Shown here: piece by piece, positions 1 through 64,000 of the stretch
Position numbering within the stretch: position 1 is the first letter of the stretch
How the letters are laid out: each line of letters opens with the position of its first letter
Source: Diphasiastrum complanatum
Lineage: Eukaryota > Streptophyta > Lycopodiopsida > Lycopodiales > Lycopodiaceae
Direction: 5' to 3'
Length of the DNA: 64,000 nucleotides
Assembly: GCA_029204225.1 (NCBI GenBank)
Contig: CM055097.1
Location: 13,500,721 to 13,564,720 of the forward strand
Program-made: the position numbers and the translations under genes
Notes under the pieces: generated by a model
Databases searched by the model: none
What the model was told of the DNA's origin: nothing
What the model saw: the letters and a program-made list of their open reading frames with translations, nothing else

Positions 1-72
1 CACTTACTAAAAATATCTAGACCTGTTTCACACGTGTGAAAAGTCAGATCCTAAACTATGTGCCATTTTTAG

Positions 73-324
73 CAATTTTGGCCTAAAACTAGACAAGGAA
101 ATGTTGACAATTTTCACATTCAGTTTGTCATTACTTTTGTAGCAATGGACTTACTTGACACACCGAATGTCTACCGTGTCCTATTAGGACATCCATGGTT
201 ACGAGTTGTGCAAGTAATTCATAACTGGGGTACCGGAAAAATCACTTTTGAGAATCATGAACGTGTAGTCAAAGTTGATCCAATTACTTGGACTATCAAA
301 CCAATTACTCCAAAAATAAGATGA
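73..324 (+). pseudogene. Ty3/gypsy retropepsin-like fragment
   Basis: Open frame with no start codon, running from just after an in-frame stop to the TGA at 322-324. It carries the motif LLGHPWLR followed by an alternating hydrophobic stretch ending in KITFEN. This matches the C-terminal part of the aspartic protease (retropepsin-like) domain of plant Ty3/gypsy polyproteins, where a GRPWL motif follows the flap. The catalytic D-T/S-G triad lies upstream and is not in the window or is lost. It sits before a degenerate internal region and a gypsy-type polypurine tract and LTR at 1.63 kb, so it is read as the protease remnant of one element whose 5' part lies off the left edge. Family assignment is from motif memory only. 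Confidence 0.6.
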
Positions 325-1089
325 TGCTGATTCATCAACGGATCATACCTGTGACCGACCAGTAAAAAATTGGGGAGTTCATTATGACTCTCAAACCGAT
401 ACTGTCAACTAGAATCAAGCTCTTGCAACAATTGTTTGTACAACAAACTATATGTGTCAACAAAATAATCAGTCCGACTTGAGCAAGATTTCATTACTGA
501 TCGAACTTTGGATACACCTTTCACTTTTTTATTGAATGTGCTGAACGTAGCTTGGATATCAATGGAACCCATACCAGATTCACGATTGAAGGTGAACTCA
601 TTCATGTGAGTCATGCCTTGACTTATGATGACAATGCAGAACTTATCGATGAGAAGATTCTAAATCACATGGATCCTACTAGATTTGGAGTACGTGATAT
701 TTTTTATGAACCAACAATAAAACCGCCAAAAGCAGTTATATTGAAGGAAGACAAGACCACAGGACCAATGACGTAGAAACAGGCAACACAATCCGGTCCA
801 TCTACCTCTGGGACCAGACCATTATTCAAATGACCAATCCGTGTCGAGGACCAGATCCAGAGTTTCTTAACACAAAATCCCCATGAATTCTTGCATGGTG
901 GTTGGGTCATTAAATTTAAGACTTGTAAAATTGAGGCCAACAATTAGTTGGATAAGTTATCTACATTGGGAGACCAGCCGACCTGGAGAACTATAGTTTT
1001 TGAGAAAACTCCGGAATCAATCATGGGAGTTATGTGGCTAGCCCTCGGCAGTTGCGCGTAGATCCATACTACATACCGATGCCCTACAG
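325..1089 (+). other. Degenerate internal region of the gypsy element
   Basis: No recognisable catalytic motif. A 74-codon open frame at 552-776 has plausible protein composition but no family I recognise. Frame-breaking stops are frequent. The position between a protease remnant and a G-patch-like segment suggests decayed gypsy polyprotein, with reverse transcriptase and integrase absent. Confidence 0.35.
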
Positions 1090-1467
1090 AAATAAGTGGA
1101 AGGATTTGGGATTGGCCATGGACAAAATCACGATCCATACGCCAAACTGGCAATAATCCACCAACCTTACAGTTGGGAGATATTAGTGGATTTCCAAGGA
1201 GCCTTACAAGCATACCAGTGGGAATATATCCACTCTCCCGCTTCAACAATGAGGCAATCGACACTATTTGCAAAAGATCTAACTCTACTGGCATCTGTTG
1301 CATCACGATGGGATGATTGTCTTCCCACTTTGGCATTCGATCCAAATAAGCCAATGGTTTCAAATAGTGTTAAAGATCAGCTGCCAGTAGCAAGATTATA
1401 TTTCCATGCTGCCATGATGGGAGGATCTTGGGAATTTCGGTTCATAGCTGGGATGATCTCAAAGTGA
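1075..1467 (+). pseudogene. Gypsy-associated G-patch-like segment
   Basis: An open frame read from about 1,075, with an in-frame ATG at 1,096. It contains GFGIGHGQ near its start, a glycine-spaced motif resembling the G-patch-like segments sometimes found in plant Ty3/gypsy polyproteins. The rest (about 115 residues to TGA 1,465-1,467) has no domain I recognise. It lies about 180 bp upstream of a polypurine tract and LTR start, as expected for the 3' end of an LTR element's coding region. Start codon uncertain; probably part of a longer decayed frame. Confidence 0.35.
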
Positions 1468-1645
1468 TCGTTGAAGCCCATCGTTGTTTTTTGTCGCACA
1501 ACCTGGATTTCAACACTGCCTAACTCGACTTCATGGAGCAGGTGCAGTATCATTTAATAAAGATTTGACGTGATGCAAATAAAAGTTCACGATAATTGCA
1601 TCTCGCAGGTGTCGTGGGACCGCCACCAATTTTGGTGGGGGACAC

Positions 1646-2135
1646 TGTTGGAGGGTTTGCGGATTTCAAGGCAACCCTAACCCTAGTTAATAAGTGAGAG
1701 GGATTTGGCACCCTACGTGTGTAAGTCCAACCCGATGATCACATAGTTATTTGATAATTGGGAAGTCAATAAAAGGACTTTAGGCCTTTTCGCGGGACTT
1801 TTAATGTTGCAGGGCCTAAATGTCAAGTTGGGACTCCCACCAAAATTGGTTCAAATTCAATTTCAAATTGGTTCCCTCCAATTTTGAAATGGGTTCCCAC
1901 TCTTTTTTACATTTGAATAGTTCTGGAGGTAGAAATGGACCAATAGGATTTTAAGGCCAAGGCCCTCCTCTCTACAATAAATAGTAGCAAACTCGAGTTT
2001 GGAAATCATGTTCATTTCCTCATTTCAATACAAGCAGATTGGTTCTCTTATGGAATGGATTTGTGAATGTCCTTGCTCTTTATCTCTTTTCCTCCATCTC
2101 TCATGATGGATCTGAATGTATTTGGAATTGTTATT
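1646..2135 (+). mobile_element. Gypsy 3' LTR (start well supported, end interrupted)
   Basis: A purine-rich tract, GGTGGGGGAC at about 1,634-1,643, is followed by TGTTGGAGGG at 1,646. This is the usual arrangement of polypurine tract and 3' LTR start (TG...). The following ~490 bp contain an ACAATAAATAG stretch near 1,973 that could be the promoter or poly(A) region. The far LTR end is not visible because the fold-back LTR at 2,136 interrupts or abuts it. Confidence 0.5.
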
Positions 2136-2853
2136 TGTTATGTCCATGGACAATAAGTAGGATTTAATGTACTCCTAGTCTTGGATACATGGTACTCCAG
2201 TAAATCAAGCTGCTAGTTATGCCACATCATACTGGATGTGACCGAAAGTAACTAATATCTTTGTGAGGCCCATATTACTCTAAATGGAGTTTAGACAAGG
2301 TATGAGACAGTGTATGCATGTGTAGAGTTATCAATAGCAATTAATATAAGGGAAGCTCCCTAAGAAAGATAAAACACAATGGAAAACACACTATGGAGCA
2401 ACCACCCAACCAAGTAGAAGCAACCAATCAACTCTAGAAGCTTCACCCCCAAGCCAAGGAATAAGAAGCATGAGGTAGAGTGAAACCCTTGCAATGAATC
2501 AATGATCACAATGAGAAGTAGGACGAGTATGGCCTCAATATATAGAGCCAAAAGCAACCTGGGCACATAGCCATGCATAGCCCTAAGTTTCCTATACATA
2601 GATTCACCTAGAATAGAGTCCTAAGCATGGACCAACTATTCATGGAATTGCTATTGATAACTCTACACATGCATACACTATCTCATAACTTGTCTAAACT
2701 CCATTTAGTGTGTTTTGGGCCTCATAAGGATATTAGTTACTTTCGGGTCACATCTAGCATGACGTGGCATAACTAACAGCTTGATTCACTGGAGTACCGT
2801 ATATCCAAGACTAAGAGTATACTGAATCCTACTTACTGGCCATGGACATAACA
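2136..2853 (-). repeat. Fold-back LTR: solo LTR with inverted copy of its first 209 bp
   Basis: Positions 2,136-2,344 and 2,645-2,853 are inverted copies of each other (about 90% by eye), separated by 300 bp. Read on the minus strand from 2,853, the sequence begins TGTTATGTCC and contains CTCTATATATTGAGG, a promoter-like TATA region, as in a copia-type LTR. The arm at 2,136-2,344 is the reverse complement of that LTR's first ~209 bp. The whole can fold into a hairpin. It is flanked by rearranged pieces of the same LTR at 2,893-3,003. Confidence 0.65.
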
Positions 2854-3003
2854 TTAGAATACTCCTAGTTCTGGATACATGGTACTCGAGTTAGGGCTAT
2901 GCATGGCTATGTGCCCAGGTTGCTTTTGGCTCTATAGTATACTGAATCCTACTTACTGGCCATGGACATAACATTAGAATACTCCTAGTTCTGGATACAT
3001 GTA
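2816..3003. repeat. Scrambled direct duplicate of LTR pieces
   Basis: About 65 bp beginning AGTATACTGAATCC occurs at 2,816 and again at 2,936. Between them, 2,893-2,935 is an inverted copy of 2,537-2,580 in the middle of the fold-back LTR. This points to repeated template switching or nested recombination. Confidence 0.6.
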
Positions 3004-3385
3004 TCAGGTCGATGACCTCAGTTGATCTACATGTCGTTTTCTTATGCTGCTTTCTGAATATGCAAGCCTCGCATCTATCTATTGTTTTCTCCGGTCTATA
3101 GTCAAATCCTTTGAGCATCTTTTCTTTTGCCATCACCCACGTCCTCCAATGTGTCCCAACCTTCTATGCCAGAGGTTGTTCACCTTGCTTGAGCTGAGCG
3201 TGACACAAGCCATGGATCTTTCCTCGGCTCCCCCTTGGAGTTGATATAGCCCCCCTATGCGAAATCCAATTCCAATTGGCTCTCTTTCTCTTTGAATGCT
3301 GCACCCATCCTTCTCAAATAGCACATCCAATCCAACGTCAGTAATGCGTGCTACTGATATCAAATTCTTTGCCAAGTTTAATGTT
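3001..3385 (-). pseudogene. Ty1/copia pre-integrase (GAG_pre-integrs) fragment
   Basis: On the minus strand, 3,375 down to about 3,140 reads KNLISVARI and then LWHRRLGHIG, the hallmark of the copia region between protease and integrase. A shift into another frame at about 3,136 continues with DRCEACIFRKQH, the C-x2-C of the integrase zinc finger. Thus H-H-C-C is present but split between frames. No protease, integrase core or RT flanks it, so it is an isolated ~0.4-kb relic between a fold-back LTR and a unit R copy. Confidence 0.8.
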
Positions 3386-3386
3386 T

Positions 3387-4850
3387 TGTCACACTCCTTT
3401 TTGAACTCAACCTACCTACAAACAGCAATAAACCACGCATAGATTGATCTCAAAACTCAAGCTTTATTCAATTCTTAGCAAGCATGTAGCATCCACCAAA
3501 ACAACATTAAGGAGCTGGCTGTCTTGTCTCCACCCAACCTTTGCTGCATAGAATGTGATAAGGAATGTCTCCTCTCTAGGCTCATTTATGCACACCTTGT
3601 CTCTTTCTCATTAGAGTTTCAAACTAGAAATGCCACATAGGATGAGAAAAGAATTCGATTCAAGTAAAACAATATTGTTTATTTTCTTGCCCACACCACC
3701 CCCAAGCCGTACACCATTTCCAATCGTATAACCAGCCCGTCTACAGTTATGGTTAAGAAAATCAACTATATTCATGGTCACATTCTGTTAACAAATATGA
3801 TTTTGAATCTATATTCTCTCTTGACATTTGAAATCAATATGAGCGCCATCTTGAAATTGAAAACAAAATATGAGTACCATCTTGGCATTAAAAACAAAAT
3901 CTAAGCGCTACCTTGACATTGAAATTAAAATATCAGTGCCATCTCCATATTTGAATATGGAGGGGATCACCAATATAGAAGCATTCATGACAATTGATTA
4001 TTTTCCATCAGGTAAGAATATATTTGCATTAAAATATTTTTATAGAATTTCTATTATGAATACTATGAAGCTTGTGACTGGTTTTGTACTTTTCAAGATC
4101 ACGACTTTGTGTCATCTTCATTTGGACAGTCCTATTGACTTGGCACCTTCATAAAAAAGAGGAGTCAAAGGATCAACAATATCTCTACTGAAAAACTTTT
4201 ACATTATAGGACTAAAGGAAAAAAGAATCTGGATATGTGGACAGATGGGTCTTATTATCCTCAAGATCCTAATACCCTACATCATCTTGTCTTATCCTCA
4301 ACAACTCAATTAGTCATATGGATATGCAATGGGCATAATGGTTTCTTGGGATATTGTGAATAATCACAAAATTATGGAAATACATTTTCAATTCAGAGGA
4401 TTCAATTCTTGGAGAGTACTTAGGTCAGGTGTATGTCCTCTTACTATCATGAGAGAGAGAATGTAATACAAAAGTTGATGTAAGAAAATGTAGATATTTG
4501 AACAATCATGAATTATTAGAAAAAGTTATTTCAGATATTAGAATAGAATCTGAATAGATACATGTGATATTGCATTCTATTCATTTGGAAAATATACAAT
4601 TATTGAAAGATGTGGAATTATTGACAAAGAAGTCTAAAAACTACAAACGAAAGTGACAATCTTGCAAGGATATTCAAAATCTCTTAAGAGGAGGTTATTG
4701 GAACAGAAGGAGCCATGCATTCAATTAGGTTTTTGGGTTGGGTTGATCCTCTTCTTGGATCTTGGTTTTTGGCTTATCTAGGCATCAATGGCTCTAGATC
4801 TTCTCCTCTTGAGGTTGATCTTCTCAAGGGAGGTGAACAATGGAAAGGAA
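3387..4850 (-). repeat. Unit R, X segment (copy A)
   Basis: Closely resembles 43,605-44,969 and, inverted, 45,319-46,683. It begins with the same CACTCCTTTTTGAACTCAACC-type sequence and AATAAA-like signals. Open frames at 3,870-4,154 and the partial match to 44,168-44,371 share residues such as YFPSGKN and TGFVLFKITTLC on the plus strand, but they are short and broken here. No protein family recognised. The strand given follows the LTR orientation of unit R; the coding strand is unknown. Confidence 0.65.
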
Positions 4851-5032
4851 ACCTACTAATGGATTCTAACGATCTCTTCCAAAGGGGATTTAGTTGGATG
4901 AAGGCAAGTGCCAATGATCATTCAATAATGTGATAGCATGATTAACAACAACAAACAAGCATTCATCATCCACGATCAATCATACACAAGAAAATAGAAG
5001 TACTTCACACAAAAAGCAAGAATGGTTGGAAG

Positions 5033-5128
<96 letters not shown>

Positions 5129-5642
5129 ACATCCCTCTTTATACACAAAGCTAGGGTTAGGGATTTTGGTGCACCCAAAACCATGTGCCATAAGAACTTG
5201 ACTTTATATAAAGTTTTAAACCAAATTGCATTTTAAACTATTTGAGTCATTTTTCATTTTAGTCCCAGTCAATTGTATATCTACTTTTACTTCTCGTGCC
5301 ATAGGCTGACAAGTAAATGCACCTTCTGCGGGTGTCTGACGTTACATTACAGATAGATCTAAATCCTTATGCCAACTCGGCCATGATTTTATTTCCATCA
5401 CTATAAAATGTGTTGGTGAGGCGTTGGGCTTTGTTGTTGCTCATTGGCTGGTTCACAACTTGTCGACTTCTCTGGCATTGGTGTTCCCGGTACATATGGA
5501 TTCTAAAACTCTTATCTGTGAGACTGTGATTTGTCGACGCTCCTTAACGTAGTTTGGTAGCTCGACTCCATCGCTTGATATTTGTTATGCTCTTTTAGTA
5601 GCTGGAATCCGTTAGAAGAATCTTCATGAGAATCTTCTAAGA
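4851..5642 (-). mobile_element. Unit R, LTR-like segment (copy A)
   Basis: Minus-strand copy of the segment that starts TGTTAGAAGATTC after a G-rich tract in other copies (54,040; 62,955; 63,635; inverted at 37,547). Here the first bases are slightly mutated (minus strand begins near 5,642). It contains the CT/GA microsatellite and a TATAAA-type motif. The far end of the LTR could not be fixed by eye. The sequence around 4,905 lacks about 38 bp present in the 36.8-kb copy. Confidence 0.55.
5037..5121. repeat. (CT)n microsatellite
   Basis: About 42 uninterrupted CT units. The same position in other unit R copies carries GA/CT arrays of different length. Confidence 0.98.
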
Positions 5643-6490
5643 TGCCCCCACTATTGTGAATTTGGTGACAGTCCCTTGGCACCTGCATATGTCTTTAGCA
5701 TTGGCATGCATGGCAATGTGAGACCGTGGCAAAGGAAGGTGAAAAAGGGGTATAGACAAAAGGGGGGTGAGAATCGACAAAAAGTGAGAAAAAAAAATTT
5801 GGCAACAAAATTTTATTTTAGAGGGGGGAAACATAGAGAGTGAGTGAGGAAATAAAAGAAAAATAAGAAGGATAAAATGAAACGAATGGTGAAAAACAAA
5901 AAAATAAAAGTGAGTCCTTGAATGCTTTTTGTGGACTTCTTTTTATTGTTTTTTATTTTCTTCAAATAGTTTTTTTTTTTAAAGATACAGATGATAGTTA
6001 CATGCTTCATGGAGCCTGCTCAAGTTGTTTGCCCTTCGTATCTTCGGCATGTCAAATCTGATGGTGGGTTTGAGCAACCACACGGACGAGTCAGAACCAC
6101 AATGAGCTGCGCATGGTGGATTTCGAACGGATTGGGCCGAACGTTGGGTGCATATTTTTCAGGAATCCCGTCGTATACCATTGTTCCAACCTCGTGATAT
6201 TGACCAAAAACATTGCCAATAAGTGATGGTAGGTTTAGTATAGAGGGACTTGATTCTCGATGGCCATCGTCTTGAAGGCTTTATTGGGGTTGAAGCAGAA
6301 CTTGCCAAAGTATAAATCCCATCTGGTATCCACTTTAGCGGGTGTCAGAAGTGTCTCCACGTTATAGTAAGCTTCCAAAATGATGGGATCTAGAGAATTA
6401 GCCACGTCGGTCATGAACCAGTTGAGGGCCCTAATGCAGTCGACCGTTGTTTTGCAACCCAGTTCAAACTTTATTAGTGGCCAAAAAAAC
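5643..6490 (-). pseudogene. Unit R internal region (copy A), broken
   Basis: Minus-strand remnant of the unit R internal sequence next to its LTR. The conserved block on the minus strand at about 6,235-6,492 reads through residues such as DLYFGKFCFNPNKAFKT, also found at 13,104-13,427 and 53,158-53,460. Farther down (5,990-6,200) the aligned copies read in a shifted frame. Next to the LTR is a purine-rich tract, consistent with a polypurine tract. No known domain. Several stops and frame changes mean it does not code. Confidence 0.5.
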
Positions 6491-9400
6491 ATTGATTGGA
6501 AAATGTAAATTGGTGACTCTCTAAACTGTGATAGACTTGGATTTTGGATTGTGGATGCATGCTAGATTAATTGTGGATGCAATCGAGTTTTGTGAACCCT
6601 GCAAAACTATTGCTTGTTGATTTTAAGAGCTTAGGAGCTATAATTTTTGAACCCTTTTGAGAAAGCTGATTTTGTAGAAGTAGGAGCATCTGTTCTATGC
6701 AAAAGAAATCTATGCACTGGTTGAACCCATGAAAGTCTTATTCCTATCATTTTCTTCTCCCCCTTTTAAAAGAAATTCCATAATTTCGATCAAGTTTTCC
6801 TTAAAATCATAAAATATCTTATCCCAAGTGATAGAACAATACTCTCAATAAACAACTATCAAATAGAGATAATCATTTGAAAGGAATTATATGAATCTCA
6901 ATCCAATTGTCTCGTATTTAAGAAATTTCTAAAAAGTAGAGGTTTAAAATTGAAAGAGAAATAGCTTTTAAGGGTTTTTGATTTGGAAATTATGAGATAC
7001 CATTGAGGGAGGCGGTTCTACTCATAACCACTCCAAATACCCTAAACAAGTTTAACCAATGGTTTCAATTGTTAGCATTACCAATAATGTAAATACTACC
7101 CACTGGTCTACAGATCATTCTCACACAAGAAATTCTTCTTTGAAATCACTAATGTCTCATACCACCAGTTTTCTCTCCAAGAAAGTCCTTTGCTTTTAGA
7201 TCCGATCATCAGAAAATAAAAAAGACTATCTGACCATCCTATATCCAATATAGGATCCAATCTTCAACCATTTCTAGGAAAAAAAAAATACCTCCAACTA
7301 TTGAATTCACCATTTTCTTAAGTTTCCACAGTAGATGAAAATATCATCTAAGAATATTACTAGGCATTGATCCCGGTATGGACGAGAAACCTCATTCATA
7401 TACAGTTGAAATAGCCCAAGTGTATTCATCAAAAAGACAGAAGGAATAATTCAAAATAGCTGAAGTATAAACCAATAGATATCCAATATCTATATCAGAA
7501 ATGGTACAAGGAATTCAATTCCTTCAAGAAGATCAATAACCGCATTATCCGATAATCCAGAGATCTCCACTCCATCTGGATTCCCAATACCAGATATGCA
7601 CATATCTATTCCACCAAATATCGGAGTACTCCCATATCGCAGTAATCCAGATACAAAATTGTGATTTAACAAGAATCTGCACATGGTATTTCCGTAATAT
7701 AAAACAACCTCTCTGGTTGGTACTATCATCCCAAATTTCTACCATGAGAGAGTTACAACTCTTAGGAATAAGGTTCTTACAGTACAAATGTGAACCAAAT
7801 GCCATTCTCGTTCCTTGTCACAATTTCCATTAACAAATAAGGTCAACTCATGGTCCTATAGATATTCAAAAATAAATTCACTTAATGAATCCAAGAAATG
7901 ATACAGGGATTATTAATCCATCCAAATTTCACAACGCTATAACATTTACCTACTCATGTGTCTCATTTTCTTCCTCCCTTATTTTTTGGTCACCCAAAAA
8001 ATTTACTAACGAAGGCTTTGAAAGCTCCATTGACACAAGTAAATGCTAGGCTACTTCCATTTTGACTATACAGTTCATTTTCATTACTTTGTTAAAGTTG
8101 CCTGAATCAATGGAAAGTCAATAACATTTGGATCCGGGTACTCTTTCCAATATTCGATACACTTGTTTTTTAATCGAATATAGAGCTACTTCTCAACAAT
8201 TACGACCTTATACCATTTATTCACTTTGACAAGTATCTGAAAGCTTTAGTTTTCTCAACCTTTTAGGATAACCTATCGGTGTAACACCGAAGTCGAAAAG
8301 GAAGAACCATAAAAATACCATTTAACTCAATTTACTGGGGGTAATCTTACTCCAGAGTTAAATCAATAAGAAGCATAGTACCGGGGACCCAAAATCCCCA
8401 CTAACTGGGTACTTGCCTAGAGAACCAAACCACTACCATTATTTTGTCAAGATCGATTTAATAAAATTTGACCGATTATTACAACTTGACACAAAAACAA
8501 CAATATTAAGTTCTCAAAAAGCTAGACTTATAGGTAACTGCCAAGTTGATAAGGACTTTATACATGCATAATGTCCACAGAGAAGAAAAAACCAAATTCT
8601 TTCTATTGTTTACCAGGAAGCATATCCGAAATCAAGTTTTGACACACTTGCCCAAAGAAATCGAAATTCCTCTCACTGGGAGCTAGCAACTCAAATTTTC
8701 CAAGTTTTCATAATTACTTTTGGAACCATTTTTTAAGTCACTATATGTCAAGCTCTTAAAATCTTGGTTGACCAGCACTCATGCAATTCCATAAACATTG
8801 TGGCCCCTCAACTCTAAAATACCCGAAAACCAAGCACAAAAAAAAAAAAAAAATCCCAAAAAGGCCTCTCAAAACCCTAATATCAAAAGCTAGGAATCCC
8901 ATTGCTCCAGCTGCCATCAACCATAAATGGGAGGATTAATGATAGTCAAAAGGCTGATTAGATAGTGATTTTGGACCAAAAATTGGGGATTTAGGACCAT
9001 AAATGGGCTAAAGAAACCATGTTTGACTAGAATCAAAACTTTTAGTGCTTGCTTGCAATGGATGTACATGGATTAGGATTAGATTGCACTTATTTGTGGA
9101 TTTCCCCACAAAAATTTGATGTTTTTTGATGTTTTTGGGACTAAATTTGGGGTAGATCTCAAAATTCTCAGCCAAGACTTGGTATGAACATTTCCAGAGA
9201 TGTAATGAAGTTGTACCAGAGCTATCATGGAGTTTAATTGGGATTAGACACCATTAGGGGTCTCAAAACACCAAAAATTAGTGTATTTTTGCTGATTTTT
9301 GAGCATGAACACCTCTCAATTGGGGGTCTGAAACTGTTGGATCTTGTTACAAGCTTAAAGATATGATAAATTGCCTATGATTTGAGCCATCATGCATCCA

Positions 9401-9727
9401 ATTTGGATAGATGTGCATTAGACACCATCATATTGAAGTTTTGCTTGTTGAAGGTGGCCAAAAATGCATTTTTTGCATGATCTGAGCTTATGATTGCTTG
9501 CTCTACCTATTAAAAGCTTATATGCCTCTCTAATGAACCTTTTTAGAGTGCTTGTAACCTCTGATCCAAGGCTTATTGGGCTGGGATGCAAATTTTAATG
9601 ATTCCACCTTTCAAAAGTGTGTCCTCCTACCTATTTTTTGTGCATTTACTGCTCACACATGTGAAGCCTAGGTTACAAGGTGATGTGTCAAGTGCCTTGT
9701 AGACCCATTCTCCCTCCGTACTGTGCC
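6491..9727. other. AT-rich region with no supported gene
   Basis: Short open frames only (for example 7,490-7,805, two overlapping frames), with no motif I recognise. Contains poly-A runs (8,838-8,853) and no obvious LTR pair, tRNA or protein domain. May be degraded transposon or the long 5' LTR/leader of the gypsy element at 10.4 kb. Confidence 0.6.
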
Positions 9728-10377
9728 TTACAGCGACCAATTTGGTGTCCTGTAGAGAAAGTTATGGTTGTCTGAAGTTTGGCAATTTTTGAAGTAAAAT
9801 TTGCAAAATTTTGGAATTTTTTTGATGCATGCATGCTTGTAAATCAGTGTAGTGCTTTTATGTTGATGGAAATGTATGGATAGACCTGTATGCATGCTTG
9901 GATGCATGTTGCATGCGTAATCAGTGATTTGATCAATATATTTCTTGCATGTAGTTATTTTTGGTAACTCTAGATCAAAAAGCAGGTTTCCTAGCAACTA
10001 GGCTATTTACGAAAAAGATTTCGTTTTTTCGAAAAAGTCAGTGCATGTTAAATTAGTTGCATGTAGAATGTTTCGAAATGATTCGGAATGTGACAATGTC
10101 TGTGATTCTGTTAAATCAATCTTCCTAATCGATTTTCACAGTTGGTCCATTTCGGTCGGAGTTCAGAAATTCCGGGGTTTCGTAAATTTTTAGACTTGGT
10201 CCTAAAAGTTGTTGATGTTTAATCAGTTTGATATTGATTTTGCGAAATTTTGGCTTAAATGAGTGAAAGACCTTGTTGCGTAATATCGGCCACTTATGAA
10301 GGTTATGAACTTTTCACTTGTTAGTTGATGATTCGATCTCGACTAATTAAGCTAATTTTGCATGTTAGGAAATCCAT
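9728..10377 (+). other. Probable leader of the second gypsy element
   Basis: AT-rich, with repeated TGCATGCATG-like words at 9,824-9,915 and no open frame on the plus strand. It directly precedes a gypsy gag start, so it may be untranslated leader. I could not find a primer-binding site or a 5' LTR. Confidence 0.3.
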
Positions 10378-11101
10378 ATGGCAGATGATAATGCAAATGT
10401 AGCTCTTGATGGTCAGGTGCCAATGCCTAGCTATCTGCAAATTTGCCAATCGTTAAGCCAAGTGCTTAATGAGATAAACAACATGAACACTTTACAGGAT
10501 CAACAAATGGAAGTACTGTTGAATCAAGTGAAAACTTTATCCGCTCTAAATTTGGGCTTTCAGCCTGAACCTTTTTCGAGGGAGAAGAAAGAGAAAAAAC
10601 CTGAAGTTGTGGCTGACTGGTTAACCAAGTTATCGATAATTTTAATCTACACGGAATTTCTAAAGAAAAAAAATTGAGAGTGTTATTCGGTTCTTCTGTG
10701 GGAAAGCTTCGTCGTGGTGGCGTGATCTGCAACCTAAACCTACCACATGGGACAAGTTTATGGAGGTGTTTAGAAAGTCGTTTGTGGTTGTGGACGACTC
10801 AGATTTCTACCAAAGATTTGTGAATTGCAAAATGGGTACTCGAAGTTTGGACTTGTACACGCAAGATTTTATGAATTTATGGAATAAAGTTCTCTCATTT
10901 GATGCAAAACTGGCACTGTGGCAGTTTATCCTAGGTCTGCCTGCAGATTATCAGAATGAGTGTAAGCGTAATGTACATCAAACTTTTGATGACGTCGTAC
11001 GAGTCACAAAAGCGTATGACTCCACAATAGTGGCAGGATTTGTCAAAAGTTTGAATAAGTCAACTTTTGTTCTTCCATTTATCAACAAAACCACATCATG
11101 A
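10378..11101 (+). pseudogene. Ty3/gypsy Gag (retrotransposon gag domain), frameshifted
   Basis: ATG at 10,378 opens a 99-codon frame. It stops at 10,677 after a run of eight A (near 10,664-10,671). Reading one base over, the protein continues GKASSWWRDLQP and on to TGA/stop at 11,101. The joined reading has the usual gypsy Gag layout: a hydrophilic N-terminus, then the retrotransposon-gag domain with an A-x2-WW motif, W-x2-F-x4-F, and a YxxxF-x3-W core. Gag would form the virus-like particle. The likely lesion is a +1 A insertion in the homopolymer; programmed frameshifting inside gag is unlikely. No zinc knuckle is seen downstream. Confidence 0.75.
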
Positions 11102-12029
11102 TCCAGATGAACAGATGGTACATTTCCTAGAATCATCTTTGGGGAAGAACCACAATGATAAGTGAAAATCAGACCCATACTGATCCAAGCAAGTGAGTGT
11201 TCAACGTAAGGGGGTAAAAAATGTTATCAAGGGAATTATTGAGTGAAGAGAGGAATGTTTCGAAAGTTCAATAAAATCTAGACTGAATTAGAACAAGACA
11301 CACACCCTCTAGAGTTGTTGAGAACCTTAGACACTTCACCCAAGCTGAGAGGGAATTTTTGTTACTAGAATAGTGTCATAGTATAACACCACATAGGGAG
11401 GGCATGAATGATGAACGCCGACCACGATGATATTGTCCTATACTTTGATTCACCGGAATCTATGTGACCATAATAGGACTCGATACTACAGAACGTGGGC
11501 TCGAACTGGAGACTTAGTACTAGAGGTGGACAACGAAGGATTTCGGGTAAGGGCCACACCATACATCAAAATAAATCAGCAATGGATATTCGTGACCACA
11601 CAGACCTTACAATTGCAATCCCTTGCGCAAGTGTTGACCCCAATAGACTTTCCATGACAAGTACAACTTTATGTGACAGACAACAAAAGTATTTTAAGCA
11701 TGCATGAGCTAGTAGAAAATCTGAACTGGGTGTGTGTAGGCCCAACAACTATCCGATATACAGAGTTAGTAATAACCCGTCGGCCTCCCCCACCAGTTTC
11801 TACTGATGAAGATTTGACAACAATTCTGAGACGTATTACCCAACCTTTAGAGGATCCAACCGCAACTGCAGAAGAGCCATGTTATGGCCATATTCGGTTA
11901 AGGACTTGGAATAGTCCTAATATGGTAGACCGGCCCTCCAGTGTTCGAGATTATTGGTCACACCATGATTTAATTCCATGTCAAGGCCAGTTTGTGACTA
12001 ATTACCTTGAGAGGACCCAGACACTCTAA
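11102..12029 (+). pseudogene. Gypsy internal region, unrecognised
   Basis: Several short plus-strand frames. The longest (11,673-12,029, 118 codons) has a proline-rich patch and no motif I know. Overlapping frames at 11,427-11,707 suggest a broken longer frame. It ends about 100 bp before TATA-like sequence (12,141 region). Probably decayed polyprotein of the element whose gag is upstream; no RT or integrase motifs are left. Confidence 0.35.
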
Positions 12030-12849
12030 TTGAGACATATGGAGTATTGCATGTCTGTGTGATGGATATTTATAGAGATGTGATCTATTTATAGTTGACC
12101 TGCATGGGAATTGCATGGTTACATGCACAAGACTCTACTCTCTATATAATGAGGTAGGGATTCTCCCGTTGACATATTGGGTTTAGGTCACCAGTTTTTC
12201 TCTTCTCCTCTTGCTTCACATGGCATGGCTTGGGGGCTAGATCCAGTTTTGATCTAGGTTTGGTTGGGCGGTTTGGCTCCATAGTCTCTTCTATTGTGTT
12301 CTTCTATCCTCATCTTAGGGGTAATCCTTTGGGGTCATTATAAGCCAACTTCTACACTTGACGTTAGTAAACGGTCTAGGCAGTCATAGTAACATTCGAA
12401 GAACCACGTTATGAATGGAGTACACTTTGGTCCACGAAGATTCTATTTAGTGTTACGTGTTATAGGGCCTGCCAACATAGATATCATATCCTTTGACACC
12501 ACAGCTCGAGAGATTTGTATTGGAGACATTGTTATTGAGATCAACACTCATGGACTCCTCATCCTAACCACTATTTACATGTGAGAACATCATCGTTGGG
12601 TATCACAGGCTATCTATTCATTGCGAATCAACAGTATACTAGCTGCTCTTGGATTTGTATAAGCACTAATACGAAACCGATCTCCCATTGGTCACATCTC
12701 TGAGAACTTGGACACCTCTCATTTGACCCGAGAGTACGGGGTAATCAGTGGAGTCCCTGGGATTGGAAGCGCTCAGACTTTGATTACTCGCATCAGGATA
12801 GTGTGGGTCCTTTCCCCGCTAAGACGTTTTGGCTGGAACCTAGTCAAAA
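12030..12849 (+). other. Region without a supported gene; possible coding relic
   Basis: Promoter-like TATATAATG near 12,142-12,150. A frame at about 12,405-12,587 reads as plausible protein, and 12,708-12,920 continues in a similar style after stops. I recognise no family; it may be remaining gypsy sequence. Confidence 0.3.
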
Positions 12850-13455
12850 TATGCCCGAACACTTTTTGTGGACCTCTTTTTCTTGTTTTCTATTTTCTTC
12901 AAATAGTCTTTTTTTTTTAAAGATACAGATGATATTTACATGATTCATGGAGCCTTCTCAAGCTGTTTTCCCTTTGTATCTTTGGCATCTCGAATCTGAC
13001 AGTGGGTTTGAGCAACCATGCGGACGAGCCAGAACCACAATGAGCTGCACGTGGTGGATTGCGAGCAGAATGGGCCGAACGCTGGGTGCATATTTTTCAG
13101 GAATCATGTCGTATACCATTGTTCCAACCTCGCGATATTGATGAAAAACGTTGCCAATAGGCGATGGTAGGTTTGGTATAGAGGGATTTGATCCTCGATG
13201 GCCGTCGTCTTGAAGGCTTTATTGGGGTTGAAGCAGAACTCGCCAAAGTATAAATCTCGCATCTCCACGTTATAGTAGGCTTCCAAAACAATGGGATCTA
13301 GAGAATTAGCCGCGTCGGTCATGAACCGCTTGAGGGCCCTGGTGAAATCGACCATTGTTTTCCAACCCTGTTCAAACTTTATTAGTGGCCAATTGTAGCC
13401 CCCGACGCTCAGCTTGGGAGTCTTCAATGCTGTCCATGATCATCTGCGGGGCATG
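12850..13455 (-). pseudogene. Unit R internal fragment (copy B)
   Basis: Minus-strand block of about 600 bp matching 5,930-6,490 and 37,840-38,460. The minus frame 13,427-13,104 includes IKFEQGW, DPIVLEAYYNVEM and FCFNPNKAFKT. Compared with copy C it lacks about 30 bp around 13,260, shortening the protein before DLYFGEF. No LTR is attached at either end, so this is a dispersed fragment. Confidence 0.65.
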
Positions 13456-13999
13456 GAACATTGTCTCAATTGATTTTGGAATTTTTAATTTATTTAAGAC
13501 TAGTTTCTACTCATGGTACCAAAAGAGCCAGATAAGAAAAACAATAAAAACTTACTAATTCTTGAAGTGGGATTTTCTCAAGTTTGAATCTAATTTCAAT
13601 ACAACTATAAGCCAAACAAGACAAATTTGATCAACAAGTTACAATTTAGTTAACTTTCTAAAATTTAACAGCTATTAGCACCTAATATAATTGTCCAGAA
13701 TTAGTGTCGACTCAAATAACATAGACAACTTTTAAACATAAACATTGATATAGAATTTCAAAAAAACATAAACATAATTTGATATTTATATGATTTACTT
13801 ATAATAGGGTGACATGCCCACACCCTAGCATGCATTCTACAAAATCGCCAAGCTGGATTTACAACTGAATTTACAGAAGCAAGTACACATCTTTTGGAGC
13901 CAAATTTGGCCTTGTTGTAGATTCAAAATTTGCCAACACTCACTAAATTAAATACATTACAAGTCCAATAATTATGGCGACAAAGATTGTAAATAGGAC
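13456..13999. other. AT-rich spacer, nothing recognised
   Basis: No open frame with a known motif and no obvious repeat apart from A/T richness. Confidence 0.5.
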
Positions 14000-15502
14000 T
14001 CTACAACTACAATGATCATAAACTGTACTCATCAATATCAGTTGCACATTCATTGGATAATTTGGACAGGTATTCTTTGATGTGTGCCACTGATATTTCC
14101 GAAATAGATATTGATTTTTCCACAGTATAGCCATGTGCTTTAATTGTTTTTTTTCCTTTGATTTCCATGCATGAACAACTGTATCTACATCCATATATTG
14201 TGGTCCGTCATTATTCGGAATCCATTCTTTCTCTAAGCAATTTTTGTACAGCTCCGAGTCGTGAACTTGTCTCTGGTTTCTACACCGTTGATTAGATTTT
14301 GGTTCATACCTGTGGCCAAGCCTTCTGAGTTTTTCTTCACTTCAACAACTTTTGCCACCCAAATAGGTATGGAACCCTCCACAACATCTTCATCTAGACG
14401 CCGCATTGCAACGAACTTGTCCAACACAACTTCTCTACGTGGGATGAATTCAACCAGAGGTACATCAGCTTTTTGCCCACAAAACCTCCGGGGTAATAAC
14501 TCTACATCCATTTCGACCTCATTGATCGAAGTTGATACAAATGAATCGAAAGTGGTTGGCAAGGATTGTGGCCAAAAGGCCTCTTGGCTATAGATTGATC
14601 TTGATAACATTTTTTCTTTGGAAAGATATTCGACAAGTTTTGTGGTTTTCACCACACATGCATCATTGCGATCCTTGTATTCTGGAAACTTCTAGCTCAT
14701 GAACCACAAATAATCAATAAAGGACGTTATTCCTCTCATTTTATCTGGATTCAGATTCTTCATGGATGCTAGAAAGATGGCTTCATTTTTTGAAGGTACA
14801 CGCTGCAACAGTTTGAAAGGTTCACTCCATGCATTGTCTCCATCATTAGAATAGTATTTCCATTGCATGGTTGGCTCACCATTCATCATTTGAAAACAAA
14901 AATAGTGAGGATTGGTGTGTCCTTCTAAGCCATCATTTCCTTGAGCAACACAAGGATCTATAAATTGTTTCCAGTCTAGCATTTGTTCTAGTATTTCTAC
15001 TTCAGTGCTTTCAATACAAACGCCACCTATCTTTTCACCAATTTGTGCTAGCATATCTGGCATTGTGTGAATTGATTTGGACTTCAAAGCCTTGGATATG
15101 ACACTGAAAACCTGATCTATGTCTTCATGTGTGGCCAACCAAAAGCAATCCCATTTCTACCTTTTGGAAGATGTTATGTGCCACTAACAATCAACAAAGA
15201 CCAAAAATAAATTTGTTCTTGTTCTCCCTCCAACAATTGTGAGCTTGAATACGTAAGATCGGAGGTAACTTACCACGTGATGCCTGTACCTTTCTTATTG
15301 CTCGCATTATTGATGTGGCAACTTCATTGCTATCATGAGCATGCAAGGTATCAATCCAAACATCACAGAGCAACTTGAATCCATGAACCACTACCCCACA
15401 AACATGTGTTTTCAAAAATTGATTCCCCTCTAATTTGGGAGGAGTCTTATTGAAACTGGATAATGTTTGATCCATTCCATCAATGATAAGACACCGAAGG
15501 AC
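14000..15502 (-). pseudogene. DUF7869-like gene, decayed
   Basis: Minus strand. From about 15,502 the frame reads LIIDGMDQT, then KTHVCGVVVHG, HDSNEV and NCWRENKNKF, the signature blocks I associate with DUF7869 proteins, an RNase-H-like, probably transposase-derived family of eukaryotes. A TGA at about 15,190 interrupts the helix after FIFGLC. The frame continues beyond it to LLVGHT, where a loss of two bases in a CA run breaks the conserved HTHEDIDQ motif. The next frame (15,138-14,692) resumes at THEDIDQVFS. After another break, 14,655-14,233 has GSIPIWVAKV, resembling the C-terminal region, and 14,194-13,943 follows. At least three lesions make it non-functional. Function of the family is not established; transposition is an inference. 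Confidence 0.65.
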
Positions 15503-15531
15503 TGTTCAGTATGAGATCTTGACTCTTCTCT

Positions 15532-16163
15532 CTAATATGCATACAATTTTCTAGAACTGAAAACGTGATGTAGATGATGACCTCTCAATGCAATATAGTG
15601 ATCACGCATCCTAATGTCGGGAGTTGTCTCTATTGCATTTTGCATTTGGACATTCTTTGTCTTGTTGGAGTCTTGACATGTCCAAACTCTTAGTGCGAGT
15701 GACCACATCCTCGACATGTCAAGATATCCGAATTATAGCTACTTGTTCTTGACATATTACAATCATGAGAAATATCATTTATTTTTGTCAAGATATCCGA
15801 GTTATAGTTACTTGATCTTGACATATTACGACCTTGAGATATATCTGCGATTCCTGTCAAGATATTTGAGTTATAGCTACTTGATATTGTTGTATTGCAA
15901 TTGGCGAATCTGTTTTCTACATCTACTGATCTTGTCAACATTTTTTGAATGCTACCCCTTTTTGAACCACAAGGATGGCCCAATATTTTTTTCATGTTGT
16001 TTCTATTTGAACATTTAGAATAATACGTAAAGCACTCACTTAATGGTTCAATAAATGATACGTGTTTTCTCTTTTTAGAGTGCAAAGATAGCTTTGACAA
16101 ACACCAAATCATTGTTTGATTTTGCATGTAGAAAGGGACTTCGTCATCTGTTGTGGCATTCAC
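15532..16163 (-). pseudogene. Upstream part of the DUF7869-like locus
   Basis: Two minus-strand frames, 16,163-15,690 (157 codons) and 15,717-15,532, lie just upstream of the DGMDQ block, and probably are N-terminal sequence of the same decayed gene. The first ends in repeats of about 23 residues (unit with S-YNS-ILT and DIS---NMSR), encoded by a 69-bp tandem repeat. The second contains RVWTCQDSNKTKN. No known domain. A TGA lies in frame just upstream of the DGMDQ block, so the parts no longer join. Confidence 0.4.
15719..15925. repeat. 69-bp tandem repeat, nearly three copies
   Basis: The word TCAAGATAT recurs at 15,719, 15,788 and 15,857, giving an exact 69-bp period. The period is a multiple of three, so the minus-strand frame stays open through it. 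Confidence 0.85.
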
Positions 16164-16258
16164 AATATTTCCTTATGTTGTAATTGAAGTCACCTTCACA
16201 ATAACAAACAAGTTTTTTTCACTGGGATAGTAGCCTTTGAATTTAGCAGTGAAAACTA

Positions 16259-16612
16259 CTACCCCTCAAAATCCATACAATCAACAACATCATCAATGTT
16301 GTATAATGGACACTTGGCAAGAATGAGTTCATTCATTTTGAGAATATCTGCATTATCCCACAAGATTTTTTTTGCAATGACATCGATGGAAATATAGTTG
16401 TAAATGTCTCCTAGGCGATCAAAATCGTCGTGAGGGTATGACAAAGGAAAATCTATTTTAAACACCTTTGAAATTAGAACCACACTTTTATCCGTACCAA
16501 CTTCTCTGAAAAAACATGTTCCACTTGATTCAGCAGTGAAGACATTTCCAAATGCAACCACTTCTTTCCTAAAAAATAAAACAACTAGAACATCTTCTCT
16601 TGAGCAGTCCAT
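16259..16612 (-). pseudogene. Unrecognised ORF upstream of the DUF7869-like locus
   Basis: 117 codons, ATG at 16,612. Contains VAFGNVF near residue 20 and hydrophobic/aromatic spacing typical of a folded domain. The position about 100 bp upstream of the DUF7869-like frames, on the same strand, suggests a second gene or an N-terminal part of the same transposon. I recognise no family. Confidence 0.35.
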
Positions 16613-16744
16613 GTAGTGACCCTGAAAAAAATCATAGGTACATTTTATGTAAGGATTTGCAATGCTATTGGAAATATAATTAGCAAAATTATGAAACTAT
16701 AATAAATTTGTATAATAAACAAATTTATGAGACTGTAACAAAAT

Positions 16745-16945
16745 TATGAAACCTTAGCCCTTAGCTCTTGGCCCTTAGCCAATGGCCCTTAACTTGTAGG
16801 CCTTAGCCCATAGCCATTTGTCGTTGGCCCTTGCTCCTAGGCCCTTAGCCTAAACATTTCGTCCTTAATTTATAGCCCTAGGCCCTTACCCCTAGGCCCA
16901 TACTCCTTAACCCTAGCCCTTGTCCTTTAGTTCCTAGCCCCTAGT
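16745..16945. repeat. Degenerate GCCCTTAG-type repeat array
   Basis: About 200 bp made of variants of GCCCTTAG and GCCCTAG (for example 16,757, 16,772, 16,857, 16,876). It is not the canonical plant telomere heptamer CCCTAAA. Confidence 0.75.
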
Positions 16946-16959
16946 CCTTGACTGTTTTA

Positions 16960-18060
16960 TATGTTTTGCGAATTTTTTATCTTGTTGTAATTATCACTTT
17001 TGTATTTATTTAAGATCTTTTGCTAGTTTACAATTCTATTTTTTAAGTTTTTTTTATTAAGGTTAAATTCTTTCAATGCTTTCAAGATTTTTTTGTAGGG
17101 TTTCAAGTTTTTTAGAGGGTTTAAGTTTGTATCACGGTTCTTTTAAGATTTAACACCATTTTTAACAATATTTTGTTTTTCATTTTTTTGAATATCTAGT
17201 TTTTTTACAAGTTACAACTCTTTGTATTATCATTTTTTTAATGTTATTTTTATAAATTTTTATTTTGAAAATTAAGTTTTCTTTTACACTATTCTGTTTT
17301 TTTTAATTTTTTTTAATTTTTTATGTTTATTTCTAATTTTTTAAATATTTCGTTTTTTTTTTACACCATTTTATTTTTTCTAGATGTATTTATTTTTTCT
17401 ATGTAATTTTTTACTTTTTTCTAGAATTTATTTATTTTTGACACTATTTTGTTTTTATTTTATTTTATGATTTTTTTTAAATTATTTTTTGGTTTTTTTG
17501 AAAATTTATTTTCTGGACACTATTTTGTTTCTTTTTTATTCTATGATTTTTTTATGTAATTTTTTGGTTTTTCAGAAAATTTTATTCTTTTGATACTATT
17601 TTGTTTTTTTTTTATGTTATAATTTTTTTTGAGTTATTTTTTGGTTTTTTCGCAAAATTATTATTTTTGACACTATTTTGTTTTTTTAAGGTTCTTTCAA
17701 TTTTTTTATGTTATTGTTTGATTTTTGCGAAATTTTATTTTTTTTGACTCTATTTTGTTTTTTTTTTTAATCTATGATTTTTTTATTTTACTTTTTGGTT
17801 GTTTTTTTTTAATTTATTTTTTTTGACATTATTTGGTTTTTTTTTTAGGCTTTTTAAGGTTTTTTCTAGTTTTTTGTTTTTTTGAGATTGTTTATATAAA
17901 ATGGTGTTTTTTTGGAATTCTTTTACAATATTTTGTCTTTTTAGATTGTTTTCAACATTCTAATCTTATTTATCATTTTTTATGCTTGTTTTTTGGTTTT
18001 GTTAAGATTATTTTTTGATCTTTTATAATATTTTGCTCTTTGTTGGTTTTTTTTATTTTC
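16960..18060. repeat. T-rich tract containing a ~78-bp tandem array
   Basis: Strongly T-biased strand. Within it, the phrase GACACTATTTTG or close variants recurs at about 17,286, 17,361, 17,439, 17,516, 17,597, 17,671, 17,746 and 17,826, a spacing of 73-81 bp. Each unit also contains TTTTTTGGTTTTT and a GAAAATTTATT-like block. Confidence 0.8.
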
Positions 18061-18492
18061 ATGTTTTTTTCCCTACTTTTGTATTAGCAAGTTCATGGAA
18101 GGGATGAGGAGAAAGGAGAGCACAGTTGAAGCACTTTATAATCCCATAAGCATTTGGTGCAACATTGACACTTTCCAATCTATATATACACAGTGGATTC
18201 TGCAAAAATTGGGAGCACAAACTTCCATTTTGTAAATGGTCCCCCAAAAATGAAGATCTTGTGTCTTCTTGAGATCATATGTCCTCATGACACGTGGAAT
18301 CCCATTTGTCCCATAAGTATTTATGAAATCTGACAGTGGGAAAAAAACATAAATAAAACCTCCCTACAATGATGATTTATAGTGTGTTTTGAAATTTTTA
18401 AGCTTACATATAACAGAGCTACTTACTTCAGATTTTCTTGCTTTCAATTTTTTTGCTAATACAATATGGTAAATAATTTCTTGTTTTTTCAG

Positions 18493-19735
18493 GAAAATTT
18501 CTAGAAGGGCGCCTTCTAGAGATTTTCAAGAAGGCCTGTCGCGAAATTTTCTAGAAGGGCGCCCGTCGCGAGAATTTCGCGACAAGCGCCTAGTCTTCTA
18601 GAAGGCCGTCGCGACAAGACTTCTAGAAATTTTCTAGGCCTTCGAAAAAATTTCGCGACAGGCCTTCTAGAAAATTTCTAGAAGGCCAGGTGCTTGTCGT
18701 GGAATTTCTAGAAGGCCAGGCGCCTATCTCGAAATTTTCACAATAGGCTTTCTAGAAATTTCTAGAAGGCCTTCTAGAAAATTTCTAGAATGCCTTCTAG
18801 AAACGCGACAGATGCACTTCTAGAAATTTTCGCGATAGGCCTTCTGGAAAATTTCTAGAACGCCTTCTAGAAACGTGACAGGCGCCCTTCTAGACAAGTT
18901 CTAGAAGGCCTGTCGTGAAAACTTTACAACAAGCGCCTGGCCTTGGGCACTTTCTAGAAATTTTCTAGAAGGCCTTCTAGAAATCTTCTAGAAGGCCTGT
19001 CGCGAGTATTTCACAACAGGCGCCTGGCCTTCTAGAAGGCCGTCGCGACAGGCCTTCTGGAATTTTCTAGAAGGCATGTCGCGAAAATTTCTAGCCGTCT
19101 AGAAATTTTCTAGAACGGCGCATGTCGCGTTTCTAAAAGGCGTTCTAGAAATTTTCGCCTTCTAGAAATTTTCTAGAAGGCCTTCTAGAAATTTCTAGAG
19201 GCCTGTCGCGAAAATTTCTAGAAGGCCAGGGCTTGTTGTGAAAATTTCGCGATAGGCGCCTGGCCTTCTAGAAAATTTCTAGAAGGCCTGTCGCAAAAAG
19301 TTTGCGACATGCGCCTGGCCTTCTAGAAATTTTCTACAAGGCCTGTCGCGAATTTCTAGAAGGGCGCTTTCTAGAACTTTTCCAGAAGGGCACCTGTCGC
19401 ATTTCTAGAAGGGTGTCTTCTAGAAATTTTCTAGAAGGCCTGTCGCCAAAATTTCGCGACAGGCGCCTAGCCTTCTAGAAAATTTCTAGAAGGCCTAAAA
19501 CTTTCTAGAAGTCCTATCGCGACGGCCTTCTAGAAGGCCAGGCGCCTGACGTGAAATTCTCGCGACGAGCGCCCTTCTAAAAAATTTCTCGACAGGCCTT
19601 CTAGAAAATTTCTAGAAGGCGCCCTTCTAGAAATTTTTACGACAGGCGCCTAGCCTTCTAGAAATTTTCTAGAAGGCCTGTCGCGAAAATTTCTAGAAGG
19701 GCACCTGTCGCGTTTCTAGAAGGCGTTCTAGAAAA
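18493..19735. repeat. Satellite of self-complementary words (TTCTAGAA / GGCC / GGCGCC / TCGCGA / AAATTT)
   Basis: About 1.24 kb built almost entirely from short words that are their own reverse complement: TTCTAGAA (TCTAGA occurs about 50 times by hand count), AGGCCT, GGCGCC, TCGCGA and AAATTT. They are joined in varying order rather than in one fixed monomer. Edges are sharp: AT-rich sequence before 18,493, unrelated sequence from about 19,736. GC-rich CpG words contrast with the T-rich array just upstream. No open frame of note. Confidence 0.9.
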
Positions 19736-19737
19736 GC

Positions 19738-20130
19738 ACGCCCTGTTACATATTGGAGTTCAACTGGGTGAATTATGAACCCGAGAGCAAACGTAAAAGT
19801 AGCAACCTGGCTGAAATAATGGAGCATGTGCGGGAGCTTTGGATCTCGTTGGACAGGCCTCGATACATCAAAGGAGTGAAGTTGGATCAAGAGACGAGCA
19901 AAAGAATGGCCCAATTTTATTAGGGATTGTCAGGCATTCTCGGTAGTCAGCTCGTTGGCACATTGAAGGGAAGGTTGCCCCTTTGAGGGGTATACCATTA
20001 TCTTGCTGTGTTCGGATGACGCGTTTAATAACTACTTGGAAGTTATGAAGCGTTATGTTGCTGGGGTATAGAATTGAACTTGTGTGGGCAGCCTGACCAA
20101 CTCCAAGAGCACCACTACACAACTCCAAGC
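19738..20130 (+). other. Possible coding relic next to the satellite
   Basis: Plus-strand frame from about 19,738 to TAG at 19,919-19,921 reads as plausible protein (about 60 residues, including LDRPRYIKGVKLDQETSK). A shifted frame then continues FIRDCQAFSVVS and further on EGYTIILLC. Minus-strand frames of similar length overlap, so strand is uncertain. No family recognised. Confidence 0.25.
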
Positions 20131-21578
20131 ATGGGTAGTTTTTCTAATCTCTTTTAGTTTCTAAGCAAAGCTAATTAGTCTTGCATGTAATAAAGTCTCC
20201 TTTAGACTCCTTTAGACAATGAAAGTTAGATGTTTTGCTCTTTGGATCGAATGTAGGCGATTACGTTTTGTGATCTCTTTCAACAATCCATTGGCAAATT
20301 CTTATTTTTTTTAAAATGTTAAATCATTTGATGAATTGAACTTATGGATGTTGGCCTCCTTTTATTGTAGAACTTGGAAGTGTTTTGAATTGTGGTTGAA
20401 ACTTGATAGATAAGAGAAGCAAAAGAATATGAAGTGCGAAATCTTGTTTATATATAGCTCATAGTATTGATGAGTCGTTGAGGGGAGTAGTCACATTGTT
20501 GCCATAAATGGAAATGCTTTTAATGATTGCAATGTACTATAACGAGCTCTTTTTTTGTGCAATACAAAAGATTGGAGAGAATGACATTCATTGTGTACAT
20601 ATGCAAAACACGAAACATTTAGTGATCGTTTAATTAATGGAGTATTTGATTGTTATAGGTGGAGATCGAGACTTTTGAGACAATGTGTAATAAAATGCGA
20701 CTTTGCTACTTTTATATTCAACAACTAGGTCCACCTATTGCAACATGATGGATCAAATTTGCATTGCTAGTATACCTATGAAATAAGATAGGTGGTTTTC
20801 CTTGACCAATTTAGGAAAAATCTTGAATAAGTGAGTTAAAAATGTAGTATGGTAGAGGATTGGCTTGTCCAAGAGAAAAGGTTTGATGCTATTGGATTTT
20901 GGTATTGTTCCATCACATAGCTCCTCTCAATTGTGGTGTGATTCGAAAAAATGTCACAAGTGAAACTCCACAAGGGAAGATGTAGAAATCTATCATTTTA
21001 TAATTGTGAACAAATAAATATTGGATTGATAGACATTCAAGAAATAAAAAACAATAATCTCTAGCTTCAATTGAAACGGAATAGGAATTGAAATAGAATG
21101 ATTTTTTTTTTAAAACAATTTCAAGTCCAATGGCCAATGGAGAAATCGTGGAATCATCTAGTGCACCTAAATTTCAAAATAACATATACTAAAGTAAAAA
21201 AAGAACCTTAAGTCAAATAAATGGTGGCATTAGGTGATATTTTGTAATAGTATCTATGAGTTGTGATTGCAATAGTCTATCTTATCTATCAATATATCAT
21301 CTACAGCCACTCATTTGGCATTAATCTCCCACTAATTTGTTCATCCATATCATTCTCACCAAATATGGTTGTCATCATCATTGTCGTCAAGTGTGCTTTT
21401 ATAATTTTGTGCTCAAATTGGATGAAATCAAAGAATAGTCACAAAGATTGTTTTTGAACCCTTTAAAAATTAGTTGGATTTCTATTTCAGATTCATATCA
21501 AAATTAAAGTTCTTTTCTTTTATCATCCAAATGTTTTTGAAAGATTGGGCATAATAGTGTATAGACATCACCATTATA
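20131..21578. other. AT-rich spacer, nothing recognised
   Basis: Short frames only, with no motif, LTR or repeat that I can support. Ends at the 2-ODD exon 1 relic. Confidence 0.5.
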
Positions 21579-21848
21579 GGGCGCATTATCACGTACCAGC
21601 ACATGATGATGCGCTCGATAATTCCCATGCCCCCTCATTGTTTCTTCTTCGTCACCACTACCCATCCACAGTCACACGGACTCCACCTCCCTCGCATCAT
21701 GCAGCAACAACATCCATGTCACATGGACTCGTCCTAGCTCGTAGCCCACGATCAGTTTTTTACACAAGGCGTCGAGATGCTTCCTTTGATTGATCTAGGA
21801 TTGCTCTGCCACGTAGATGAAGCTGAAGTGCATAAGCTAGTGATGGCG
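21579..21848 (+). pseudogene. 2-ODD pseudogene, exon 1 fragment
   Basis: About 270 bp matching 40,251-40,522, the 5' part of the intact dioxygenase gene. The probable start MDSS at 21,723 is followed immediately by TAG, so it cannot code. The homology stops at 21,848, where a copia LTR begins. The rest of exon 1, intron 1 and exon 2 are missing. Intron 2 and exon 3 homology resumes at 22,318 and 25,855. Confidence 0.85.
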
Positions 21849-22317
21849 TGATATTTTAATAGAAGCATACAGGGGATGAAAGTCAGACACAAACTGTTAA
21901 TAAACTGCTCACAGAAATCAGAAACAGTTGAATGGAAAAATGATAATGATTATTGAATGATCTGAAATAGAAACATAATGAGAAAATTTGAGTACAGACT
22001 GTGAATCTTTCTCCTGCACTTGCAGCAGCAAGTACACACTAAAACACTAAGAACTATGATTGCGCAAATCTCTCAACTACTTTCTGAAATCAAGGGAGAG
22101 TGGTTGATAACTATTGCCATGTGGGTGGCTATTTTTTAACACTCCTCCATCAACCCGAAAACTTGGTTCAGGGAGGTTCAATTCCCATTGAACCTCTGTG
22201 CTTTCAAAGTTTTTCTCTTGCCAAAGCTTTTGTGAAAATATCTGCAAGATTTTCAGCTGATGGCACAAATTCTAATTTGATAGCACCTTTTTCTTTAAGC
22301 TCTCGTGTAGAGTGAGA
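21849..22317 (-). mobile_element. Copia 3'-end fragment (RNase H C-terminus, PPT and LTR)
   Basis: On the minus strand, 22,317 to about 22,195 reads a C-terminal copia tail with AENLADIFTKALAREKL and a stop. A purine tract GATGGAGGAG precedes TGTTAAAAAA at 22,141. The LTR runs to 21,849 and ends ATATCA, giving a 293-bp LTR with canonical TG...CA ends. The fragment replaces the 2-ODD sequence between exon 1 and intron 2. It is a truncated insertion or an insertion followed by deletion. Confidence 0.75.
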
Positions 22318-22924
22318 AGCAAGATAATCATTTCGTCAATTAAGCTTTATTACTTTCACCAACTGTAATTTGTCAACATAGAAATTATTGGAATTTCCAA
22401 TCCTGGCAGCTTTCACAGAACGATGGCAACGATGACAGAGAATTTTTTACAAAGAAATCAGACCATTCAAAAGATGACAGATGCTTGAACAATAGCGCAG
22501 GATACAGAAAAAAACTACGTACTCATTAATTAAAGCTTATGCATATAGTAACTCGTTTCACAGGTCAAGAAGACCGTGCTTCGCATACTTGCCAAGAAAG
22601 CATTTAACCACATAGCCTATGCCACGTCAGCATGCTAACTAACTGAATCCGCTCATATGACATGTGCTTTGGCATATTGGATGTCTATTCCAACAAACTC
22701 CAACTCATTCAACTATGTCAAAGCATCATCTACATTTTCAAGTCCCATTTGGTTTCTCAATCTTATGAACTTATCTCTACTTAAACACTTAGTCATTATG
22801 TCTGCTATCATATCCACAGTTCTACAATAATTCAAATTGACAAAACCATATTGAACCAAGTCTTTGACATAATGGTACTGTAGACTAATATGTTTGTTGC
22901 GCTTATGAAAACCTCTGTTTCTTC

Positions 22925-24262
22925 ATAAATGAATTGATCCTTGGTTGTTAGTGAATATGGTGAAACCTTTGTCACTGATCCCTAATTCTTTGCACATGTT
23001 GATTAACCAGATGTATTCTTTAGTGGCTTGGCATAGTCCCACAAACTCTGCCTCTGTAGAGGATAGGGTCACTGATCTTTGCTTCTAGCTTGCCCAAGTG
23101 ATTGCTCCACCAGCTTTCATGAAGACATATCCACTGGTGGATTTGCGGTCATCAATATCTCCCCCCCAATCAGAATCCGTATAACTTGTGGTTTCAGCTA
23201 TGCTTCCTCTATAGATTTTCCCCAATCCATCAGTTCCTTTCAGGTAGCGCAGAACTCTCTTTGTTGCATTCCAATGTTCCTTTCCTGGATTTGACGAGTA
23301 CTGACTGAGTTTTCCAACAATAGTAGCTATGTCTGGTCTGGTACAGACCATAGCATACATTAATGAACCTATCAAACTGCTATATGGACAATTGTGCATT
23401 CCATCTCTCTCGTCCTCACCTGTAGGACACATGTCCTTGCTTAACCTTATTCCAGGTTCTGGAGGAGTGCTCACAAGATTACAATCCCCCATCTTGAATT
23501 TCCTGATCACGTCTCTGATGTATTTTCCTTGACTAATGCCAATCAACCCTTTTTCTCTGTTCCTTTTAACTTCTATCCCTAGACAGTAATGTATGTCCCC
23601 CAGATCTTTTATTTCAAATTGATTTCTTAACTTCAATTTACAGTCTGCCATCATTTCTAAGTCATTACTGAACATAATCATGTCATCTACGTATAATGCT
23701 ATGATGATGACAGATCCTGAACCTGACTAATAAAAAATGCTAGGATCAGAAAGACATTTCAAGAAACCATATTTTCGAAAGAAAACTTCAATTCGCTCAT
23801 ACCACATCCTCGAAGATTGTTTTAGCCCATATAAAGAGCGTTTCAGCTTGCATACCAGTCCTCCTCCTTTATCATAGCCTTCGGGTTGCCTCATGTATAC
23901 TTCTTCAAAAAGCTCACCATTCAAAAATGATGTCTTAACGTCCAACTGATGTATCTCCAAGTTTTCCAATGCTGCCCATGCTAACAAGATCCTTATTGAT
24001 CCTATGCGTGCTACTGGAGCGAAGGTCTCTTCGTAGTCCAGCCCCTACATCCCTTAGCCACCAACCTGGCCTTGTATTTGACAATTTTCCCATCTACTCC
24101 ATACTTGATTTTAAATACCCACTTGCACCCAATGGCCTTCCTCCCTTGTGGTAATGGGACCAACTCCCATGCTTCATTTTTATTCATGGCTTCCATTTCC
24201 TCGTCCATTGCCAGCTTCCATTCATCCCATTCTGCTGCATCTCTGGCTCCATGGTATCGCTG
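22925..24262 (-). pseudogene. Copia reverse transcriptase and RNase H, broken
   Basis: Minus-strand frames in order. 24,208-24,011 has WKLAMDEEMEA, then GCKWVFKIKYG and YKARLVAKGC, the RT N-terminus. 23,987-23,727 has LDVKTSFLNGEL and SLYGLKQSSRMWYE. 23,681-23,085 begins at MIMFSNDLEM, after the stretch where the YVDD catalytic box should lie, and continues with DLGDIHYCLGIEV, TRPDIA and KSTSGYVF. The tail to about 22,930 reads STEAEFV and NNQGS (RNase H). Breaks at about 24,030, 23,720 and 23,085 (stop) inactivate it. Start is internal because integrase upstream is deleted. Confidence 0.85.
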
Positions 24263-24570
24263 AGGTTCTGATGCTATGTCTTATGTCATGAAGATCATCT
24301 CATCAAACCTCTGAGGGGTTCTTCTGATCCGTTCTGACCGTCGAGTCTCCTCTGGTAGCCTATCTTGCACTTGAAGGTTGTCCTCTTGCATCCCTGTTTG
24401 GTCTTCCAGTTGTAGTTGGCCAGAATTTGCATGTTCCTTGATCCTGCACAGTTTGGAACTGACGAGTGTCTGGCTCTGATGGCATATCCGTAGCCATGAA
24501 TGCCACTGACACCTCAGCCTCTTCTTCCTCTGCTACGTTCGCTTGAGCCATCCCCCTGTTCTTCAGATCT

Positions 24571-25371
24571 TCAGCCTTCTTGTAACAGTATTTCACTATG
24601 TGCCCCACCTGATCGCAATAGTAGCATTTGACAGTCTTCTTTCCACCTTCTTTCCTTTTTCTTCATTCCCTTGCTCACAGGGCCATTCTGGAATGAACTT
24701 TCAGCCTTTCCTTGAGTATTGAGGTCTTTTAATTTGCTGAGCAATGCCACTTCATCATGTGAGTTATCCATCTTCCTCCGTATCTCCTCTTGGAGAAGCC
24801 TTCTTGTGACGAAATCAGCATCCAACTTTTCTTCCATGCTTTCTAATGACATCACGAGTGGATCATAGCTTCTTGGAATGCTATTGAGGATGGTGTATAC
24901 GAATTGGTATTTCTCCACAGGTGCTCCAGCTGCCTGCAACTGCCTGGCTATGCCTTTCAACTTCTGCAAATGGCTAGCCATGTCATCGCCTTCGGACATT
25001 CTCAAGCTGGACAGCTGCCTCTGCAGCAAGAGGATTCCCGCAGTCCCTTTCAATTCGTAGAAAGATTTCAACAGCCCCCAAACCTCCTTCGCTGATGTTG
25101 CACCCTGAACCTGAGATACTGCTGATTCTCCCAGGGAAAGGCATATCATCATATATGCCTTTCCTTCCTTTGAAGCAACTTGAGCTGCAGCCACTTTGTC
25201 CTTCGGTTGACCCTCTTCATCGACCTCCACCACTTCAGATCCACTGACGACCCCCCACAGGTCGCGCTCCTTCAGCACCATAGCAATTTTCCAGCTCCAT
25301 GCGCTGTAATTCCTGGTTTCTAGCCTGTCGATGATTCGTGGATTGATCATGGAGCCCGCTTTGAAATCCAT
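24571..25371 (-). pseudogene. Copia Gag (UBN2-type) with zinc knuckle
   Basis: ATG at 25,371, 168 bp inside the 5' LTR. The first ~200 residues show the copia Gag pattern: NYSAWSWKIAMVL near residue 20, AKEVWGLLKSFYE near 100, and HLQKLKGIARQL. The CCHC zinc knuckle CYYCDQVGHIVKYC lies at about 24,630-24,590 in a different frame, so a frameshift near 24,650 separates it from the main ORF. The product would package element RNA. After about 24,380 the frame runs into unrelated sequence where protease and integrase should follow. Confidence 0.8.
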
Positions 25372-25854
25372 CTGTGTTCAGAAAACTGACTTGGCCCGCT
25401 TCGCGATCTGAGTCCCTCTCACAGTGTTGTCACGAATCTTGATTTTTGAGTATCCAACGGTGTTGAAGCATTCAATCTCTGTATAAAGTAGCTGCCTAAA
25501 ATAGAAACGAGTTATGCGCGATGTGGGCCCGTAACAATTATTGGAATTTCCAATCCTGACAGCTTTCCGAGAACGATGGCAACGATTACAGAGAATTGAT
25601 TATAAAGAAATCAGACCATTCAAAAGATGACAGATGCTTGAACAATAGCGCAGGAGATAGAAAAAAACTACGTACTCATTAATTAAAGCTTATGCATATA
25701 GTAACTCGTTTCACAGGTCAAAAAGACCCTGCTTCGCATACTTGCCAAGCCTAGCATTTAACCACGTAGCCTATGCCACGTTAGCATCCTAACTAACTGA
25801 ATCCGCTCATATGACATGTGCTTTGGCATATTGGATGTCTATTCCAACAGAAAT

Positions 25855-26319
25855 GACTAACCCCAATAATATATTTTGGTCACAGAGAGATTGGTCGTGT
25901 GTAACTAGCTTGTCAATGATCGATACTATGATGTAGTTAGATTTATCTACCATATACTTATGATCCTTCATAATTGTAAGTTACAAAGATGAAATCATTT
26001 TGTAGTAGAACCGGCTAGTTAATTGATGTTAGATCTACTTGTTTGTGCTTTGTAGGTGATGAGCAATGATCTTTTTCCGAGTGTAGTCCATAGGGTGGTA
26101 AAAAACAACAACATATGTCGCTCATCAGTCGCCTTTATAAAGGTAACTCATCCAGAATTTATAGTGGGACCAGTACCAAAACTTGTCTCACAGCAGCAGC
26201 GACCATCACCGTATCACCCATTTACAGCGGAAGAGTTCTATACAAGTATGAGTTCTCATAGACTTCTAGATGGCAAGTCTAACCTTGACAGATTCAGAAT
26301 CAGTCCTACTGTAGCATGA
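25855..26319 (+). pseudogene. 2-ODD pseudogene, intron 2 and exon 3
   Basis: Continues the pseudogene after the copia insertion. 25,855-26,055 matches intron 2 of the intact gene, and exon 3 begins after TTTGTAG at 26,056 (V-M-S-N-D). It keeps the distal iron-ligand HRVV and the 2-oxoglutarate-binding C-R-S-S. The end reads SPTVA-stop at 26,319. Unlike the intact copies it has only one copy of the 113-bp segment that is duplicated in their exon 3, with a small insert at the site. Without exon 2 it cannot make an active enzyme. Confidence 0.85.
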
Positions 26320-26902
26320 AAATCTCCTAGCTGACGAAGATATTTGAAAAATGGTGATGAACAATGACAACATCATTGCATTGACAGAGAATGAGAAGAA
26401 GAAACGGAATCATATGCATGTGTTACACTAATCAAAGAATGGCAAAAGCATCGCAGATGCATTTAAGAAGCTAATATCATGAAAAGATCTTGTTGGTGTT
26501 TGGTATAGACATTTATATATGCTAATATTTGTGCGTATTTAGACTTTGAGAAATTGCTCAAGGTTGTAAAGAGGTTCAAGTGATATGCAAACTTTTGTTT
26601 CTTGTCCAGTTTTGATGTCTCCCTTTGGTTGATGCATGCAAATTTCCTCGTTCAAGTAAATATCTAGAAAATCTTAAAGCCTATTCAATGAACCTCCCAC
26701 TACAAGAAGTCAAATGCTTTCCAAAACTATTCTTGAGCATATTTTAAAAAGATGCCAAAACATGGGTGTGAGGGTGGTCAGCAGCGCGAGGCGTTCGTGC
26801 ATCGACTGACATCGACATATGCCTCAAAATTATTCTTCATATAATCCTTGGAATTAGGGTCCTTTTTGAATTTGAGGACTCGTATACTGTTGTTGAAGAA
26901 AA
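26320..26902 (+). repeat. 2-ODD downstream flank (copy)
   Basis: Homologous to 42,965-43,555, the 3' flank of the intact gene. Ends sharply at 26,902, where a copia LTR-like sequence begins. Confidence 0.75.
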
Positions 26903-27325
26903 TGTTAGTTATAAGCAATTCACACTTAGGATTAGCGTTAGGATTCAGCTGAAAAGAAACGGCCGGTAAGTATGACGGGATTAGGACTTCTTGGAATGAT
27001 CTCTGAGTACTCTCTGCTCAGGACTGAGGGGCCAATTCTTGGAGTGCACCCGTCGCAAGAATGATATGAGTAGACACAACGCTCGTTTTTGGATACTTTG
27101 TGATTTTTCGTCATGTTCTTGTGTGACAGTCCTTGCACATTATTACTTTGTTGATTAATCGTGGTCTTTCAGTACGATCTATTTGTGCTTTAATCATCAG
27201 TGGCTTGTGCTGTTAAGATTAAATTAATTCTTCAAAGGTTATGGGCCCACGTCACAGAATTGGTCACGCAAGATTTGGAATCGGTCACACGAGATTTGGA
27301 GTACTGATCGCGTGAAAATGGGCGA

Positions 27326-28276
27326 TTGGACGCGGATCATCTCGGAGGATCGAGAAGAAGAAAAAGTGCGATCTTGGAAGAAATGAGCGCACCTGTTAAA
27401 GAGATAAAGGGAGCTACTTCGGTTGAATCAAGGGCAATCGAGAAGCTGGACGCCAACAACTATGCGAACTGGAGCTGGAAAATGAGGTTGATCTTGGAGG
27501 AGAGAGGCCTGTGGGAAATTGTCAAAGGAAGCGAGATGGTTGAACATGATGAGGAAGGGATGGCGCTTAATCAAGCTGTAGCAGAAGCGTGGGACAACAG
27601 GGAGAGAAAAGCATACCTGATGATATGCCTTGCACTTGGAGATGCAGCGATAAATCGAGTCAGGCACACCAAGACATCGATGGAAGCCTGGACGCAGCTG
27701 AAGGAGGCATACGAAGCGCAAGGGATAGCCAACATTCTGCTTCTACGAAGACACCTGGCGAACATACGAATGGGTAGCGGTGACAGCATGAGTGCTCACT
27801 TAGAGAAGATCAAGACCATGGCGTGACAATTGGACGAAGCAGGCACGACGGTGTAGCAAAGGCAATTGATCTACAGAATATTGGAAAGCTTGCTCGACCA
27901 ATATGAGGCCCTGGTGATCAATCTGGAAGGGATGGATGAAAGGCTGACGGTAGACTATGTATGCAATCAATTAGTTTAGGATGAGGTAAGGAGAGAAGCC
28001 AATGACAGACAAACTGATGTTGCTCTCATAAGCGGATTCAAGGACTTCAAGATCAAGAAGGATCAAGACACTGAGCGGGGGAGAAGTTCGAAGGATTCAA
28101 AGAAGAAGTCATGGAAAGAAGGACAAAAGAAGGGCTATGATGTGAAGTGCTACTATTGTGATGAGATCGGGCACTTTGTGAGGCAGTGTCCAAAGAAGCG
28201 TGAAGATGTCAAGAGAAGAATGAGTGCAGAAGCGAACCTGACAGAGATTGAGCTGAAGAGGATGAGACAAAGATAG
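27326..28276 (+). pseudogene. Copia Gag with zinc knuckle (26.9-kb element)
   Basis: ATG at 27,326 or, more likely, at 27,384 (MSAPVKE). Copia Gag signatures are NYANWSWKMRLIL, AYLMICLALGD and LLLRRHLANIRM. A TGA at 27,824 and two later TAG codons interrupt the reading, which continues in the same frame to CYYCDEIGHFVRQC at about 28,150-28,190, an intact CCHC zinc knuckle. A stop at about 28,274 ends it. Three in-frame stops with few indels suggest C-to-T decay. Confidence 0.8.
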
Positions 28277-28281
28277 CATTC

Positions 28282-29787
28282 ATGGCTATAATGCAGGATG
28301 AACCAGAAGAGATCAACGAACAATCTTCTTCAGACAGTTGTGCAAAAATCATAGAAATGAAGAGTGAATTAAAGGGATTCAAAAGCACCACAGACATGGG
28401 ATGGTATCTCGACTCAGCTGCAACAAAACACATGACCTTCAACCAAAGTTCTTTCGTCACCTATGAGCTGATTGTAGGTTGGAAAGGGAAGTGACAATAG
28501 GAAACAAATGAGTGATGACAGTTGTGGGAGTTGGGACAGTCAGTCCTCGACTTCCCAATGACAGAAGGTTCACGTTGAGTGAAGTCTTGCATGTGCCAAA
28601 CATTGCCAAGAACTTGATTTCAGTTTCTTGCATTGTTGACGTGGATCTAGAGAGCATATTTTCAAGAAGAGAATGCAGCATGCTTATAGACGATGTAGCC
28701 ATACCTATAGGAAAAAAATAGAGAAGGATTATACCAGTTGATAGTCAGTATAGAGCAGCAGAAAATAGCATGTGTGGCCTCAACAGAGACAGAGAAGAAT
28801 GACATGTGGCACAAGAGACTGGGACACATGGGATTGGCAGGACTGCATCAATTGGCACAAGGAAACTTAGTCAGGGACTTTGATTTCAATCCCAACACAG
28901 ACATAGGAAGATGCGACGCATGTCTGTATGGAAAGTAGAACAGAGAATGGTTTGCAAGCTACGAAGGAAAAAGAAAGGGGAAATTGTTGAATTTGATCCA
29001 CTCAGACCTCTGTGGACCCATGGAAACTGAATCAATTGGAGGAGTGAGACATTTTGTCATATTCATAGATGACTGCTCACAAATGGTGTTCATCATATTC
29101 TTGAAGTAAAAAAGTCAGACGTTAAATCATTTAAACAATACGTCGAGAACCAGACAGATAGAAGAATCAAAAGGCTGAGGACAGACAATGGCAGTGAACA
29201 TAGGAGCAACGCCTTCGATGATTTTTGTGAGCTGCATGGGATAAAAAGAGAATTCACTGTCCCATATACTCCCCAACAAAATGGGGTCTCAGAGAGGAAA
29301 AACAGGGTGATTATAGAAAAGGTGAGGTGCCTACTGCATGACAATGAAATGCCCAAGTTTCTGTGGGCAGAGGCTACAGGGACGACAGTACATGCAATCA
29401 ATAGATCACCCACAAAGGCATTTGAATGGGAGAACGCTTTATGGACATAAACCATCCCTAAGACATCTGAGAGTGTTTTGGTGCATTGCGTTTGCTCTAA
29501 TCCCACACAAAAACAAGAAGAAATTGGATCAAAAATCAATAAAATGCATTTTGGTTGGATACACATATGATGCCAAGGCTTATAGAGTATATCGTGCTGA
29601 ATCAAAGAACATTTACATCTCCAGAGATGTAGTGTTCCATGAAGAGGAGCTGGACCTGCTGAGAAAGGGAGTTGATGAAGAAAGGATGCCAAATACGCAG
29701 GTCATCTACATAAGCGATGGCATGGAAATCAACGAGAGATCCAGAATCAAGAGGGGACAGTGGCGGACATACCAAAAGAGGCATTAA
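28282..29787 (+). pseudogene. Copia protease and integrase, broken
   Basis: 28,282-28,494 has WYLDSAATKHMT, the protease active-site region (D-S-A instead of D-S-G). 28,512-28,721 continues with LHVPNIAKNLISV. 28,738-28,938 has MWHKRLGHMG and CDACLYGK, the integrase HHCC finger. 28,980-29,110 reads LIHSDLCGPM (first catalytic Asp), then a TAA and frameshifts. The second Asp (RTDNGSE) and the Glu (NGVSERKN) are still visible in other frames at about 29,180 and 29,280. 29,338-29,787 holds the integrase tail with KSIKCILVGYTYDAKAYRVY. Not functional. Confidence 0.8.
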
Positions 29788-31105
29788 TAAGAGAGCCAGA
29801 GGTACTAGAAGAACTGCCAATAAGAGAGTCAGAAGCCCCAATGACAGAGTTAGAGCCAATGCAAATAAGATCAACCAGAATCAAGAAAGTGCCTTCCAAG
29901 TTTGATGACATGGTCCTATTGGCACATGAGAGACATGAAGAGCCCAATTGTTACAAAGCAGCAAGCAGAAGCGTGGACCGAAACCACTGGATGAAGGCCA
30001 TGGAGGAGGAAATGGATTCTATCGAGAAGAATCATGCGTCGTGGGATTTGGTCAAATTGCCAGATGGAAGAAAGGTGATCGGATCAAAATGGGTCTTCAA
30101 AATAAAATGCAATGTAGAGGGAGTAATAAGCAAATACAAGGCTAGGATCATGGCAAAGGGTTGTGCTCAGGTAGAAGGCATAGACTACGAAGACACATTC
30201 ACACCTGTGGCCAGGATAGCTTCAATTCAAATATTACTGTCATGGGCGGCTGCTAAAGACTACGAAGTTGGATGTAAAAACAACGTTTCTCAATGGGGAC
30301 CTTCATGGGGATGTCTACATGAAACAACCAGATGGATTTGAGCGAGGAATTGACTTGGTATGCACTAAGAAAAGCCATATACGAACTAAAGCAGGCATCA
30401 AGAACCTAGTATGAAAGAATCGAGGTCTACTTCCACAGGGAAGGTTTCAGTAAGAGCAATGCTGATCCTAGCATGTTTTTTCGAAAGATAGAGGGTAAGA
30501 CCATCATAGCTGTTGTATATGTGGATGATATAACACTGATATCTAACAATACATCAATGATCAATGATTTCAAACAAAAGTTGAACAAGGAATTTGAGAT
30601 GAAAGATTTAGGGGATATTCACTATTGCTTAGGGATTAAGATAAGGAGGGACAGATCTAACAGGCTTGTGACATTGAGCCATAAGAACTACATACGAATC
30701 ATCCTGGAGAAATTCAACATGACTTCATGCAACGCAATCTCCACTCCGATGGAACATGATATTAGGTTGGGACGAGAAATGTCCCCACAAAACGATGAGA
30801 AAGAGCAGAGATGGAAGCCTACCCATACATGAGTTTGATTGGCTCGTTAATGTACGCGATGTTATGCACCAGACCGGATCTAGCCAATTCCGTTTGTAAA
30901 TTGAGTCAGTTCCTATCAGATCCAAGGATGGGACATTGGCAGCGACAAAGAGAGTGCTGAGATACTTGAAGGGGACACAGAATCTGGGGATTGCATACAA
31001 GGGAGAGAATTTTGAAATCCAAGGTCATGTGGATTCATACAGGGGGGGGGATTGTGACGATAGGAAATCAACAAGTGGGTATGTTTTTATCACGGGAGGC
31101 ACATT
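29760..31105 (+). pseudogene. Copia reverse transcriptase and RNase H, broken
   Basis: 29,760-30,341 holds the RT N-terminus (GSKWVFKIKC, YKARIMAKGCAQVEGIDYEDTF). A frameshift near 30,270 is followed by LKQASRT and a stop. 30,473-30,832 carries the catalytic YVDD box in VVYVDDITLIS, then DLGDIHYCLGI. A shifted frame gives LMYAMLCTRPD, and 30,936-31,105 gives RVLRYLKGTQNLG and KSTSGYVF of RNase H. The next codons belong to the Gag of another element, so the DNA is chimeric at about 31,106. Confidence 0.85.
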
Positions 31106-34100
31106 AGAACCCTATCAGATGTTTGTGAGCGGAATAGCATCAAGAGAAAGATTGCCAACCTTTGACGAGCTCACAGGAATCTTGATGCAGAAAGAGCAAC
31201 GACGAGAAATGGTGAAAGCTAGACGTCAGAATACTGATGATCAGGCACTTGCGACACGCCAAAAACAAGACAAGGGCAAGGGCAAGAAGAACTTTAAACA
31301 ACAATTTTCCAAGTCTCGGGAGGATGAGGGATCTTCCACTAAGACCAAGAAGAAAGGCAAGTGCCTCCATTGTGGTAAAAAGGGCTCTTGAAAGAGTGAA
31401 TGTCGCAAATTCCTAGCGGAACAAGGCAAGGGGAAACCAAAACAAGCAGGTAACCTTGTCGATGAGGGTGAGATTGAAGACTCTAGCATCTTCATATCTG
31501 CATTGTCATCTAATCAAGATGATCAAGCGTGATTGACTTGGGAGCCACAAGACGCATGACGGGTAACAAGAATTGGTTCAGTAGCTTGAAAGTTTTGGAT
31601 AATGAAACGTCCATTTCACAAGCAATTGGCGATGTGTGCAAGATCAAGGGGATGGGCACTGTTTCAATCCAACTACCTGATGGCAAAAGCAGGATGATCA
31701 GGGAGGTACTTTACCTACCAGGTTTGAAGAAAAATCTACTTTTTGTTGGAGTCATTACTGATCAAAAGTTGAAAGTAGAATTCACCCATGATTGTTGCTT
31801 TGTGAAGGATGTGAACCAAAAGTTCAAAGTTATTGCGGATGGAGTAAGGGAGCCCAATACAAAATTGTACAGGTTGAATGCTATAATCAAGGAGCAACAT
31901 GGACTCGTATCGTCCATTCCATCGCAAATTGAGTTGTGGCATAAGAGGCTTGGTCACTTGAACTTGGGAAGCCTCAGTTTGATGAGAAAATTGGAGATGG
32001 TAACAAGATTGCCTACCAAAGAAGACCACTTGAAATCGATGTGCGAATCATGTGTATATGGCAAGCAGCATCGAGAGAAGTTCAATAAAGGTGGTGTTGC
32101 AAGAGCAAAGAACATCCTGGATTTAATCCACACAGATTTATGCGGGCCTATGAGAACCATGTCCTTAGGTAAAGCCTTCTATTTCATGACCTTTATTGAT
32201 GATATGTCACGTAAGACTTGGATCTACTTCTTGAAGAAGAAATCATATGCATTTGACAATTTCAAGAGCTTCAAAGCATTGGACGAAAATCAGACAGGTA
32301 GGAAGATCAAAGTCCTAAGATCAGATAGTGGAGGTGAGTACAAGTCTAATGACTTCAATGATCTTTGTGATCAATGTGGGATTCAAAGACAAATTACGCA
32401 AGCTCATACTCATGCTCTCAATGGTGTAGCTGAGTGCAAGAATAGTACGATTGTGGAAAGTGCCAGATCTATGCTAGCTGAGATGAAACTACCAAAAGAT
32501 TTGTGGTCAGAAGCATGCAGTACGGCAGTCTATCTTCAAAATAGAAGTCCTACCATTGCCATACCAAAGATAACACTTGATGAAGCAATCATGAAGAAGA
32601 AGCCAAAGGTGAACCACTTGCGAATCTTTGGATGTAAGGCCTTTGTACACATTCCTAAGGAAGAGAGACGTAAACTTGATGTGAAAGCTATCAAGTGTAT
32701 ATTCCTAGGATATGATGAACATGTGAAGGGCTATAGATGTTTTGATCCAGTGGAAAACAAAATCCATGTAAGTCGTGATGTTATGTTTGATGAATCCAAG
32801 ATGTATGAAGATGAGGATGCTGAGAAAATAGACACATCCAGTGGGAAAGATTGTATAGTGAGGATACCTCCTGATGATGATCCATTCATTGACCTTCCAA
32901 GTGATGAACATGAGGATACATCTCAAGATACTACTACTCAACCCCAAGAGACAGGTTGGAGAGGTAGAGACAAACCTTTTGGTGCAAGAAGGATTGAAGT
33001 TGCAAGTGACAAATGCCAAGGATAAGGATGTACCGTGGGAAACATTTTCACCAGGAAGCCGATCACCTGACAGGAAGCTCTCCAAGGGTTTGAGAGATTG
33101 CTAGAGAGCCGTGACATGGATGACTTTCCAGGATCATCTAGCCAGAGAGAGCTACGAAGATCAACAAGAGAGAAGACACAACCTGAAACGTATGAAGCAA
33201 ATTATGCTCTCTTAGCTAGCATTATTCAAAGCAAAGAACCTTCGACTTATGGTGAAGATGACATTTGGGTCAAGGCAATGGGAGAGGATAAGGAGTCAAT
33301 TGCTAAGCATAGCACATGGGACTTAGTAGACCCACCAGTTGACAAGAAACCCATTGGTTGAAAATGGGTATACAGGACTAAGTACCATGCAGATTGGTGA
33401 TCAAAGGGTATGCACAAAGTAAAGGCATTGACTATGAGGAGACCTTTGCGCCAGTATGTAAGTGGAATACTCTACCCCTACTTGTTGCTTTAGGTTCACA
33501 TTTTGGTTGGCCTTTGCATCAGATGGATGTGAAATCTGCTTTTCTGAATGGTTAGTTATAAGAAGAGGTGTCCATGGATCAACCTGAAGGCTTTGTAGCG
33601 AAGGGACAAAGTATGTCACTTGAATAAAGCGCTTTATGGCCTTAAACAGGCACCACGTGCGTGGTATAGCAGGATTGATGCCTACTTTCGTTCAAAGGGG
33701 ATGGTGAGAACACATTCCCAAATCTATATGTCTTATGCTTTGATGGTATGGTTGCTTTGATTGCTCTTTATGTTGATGACTTGATTATTATGGGAATTAA
33801 TCAAGAGATGATAGACATGATCAAGAAAGACCTCATGGAACAATTTGAGATGACAGATCTCAGCCTGATGCATTACTGCTTTGGAGTAGAGGTGTGGCAA
33901 AAAGGACACGAAGTGAGTTTAACACAAGTGAAGTATGTCAAAGAGTTGCTGCACAAGTTCAGGTTGCATGATTGCAAACCAGTGAATACTCCTATTGAAC
34001 TAGGTAAAAAGCTTTCTAAGCTTGATGAGTCACAATCATTTGATGCTACGCTATATAGGCAGTTAGTAGGGAGCTTGATTTACCTTACCACTAGAACAGA

Positions 34101-34716
34101 TATATGCTATGTTGTTGGCATTGTAAGTCAGTTTATGGCAGCACCTACGAAAACGAATTGGAAGGCATCTAAACGCATTTTGCGTTATGTGAAAGGCACT
34201 TCAGATCATGGCTTGATTTACAGGAATCATGAGGGTTTACCTGAGTTGTGTGGCTATGTGGATGTGGATTGGGGAGGTGACTATGATGATCGTAGATCCA
34301 CCACATGGTATGTATTCCATTTTTGTGGTAGTTGCTTTTCCTGGTCTAGTAAGAAGCAAAGTACAATTGCTCTATCCACCACAGAAGCAGAGTATAAGGC
34401 AATGTGTAGTGCAACACAGGAAGCTATATGGTTGAAACAAATCTTGGAAAAAGTTGGCATGAAGCAGAAAAATCCCACAACTTTACATAGCGACAGTCAT
34501 AGTGGCATTCAGCTAGCAAAGAATCCAGTGTTCCATGCGAAAACCAAACACATTGAGATTCAGTATCACTTTATATGTGAGAGGCTACTAAGTCGTGAAA
34601 TTCATGTTGTTCATTGTAGTACGGAAGAACAACTAGCTGATATTTTCACTAAGCCACTTGTTGGAGAAAAGTTTGATAAGTTTAGATCAAAGCTTTTTGT
34701 ACTTAAAGTTTGTTGA
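31106..34716 (+). pseudogene. Left-arm copia Gag-Pol (5' truncated)
   Basis: Begins inside Gag at the junction with the previous element (EPYQMF). The zinc knuckle (about 31,360) has lost its His and has TGA in place of Trp. A small deletion at about 31,529 breaks the protease frame. The main frame 31,529-33,025 has IDLGATRRMTG (D-L-G-A in place of D-S-G-A), KRLGHLN, CESCVYGKQH, HTDLCGPM, RSDSGGEY and NGVAECKN, so the integrase HHCC and D-D-E residues are all present. 33,098-33,670 is broken at the RT N-terminus. 33,748-34,716 carries YVDD, the RT connection and RNase H (VDVDWGGDYDDRRS, STTEAEYKAM), ending at DIFTKPLVGEKF. Confidence 0.85.
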
Positions 34717-34772
34717 CTATAAAGCTATGTATATGACTGTATAAAAAGTAGACTCTACTTTAAGGGAGAGAG

Positions 34773-35042
34773 TTAGAATTAAAGTAGGATCACTGTGCTA
34801 CTGTAGTGTGGGTCCTATCAGTTGATAAGGATCAGTTGGCCTCAACACGAGGCAAGTCGACGGGACACTCGTCCCGTCAACGGCAACCTGGGTCATGCAT
34901 GGGTTGCCTGAGTGAAAAACTATATGTACAGTGTAATTTCATTTTGAGAAATACAGTTGCTATGTGAGCTTGTTGTGGAGAGTGTGTTCATTCTATGTTA
35001 CTGTGTAGCATGATCTGTGTTCCTGTTTGAAGCAAATTCTAA
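34773..35042 (+). mobile_element. 3' LTR of left-arm copia
   Basis: 270 bp following the purine tract AAGGGAGAGAG at 34,762-34,772. The ends are TTAGAATT...AAATTCTAA, an inverted terminal repeat that is not the usual TG...CA. The mirror copy is 56,600-56,869. No target-site duplication can be given for this arm because the 5' end of the element is lost. Confidence 0.6.
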
Positions 35043-35469
35043 GTGGCTAAGCATAGTTGATGTGACAACTTATGCCATGTACTTCAGATACAAGTTATTA
35101 TCGTTTACGAATAATATTGAAATATCGAGAATATCGAACTTGGTGGCCAATATTTCTAAGTGTGAAAGCTTAATTTGAAAAACTTATTGGTGATGCTCAA
35201 TTAACGAGATCTAACAACCGGTCCAAAAAACAAGACCCATGATCGACTGAAAATGTCAAATAAATGTAGTTTGACAAGAGATCAAAAAAGTATTATCCCT
35301 AATCAATGCGTTGTTATGAGAGCAATTGACACCACATATAAGCCTAATGACTTCACCAACTCAGGCATGGATAACACTTCAACGTACATTTGGAACTTTC
35401 TTTTTATAAATTATGCTTTTATTCTTGAAAAAAGAATTCCCATAAGAAAAAGACGACGAACTTTTTGAC

Positions 35470-36203
35470 AAAAATCAAGAAAATCCGATCGGTCTAAAAC
35501 TAGCAAAGGCGGTAGCTAATAACACAACCTATGTTTAAGGTCATTGATTTTACGATGTTTTCTATTCAACAACATACAAAAATAGTAAGTGTTTTTCTAT
35601 TTGGCCAAAAACCCACATCTGTGGGCCATCCATCTTTTGCATACAAACATTTTCATGTAAGCATAATCGTATATGTGACAAAACTAATATTAAAAAAATA
35701 CATGGAATAATGAATACCTTATATTTTGTAAGGTTACACGATTTTATTTTAAAAAAATTGCATAAGCTACTCACCACCATATGCATTAATTTTAGAAAAG
35801 CGAACAAAAGCGTAAATCTTAGACTTACTATTTCTAAAAGATCTCAAAAGGTACTTATCATCTCTATGAACACGAGCCTAAATCTCAAACTAATGATTTT
35901 TGGGAAGGCGACAACTTAGTGCATATGAGCTTAAGGACTCACCCCTTTACATAAATAATGCCTAAAGTTGTTGCACTCTCTCAGATTTCCTCAAATGGTG
36001 TGACTCGTACCAGTTGAGCTATGGTGCCCAATGTACCAGCAAATGATGAAATCATTTTGTAGTAGACCCTAGCTAGTTAATTGATGTTAGATCTACTTGT
36101 TTGTGCTTTGGAGGTGATGAGCAATGATCTTTTTCCGAGTGTAGTCCATAGGGTGGTAAAAAACAACAACAAATGTCACTCATCAGTCGCCTTTATAAAG
36201 GTT
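35470..36203. pseudogene. Flank plus collapsed 2-ODD remnant (left arm, outer)
   Basis: 35,485-36,050 matches 39,705-40,275, the 5' flank of the intact gene. At about 36,048 the exon 1 start sequence (ACCAGCAAATGATG) joins directly to intron 2 (ATCATTTTGTAGTAGACC). This is followed by the beginning of exon 3 (GTGATGAGCAATG at 36,115) up to 36,203. Most of exon 1, intron 1 and exon 2 were removed by one deletion, apparently between short ATGAT-like matches. The gene is dead. Confidence 0.85.
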
Positions 36204-36289
36204 TTGATTGGTCCATATGAAAGAAAAAATTGAGAAAAAATATATAAAGAATCTTTACAAAGGGTCTTTTTTGGATTTAGAGCTCCTCT

Positions 36290-36950
36290 AATCCTTGGGA
36301 TATTGTGAATACAAAATTATGGAAATATATGTCCTCTTACAAGTCATGACAGAGAGAATGTAATACAAAAGTTGATTTAAGAAAATCATGAATCATTAGA
36401 AAAAGTTATTTTCGATATTAGAATAGAATCTGAATAGATGCAAGTAATATTGCATTCTATTCATTTGAGGAATATACAATTACTGAAAGATGTGTAACTA
36501 TTGACAAAGAAGTCTAAAAACTACAAACAAAAGCGACAATCTTGCAAGGATATTCAAAATCTCTCAAGAGGAGGTTATTGGAAAAGGAGCCGTGCATCCA
36601 GTTACGTTTCTGGGTTGGGTTGATCCTCTTCTTGGATCTTGGTTTTTCACTTATCTAAGCATCAATGGCTCTAGATCTTCTCCTCTTGAGGTTGATCTTC
36701 TCAAGGGAGGTGAACAATGGAAAGGAAACTTACCTAATGGATTCTAACGATCTCTTCCAAAGGGGATTTACTAACACCTATTTTGCTTGAGTTTGATTTT
36801 GTGGATTAGTTGGATGAAGAAAAGTGCTAATGATCATTCAAGAATGTGATAGCATGATTAACAACAACAAACAATCATTCATCATCTACAATCAATCATA
36901 CACAAGAAAATAGGAGTACTTCGCACAAAAAGCAAGAATGGTAGGAGGAG

Positions 36951-37046
<96 letters not shown>

Positions 37047-37547
37047 CAAGGAAAAGTGATTACAAAATGGTGTCACATCCCTCTTTATAAGGGTTAGGGA
37101 TTTTGGTGCACCCAAAACCATGTGCCATAAGAACTTGACTTCATATAAAGTTGTAAACCAAATTGCATTTTAAACTATTTGGGTCATTTTTTATTTTAGG
37201 CCCATTCGAGCATAGATCTACTTTTACTTCTCGTGCCATAGGCTGACAAGGACAATGCACCTTCTACAGTATATCTAAATCCTTATGCTGACTCGGCCAT
37301 GATTTTATTTCTGTCGCCGTAAAATGTGTTGGTGAGGCGTTGGGCTTTGCTTTTGCTCATTGGCCGGTCCACAACTTGTCGACTTCTTTGGCATTGGTGT
37401 TCCCAGTACATATGGATTCTGGAACTCCCTATTTGTTAGACTGTGATTTGTCGACGCTCCTTAACGTAGTTTGGCGGCTCGACTCCGTCACTTGATATTC
37501 GTTATGCTCTTTTAGTAGCTGGAATCCATTAGAAGAATCTTCTAACA
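36290..37547 (-). mobile_element. Unit R, X part and LTR-like segment (copy C, left arm)
   Basis: Minus-strand LTR start at 37,547 (TGTTAGAAGATT) following the G-rich tract that reads CGCCCCACTATTG on plus. The LTR-like segment holds a TATAAA motif near 37,085 and the CT array at 36,954-37,041. X-segment homology continues to about 36,290, truncated relative to copy A. The mirror copy is 54,040 to about 55,400. Confidence 0.65.
36954..37042. repeat. (CT)n microsatellite
   Basis: About 44 CT units. Mirror of the GA array at 54,570-54,649, with different length. Confidence 0.98.
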
Positions 37548-38665
37548 CGCCCCACTATTGTAAATTTGGTGACAGTCCCTTGGCACCTGCGTATGTCTTT
37601 GGCGTTGGCATGCGTGGCAACGTGAGACCGTGGTGAAGGAAGGTGAAAAACGGGTATAGACAAGAGGGGGGTGAGAATCGATGAAAAGTGAGAAAAAAAA
37701 ATTGCAACAAAATTTAACTTTAGAGGGTGGGAACAGAGAGAGCGAGTGAGGAAATAAAAGAAAAATAAGAAAGATAAAATGAAACAAAGGGTGAAAAACA
37801 AGACAATAAAAGTGAGTCCTTCAATACTTTTTGTGGACTTCTTTTTCTTGTTTTTTATTTTCTTCAAATAGTTTTTTTTTTTGAAAGATATAGATGATAG
37901 TTAAATGCTTCATGAATCCTTCTCAAGTTGTTTTCCCTTCAAATCTTCGGCATCTCGGATCTGATGGTGGATGTGAGAAACCATGCGGACGAGTCGGAAC
38001 CACAATGAGCTGCACGTGGTGGATTGCGAGTGGATTGGGCCGAACGTTGGGTGCATATTTTTCAGGAATCTCGTCGTATACCATTGTTCCAACCTCGCGA
38101 TATTGACGAAAAATGTTGCCAATAGGCGATGGTAGGTTCAGCATAGAGGGATTTGATCCTCGATGGTCGTCATCTTGAAGGCTTTATTGGGGTTGAAGTA
38201 GTACTCGCCAAAGTATAAATCCCATCTGGTATCCACTTAAGCGGCAGTCAGAAGCGTCTCCACATTATAGTAGGCTTCCAGAACAATGGGATCTAGAGAA
38301 TTAGTCGCGTCAGTCATGAACCGGTTGAGGGCCCTGGTGAAGTCGACCATTATTTTTCAACCCTGTACAAACTTTATTAGTGGCCAATTGTAGCCCCCGA
38401 CGCTCATCCTAGGAGTCTTCAATGTCGTCCATGATCATCTGTGGGGCATGGGTTGATAAGTTGGGTCTGCCCTTAATGTCGTCGAAGCTGTGAGATATTC
38501 CTTAATGAGCTTGGGGCATGAGCACCGCCTTTCACCATTCTGGTGGAGGGTCCAGAAAGGCCAAGACATTGGCTAGTGTTAGCTTGAGGGGATCGTCGAG
38601 CTTTTTGGGTTACTTGTGCCGCCTCTTGTCTTGACGTCGGGATACTTTTTGACAAAGAGGGTCGG
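37548..38665 (-). pseudogene. Unit R internal region, 3' part (copy C)
   Basis: Minus-strand internal sequence next to the LTR. Broken frames at 38,144-37,910 contain IFRQYREVGTMVYDEIPEKYAP, in parts, as in the right arm. Further upstream the minus frame has RWDLYFGEYYF and the TKVYPD/VKTRGG region, where a base loss breaks the frame near 38,610. The poly-T tract at 37,871-37,881 is shared by all copies. No known domain. Confidence 0.5.
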
Positions 38666-39385
38666 CTACTCTGAATCAGATACTGAAAAGACCTTCTGGT
38701 ACCAGTGCTGATGCACAGCTACAGGATCAATGCGAGTGTCGTTAGTGCATGGAGGAATGGTAGAGGTGGATGGAAGATCAGTTTTGGGGGGTGATGAAAT
38801 GATAGGTGGTGAAGAGCTGGCATGAGGCGAAATGATGCGAGGTGGTGAAATGGCACGAGGCAGTATAATGCCGAGAGGAGGAGATGTGATCTTGAGATCG
38901 AGCGTGTCTGGATCAACTTGGAGGGTGGAGGAGGTAATTTTGGCCAATGTGGCGTACTGGAGATCCTGGTCGAAGGTGCGGTCTCCGCCAGTTTGGAGGT
39001 CGAAATGAGGGAATGTGAGTTGGAGCTTTTGGTAGTCGATGGATTCTATGAAGGAGCAAGCATGGTGGATGGATGGATCTTGGACAATGGCATTATAATG
39101 TGCCAAGGCAACATTGTAGCAGATAATGAGGGTGGCAGGATGGTATTGGTGGCAATCATAATAGAGTGTCCGGAGCTCGTTATAGGTGAGGCGGAGGGCT
39201 TCAAGAAGGGTAGTGGTGGTGGTATGGCAATGCTTAATGTGCACTACCAATGCGCTTGATGGCTTCTCTACTCCTACTGGCTTGTATTCCGATGCGTACC
39301 GTACCCACGTGTGTTGTACATAAACAACTTTCTTTCTAATTAATGCAGTTGTTATGTAAATAAGCATATATGAGCATTTTCTCAT
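38666..39385 (-). CDS. Unit R ORF (unrecognised, 239 codons, probably truncated)
   Basis: ATG at 39,385, stop at 38,666. N-terminus MRKCSYMLIYITTALI is hydrophobic; the middle has a run of Thr (HTTTTTL) and an LRTLYYDCHQYHPATL stretch. Residues about 165-220 are rich in Pro, Ser and Ile in a repeating PPxxIxxP pattern. The C-terminus reads VHQHWYQKVFSVSDSE and then a stop. In the right-arm copy the same place reads DSEQPTLFVKKYPDGKTRGG, so a CAG-to-TAG change probably truncates this copy. The gene lies inside a putative LTR repeat and in two of the other copies. I know no matching family; capsid or nucleic-acid binding roles would be guesses. Confidence 0.5.
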   Translation of the reverse strand: MRKCSYMLIYITTALIRKKVVYVQHTWVRYASEYKPVGVEKPSSALVVHIKHCHTTTTTLLEALRLTYNELRTLYYDCHQYHPATLIICYNVALAHYNAIVQDPSIHHACSFIESIDYQKLQLTFPHFDLQTGGDRTFDQDLQYATLAKITSSTLQVDPDTLDLKITSPPLGIILPRAISPPRIISPHASSSPPIISSPPKTDLPSTSTIPPCTNDTRIDPVAVHQHWYQKVFSVSDSE

Positions 39386-39611
39386 GTTTTAGGTTTAAAT
39401 GTGAAGCTTGTGATATTTCAATGATTAAGAACAATGATTGATGTGCTTATCTATTTGTGGATATGGTGAAAATTACATTGAATGGATTTTCCCAAGTTTA
39501 CCAAAACATGGTGATAACTTTTAAGGTAAAAAACGTATTTCATAATTTGCCAAAGCCTATTCAATGGGCACGGAGAATGTTTAGAAAAAGGCCCACTAAG
39601 TTCGTACAGCT

Positions 39612-39614
<3 letters not shown>

Positions 39615-39685
<71 letters not shown>
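39615..39685. repeat. (GA)n microsatellite at the outer edge of the palindrome core
   Basis: About 35 GA units. The mirror array at 50,603-50,625 has about 11. Confidence 0.98.
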
Positions 39686-39686
<1 letters not shown>

Positions 39687-40253
39687 CCGTCGAACGAAGA
39701 AGCAGATCGGTCTAAAAAATAGCAAAGGCGGTAGCGAACAACACAACATATGTTTAAGGTCATTGATTTTACGATGTTTTCTATTCAACAACATACAAAA
39801 ATAGTAAGTGTTTTTCTATCTGGCCAAAAACCCACATCTGTGGGCCATCCATCTTTTGCATACAAACATTTTCATGTAAGCATAATTGTATACCCGACAA
39901 AAATAATATTAAAAACATACATGGAATAATAAATACCTTATGTTTTGTAAGGTTGCACGATTTTGTTTTAAAAAAATTGCATAAGCTACTCACCACCATA
40001 TGCATTAATTTTAGAAAAGCCAAGAAAAGCGTAAATCTTAGACTTACTATTTCTAAAAGATCTCATAAGATACTTATCATCTCTATGAACACGAGCCTAA
40101 ATCTCAAACTAATGATTTTTGGGAAGGCGACAACTTAATGCATATGAGCTTAAGGCCTCACCCCTTTACATAAATAATGCCTAAAGTTGTTGCTCTCTCC
40201 CAGATTACCTCAAGTGGTGTGTCTCTTCTCTCACTGTACCAGCTGAGCTAGCT

Positions 40254-42920
40254 ATGGCGCCCAATGTACCAGCACATGATGATGCGCTCTATAATTCCCA
40301 TGCCTCCTCATCGTTTCTTCTTAGTCACCACCGCCCATCCACACCCAGACGCACTCCACCTCCCTCGCATCATGCTCAGCAACAACATCCATGTCACATG
40401 GACTCGTCCCAGCTCGTAGCCCACGATCAGTTTTTCACACAAGGCGCCGAGATGCTTCCTTTAGTTGATCTAGGATTGCTCTGCCACGCAGATAAAGCTG
40501 AAGTGCAGAAGCTAGTGATGGCGGTCAAAGAGTGGGGATTTTTTGAAGTAGCTAACTCTGGTGTGCCTCTCAAGCTGCTCAGTGAAATTGAGGAGCAGGT
40601 ATCCCATGTATTTGCTCTTCCACTTGAAGCCAAGACCAGGGCTGAACCTGCTGCAGGAAGCTTTCATGGTTACCTTACCAAGTCATCAGGGGAAGATGGT
40701 AAGATGCTGCAATTAAGCGAAGCTCTTCGGCTTCCTTTGAACCCGCAGCATAGGTCGGACATGATAATTCAGTTCTGGCCAGAGGGTAATGAGGCATTCA
40801 GGTAGCCCATCTTTAATCTCCGACTCAGATGTCCGAAGCTTAATAGATCATCTACTAATAAGTGTTAACCTCAATTTGCAGAGCAAATATTCTAGTGCGG
40901 ATTAATATTGCCCATGACGTTATCAGTAGGGTTCGCTGAGTGTAAGAGATTGGGCAGCGGGAGGCATAAATAGCATAGTCGCCACCAGCACAAGCAAGTA
41001 AAATCTACTGAGAATTATTCCACCTGTACTCATGCGATTCAAATCTTTGTCACCTGCATTAGCAATAGAGATCACACAAAAGCCTTGCTGCAACACAAGT
41101 CATTGAGGCGCCCACATGCAACCTGCTGCATGAAAAAACAGATAGAGAACTTATTCCTATCAGAGATTCACAACATAGAAGTTGGAAGGAAAAACTCTGA
41201 GTGTGATGAACAAGTCTTATCACATATTCGTAGAAAATTAACCATATGAATGTATAAAGAGATTTGGCTTTCCTTTTTCTCCACAATTATTTTTTCTCTA
41301 AGCAACCTTTTAGTCATTTCATAAATCACTTCTATCTATCTATCTTTTAATCTACTTCCTTAGGTAAAAGTGGCGCATGATTTCGCGCTTACTGTCCACG
41401 TCGATATTGACAGTTCCATGTTCAGTTCACTCTGTAAATAATAAAGAAAAAAGTCTTTGATAATAGTCCACAATAGATATTCGTTGACATTGGACAGTGT
41501 TTAGTGAATGCTGGCCCGTTTGTTAAGAGGTTGAAGTTCACATTTTTCTAGCACTAAGAGTGTTGTTGACGTCTTTTGAATTTGCAGTTCTGTGGTTGAG
41601 AAGTATATTGCAGCTGTTGACACGGTTCTCCTGCAGCTTTTAAAAAGTTTAGCTTTGGGACTAGGACTGGATCCTCTGCAATTTACGCGTAATCTGTCCA
41701 ACGATGCGAATTTTTCAGCATTGCGTATGAATATTTATCCTGCTTCTTCTCAGTCATCGCCAACTCTAGGCTTGGTAGCTCATTCCGATGCTTCGATTCT
41801 GACGATTCTGCATCAGAGCAGCGTGGCTGGATTGCAGATTCGAAAGGATGAGAAATGGATTGCCATAAAACCACGGCTGGGTTTCTTTGTTGTGAACGTG
41901 GGAGATATGCTGCAGGTCTGCCTTGACTATATATGACAACTTTCTTAATTACTCACCAACTTTCATGTGTTTTGCACTTGAATGCTGTTGATCCATGTTA
42001 ATTATGTTTGATACCATACACGCTGGTGCTAGGGGCCAAGTGCAGACCTCAAAATCATAAATATCACAATGCTCAAACTCTCAATCAAAGGGGTGAGGCA
42101 TGAAAGTTCAAGTGTGCAACCATTCATTTCCATCGTATTCCTGAGTTAATCCATGTTAACTTCATTGACTATCATATGCGGCAACAAACCAAAATAGTAG
42201 AAGGAAACTAGAAGGGTAGACAGAAGCGTCGTTAATGTCACAAGGTAAGAGAGAGAGAGAGACGAGAGATCACGAACGTTCGCAACGAGGAAGGGCGAAC
42301 TTGATGAAAAAAAGACAGGAAATGACTCTAACATTGTGAGCAGCAAAATAATCATTTCGTTAATTAAGCTTGATCACTTTCACCAACTATAATTTGTCAA
42401 CATAGAAATGACTAACCCCAATATTATATTTTGGTCACAGAGAGATTGGTCATGTGTAACAAACCTGTGAATGATCGATACTATGATGTAGTTAGATTTA
42501 TCTACTATATACTCATGATCCTTCATAATTGTAAGTTGCAAAGATGATATCATTTTGTAATAGACCCTGGCTAGTTAATTGATGTTAGATCTACCTGTTT
42601 GTGCTTTGTAGGTGATGAGCAATGATCTTTTTCCGAGTGTAGTCCATAGGGTGGTAAAAAACAACAACAAATGTCGCTCATCAGTCGCCTTTATAAAGGT
42701 AACTCATCCAGAATTTATAGTGGGACCAGTACCAGAACTTGTCTCACAGCAGCAGCGAACATCACCGTATCACCCATTTACAGCGGAAGAGTACTATACA
42801 AGTATGACTTCTCATGGACTTCTAGATGGCAAGTCTAACCTTGACAGATTCAGAATCAGTCCTACTGTAGAACATCAACGTATCACCCATTTACAGCGGA
42901 AGAGTACTATACAAGTATGA
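40254..42920 (+). CDS. 2-oxoglutarate/Fe(II)-dependent dioxygenase (left copy)
   Basis: Three exons: 40,254-40,801 (the likely start is the ATG at 40,398, MDSSQL; the upstream 48 codons are low-complexity and overlap a tRNA-like motif), 41,588-41,915 and 42,612-42,920. Splice sites are GTAGCC/TTGCAG and GTCTGC/TTGTAG, and frame is kept. From 40,398 the protein is 346 residues, normal for plant 2-ODDs. The N-terminal DIOX_N-type domain includes LPLVDLGLL and WGFFEVANSGVP; the C-terminal 2OG-FeII_Oxy fold has His200-x-Asp202 (AHSDAS), His256 (VHRVV) and Arg266-x-Ser268 (CRSS). Such enzymes are cytosolic oxidases of hormones or specialised metabolites; the substrate cannot be told from sequence. 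A 113-bp tandem duplication in exon 3 alters the last residues. Confidence 0.85.
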
Positions 42921-42987
42921 GTTCTCATAGACTTCTAGATGGCAAGTCTAACCTTGACAGATCCAGAATCAGTCCTAGCTGACGAAG
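42762..42987 (+). repeat. 113-bp tandem duplication in and after exon 3
   Basis: The segment starting ATCACCGTATCACCC at 42,761 recurs from 42,874 (ATCAACGTATCACCC), a 113-bp period. As 113 is not a multiple of three, the second unit is read in another frame and the ORF stops at 42,918-42,920. The ancestral end, SPS-stop, is visible in the second unit near 42,978. The mirror copy in the right arm has it too, but the 26-kb pseudogene does not. Confidence 0.85.
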
Positions 42988-43604
42988 ATATTTGAAAAAT
43001 GGTGATGAACAATGACAACATCATTGCATTGACAGAGAATGAGAAGAAGAAACGGAGTCATATGCATGTGCATTGTGTTACACTAATCAAAGAATGGCAA
43101 AAGCATCGCAGATGCATTTAAGAAGCTAATATCATGAAAAAATCTTGTTGGTGCTTGTTATAAACATACATATATGCTAATATTTGTGCATATTTAGACT
43201 TTGAGAAATTGCTCAAGGTTGTAAAGAGGTTCAAGTAATATGCAAACTTTTGTTTATTGTCCAGTTTTGATGTCTCCCTTTGGTTGAAGCATGCAAATTT
43301 CCTCGTTCAAGTAAATATCTAGGAAATCTTAAAGTCTATTCAATGAACCTCCTACTACAAGAAGTCAAATGCTTTCCAAAACTATTCTTGAGCATATTTT
43401 AAAAAGATGCCAAAACATGGGTGTGAGGGTGGTCATCAACGCAAGGCATTCGTGCATCAACTGACATCGACTATGCCTCAAAGTTATTCTTCATATAATC
43501 CTTGGAATTAGGGTCCTTTTTTAATTTGAGGACTCATATAGCGTTGTTGAAGGAAAAAATTCATACCTTGATATAGCCCCAGTATACTAGAGAATTGAGT
43601 TTTG
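42988..43604 (+). other. 2-ODD 3' flank
   Basis: No gene. Shared with 26,340-26,902 and, inverted, with 46,684-47,300. Joins the X segment at about 43,605. Confidence 0.6.
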
Positions 43605-44969
43605 TCAGACTCCTTTTTGAACTCAACCTACCTTCAAACAACAATAAACAATGCATAGATTGATCTCAAAACTTAAGCTTTATTCAATTCTTAGCAAGCA
43701 AGTAGCTTCCACCAAAACAACATTAAAGAGCTGGCTGCCTTGTCTCCACCTAACCTTCACTGCGTAGAATGTGATAAGGAATGTCTCCTCTCTAGGCTCA
43801 CTTATGCATACCCTATCTGTTCCCGATTAGAGTTTCAAACTAGAAATGCCACAGAGGATGAGAAAAGAATTCTATTCAAGTAAAACAATATTGTTTTTTT
43901 TCTAGCCCACACCACTCCCAAGTCGTACACCATTCCCAATCATATAACCAGCTCGTGTACAGTTATGGTTAAGCAAAAAAAATTTGTACTCATGGTCACG
44001 TTCTGTTAACAAATATGATTTTGAATGTATATTCTCTCTTGACATTTGAAATCAATATGAGCGTCATCTTGAAATCAAAAACAAAATATGAGTCCCATCT
44101 TGGCATTGAAAACAAAATCCAAGCGCCACCTTGACATTGAAATCAAAATATCAGTGCCATCTCCTATTTGAATATGGAGGGAATCACCATTATGGAAGCA
44201 TTCATGAAAATTGGTTATTTTCCATCAGGTAAGAATATATTTGCATTCAAATATTTTTATAGTATTTCTGTTATGAATACTATGAACGTTGTGACTGGTT
44301 TTGTGCTTTTCAAGATCACGACTTTGTGTCGTTTTCATATGGACATTCCTATTGACTTGGCACCTTCATAAAACAGAGGAGTCAAAGGATCAACGATATC
44401 TCTGCTGAAAAAGTTTTACATCATATGAGTGAAGGAAAAAAGGATTTGGATTTGTGGACAGATGGGCCTTTGTATCCTCAAGGTCCTAATACCCTCCTAC
44501 ATCATCTTGTCTTATCCTCAACAACTCAATTAGTCATATGGATATGCAATGGGCATAATGGTTCCTTGGGATATTCTGAATCATTACAAAATTATTTAAA
44601 TACATTTTCAATGCAGAGGATTCAGTTCTTGGAGAGTACTCAAATCAGGTGTATGTCCTCTTACTATCATGAGAGAGAGAATGTAATACAAAGGTTGATG
44701 TAAGAAAATCATGAATCATTAGAAAAAGTTATTTCAAATATTAGAATAGAATCTGAATAGATGTAAGTAATATTGCATTCTATTCATTCGGATAATATGC
44801 AATTACTGAAAGATGTGGAACTATTGACAAAGAAGTCTAAAAACTACGAACAAAAGCGACAATCTTGAAGGGATATTCAAAATCTCTCAAGAGGAGGTTA
44901 TTGGAACAGAAGGAGCCGTGCATTTAGTTACGTTTTTGGGTTGGGCTGATTCTCTTCTTGGATTTTGGT
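43605..44969 (-). repeat. Unit R, X segment (left core arm)
   Basis: Best preserved copy of X. Plus-strand frames 44,168-44,371 (with YFPSGKNIFAFKYFY) and 44,425-44,703 (DLWTDGPLYPQGPN, 92 codons) are open here but broken in copy A. No family recognised. Homology breaks off at 44,969, the palindrome junction. Confidence 0.7.
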
Positions 44970-45318
44970 TGTAATCACTTTTCCTTGAGAAGAGAGAGAG
45001 AGAGAGAGTATCTACTCCTACTATTCTTGCTTTTTGTGTGGATTACTCCTATTTTCTTGTGTATGATTGATTGTAGACGATGAATGCTTGTTTGTTGTTG
45101 TTAATCATGCTATGACATTCTTGAATGATCTTTAGCACTTTCCTTCATCCAACTAATCCACAAAATCACACTCAAGCAAAATAGGTGTTAGTAAATTCCC
45201 TTTGAAAGAGATCGTTAGGATCCATTAGGTAGGTTTCCTTTCCATTGTTCACCTCCCTTGAGAAGATCAACCTCAAGAGGAGAAGATCTAGAGCCGTTGA
45301 TGCCTAGATAAGCGAAAA
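44970..45318. other. Palindrome spacer (asymmetric, 349 bp)
   Basis: Single-copy within the palindrome. Read on the minus strand from 45,318, it continues the X segment of the right arm into the unit R LTR sequence, ending with a short GA tract (44,992-45,008 on plus) and TGATTACAA at the left. So it is colinear with the right arm and foreign to the left arm, which is the layout of an inverted duplication with one fold-back junction at 44,969/44,970. Confidence 0.85.
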
Positions 45319-46683
45319 ACCAAAATCCAAGAAGAGAATCAGCCCAACCCAAAAACGTAACTAAATGCACGGCTCCTTCTGTTCCAATAACCTCCTCTTG
45401 AGAGATTTTGAATATCCCTTCAAGATTGTCGCTTTTGTTCGTAGTTTTTAGACTTCTTTGTCAATAGTTCCACATCTTTCAGTAATTGCATATTATCCGA
45501 ATGAATAGAATGCAATATTACTTACATCTATTCAGATTCTATTCTAATATTTGAAATAACTTTTTCTAATGATTCATGATTTTCTTACATCAACCTTTGT
45601 ATTACATTCTCTCTCTCATGATAGTAAGAGGACATACACCTGATTTGAGTACTCTCCAAGAACTGAATCCTCTGCATTGAAAATGTATTTAAATAATTTT
45701 GTAATGATTCAGAATATCCCAAGGAACCATTATGCCCATTGCATATCCATATGACTAATTGAGTTGTTGAGGATAAGACAAGATGATGTAGGAGGGTATT
45801 AGGACCTTGAGGATACAAAGGCCCATCTGTCCACAAATCCAAATCCTTTTCTCCTTCACTCATATGATGTAAAACTTTTTCAGCAGAGATATCGTTGATC
45901 CTTTGACTCCTCTGTTTTATGAAGGTGCCAAGTCAATAGGAATGTCCATATGAAAACGACACAAAGTCGTGATCTTGAAAAGCACAAAACCAGTCACAAC
46001 GTTCATAGTATTCATAACAGAAATACTATAAAAATATTTGAATGCAAATATATTCTTACCTGATGGAAAATAACCAATTTTCATGAATGCTTCCATAATG
46101 GTGATCCCTCCATATTCAAATAGGAGATGGCACTGATATTTTGATTTCAATGTCAAGGTGGCGCTTGGATTTTGTTTTCAATGCCAAGATGGGACTCATA
46201 TTTTGTTTTTGATTTCAAGATGACGCTCATATTGATTTCAAATGTCAAGAGAGAATATACATTCAAAATCATATTTGTTAACAGAACGTGACCATGAGTA
46301 CAAATTTTTTTTGCTTAACCATAACTGTACACGAGCTGGTTATATGATTGGGAATGGTGTACGACTTGGGAGTGGTGTGGGCTAGAAAAAAAACAATATT
46401 GTTTTACTTGAATAGAATTCTTTTCTCATCCTCTGTGGCATTTCTAGTTTGAAACTCTAATCGGGAACAGATAGGGTATGCATAAGTGAGCCTAGAGAGG
46501 AGACATTCCTTATCACATTCTACGCAGTGAAGGTTAGGTGGAGACAAGGCAGCCAGCTCTTTAATGTTGTTTTGGTGGAAGCTACTTGCTTGCTAAGAAT
46601 TGAATAAAGCTTAAGTTTTGAGATCAATCTATGCATTGTTTATTGTTGTTTGAAGGTAGGTTGAGTTCAAAAAGGAGTCTGAC
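45319..46683 (+). repeat. Unit R, X segment (right core arm)
   Basis: Inverted copy of 43,605-44,969. The mirrored frames are 45,585-45,863 and 45,917-46,156 on the minus strand, the former differing at one residue from its partner. Confidence 0.7.
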
Positions 46684-47366
46684 AAAACTCAATTCTCTAG
46701 TATACTGGGGCTATATCAAGGTATGAATTTTTTCCTTCAACAACGCTATATGAGTCCTCAAATTAAAAAAGGACCCTAATTCCAAGGATTATATGAAGAA
46801 TAACTTTGAGGCATAGTCGATGTCAGTTGATGCACGAATGCCTTGCGTTGATGACCACCCTCACACCCATGTTTTGGCATCTTTTTAAAATATGCTCAAG
46901 AATAGTTTTGGAAAGCATTTGACTTCTTGTAGTAGGAGGTTCATTGAATAGACTTTAAGATTTCCTAGATATTTACTTGAACGAGGAAATTTGCATGCTT
47001 CAACCAAAGGGAGACATCAAAACTGGACAATAAACAAAAGTTTGCATATTACTTGAACCTCTTTACAACCTTGAGCAATTTCTCAAAGTCTAAATATGCA
47101 CAAATATTAGCATATATGTATGTTTATAACAAGCACCAACAAGATTTTTTCATGATATTAGCTTCTTAAATGCATCTGCGATGCTTTTGCCATTCTTTGA
47201 TTAGTGTAACACAATGCACATGCATATGATTCCGTTTCTTCTTCTCATTCTCTGTCAATGCAATGATGTTGTCATTGTTCATCACCATTTTTCAAATATC
47301 TTCGTCAGCTAGGACTGATTCTGGATCTGTCAAGGTTAGACTTGCCATCTAGAAGTCTATGAGAAC

Positions 47367-50033
47367 TCATACTTGTATAGTACTCTTCCGCTGTAAATGG
47401 GTGATACGTTGATGTTCTACAGTAGGACTGATTCTGAATCTGTCAAGGTTAGACTTGCCATCTAGAAGTCCATGAGAAGTCATACTTGTATAGTACTCTT
47501 CCGCTGTAAATGGGTGATACGGTGATGTTCGCTGCTGCTGTGAGACAAGTTCTGGTACTGGTCCCACTATAAATTCTGGATGAGTTACCTTTATAAAGGC
47601 GACTGATGAGCGACATTTGTTGTTGTTTTTTACCACCCTATGGACTACACTCGGAAAAAGATCATTGCTCATCACCTACAAAGCACAAACAGGTAGATCT
47701 AACATCAATTAACTAGCCAGGGTCTATTACAAAATGATATCATCTTTGCAACTTACAATTATGAAGGATCATGAGTATATAGTAGATAAATCTAACTACA
47801 TCATAGTATCGATCATTCACAGGTTTGTTACACATGACCAATCTCTCTGTGACCAAAATATAATATTGGGGTTAGTCATTTCTATGTTGACAAATTATAG
47901 TTGGTGAAAGTGATCAAGCTTAATTAACGAAATGATTATTTTGCTGCTCACAATGTTAGAGTCATTTCCTGTCTTTTTTTCATCAAGTTCGCCCTTCCTC
48001 GTTGCGAACGTTCGTGATCTCTCGTCTCTCTCTCTCTCTTACCTTGTGACATTAACGACGCTTCTGTCTACCCTTCTAGTTTCCTTCTACTATTTTGGTT
48101 TGTTGCCGCATATGATAGTCAATGAAGTTAACATGGATTAACTCAGGAATACGATGGAAATGAATGGTTGCACACTTGAACTTTCATGCCTCACCCCTTT
48201 GATTGAGAGTTTGAGCATTGTGATATTTATGATTTTGAGGTCTGCACTTGGCCCCTAGCACCAGCGTGTATGGTATCAAACATAATTAACATGGATCAAC
48301 AGCATTCAAGTGCAAAACACATGAAAGTTGGTGAGTAATTAAGAAAGTTGTCATATATAGTCAAGGCAGACCTGCAGCATATCTCCCACGTTCACAACAA
48401 AGAAACCCAGCCGCGGTTTTATGGCAATCCATTTCTCATCCTTTCGAATCTGCAATCCAGCCACGCTGCTCTGATGCAGAATCGTCAGAATCGAAGCATC
48501 GGAATGAGCTACCAAGCCTAGAGTTGGCGATGACTGAGAAGAAGCAGGATAAATATTCATACGCAATGCTGAAAAATTCGCATCGTTGGACAGATTACGC
48601 GTAAATTGCAGAGGATCCAGTCCTAGTCCCAAAGCTAAACTTTTTAAAAGCTGCAGGAGAACCGTGTCAACAGCTGCAATATACTTCTCAACCACAGAAC
48701 TGCAAATTCAAAAGACGTCAACAACACTCTTAGTGCTAGAAAAATGTGAACTTCAACCTCTTAACAAACGGGCCAGCATTCACTAAACACTGTCCAATGT
48801 CAACGAATATCTATTGTGGACTATTATCAAAGACTTTTTTCTTTATTATTTACAGAGTGAACTGAACATGGAACTGTCAATATCGACGTGGACAGTAAGC
48901 GCGAAATCATGCGCCACTTTTACCTAAGGAAGTAGATTAAAAGATAGATAGATAGAAGTGATTTATGAAATGACTAAAAGGTTGCTTAGAGAAAAAATAA
49001 TTGTGGAGAAAAAGGAAAGCCAAATCTCTTTATACATTCATATGGTTAATTTTCTACGAATATGTGATAAGACTTGTTCATCACACTCAGAGTTTTTCCT
49101 TCCAACTTCTATGTTGTGAATCTCTGATAGGAATAAGTTCTCTATCTGTTTTTTCATGCAGCAGGTTGCATGTGGGCGCCTCAATGACTTGTGTTGCAGC
49201 AAGGCTTTTGTGTGATCTCTATTGCTAATGCAGGTGACAAAGATTTGAATCGCATGAGTACAGGTGGAATAATTCTCAGTAGATTTTACTTGCTTGTGCT
49301 GGTGGCGACTATGCTATTTATGCCTCCCGCTGCCCAATCTCTTACACTCAGCGAACCCTACTGATAACGTCATGGGCAATATTAATCCGCACTAGAATAT
49401 TTGCTCTGCAAATTGAGGTTAACACTTATTAGTAGATGATCTATTAAGCTTCGGACATCTGAGTCGGAGATTAAAGATGGGCTACCTGAATGCCTCATTA
49501 CCCTCTGGCCAGAACTGAATTATCATGTCCGACCTATGCTGCGGGTTCAAAGGAAGCCGAAGAGCTTCGCTTAATTGCAGCATCTTACCATCTTCCCCTG
49601 ATGACTTGGTAAGGTAACCATGAAAGCTTCCTGCAGCAGGTTCAGCCCTGGTCTTGGCTTCAAGTGGAAGAGCAAATACATGGGATACCTGCTCCTCAAT
49701 TTCACTGAGCAGCTTGAGAGGCACACCAGAGTTAGCTACTTCAAAAAATCCCCACTCTTTGACCGCCATCACTAGCTTCTGCACTTCAGCTTTATCTGCG
49801 TGGCAGAGCAATCCTAGATCAACTAAAGGAAGCATCTCGGCGCCTTGTGTGAAAAACTGATCGTGGGCTACGAGCTGGGACGAGTCCATGTGACATGGAT
49901 GTTGTTGCTGAGCATGATGCGAGGGAGGTGGAGTGCGTCTGGGTGTGGATGGGCGGTGGTGACTAAGAAGAAACGATGAGGAGGCATGGGAATTATAGAG
50001 CGCATCATCATGTGCTGGTACATTGGGCGCCAT
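47367..50033 (-). CDS. 2-oxoglutarate/Fe(II)-dependent dioxygenase (right copy)
   Basis: Mirror image of the left gene. Exons on the minus strand: 50,033-49,486 (likely ATG at 49,889), 48,699-48,372 and 47,675-47,367. The encoded protein appears identical to the left copy: the exon 2 difference seen near 48,411 (CCG for CCA) is silent. Fe ligands His-x-Asp and His, and the Arg-x-Ser 2-oxoglutarate clamp, are kept, as are splice sites and the 113-bp exon 3 duplication. The two genes are convergent: their 3' ends face the spacer 4.4 kb apart. Whether both are transcribed cannot be seen; convergent palindromic copies could give read-through hairpin RNA. Confidence 0.85.
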
Positions 50034-50602
50034 AGCTAGCTCAGCTGGTACAGTGAGAGAAGAGACACACCACTTGAGGTAATCTCGGAGAGAGCAACAA
50101 CTTTAGGCATTATTTATGTAAAGGGGTGAGGCCTTAAGCTCATATGCATTAAGTTGTCGCCTTCCCAAAAATCATTAGTTTGAGATTTAGGCTCGTGTTC
50201 ATAGAGATGATAAGTATCTTATGAGATCTTTTAGAAATAGTAAGTCTAAGATTTACGCTTTTCTTGGCTTTTCTAAAATTAATGCATATGGTGGTGAGTA
50301 GCTTATGCAATTTTTTTAAAACAAAATCGTGCAACCTTACAAAACATAAGGTATTTATTATTCCATGTATGTTTTTAATATTATTTTTGTCGGGTATACA
50401 ATTATGCTTACATGAAAATGTTTGTATGCAAAAGATGGATGGCCCACAGATGTGGGTTTTTGGCCAGATAGAAAAACACTTACTATTTTTGTATGTTGTT
50501 GAATAGAAAACATCGTAAAATCAATGACCTTAAACATATGTTGTGTTGTTCGCTACCGCCTTTGCTATTTTTTAGACCGATCTGCTTCTTCGTTCGACGG
50601 CC

Positions 50603-50625
50603 TCTCTCTCTCTCTCTCTCTCTCT
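50603..50625. repeat. (CT)n microsatellite, short
   Basis: About 11 CT units; mirror of 39,615-39,685. Confidence 0.95.
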
Positions 50626-51540
50626 AGCTGTACGAACTTAGTGGGCCTTTTTCTAAACATTCTTCGTGCCCATTGAATAGGCTTTGGCAAATTATGAAAT
50701 ACGTTTTTTACCTTAAAAGTTATCACCATGTTTTGGTAAACTTGGGAAAATCCATTCAATGTAATTCTCACCATATCCACAAATAGATAAGCACATCATT
50801 GATTGTTCTTAATCATTGAAATATCACAAGCTTCACATATAAACCTAAAACATGAGAAAATGCTCATATATGCTTATTTACATAACAACTGCATTAATTA
50901 GAAAGAAAGTTGTTTATGTACAACACACGTGGGTACGGTACGCGTCGGAATACAAGCCAGTAGGAGTAGAGAAGCCGTCAGGCGCATTGGTAGAGCACAT
51001 TAATCATTGCCATACCACCACCACTACCCTTCTTGAAGCACTAACGACACTCGCATTGATCCTCTAGCTGTGCATCAGCACTGGTACCAGAAGGTCTTTT
51101 TAGTACCTGATTTAGAGTAGTCGACCCTCTTTGTCAAAAAGTATCTCGACGTCAAGACAAGAGACGGCACAAGTTACCCAAAAAGCTCGACGATCCCCTC
51201 AAGCTAACACTGGCCAATGTCCTGGCCTTTCTGGACCCTCCACCAGAATGTTGAAAGGCGGTGCTCATGCCCCAAGCTCATTAAGGAATATCTCACAGCT
51301 TCGACGACCTTAAGGGCAGACCCAGCTTATCAACCCATGTGAGAAGGATTCATGAAGCATGTAACTATCATCTGTATCTTTCAAAAAAAAAAAACTATTT
51401 GAAGAAAATAAAATACAAGAATTTAGAAGTCCACAAAAAGCATTGAAAAACTCACTTTTATTTTCTTGTTTTTCACCCTTCGTTTCATTTTATCTTTCTT
51501 ATTTTTCTTTTATTTCCTCACTCACATTTCGCAAACAAAA
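50626..51540 (+). pseudogene. Unit R internal region, internally deleted (copy F)
   Basis: Plus strand. ATG at 50,852 opens the MRKCSYMLIYITT frame of unit R, but after LLEAL it jumps to TTLALIL and stops at 51,067: about 500 bp of the middle are missing relative to 38,666-39,385. The next part (51,070-51,340) has the FVKKYLD region in broken frame. At about 51,340 another deletion fuses it to the poly-A/MKHVTII region. It lies tandemly before the fuller copy D. Confidence 0.7.
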
Positions 51541-51765
51541 GTCCAAACTAGCACAATGCTTATAAAATCATCAAGTGAAAGTTTTAAATAGCCACATCGG
51601 TTTTAAAAAGGAAAAAATAAATAAAAAACCACAATAATATATACACTAACAACTCCATAAATAATGCTACTCACTTTGTGACAAGATACTCTAAGAACAA
51701 TGCAACAACAAATTACCAATGGAATTGTTGCACTTACTTCTTTCCTAGAAAAACACTTCCTATAA
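51541..51765. other. Short segment without homology seen elsewhere in the window
   Basis: AT-rich 225 bp between the two tandem unit R pieces of the right arm. Found in no other copy, so it is an insertion or an older segment lost elsewhere. Confidence 0.45.
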
Positions 51766-51881
51766 TTGTATGTTGTTGAATAAAAGACATCGTAAAATCA
51801 ATGACCTTAAACATCTGTTGTGTTGTTCGCTACAACCTTTGCTATTTTCTAGACCGATCTGCTTCTTCGTTCGACGACTTT

Positions 51882-51902
51882 ACACACACACACACACACA
51901 CA

Positions 51903-51964
<62 letters not shown>
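51882..51964. repeat. Compound (AC)n(TC)n microsatellite
   Basis: About 12 AC units followed by about 30 CT units. The AC part is unique to this copy of the unit R array. Confidence 0.97.
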
Positions 51965-51965
<1 letters not shown>

Positions 51966-52190
51966 GCTGTACGAACTTAGTGTGCCTTTCTCTAAACATT
52001 CTCCGTGCACATTGAAAAGACTTTGACAAATAATGAAATACGTTTTTTACCTTAAAGGTTATCACCATGTTTTGGTAAACTTGGGTAAATCCATTCAATG
52101 TAATTCTCAGCATATCCACAAATAGATAAGCACATTAATGATTGCTCCTTATCATTGAAATATCACAAGCTTCACATTTAAGCCAAAGAC

Positions 52191-53700
52191 ATGAGAAAAT
52201 GCTCATATATGCTTATTTACATAACAACTGCATTAATTAGAAAGAAAGTTGTTTACGTACAACACACGCGGGTACAGTACGCATCGAAATACAAGCCAGT
52301 AGGAGTAGAGAAGCCGTCAAACGCATTGGCAGATCACATTAAGCATTGCCATACCAACACCGCTACCCTTCCTGAAGCCCTCCGCCTCGCCTATAACGAG
52401 CTCCGGACACTCTATTATAACTTCCACCAATACCATCCTGCCACCCTCATTGTCTGCTATAATGAGGCCTTGGCACATTATAATGCCATTGTCCAAGATC
52501 CATCCATCCACCATCATTGCTCCTTCATTGAATCCACCTCCACCATCGACTACCAACAGCTCCAACTCACATTCCCTCATTTTGACCTCCAAACTGGCAG
52601 AGATCGCACCATCGACTAAGATCTCTAGTACGCCACACAAGCCAAAATTACCTCCTCCACCCTCCAAATTGATCCAAACAAGCCCAATCTCAAGATCACA
52701 TCTCCTCCTCTCGGCACTATACCGCCTCGTGCCATTTCACCACCTCGCATCATTTCGCCTCATGCCACCTCTCCACCACCTATCATTTCATCACCCCTCA
52801 AAATTGATCTTCCATCCACCTCTACCGTTCCTCCATGCACTGACGACACTCACATTGATCCTGCAGCTGTGCATCAGCACTGGTACCAGAAGGTCTTTTT
52901 AGTACTTGATTCAGAGCAGCCGACCCTCTTTGTCAAAAAGTATCCCGATGGCAAGACAAGAGGTGGCTACAAGTTACCCAAAAAGCTCGACGAGCCCCTC
53001 AAGCTGACACTGTCCAATGTCCTGGCCCTTCTGGATCCTCAAACATAATTGTGGAAGGTAGTGCTCATGCCCCAAGCTCATAAAAGAATATCTCACAGCT
53101 CCGACGACATTAAGGGCAGACCCAACTTATCAACCCATGCCCCGCAGATGATCATGGATGGCATTGAAGACTCCCAGGCTGAGCGTGGGAGGCTACAATT
53201 GGCCACTAATAAAGTTTGAACAAGGTTGGAAAACAATGGTCGACTTCACCAAGGCCCTCAACCGGTTCAAGACCGACGCGACTGATTCTCTAGATCCCAT
53301 TGTTCTGGAAGCCTACTATAACGTGGAGATGCTTCTGACAGCCGCTTAAGTGGATACCAGATGGGATTTATACTCTGGTGAGTTCTTCTTCAACCCCAAT
53401 AAAGCCTTCAAGACGACGACCATTGAGGATCAAAGCCCTTTATACTGAACCTACCATCGCTTATTGGCAACATTTTTCGTCAATATCGCGAGTTTGGAAC
53501 AGTGGTATACGATGAAATTCCTAAAAAATATGCACCCACCGTTCGGCCCAATCCAGTCGCAATCCACCACGTGCAGCTCATTGTAGTTCTGACTCATCCG
53601 CATGGTTGCTCAAATCCACCATCAGATCCGAGATGCCGAAGATACGAAGGGAAAACAACTTGAGAAGGCTTCATGAAGCATGTAACTATCATCTATAACT
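52191..53700 (+). pseudogene. Unit R internal ORF region (copy D, right arm)
   Basis: Plus strand, ATG at 52,191, open to TAA/TAG at 52,619 after TGRDRTID. In the same frame after the stop it continues through the Pro/Ile-rich stretch to VHQHWYQKVFLVLDSEQP, LFVKKYPDGKTRGGYKLPKK and LTLSNVLALLDP (to about 53,045). A second frame, 53,158-53,349, has IKFEQGWKTMVDF and LDPIVLEAYYNVEMLL. A third, to about 53,640, has IFRQYREFGT and HHVQLIVV. The order and frames are shared with copies A, B, C and E, so these are one or two decayed proteins of the element. No gag, RT or integrase motif is visible in it. Confidence 0.5.
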
Positions 53701-54039
53701 TTCAAAAAAAAAAACTATTTGAAGAAAATAAAAAACAAGAAAACGATGTCCACAAAAAGCATTGTAGGACTCACATTTATTTTTTTGTTTTTCACCCTTT
53801 GTTTCATTTTATCTTTTTTATTTTTCTTTTATTTCCTCACTCGCTCTCTCTGTTTCCACCCTCTAAAGTTAAATTTTGTTGCAATTTTTTTTCCTCACTT
53901 TTCATCGATTCTCATCCCCCTCTTGTCTATACCCCTTTGTCACCTTCCTTCGCCACGGTCTCACATTGCCATGCACGCCAACGCCAAAGACATACGCAGG
54001 TGCCAAGGGACTGTCACCAAATTCACAATAGTGGGGGCA

Positions 54040-54567
54040 TGTTAGAAGATTCTTCTAATGGATTCCAGCTACTAAAAGAGCATAACAAATATCAAGTGAC
54101 GGAGTCGAGCCGCCAAACTACGTTAAGGAGCATCGACAAATCACAGTCTCACAGATAGGGAGTTCCAGAATCCATATGTACCGGGAACACCAATGCCAGA
54201 GAAGTTGACAAGCTGCGGACCGGCCAATGAGCAAAAACAAAGCCCAACGCCTCACCAACACATTTTACGACGATAGAAATAAAATCATGGCCGAGTCGGC
54301 ATAAAGATTTAGATATACCTATAATGTAACGTCAGACACCTGTAGAAGGTGCATTGTACTTGTCAACCTATGGCACAAGAAGTAAAAGTAGATCTATGCT
54401 CGAATGGGCCCAAAATGAAAAATGACCCAAATAGTTTATAATGCAATTTGGTTTACAACTTCATATGAAGTCAAGTTCTTATGGCACATGGTTTTGGGTA
54501 CCAAAATCCCTAACCCTAGCTTTGTTTATAAAGAGGGATGTGACACCAATTTGTAATCACTTTTCCT

Positions 54568-54651
<84 letters not shown>

Positions 54652-54880
54652 CCTCCTACCATTCTTGCTTTTTGTGTGAAGTACTCCTATTTTCTTGTGT
54701 ATGATTGATTGTAGATGATGAATGATTGTTTGTTGTTGTTAGTCATGCTATCACATTCTTGAATGATCATTAGCACTTTTCTTCATCCAACTAATCCACA
54801 AAATCACACTCAAGCAAAATAGGTGTTAGTAAATCGCCTTTGGAAGAGATCATTAGGATCCATTAGGTAGGTTTCCTTTC
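54040..54880 (+). mobile_element. Unit R LTR-like segment (copy D)
   Basis: Starts TGTTAGAAGATTC directly after the purine tract ATAGTGGGGGCA, the layout of a polypurine tract and LTR. Contains TATAAA at 54,527-54,532 with a leader-like GA array downstream (54,570-54,649). The LTR end was not resolved, and no second LTR of the same copy was found upstream, so autonomous element structure is unproven. Confidence 0.55.
54570..54649. repeat. (GA)n microsatellite
   Basis: About 40 GA units; mirror of 36,954-37,042. Confidence 0.98.
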
Positions 54881-55438
54881 CATTGTTCACCTCCCTTGAG
54901 AAGATCAACCTCAAGAGGAGAAGATCTAGAGCCATTGATGCCTAGATAAGTGAAAAACCAAGATCCAAGAAGAGTATCAACCCAACCCAAAAACGTAACT
55001 GGATGCACGGCTCCTTCTGTTCAAATAACCTCCTCTTGAGAGATTTTGAATATCCTTGCAAGATTGTCGCTTTTGTTTGTAGTTTTTAGACTTCTTTGTC
55101 AATAGTTCCACATCTATATTCCTCGAATGAATAGAATGCAATATTACTTGCATCTATTCAGATTCTATTCTAATATTGGAAATAACTTTTTCTAATGATT
55201 CATGATTTTTTTAAATCAAATTCTGTATTACATTCTCTCTCTCATGACTGGTAAGAGGACATACACCTGATTTCAGTACTCTCCAAGAACTAAATTCTCT
55301 GCATTGGAAATGTGTTTCCATAAATTTGTATTCACAATATCCCAAGGATTAGAGGAGTTCTAAATCCAAAACAGACCCTCTTTAAAGATTATTTATATAT
55401 ATTTTTCTCAATTTTTTCTTACATATTGACCAATCAAA
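54881..55438 (+). repeat. Unit R, X segment (copy D, truncated)
   Basis: Mirror of 36,205-36,750. Ends where the 2-ODD exon 3 remnant begins at about 55,439. Confidence 0.65.
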
Positions 55439-56170
55439 ACCTTTATAAAGGTGATTGATGAGCGACACTTGTTGTTGTTTTTTACCACCCTATTGACTAC
55501 ACTCGGAAAAAGATCCTTACTCGTCACCTCCAAAGCACAAACAAGTAGATATAACATCAATTAACTAGCTAGGGTCTACTACAAAATGATTTCATCATTT
55601 GCTGGTACATTGGGCACCATAGCTAGCTCAGCTGGTACAGTGAGAGAAGAGACACACCATTTGAGGAAATCTGAGAGAGAGCAACAACTTTAGGCATTAT
55701 TTATGTAAAGGGGTGAGTCCTTAAGCTCATATGCAATAAGTTGTCGCCTTTCCAAAAATCATTAGTTTGAGATTTAGGCTCGTGTTCATAGAGATGATAA
55801 GTATCTTTTGAGATCTTTTAGAAATAGTAAGTCTAAGATTAACGCTTTTGTTGGCTTTTCTAAAATTAATGCATATGGTGGTGAGTAGCTTATGCAATTT
55901 TTTTAAAATAAAATTGTGCAACCTTACAAAATATAAGGTATTCATTATTCCATGTATGTTTTTAATATTAGTTTTGTCACATATACGATTATGCTTTTGT
56001 ATGCAAAAGATGGATGGCCCCGATAGATGTGGGTTTTTGACCAAATAGAAAAACATTTACTATTTTTGTATGTTGTTGAATAGAAAACATCGTAAAATCA
56101 ATGCCCTTAAACATATGTTGTGTTGTTAGCTACCGCCTTTGCTAGTTTTAGACCGATCGGATTTTCTTGA
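55439..56170. pseudogene. Collapsed 2-ODD remnant plus flank (right arm, outer)
   Basis: Mirror of 35,470-36,203: exon 3 start (minus strand, near 55,530), joined through intron 2 to the exon 1 start at about 55,595. The same fusion point in both outer arms shows that the deletion came before the inverted duplication. A tRNA-like A-box motif (TAGCTCAGCTGGTA) lies at 55,624-55,637. Confidence 0.85.
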
Positions 56171-56599
56171 TTTTTGTCAAAAAGTTCGTCTTTTTCTTAT
56201 GGGAATTCTTTTTTCAAGAATAAAAGCATAATTTATAAAAAGAAAGTTTCAAATGTACGTTGAAGTGTTATCCATGCCTGAGTTGGTGAAGTCATTAGGC
56301 TTATATGTGGTGTCAATTGCTCTCATAACAACACATTGATTAGGGATAATACTTTTTTGATCTCTTGTCAAACTACATTTATTTGACATTTTCAGTCGAC
56401 CATGGGTCTTGTTTTTTGGACCGGTTGTTAGATCTCGTTAATTGAGCATCACCAATAAGTTTTTCAAATTAAGCTTTCACACTTAGAAATATTGGCCACC
56501 AAGTTCGATATTCTCGATATCTCAATATTATTCGTAAACGATAACAACTTGTATCTGAAGTACATGGCATAAGTTGTCACGTCAACTATGCTTAGCCAC
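56171..56599. other. Spacer between 2-ODD remnant and copia LTR
   Basis: Mirror of 35,043-35,470. No gene seen. Confidence 0.6.
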
Positions 56600-56869
56600 T
56601 TAGAATTTGCTTCAAACAGGAACACAGATCATGCTACACAGTGACATAGACAGAAAACACTCTCCAGAGCAAGCTCACATAGCAACTATGTTTCTCAAAA
56701 TGAAATTACATTGTACATATAGTTTTTCACTCAGGCAACCCATGCATGACCCAGGTTGCCGTTGATGGGACGAGTGTCCCGTCGACTTGCCTCGTGTTGA
56801 GGCCAATTGATCCTTATCAACTGATAGGACCCACACTACAGTAGCACAGTGATTCTACTTTAATTTTAA
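56600..56869 (-). mobile_element. 3' LTR of right-arm copia
   Basis: 270 bp, mirror of 34,773-35,042, ends TTAGAATT and TTTTAA on plus (one terminal base change). A 28-bp piece with the LTR start (ACTTTAATTCTAA) recurs at 61,645-61,671, where the 5' LTR should be. Confidence 0.65.
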
Positions 56870-56925
56870 CTCTCTTTCTTAAAGTAGAGTCTACCTTTTA
56901 TACAGTCATATACATAGCTTTATAG

Positions 56926-59900
56926 TCAACAAACTTTAAGTACAGAAGGCTTTGATCTAAACTTATCAAACTTTTCTCCAACAAGTGGCTTAGTGAAAAT
57001 ATCAGCTAGTTGTTCTTCCGTACTACAATGAACAACATGAATTTCACGACTTAGCAGCCTCTCACATATAAAGTGATACTGAATCTCAATGTGTTTGGTT
57101 TTCGCATGGAACACTGGATTCTTTGCTAGCTGAATGCCACTCTGACTGTCGCTATGTACAGTTGTGGGATTTTTCTGCTTCATGGCAACTTATTCCAAGA
57201 TTTGTCTCAACCATATAGCTTCCTGTGTTGCACTACACATTGCCTTATACTCTGCTTCTGTGGTGGATCTTACTAGACCAGGAAAAGCAACTACCACAGA
57301 AATGGAATACATACCATGTGGTGGATCTACGATCATCATAGTCACCTCCCCAATCCGCATCCACATAGCCACACAACTCAGGTAAACCCTCATGCTTCCT
57401 GTAAATCAAGCCATAATCTGAAGTGCCTTTCACATAACGCAAAATGCGTTTAGATGCCTTCCAATGCGTTTTCGTAGGTGCTGCCATAAACTGACTTACA
57501 ATGCCAACAACATAGCATATATCTGGTCTAGTTGTGGTAAGGTAAATCAAGCTCCCTACTAACTGCCTATACAGCGTAGCATCAAATGATTGTGACTCAT
57601 CAAGCTTAGAAACCTTTTTACCTAGTTCAATAGGAGTATTCACTGGTTTGCAATCCTGCAACCTAAACCTGTGCAGCAACTCTTTGACATACTTCACTTG
57701 TGTTAAACTCACTTCGTGTCCTTTTTGCCACACCTCTACTCCAAGGCAATAATGCATCAGGCTGAGATCTGTCATCTCAAATTGTTCCATGAGGTCTTTC
57801 TTGATCATGTCTATCATCTCTTGATTAATTCCCATAATTATCAGGTCATCAACATAAAGAGCAATCAAAGAAACCATACCATCAAAGCATAAGATGTATA
57901 GATTTGGATCAGAATGTGTTCTCACCATCCCCTTTGAACGAAAGTAGGCATCAATCCTGCTATACCATGCACGTGGTGCGTGTTTAAGACCATGAAGCGC
58001 TTTCTTCAAGTGACATACTTTATTTTCCTATCCCTTCGGTACAAAGCCTTCAGGTTGATCCATGAACACCTCTTCTTCTAACTCACCATTTTTGAAAGCA
58101 GATTTTACATCCATCTGATGCAAAGGCCAACCAAAATGTGAAGCTAAAGCAACAAGTAGGGGTAGAGTATTCCACTTACATACTGGCACGAAGGTCTCCT
58201 CATAGTCAATGCCTTTACTTTGTGCATACCCTTTGATCACCAATCTTGCCTTGTGCTTTGCTATACTTCCATCTACATGGTACTTAGTCATGTATACCCA
58301 TTTTCAACCAATGGGTTTCTTGGCAACTGGTGGTTCTACTAAGTCCCATGTGCTATGCTTAGCAATTGACTCCATCTCCTCTCCCATGGCCTTGACCCAA
58401 ATGTCATCATCCTTCGCTTCACCATAAGTCGAAGGTTCTTTGCTTTGAATAATGCTAGATAAGAGAGCATAATTTGCTTCATATGTTTCAGGTTGTGTCT
58501 TCTCTCTTGTTGATCTTTGTAGCTCTCTCTGGCTAGATGATCCTGGAAAGTCATCCATGTCACGGCTCTCCAAAAATCTCTCAAACCATTGGGGAGCTTC
58601 CTGTCAGGTGATCGGCTTCCTGATGAAAATGTATCCCACGGTACATCCTTATCCTTGGCATTTGTCACTTGCAACTTCAATCCTTCTTGCACCAAAAGGT
58701 TTGTCTCTACCTCTCCAATCTGTCTCTTGGGGTTGAGTAGTAGTATCTTGAGATGTGTCCTCATGTTCATCACTTGGAAGGTCAATGAATGGATCATCAT
58801 CAGGAGGTATCCTCACTATACCATCTTTCCCACTGGATGTGTCTATCTTCTCAACATCCTCGTCTTCATACATCTTGGATTCATCAAACATAACATCACG
58901 GCTTACATGGATTTTGTTTTCCACTGGATCAAAACATCTATAGCCCTTCACATGTTCATCATATCCTAGGAATATACACTTGATAGCTTTCACATCAAGT
59001 TTACGTCTCTCTTCCTTAGGAATGTGTACAAAGGCCTTACATCCAAAGATTCACAAGTGGTTCCCCTTTGGCTTCTTCTTCGCTAATGCTTCCTCAAGTG
59101 TTATCTTTGGTATGGCAATGGTAGGACTTCTATTTTGAAGATAGAATGCCGTACTGCATGCTTCTGACCACAAATCTTTTGGTAGTTTCATCTCAGCTAG
59201 CATAGATCTGGCACTTTCCACAATTGTACAATTCTTGCGCTCAGCTACACCATTGAGATCATGAGTATGAGCTTGCGTAATTTGTCTTTTAATCCCACAT
59301 TGATCACAAAGATCATTGAAGTCATTAGACTTGTACTCACCTCCACTAGTTGATCTTAGGACTTTGATCTTCCTACCTGTCTGATTTTTTTCCCAATGCT
59401 TTGAAGCTCTTGAAATTGTCAAATGCATCTGATTTCTTCTTCAAGAAGTAGATCCACGTCTTACGTGACATATCATCAATAAAGGTCATGAAATAGAAGG
59501 CTTTACCTAAGGACATGGTTCTCATAGGCCCGCATAAATCTGTGTGGATTAAATCCAGGATGTTCTTTGCTCTTGCAACACCACCTTTATTGAACTTCTC
59601 TTGATGCTGCTTCCTATATACACATGGCTCGCACATCGATTTCAAGTGGTCTTCTGTGGTAGGCAATCTTGTTACCATCTCCAATTTTCTCATCAAACTG
59701 AGGCTTCCCAAGTTCAAGTGACCAAGCCTCTTATGCCACAACTCAGTTTGCGATGGAATGGACGATACCAGTCCATGTTGCCCGTTGATTGTAGCATTCA
59801 ACCTGTACAATTTTGTATTGGGCTCCCACACTCCATCAGCAATAACTTTGAACTTTTGGTTCACATCCTTCACAAAGCAACGATCATGGGTGAATTCTAC

Positions 59901-61051
59901 TTTCAACTTTTGATCAGTAATGACTCCAATAGAAAGTAGATTTTTCTTCAAACCTGGTACGTAAAGTACCTCCCTGATCATCTTGCTTTTGCCATCAGGT
60001 AGTTGGATTGAAACGGTGCCTATCCCCTTGATCTTGCACACATTGCCAATTGCTTGTGAAACGGACGTTCCATTATCCAAAACTTTCAAGCTACTGAACC
60101 AATTCTTGTTACCCGTCATGTGTCTTGTGGCTCCCAAGTCAATATACCACGCTTGATCATCTTGATTGGATGACAATGTAGATATGAAGATGCTAGAGTC
60201 TTCAATCTCACCCTCATTGACAAGGTTACCTGTTTGTTTTGGTTCCCCTTGCCTTGTTTCGCCAAGAATTTGCGATATTCACTCTTCCAATGGCCCTTTT
60301 TACCACAATGGAAGCACTTGCCTTTCTTCTTGGTCTTACTGGAAGATCCCTCATCCTCCCGAGAGTTGGAAAATTGCTGTTTAAAGTTCTTCTTGCCCTT
60401 GCCCTTGCCTTGTTTTTGGCTTGTCGCAAGTGCCTGATCATCAGTATTCTCATGTCTAGCTTTCACCATTTCTCGCCGTTGCTCTCTCTGCATCAAGATT
60501 CCTGTGAGCTCGTCAAAGGTTGGCAATCTTTCTCTTGATGTTATTATGCTCACAAACATCTGATAGGGTTCTGCAATGCCGCACAATGCATTGTGCACCA
60601 GCTCCACATCACGTATGCGCTTAGAATAGAATGCAGTTCATCCCTCATTGTTTTGATTCTGGTCATCCCTCATTGATGCTTGTTTGGGTGTAACAACATC
60701 ACAAATGTGGGTAATGATGTGATCCTCCTCTTTTTTTTGTCGAACACTTTGATATCTGCTTCATTTAACAGTCTTCTCTCATCAACTCTGATGACTTCCC
60801 ACATCTTTCTCCATCAGTATGTTTTTCATTTTGAATTTCCACACTGCATAGTTGTAAATCCCGTCCAATTTGCTACTTTCACTCAAAATGGACTCTCCCA
60901 TGTTTGCCATCGCAAAACTGCTTGAAACTTCTGCCGTAGGCTGAAAGCAGTATGCCAAGGCCAACTGTGATGTTAAAAGTTGACCTGCATTTTTTCCCTT
61001 ACCAGGCCACTCGCCGCTTTTCCCCAAATTTGAAAGCCAAATCGGCGTCAC
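56926..61051 (-). pseudogene. Right-arm copia Gag-Pol, nearly full length but broken
   Basis: Minus strand. Gag starts near 60,907 (MANMGESI; KLDGIYNYAVWKFKMKNIL). 60,607-60,116 has the Gag tail with zinc knuckle CFHCGKKGHWKSEY, where the last Cys is Tyr. 60,176-59,373 has IDLGATRHMTG (protease, D-L-G-A), KRLGHLN, MCEPCVY and HTDLCGPM. 59,428-59,051 has RSTSGGEY, where the second catalytic Asp of integrase is Thr, then NGVAERKN. 58,993-58,304, 58,291-58,028 and 58,009-57,245 hold the linker and RT, including YVDD. A 23-bp loss near 57,265 breaks RNase H before 57,183-56,926. Lesions differ from those in the left arm. Confidence 0.85.
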
Positions 61052-61671
61052 CTTCCGAAATGTACTCAGTCATCAACTCCCAACTACGTGCCCAATAGAA
61101 TGGTGAAATCACTTTTGGCACACTCCGAGAACTATCTCCACCGCAATCACTCTGTTTTGCTGTATCGTACTTGCAGGTACAGTTCGGGTGCCCGTCGTTT
61201 GGAGGTTATAGCCTTTCGTTTGGGTCAAAACGGATAAAGGAGGTGGATTTAAGGGGTTTTTCACTTTTTGAACTATTTCTTCAGTTTGAAAAGACTTCAA
61301 GCTTCAGTGAATTTGGACCCAACTCAACTTTCAATAAGAAAATTTCTATTGAAGTTGAAGCCTGATTTGTCTTTCAACGCCCTTCTGCCACCTTCAAGGC
61401 TCTTTTAAAAACAAGCCACTGGTTCTCTTGGATTCGATGCTAGAGGTTCGATCTCTATCGTTGATCATGATGGAAACTGATCCGATGATCCGTGCACTGT
61501 CTTCACTCCTTGCAGCCGCTGACCCACCTTAGAACACTAAGAGGGGACTCCTCTTCCGCGCGCGAACAGACCCGCGAGATCTCCTCTTCTTTCCATCTCC
61601 TTGCAAGTTATGGCTGCAGGCTATAAACTGGTCCAATTCCTTAGCTGATCCACAATGATTCTACTTTAATT
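61052..61671 (-). mobile_element. 5' region of right-arm copia with residual 5' LTR
   Basis: Untranslated 5' part of the element. At the outer end only about 28 bp resemble the LTR start (minus strand TTAGAATTAAAGTAGAATCA from 61,671). The rest of the 5' LTR appears deleted. Outside 61,671 the sequence is unrelated. Confidence 0.5.
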
Positions 61672-61990
61672 CTAACTTAGTCACCATCAAATATTTAAAA
61701 TGATTTCTTGTCGAATCTTCAATGAACTAATACATAAGCTAGAATTCCTTTAATCTGATCTCCTAATACGTTTTTAGATGGTTTGGAATTCTCTATATAG
61801 CTAGCTAGTATTGTGTACCTTAAACATTGTTCATATGATCATCCAAAAAATAATTAAATAAATTGAAGGTCTTTAATTTTGTTGTGTTTTTTGGTTTCTA
61901 CAATTTTTAGTTGGACAACATTAAGGTTGTCGTAAAGGGCAAAGCGTAGATTTCTTGTTGAATGATCATAACTTGGTGGTAAAAAATCTA
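61672..61990. other. AT-rich spacer, nothing recognised
   Basis: No open frame or repeat identified between the copia end and the next unit R copy. Confidence 0.5.
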
Positions 61991-62954
61991 AATGAAGGAG
62001 CAGCTGATCCTCTTTGTCAAAAAGTATCTCGATGTCAAGAGAAGAGGCGGCTACAAGTTATCCAAAAAGCTCGATGAGCCCCTCAAGCGAACACTGGCCA
62101 ATCTCCTGGCCCTTCTGGACCCTCAACCATAATGGTGGAAAGCAGTGCTCATGCACCAAGCTCATAAAGGAATATCTCACAGCTCCGATGACATTAAGGG
62201 CAGACACAACTTATCAACCCATGCCCCGCAGATGATCATGGATGAAACTGAAGACTCCCAGGCTAAGCGTCGGGGGTCGGGGGCTACAATTGGCCACTAA
62301 TAATGTTTGAACAGGGTTGGAAAATAACGGTCGACTTCACCAGGGCCCTCAACCGGTTCATGACCGACGCAGCTAATTCTCTAGATCCCATTGTTATGGA
62401 AGCCTACTATAACGTGGAGATGCTTCTAAGTGGATACCAGATGGGATTTATACTTTGGCGAGTTCTGCTTCAACCCCAATAAAGCCTTCAAGACGACGGC
62501 CATCGAGGATCAAATCCTTCTATACTGAACCTACCATCGCCTATTGGCAATGTTTTTTGTCAATATCACGAGGTTGGAACCATGGTATACGACGAGATTC
62601 CTGAAAAATATGTACCCAACGTTTGGCCCAATCCACTCGCAATCCACCACGTGCAGCTCATTGTGGTTCCGACTCGTCCACATGCTTACTCAAACCCACC
62701 GTCGGATCCAAGATGCCGAAGATACGAAGGGAAAACAACTTGAGAAGGTTTCATGAAGCATGTAACTATCATCTGTATCTTTCAAAAGAAAACCTATTTG
62801 AAGAAAATAGAAAACAAGAAAAAGAACTCCACAAAAAGCATCGAAGGACTCACTTTTATTTTCTTGTTTTTCACCCTTCGTTTCATTTTATCTTTATTTT
62901 TTTTCTTTTATTTCCTCCCAAGGGACTGTCACCAAATTCACAATAGTGGGGGCG
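61991..62954 (+). pseudogene. Unit R internal region (copy E1)
   Basis: Plus strand. Begins at the DPLCQKVSRCQEKRRL equivalent, that is the FVKKYLDVKRRGGYKL reading in another frame, and contains the AYYNVEM, RFLKNMYPTFGPIHSQ and poly-T/A blocks in order. About 240 bp of the usual segment before the LTR are missing around 62,918. Ends with the purine tract at 62,945-62,953. Confidence 0.6.
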
Positions 62955-63634
62955 TGTTAGAAGATTCTCATGAAGATTCTTCTAACGGATTCCAGCTACT
63001 ACAAGAGCATAACAAATATGAAGCGTCGGAGTCGAGCCGCCAAACTACGGTAAGGAGCGTCAACAAATCACAGTCTCACAAATTCCAGAATCCATATGTA
63101 CCGGGAACACCAATGCCAGACAAGTCGACAAGTTGTGGACCGGCCAATGAGCAAAAACAAAGCCCAACGCCTCACCAACACATTTTACGGCGACAAAAAT
63201 AAAATCATGGCCGAGTCAGATCCGAGATGCCAAAGATACGAATGGAAAACAACTTGAGAAGGCTTCATGAAGCATGTAACTATCATCTGTATCTTTCAAA
63301 AAAAAAGACTATTTGAAGAAAATTAAAAACAAGAAAAAGAAGTCCACAAAAAGCGTTGAAGGACTCACTTTTATTTTCTAGTTTTTGACCCTTCGTTTCA
63401 TTTTATCTTTCTTATTTTTCTTTTATTTCCTCAGTCACTCTCTCTGGTTCCCCCCTCTAAAGTTAAATTTTGTTGTAAATTTTTTTTCCTCAATTTTCGT
63501 CGATTCTCACCCCCCTCTTGTCTATACCCCTTTTTCACCTTCCTTCGCCACGGTCTCACATTGCCACACATGCCAACGCCGAAGACATATGCAGGTGCCA
63601 AGGGACTGTCACCATATTCACAATAGTGGGGACG
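62955..63634 (+). mobile_element. Unit R partial LTR fused to a second internal end (copy E1/E2)
   Basis: LTR start TGTTAGAAGATTC at 62,955. The LTR homology breaks at about 63,217 and jumps to internal sequence (GATCCGAGATGCCAAAGATA, then the MKHVTII region), giving a second purine tract at about 63,623-63,634. The two 3' ends are thus in tandem, 680 bp apart. Confidence 0.65.
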
Positions 63635-64000
63635 TGTTAGATCATTCTCATGAAGATTCTTCTAACGGATTCCAGCCACTAAAAGCGCATAACGAATATC
63701 AAGCGACGGAGTCGAGCGGCCAAACTACGTTAAGGAGCGTCGACAAATCACAGTCTCACAGATTCCAAAATCCATGTGTACCGGGAACACCAATGCCAGA
63801 GAAGTCGACAAGTTGCGAAAATAAAATGAGCAAAAACAAAGCCGAATGCCTCACCAACACATTTTATGGGGACGGAAATAAAATCATGGCCGAGACGGCA
63901 TAGGGATTTAGATCTACCTATAATGTAACGTTAGACACTTGTAGAAGGTGCATTGTACTTGTCAGCCTATGGCACGAGAAGTAAAAGTAGATCTATGCTC
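63635..64000 (+). mobile_element. Unit R LTR-like segment (copy E2), cut by window edge
   Basis: Starts TGTTAGATCATTCTC at 63,635 and matches 54,040-54,400 to the end of the window. The GA array lies beyond the edge. Confidence 0.65.

Follow-up and report, generated by a model that had tools for sequence, protein, structure and literature searches.

Large mirrored arms that carry genes are known from the palindromes of the mammalian X and Y chromosomes, which are much larger than the one considered here, old, and kept alike by gene conversion. Among plants, two consecutive palindromes (200 kb), for which gene conversion is reported, are described for the W chromosome of Salix purpurea in the available part of the source (PMC7023750). 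Another kind of rearrangement, frequent in Arabidopsis and rice according to the accessible portion of its description, is that of the 'delinver' alleles, in which CRISPR makes two breaks in a tandem gene array and a piece is rejoined backwards (PMC10600118). In the parts to hand of the literature on sex-chromosome palindromes, on human and yeast inverted triplications and on tandem arrays, we found no report of the locus described below.

We consider here a window of 64 kb (the whole stretch of DNA that was analysed, C6:13,500,721-13,564,720) from an assembly of Diphasiastrum complanatum that comprises 1.74 Gb in 5,176 contigs. The original prediction had placed in this window a palindrome of 29.5 kb with an intact dioxygenase gene in each arm, one arm being seen as an inverted duplicate of the other, and had asked for a self-comparison. 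Using BLAST of the window against itself, we recovered the inverted repeat as two matches, both with E=0: an outer one that pairs 51,746-60,572 with 39,818-31,106 (8,893 columns, 92.6% identity) and an inner one that pairs 45,318-51,042 with 44,970-39,195 (5,776 columns, 98.9%), and the coordinates first given for the repeat are right to within 1 bp. The inverted homology had also been described as continuous; both arms are indeed matched, but the mirroring is not strictly continuous, as left-arm positions 39,195-39,818 are used twice, in the inner and in the outer match, and right-arm positions 51,043-51,745 sit between the two main matches and belong to neither. The left arm carries a degraded copia-type retrotransposon (31,529-34,716, forward strand), with integrase and reverse transcriptase pieces in separate frames, and the right arm a mirror copy of this element, likewise in pieces (57,245-60,176, reverse strand). 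The mirroring had been described as extending beyond the transposons, and this was borne out by the self-BLAST: the symmetry takes in the gene together with its flanks, which rules out two transposons inserted in opposite orientation.

The palindrome had been presented as a structure on its own, but its right arm runs past the end of the window to window-equivalent 64,153 and has a second mirror partner beyond the window. By comparing C6:13.37-13.64 Mb with itself, we found a repeat unit of 19.6 kb whose direct repeats continue beyond the window, the units being 99.3-99.6% alike, in the order X1, S(+), X2 reversed, S(+), X3, S(-), X4, S(-), X5, where X1 to X5 are units and S is a spacer of 347 bp. 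The left arm, X1 (window 31,106-44,970; C6:13,531,826-13,545,690; forward strand), is incomplete, the unit's first ~3.6 kb being absent, and matches unit positions 3,587-12,376 at 92.4% and 13,563-19,289 at 98.8%. The right arm, X2, is a whole tandem unit reversed (window 45,318-64,000 and on to 64,153; C6:13,546,038-13,564,873; reverse strand), and between these two arms lies the first S, placed by junction comparison (window 44,971-45,317, forward strand). X2 and X3 form a second palindrome with arms of ~19 kb, the centre of which falls just beyond the window end and is occupied by a spacer also of 347 bp, an S placed in the same way (C6:13,564,874-13,565,220; window-equivalent 64,154-64,500; forward strand). 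X3 (C6:13,565,217-13,584,505) and X4 (C6:13,584,853-13,604,192), both on the forward strand, stand in direct order with 99.3% identity over 19,689 columns, and X5, from C6:13,604,532 to about 13,614,142 on the same strand, is a further direct part-unit, incomplete. The S copies at C6:13,564,874, 13,584,506 and 13,604,193 are 99.7, 99.7 and 97.1% identical, respectively; S is on the (+) strand at both palindrome centres and on the (-) strand at both direct junctions. When S with its 60-bp flanks was compared with itself, the matches were the arms themselves, an internal match of 25 columns at 84% and shorter ones, with no terminal pair of the kind found in elements bounded by terminal inverted repeats. 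Older S copies of 81-97% identity are found at other places in the cluster. Older broken copies flank the array, with gene fragments at 13.386, 13.412, 13.442, 13.464, 13.522 and 13.527 Mb of C6; nine further cluster sites on C6 give small matches to the last exons only, and cluster-related sequence extends at least to C6 13.736 Mb.

The claim of two intact gene copies holds in the following sense: each has three exons, GT-AG introns and a single open frame, and their predicted proteins are identical. In the three-exon model, copy 1 occupies 40,254-40,801, 41,588-41,915 and, with the stop codon, 42,612-42,920 on the forward strand; copy 2, on the reverse strand, occupies 49,486-50,033, 48,372-48,699 and, with the stop codon, 47,367-47,675, its exact ends being obtained by mirror arithmetic. 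Two more complete copies encoding the same protein start beyond the window, at C6:13,579,790 and C6:13,599,477. All four complete copies, one in each of X1 to X4, give an identical protein of 394 residues; relative to copy 1 their coding sequences show 0, 1, 1 and 2 differences, all of them synonymous, and the GT-AG introns are kept. Near the gene end, a 113-bp tandem duplication (42,757-42,977) has changed the C-terminus. Enzymes of the 2OG/Fe(II) dioxygenase family share a metal-binding H-x-D...H motif and an R-x-S motif. The protein scores over the Pfam cut-offs for DIOX_N (62.3 bits) and 2OG-FeII_Oxy (91.2 bits), the best match among solved relatives is to Arabidopsis At5g05600 (6lsv, E=7e-42), and its HSD, H and RSS align with the equivalent metal- and 2OG-binding residues of that enzyme; the gene product is a predicted plant 2-oxoglutarate/Fe(II) dioxygenase, to which the domains and solved relatives assign no substrate or function. 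Among the 105 of 516 candidates that were scored, the closest genes elsewhere, compared by exon, are on C14 (75-87%) and C18 (77-83%), a match on the unplaced contig C43 equals that of C18, and a C19 group comes next. A comparison with the C14 gene over 375 codons gives a dN of 0.088 and a dS of 0.207, and the ratio of 0.42 points to some constraint, not a strong one.

The breakpoints can be read at single bases. At both direct junctions, in unit direction, the undisturbed joint from unit end to S reads ...GGATTTTGGTT followed by TTTCGCTTATC, and that from S to unit start reads ...GTGATTAC followed by AAAATGGTGTC. The older, diverged copies that lie near 13.390 and 13.461 Mb keep the order unit end, S, unit start, so that this order is the ancestral one. 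At the left inversion junction (window 44,960-44,985, forward strand, by junction comparison) the unit end GGATTTTGGTT meets the far edge of S, GTAATCAC, and at the centre of the second palindrome GATAAGC is joined to AAAATGGTGTC. The joint of the first palindrome (25 bases) is found once in the whole assembly, as is that of the second; the right edge of S in its undisturbed form is found three times, every time inside this array. If the S-X2-S block of a direct array is flipped, the expected first joint is exactly the one observed, and the expected second joint differs from the observed one by 4 bp (GAAA) that the latter lacks: the two palindrome centres are reciprocal junctions, with a common pair of breakpoints and ~4 bp lost at one of them, and microhomology at the junctions is at most 2 bp.

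We consider it probable, on the evidence of the assembled sequence, that the locus is a tandem array of ~74 kb with four dioxygenase gene copies, in which two breaks followed by end-joining inverted the second unit. A 19.6-kb segment with one dioxygenase gene would have been amplified head to tail, probably via unequal exchange between shared repeats, to give four complete gene copies across about 74 kb (C6:13.540-13.614 Mb), which may have been retained for extra dioxygenase dosage. Two double-strand breaks, at the left edge of one S copy and the right edge of the S copy after it, would later have freed a piece of 19.5 kb (S, second unit, S) that was rejoined backwards, presumably by end-joining. 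A single inversion of this kind would produce both mirror centres, with the palindrome noted earlier at its left edge and the larger palindrome at its right edge. The one inversion does not account for the closeness of the two breaks, which are 347 bp apart in unit register; random breaks would fall so in ~3.5% of cases by a simple ratio, and this counts against the explanation. In the staggered-break model of inversion, the spacer copies that flank the inverted piece end up facing opposite ways; this model does not fit, both S copies beside X2 being in the same orientation. X2 also lacks ~490 bp (unit ~12,775-13,265) that are present in X3 and X4, an extra event needed beyond the inversion and likewise counted against it.

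The history of the second unit can be followed in the divergence between units. Over the outer part (unit 3,600-12,376), X1 shows 398, 398 and 397 differences from X2, X3 and X4 (8,450-8,480 sites), whereas there are 42 between X2 and X3, 62 between X2 and X4 and 44 between X3 and X4 (8,777-8,788 sites). Because its outer part is close to X3 and X4 and far from X1, X2 appears to be a tandem unit by birth that was later flipped; by these comparisons it groups with the direct units over its full length and is no copy of its mirror partner X1. The proposal that one arm is the inverted duplicate of the other thus finds no support and is contradicted for the outer arm (X2 against X1, 398/8,475; against X3, 42/8,777; against X4, 62/8,788), and local fold-back copying of X1 is disfavoured by the same outer-arm divergence. 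Over the inner part (unit 14,000-19,636; 5,628-5,637 sites for each pair), the substitutions number 5 for X1-X2, 12 for each of X1-X3, X1-X4 and X2-X3, 11 for X2-X4 and 16 for X3-X4. X1 and X2 are here the closest pair (5 versus 11-16) and have common variants at unit 14,214, 15,233 and 15,664, as would be expected if X2 were an inverted duplicate of X1 whose likeness near the centre was held by gene conversion; however, with the outer part of X2 resembling the direct units and the same spacer and breakpoints found again at the second palindrome centre, we regard this earlier view as most improbable. Arm-to-arm conversion confined to the inner part may have taken place and is compatible with the inversion of a tandem unit.

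A replicative origin, either by fork stalling and template switching or by origin-dependent inverted-repeat amplification (ODIRA) leading to an inverted triplication, would account for the identity of the two spacers, and ODIRA, in the available part of its description, is expected to produce copies in forward-reverse-forward order around centres with short spacers (PMC4689423). By eye, a 6-bp interrupted inverted repeat, ATTTTG/CAAAAT, is seen within a few bp of both S edges, but the joints fall outside it. Triplicated copies should moreover be equally alike, which 398 outer differences for X1-X2 and 42 for X2-X3 contradict, and a fold-back at the X1 end should have copied X1, of which X2 is no copy; such an origin is in our opinion very unlikely.

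The arms of the first palindrome differ at 5 of 5,637 sites in the inner part (0.09%) and at 398 of 8,475 in the outer part (4.7%), so that their likeness is not uniform and, judged by divergence, the palindrome is not of one uniform age; the second palindrome (X2/X3) has 78 substitutions in 19,128 aligned sites, 0.4% throughout. Taken per 100 bp, X1 goes from ~84-95% to ~95-100% identity with the other units near C6:13,539,900-13,540,000 (window ~39,200), inside a repeat that is present twice in X3, and this switch point would be consistent with misaligned repeats having undergone unequal exchange, or conversion, while the array grew. Among X2-X5, the 19 sites of unit 1-9,578 that divide these units two against two fall into 4 runs (P=0.002, 200,000 shuffles; two of the 19 are adjacent and maybe one event), and so few runs indicate that tracts were swapped between units, an exchange that could have taken place before or after the inversion.

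Units of 19.6 kb that are so alike are hard for assemblers, and at least one unplaced contig, C2604, repeats a part of this cluster; the real array might be direct, or two haplotypes might have been joined, with the second unit placed backwards by the assembler. Yet there are zero N bases in 270 kb, a fold-back error could not yield outer arms with 398 differences (4.7%), and in a direct array no repeat boundary would coincide with the S edges, whose flanks are the same in every unit, which leaves no cause for two assembler cuts there. Over 10,025 aligned bases, C2604 shows 4 mismatches with another part of the cluster, from which it also differs in length by 1.49 kb (10 of its 49 kb were read); if it is the other haplotype, as it may be, the local allelic difference would be about 0.04%, and X2 and X3, with 78/19,128, are tenfold more different than these putative alleles (P=2e-10). 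A simple assembly fold-back seems unlikely, and an artefact in the broader sense is improbable, though less so than a replicative origin. The inner arms of the first palindrome are about as alike as the putative alleles (5/5,637 versus 4/10,025, Fisher P=0.30), and the argument that an unstable palindrome has survived here is correspondingly weak. Because the inner-arm difference is about that of one putative allele pair, the structure appears to be either young or homogenised in the recent past. That the X1-X2 difference in this part does not clearly exceed the one between putative alleles was also counted against the inversion of a tandem unit.

A more speculative extension, to which we give little credence, is that the S edges are recurrent points of breakage or recombination, at which the unit is flipped again and again in this species, and that exchange between reversed and direct forms keeps the four dioxygenase copies identical. 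If true, the locus would be a small natural counterpart of the sex-chromosome palindromes, outside any known sex chromosome. The inversion that we prefer would provide, at base resolution, a route to large palindromes in which a single two-break event in a tandem array yields two mirror centres without any inverted duplication. The models can be told apart by how divergence varies along the arms, a test usable for other palindromes, and the locus would mark a recent rise in the copies of one dioxygenase amid many broken older copies.

A tandem array with one flipped unit is a known kind of rearrangement, here with unusually clear breakpoints, and the general picture is unchanged by this locus. 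Compared with the palindromes of the mammalian X and Y, the arms here are partly 4.7% apart and partly young. As far as the accessible portions of the sources go, the willow W pair appears to be the closest plant case seen: both have consecutive palindromes on a nuclear plant chromosome, highly alike stretches of ~20 kb among the arms, genes in the arms and exchange between copies, but the willow palindromes belong to a sex chromosome, and the mirror centres described here would go back to a single inversion within a direct array (PMC7023750). ODIRA products, as set out in the available text, resemble the locus in their forward-reverse-forward order and short-spacer centres, and differ from it in the equal likeness of their three copies (PMC4689423). 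With the 'delinver' alleles, as presented in the excerpt at hand, the locus has in common the tandem array, the two breaks and the backward rejoining, the breaks being CRISPR-made in the one case and, as read from the sequence, natural in the other (PMC10600118).

The unplaced contig C2604, nearly identical to part of the dioxygenase gene cluster and putatively the other haplotype, differs in length from C6, the assembly contig that contains the window: a 1.49-kb stretch present in C6 (13,467,702-13,469,197, locus L031) is missing from C2604 at position 32,149, the two being otherwise nearly identical where they align. The same stretch is also found in other copies within the cluster, with five full-length matches, and since these copies carry it, its absence from C2604 looks like the result of a deletion in that contig.

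Regional self-comparison also revealed long direct repeats to the left of the window. Two of these, at C6:13,486,661-13,495,153 (loci L020-L021), are 1,754 bp each, 100% identical and spaced 6.7 kb apart; they could be the long terminal repeats of a retrotransposon that inserted very recently. Another pair, of 1,888 bp and 99.9% identity, lies at C6:13,433,494-13,435,381 and 13,489,457-13,491,344, its members 56 kb apart.

Within the window, the left end of the palindrome (31,090-31,110) falls at an apparent joint of two different copia elements, which by eye looks like a fusion of the two, and a single open frame (30,936-31,391) spans this joint. Further to the left, a degenerate tandem repeat of about 1.2 kb (18,493-19,734), based on TTCTAGAA-type motifs, is self-complementary and matches itself on both strands in the window self-comparison; next to it lies a T-rich 77-bp tandem repeat (17,263-17,847). 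A frame with a DUF7869 match is located at 14,692-15,138 and is probably a transposon remnant.

Window self-comparison and gene search also located further broken pieces of the dioxygenase gene, comprising parts of the first and last exons, towards the window's left side (21,593-21,848 and 25,849-26,902). Outside the window, C6:13,386,702-13,388,142 is a gene fragment that covers exon 1 together with the greater part of intron 1. On sequence comparison, this fragment may represent a conversion tract, 150 kb from the array of tandem dioxygenase units; it is 99.8% identical to copy 1, the three-exon gene in the left arm of the palindrome, whereas its flanks reach only about 93-97% (regional self-comparison).
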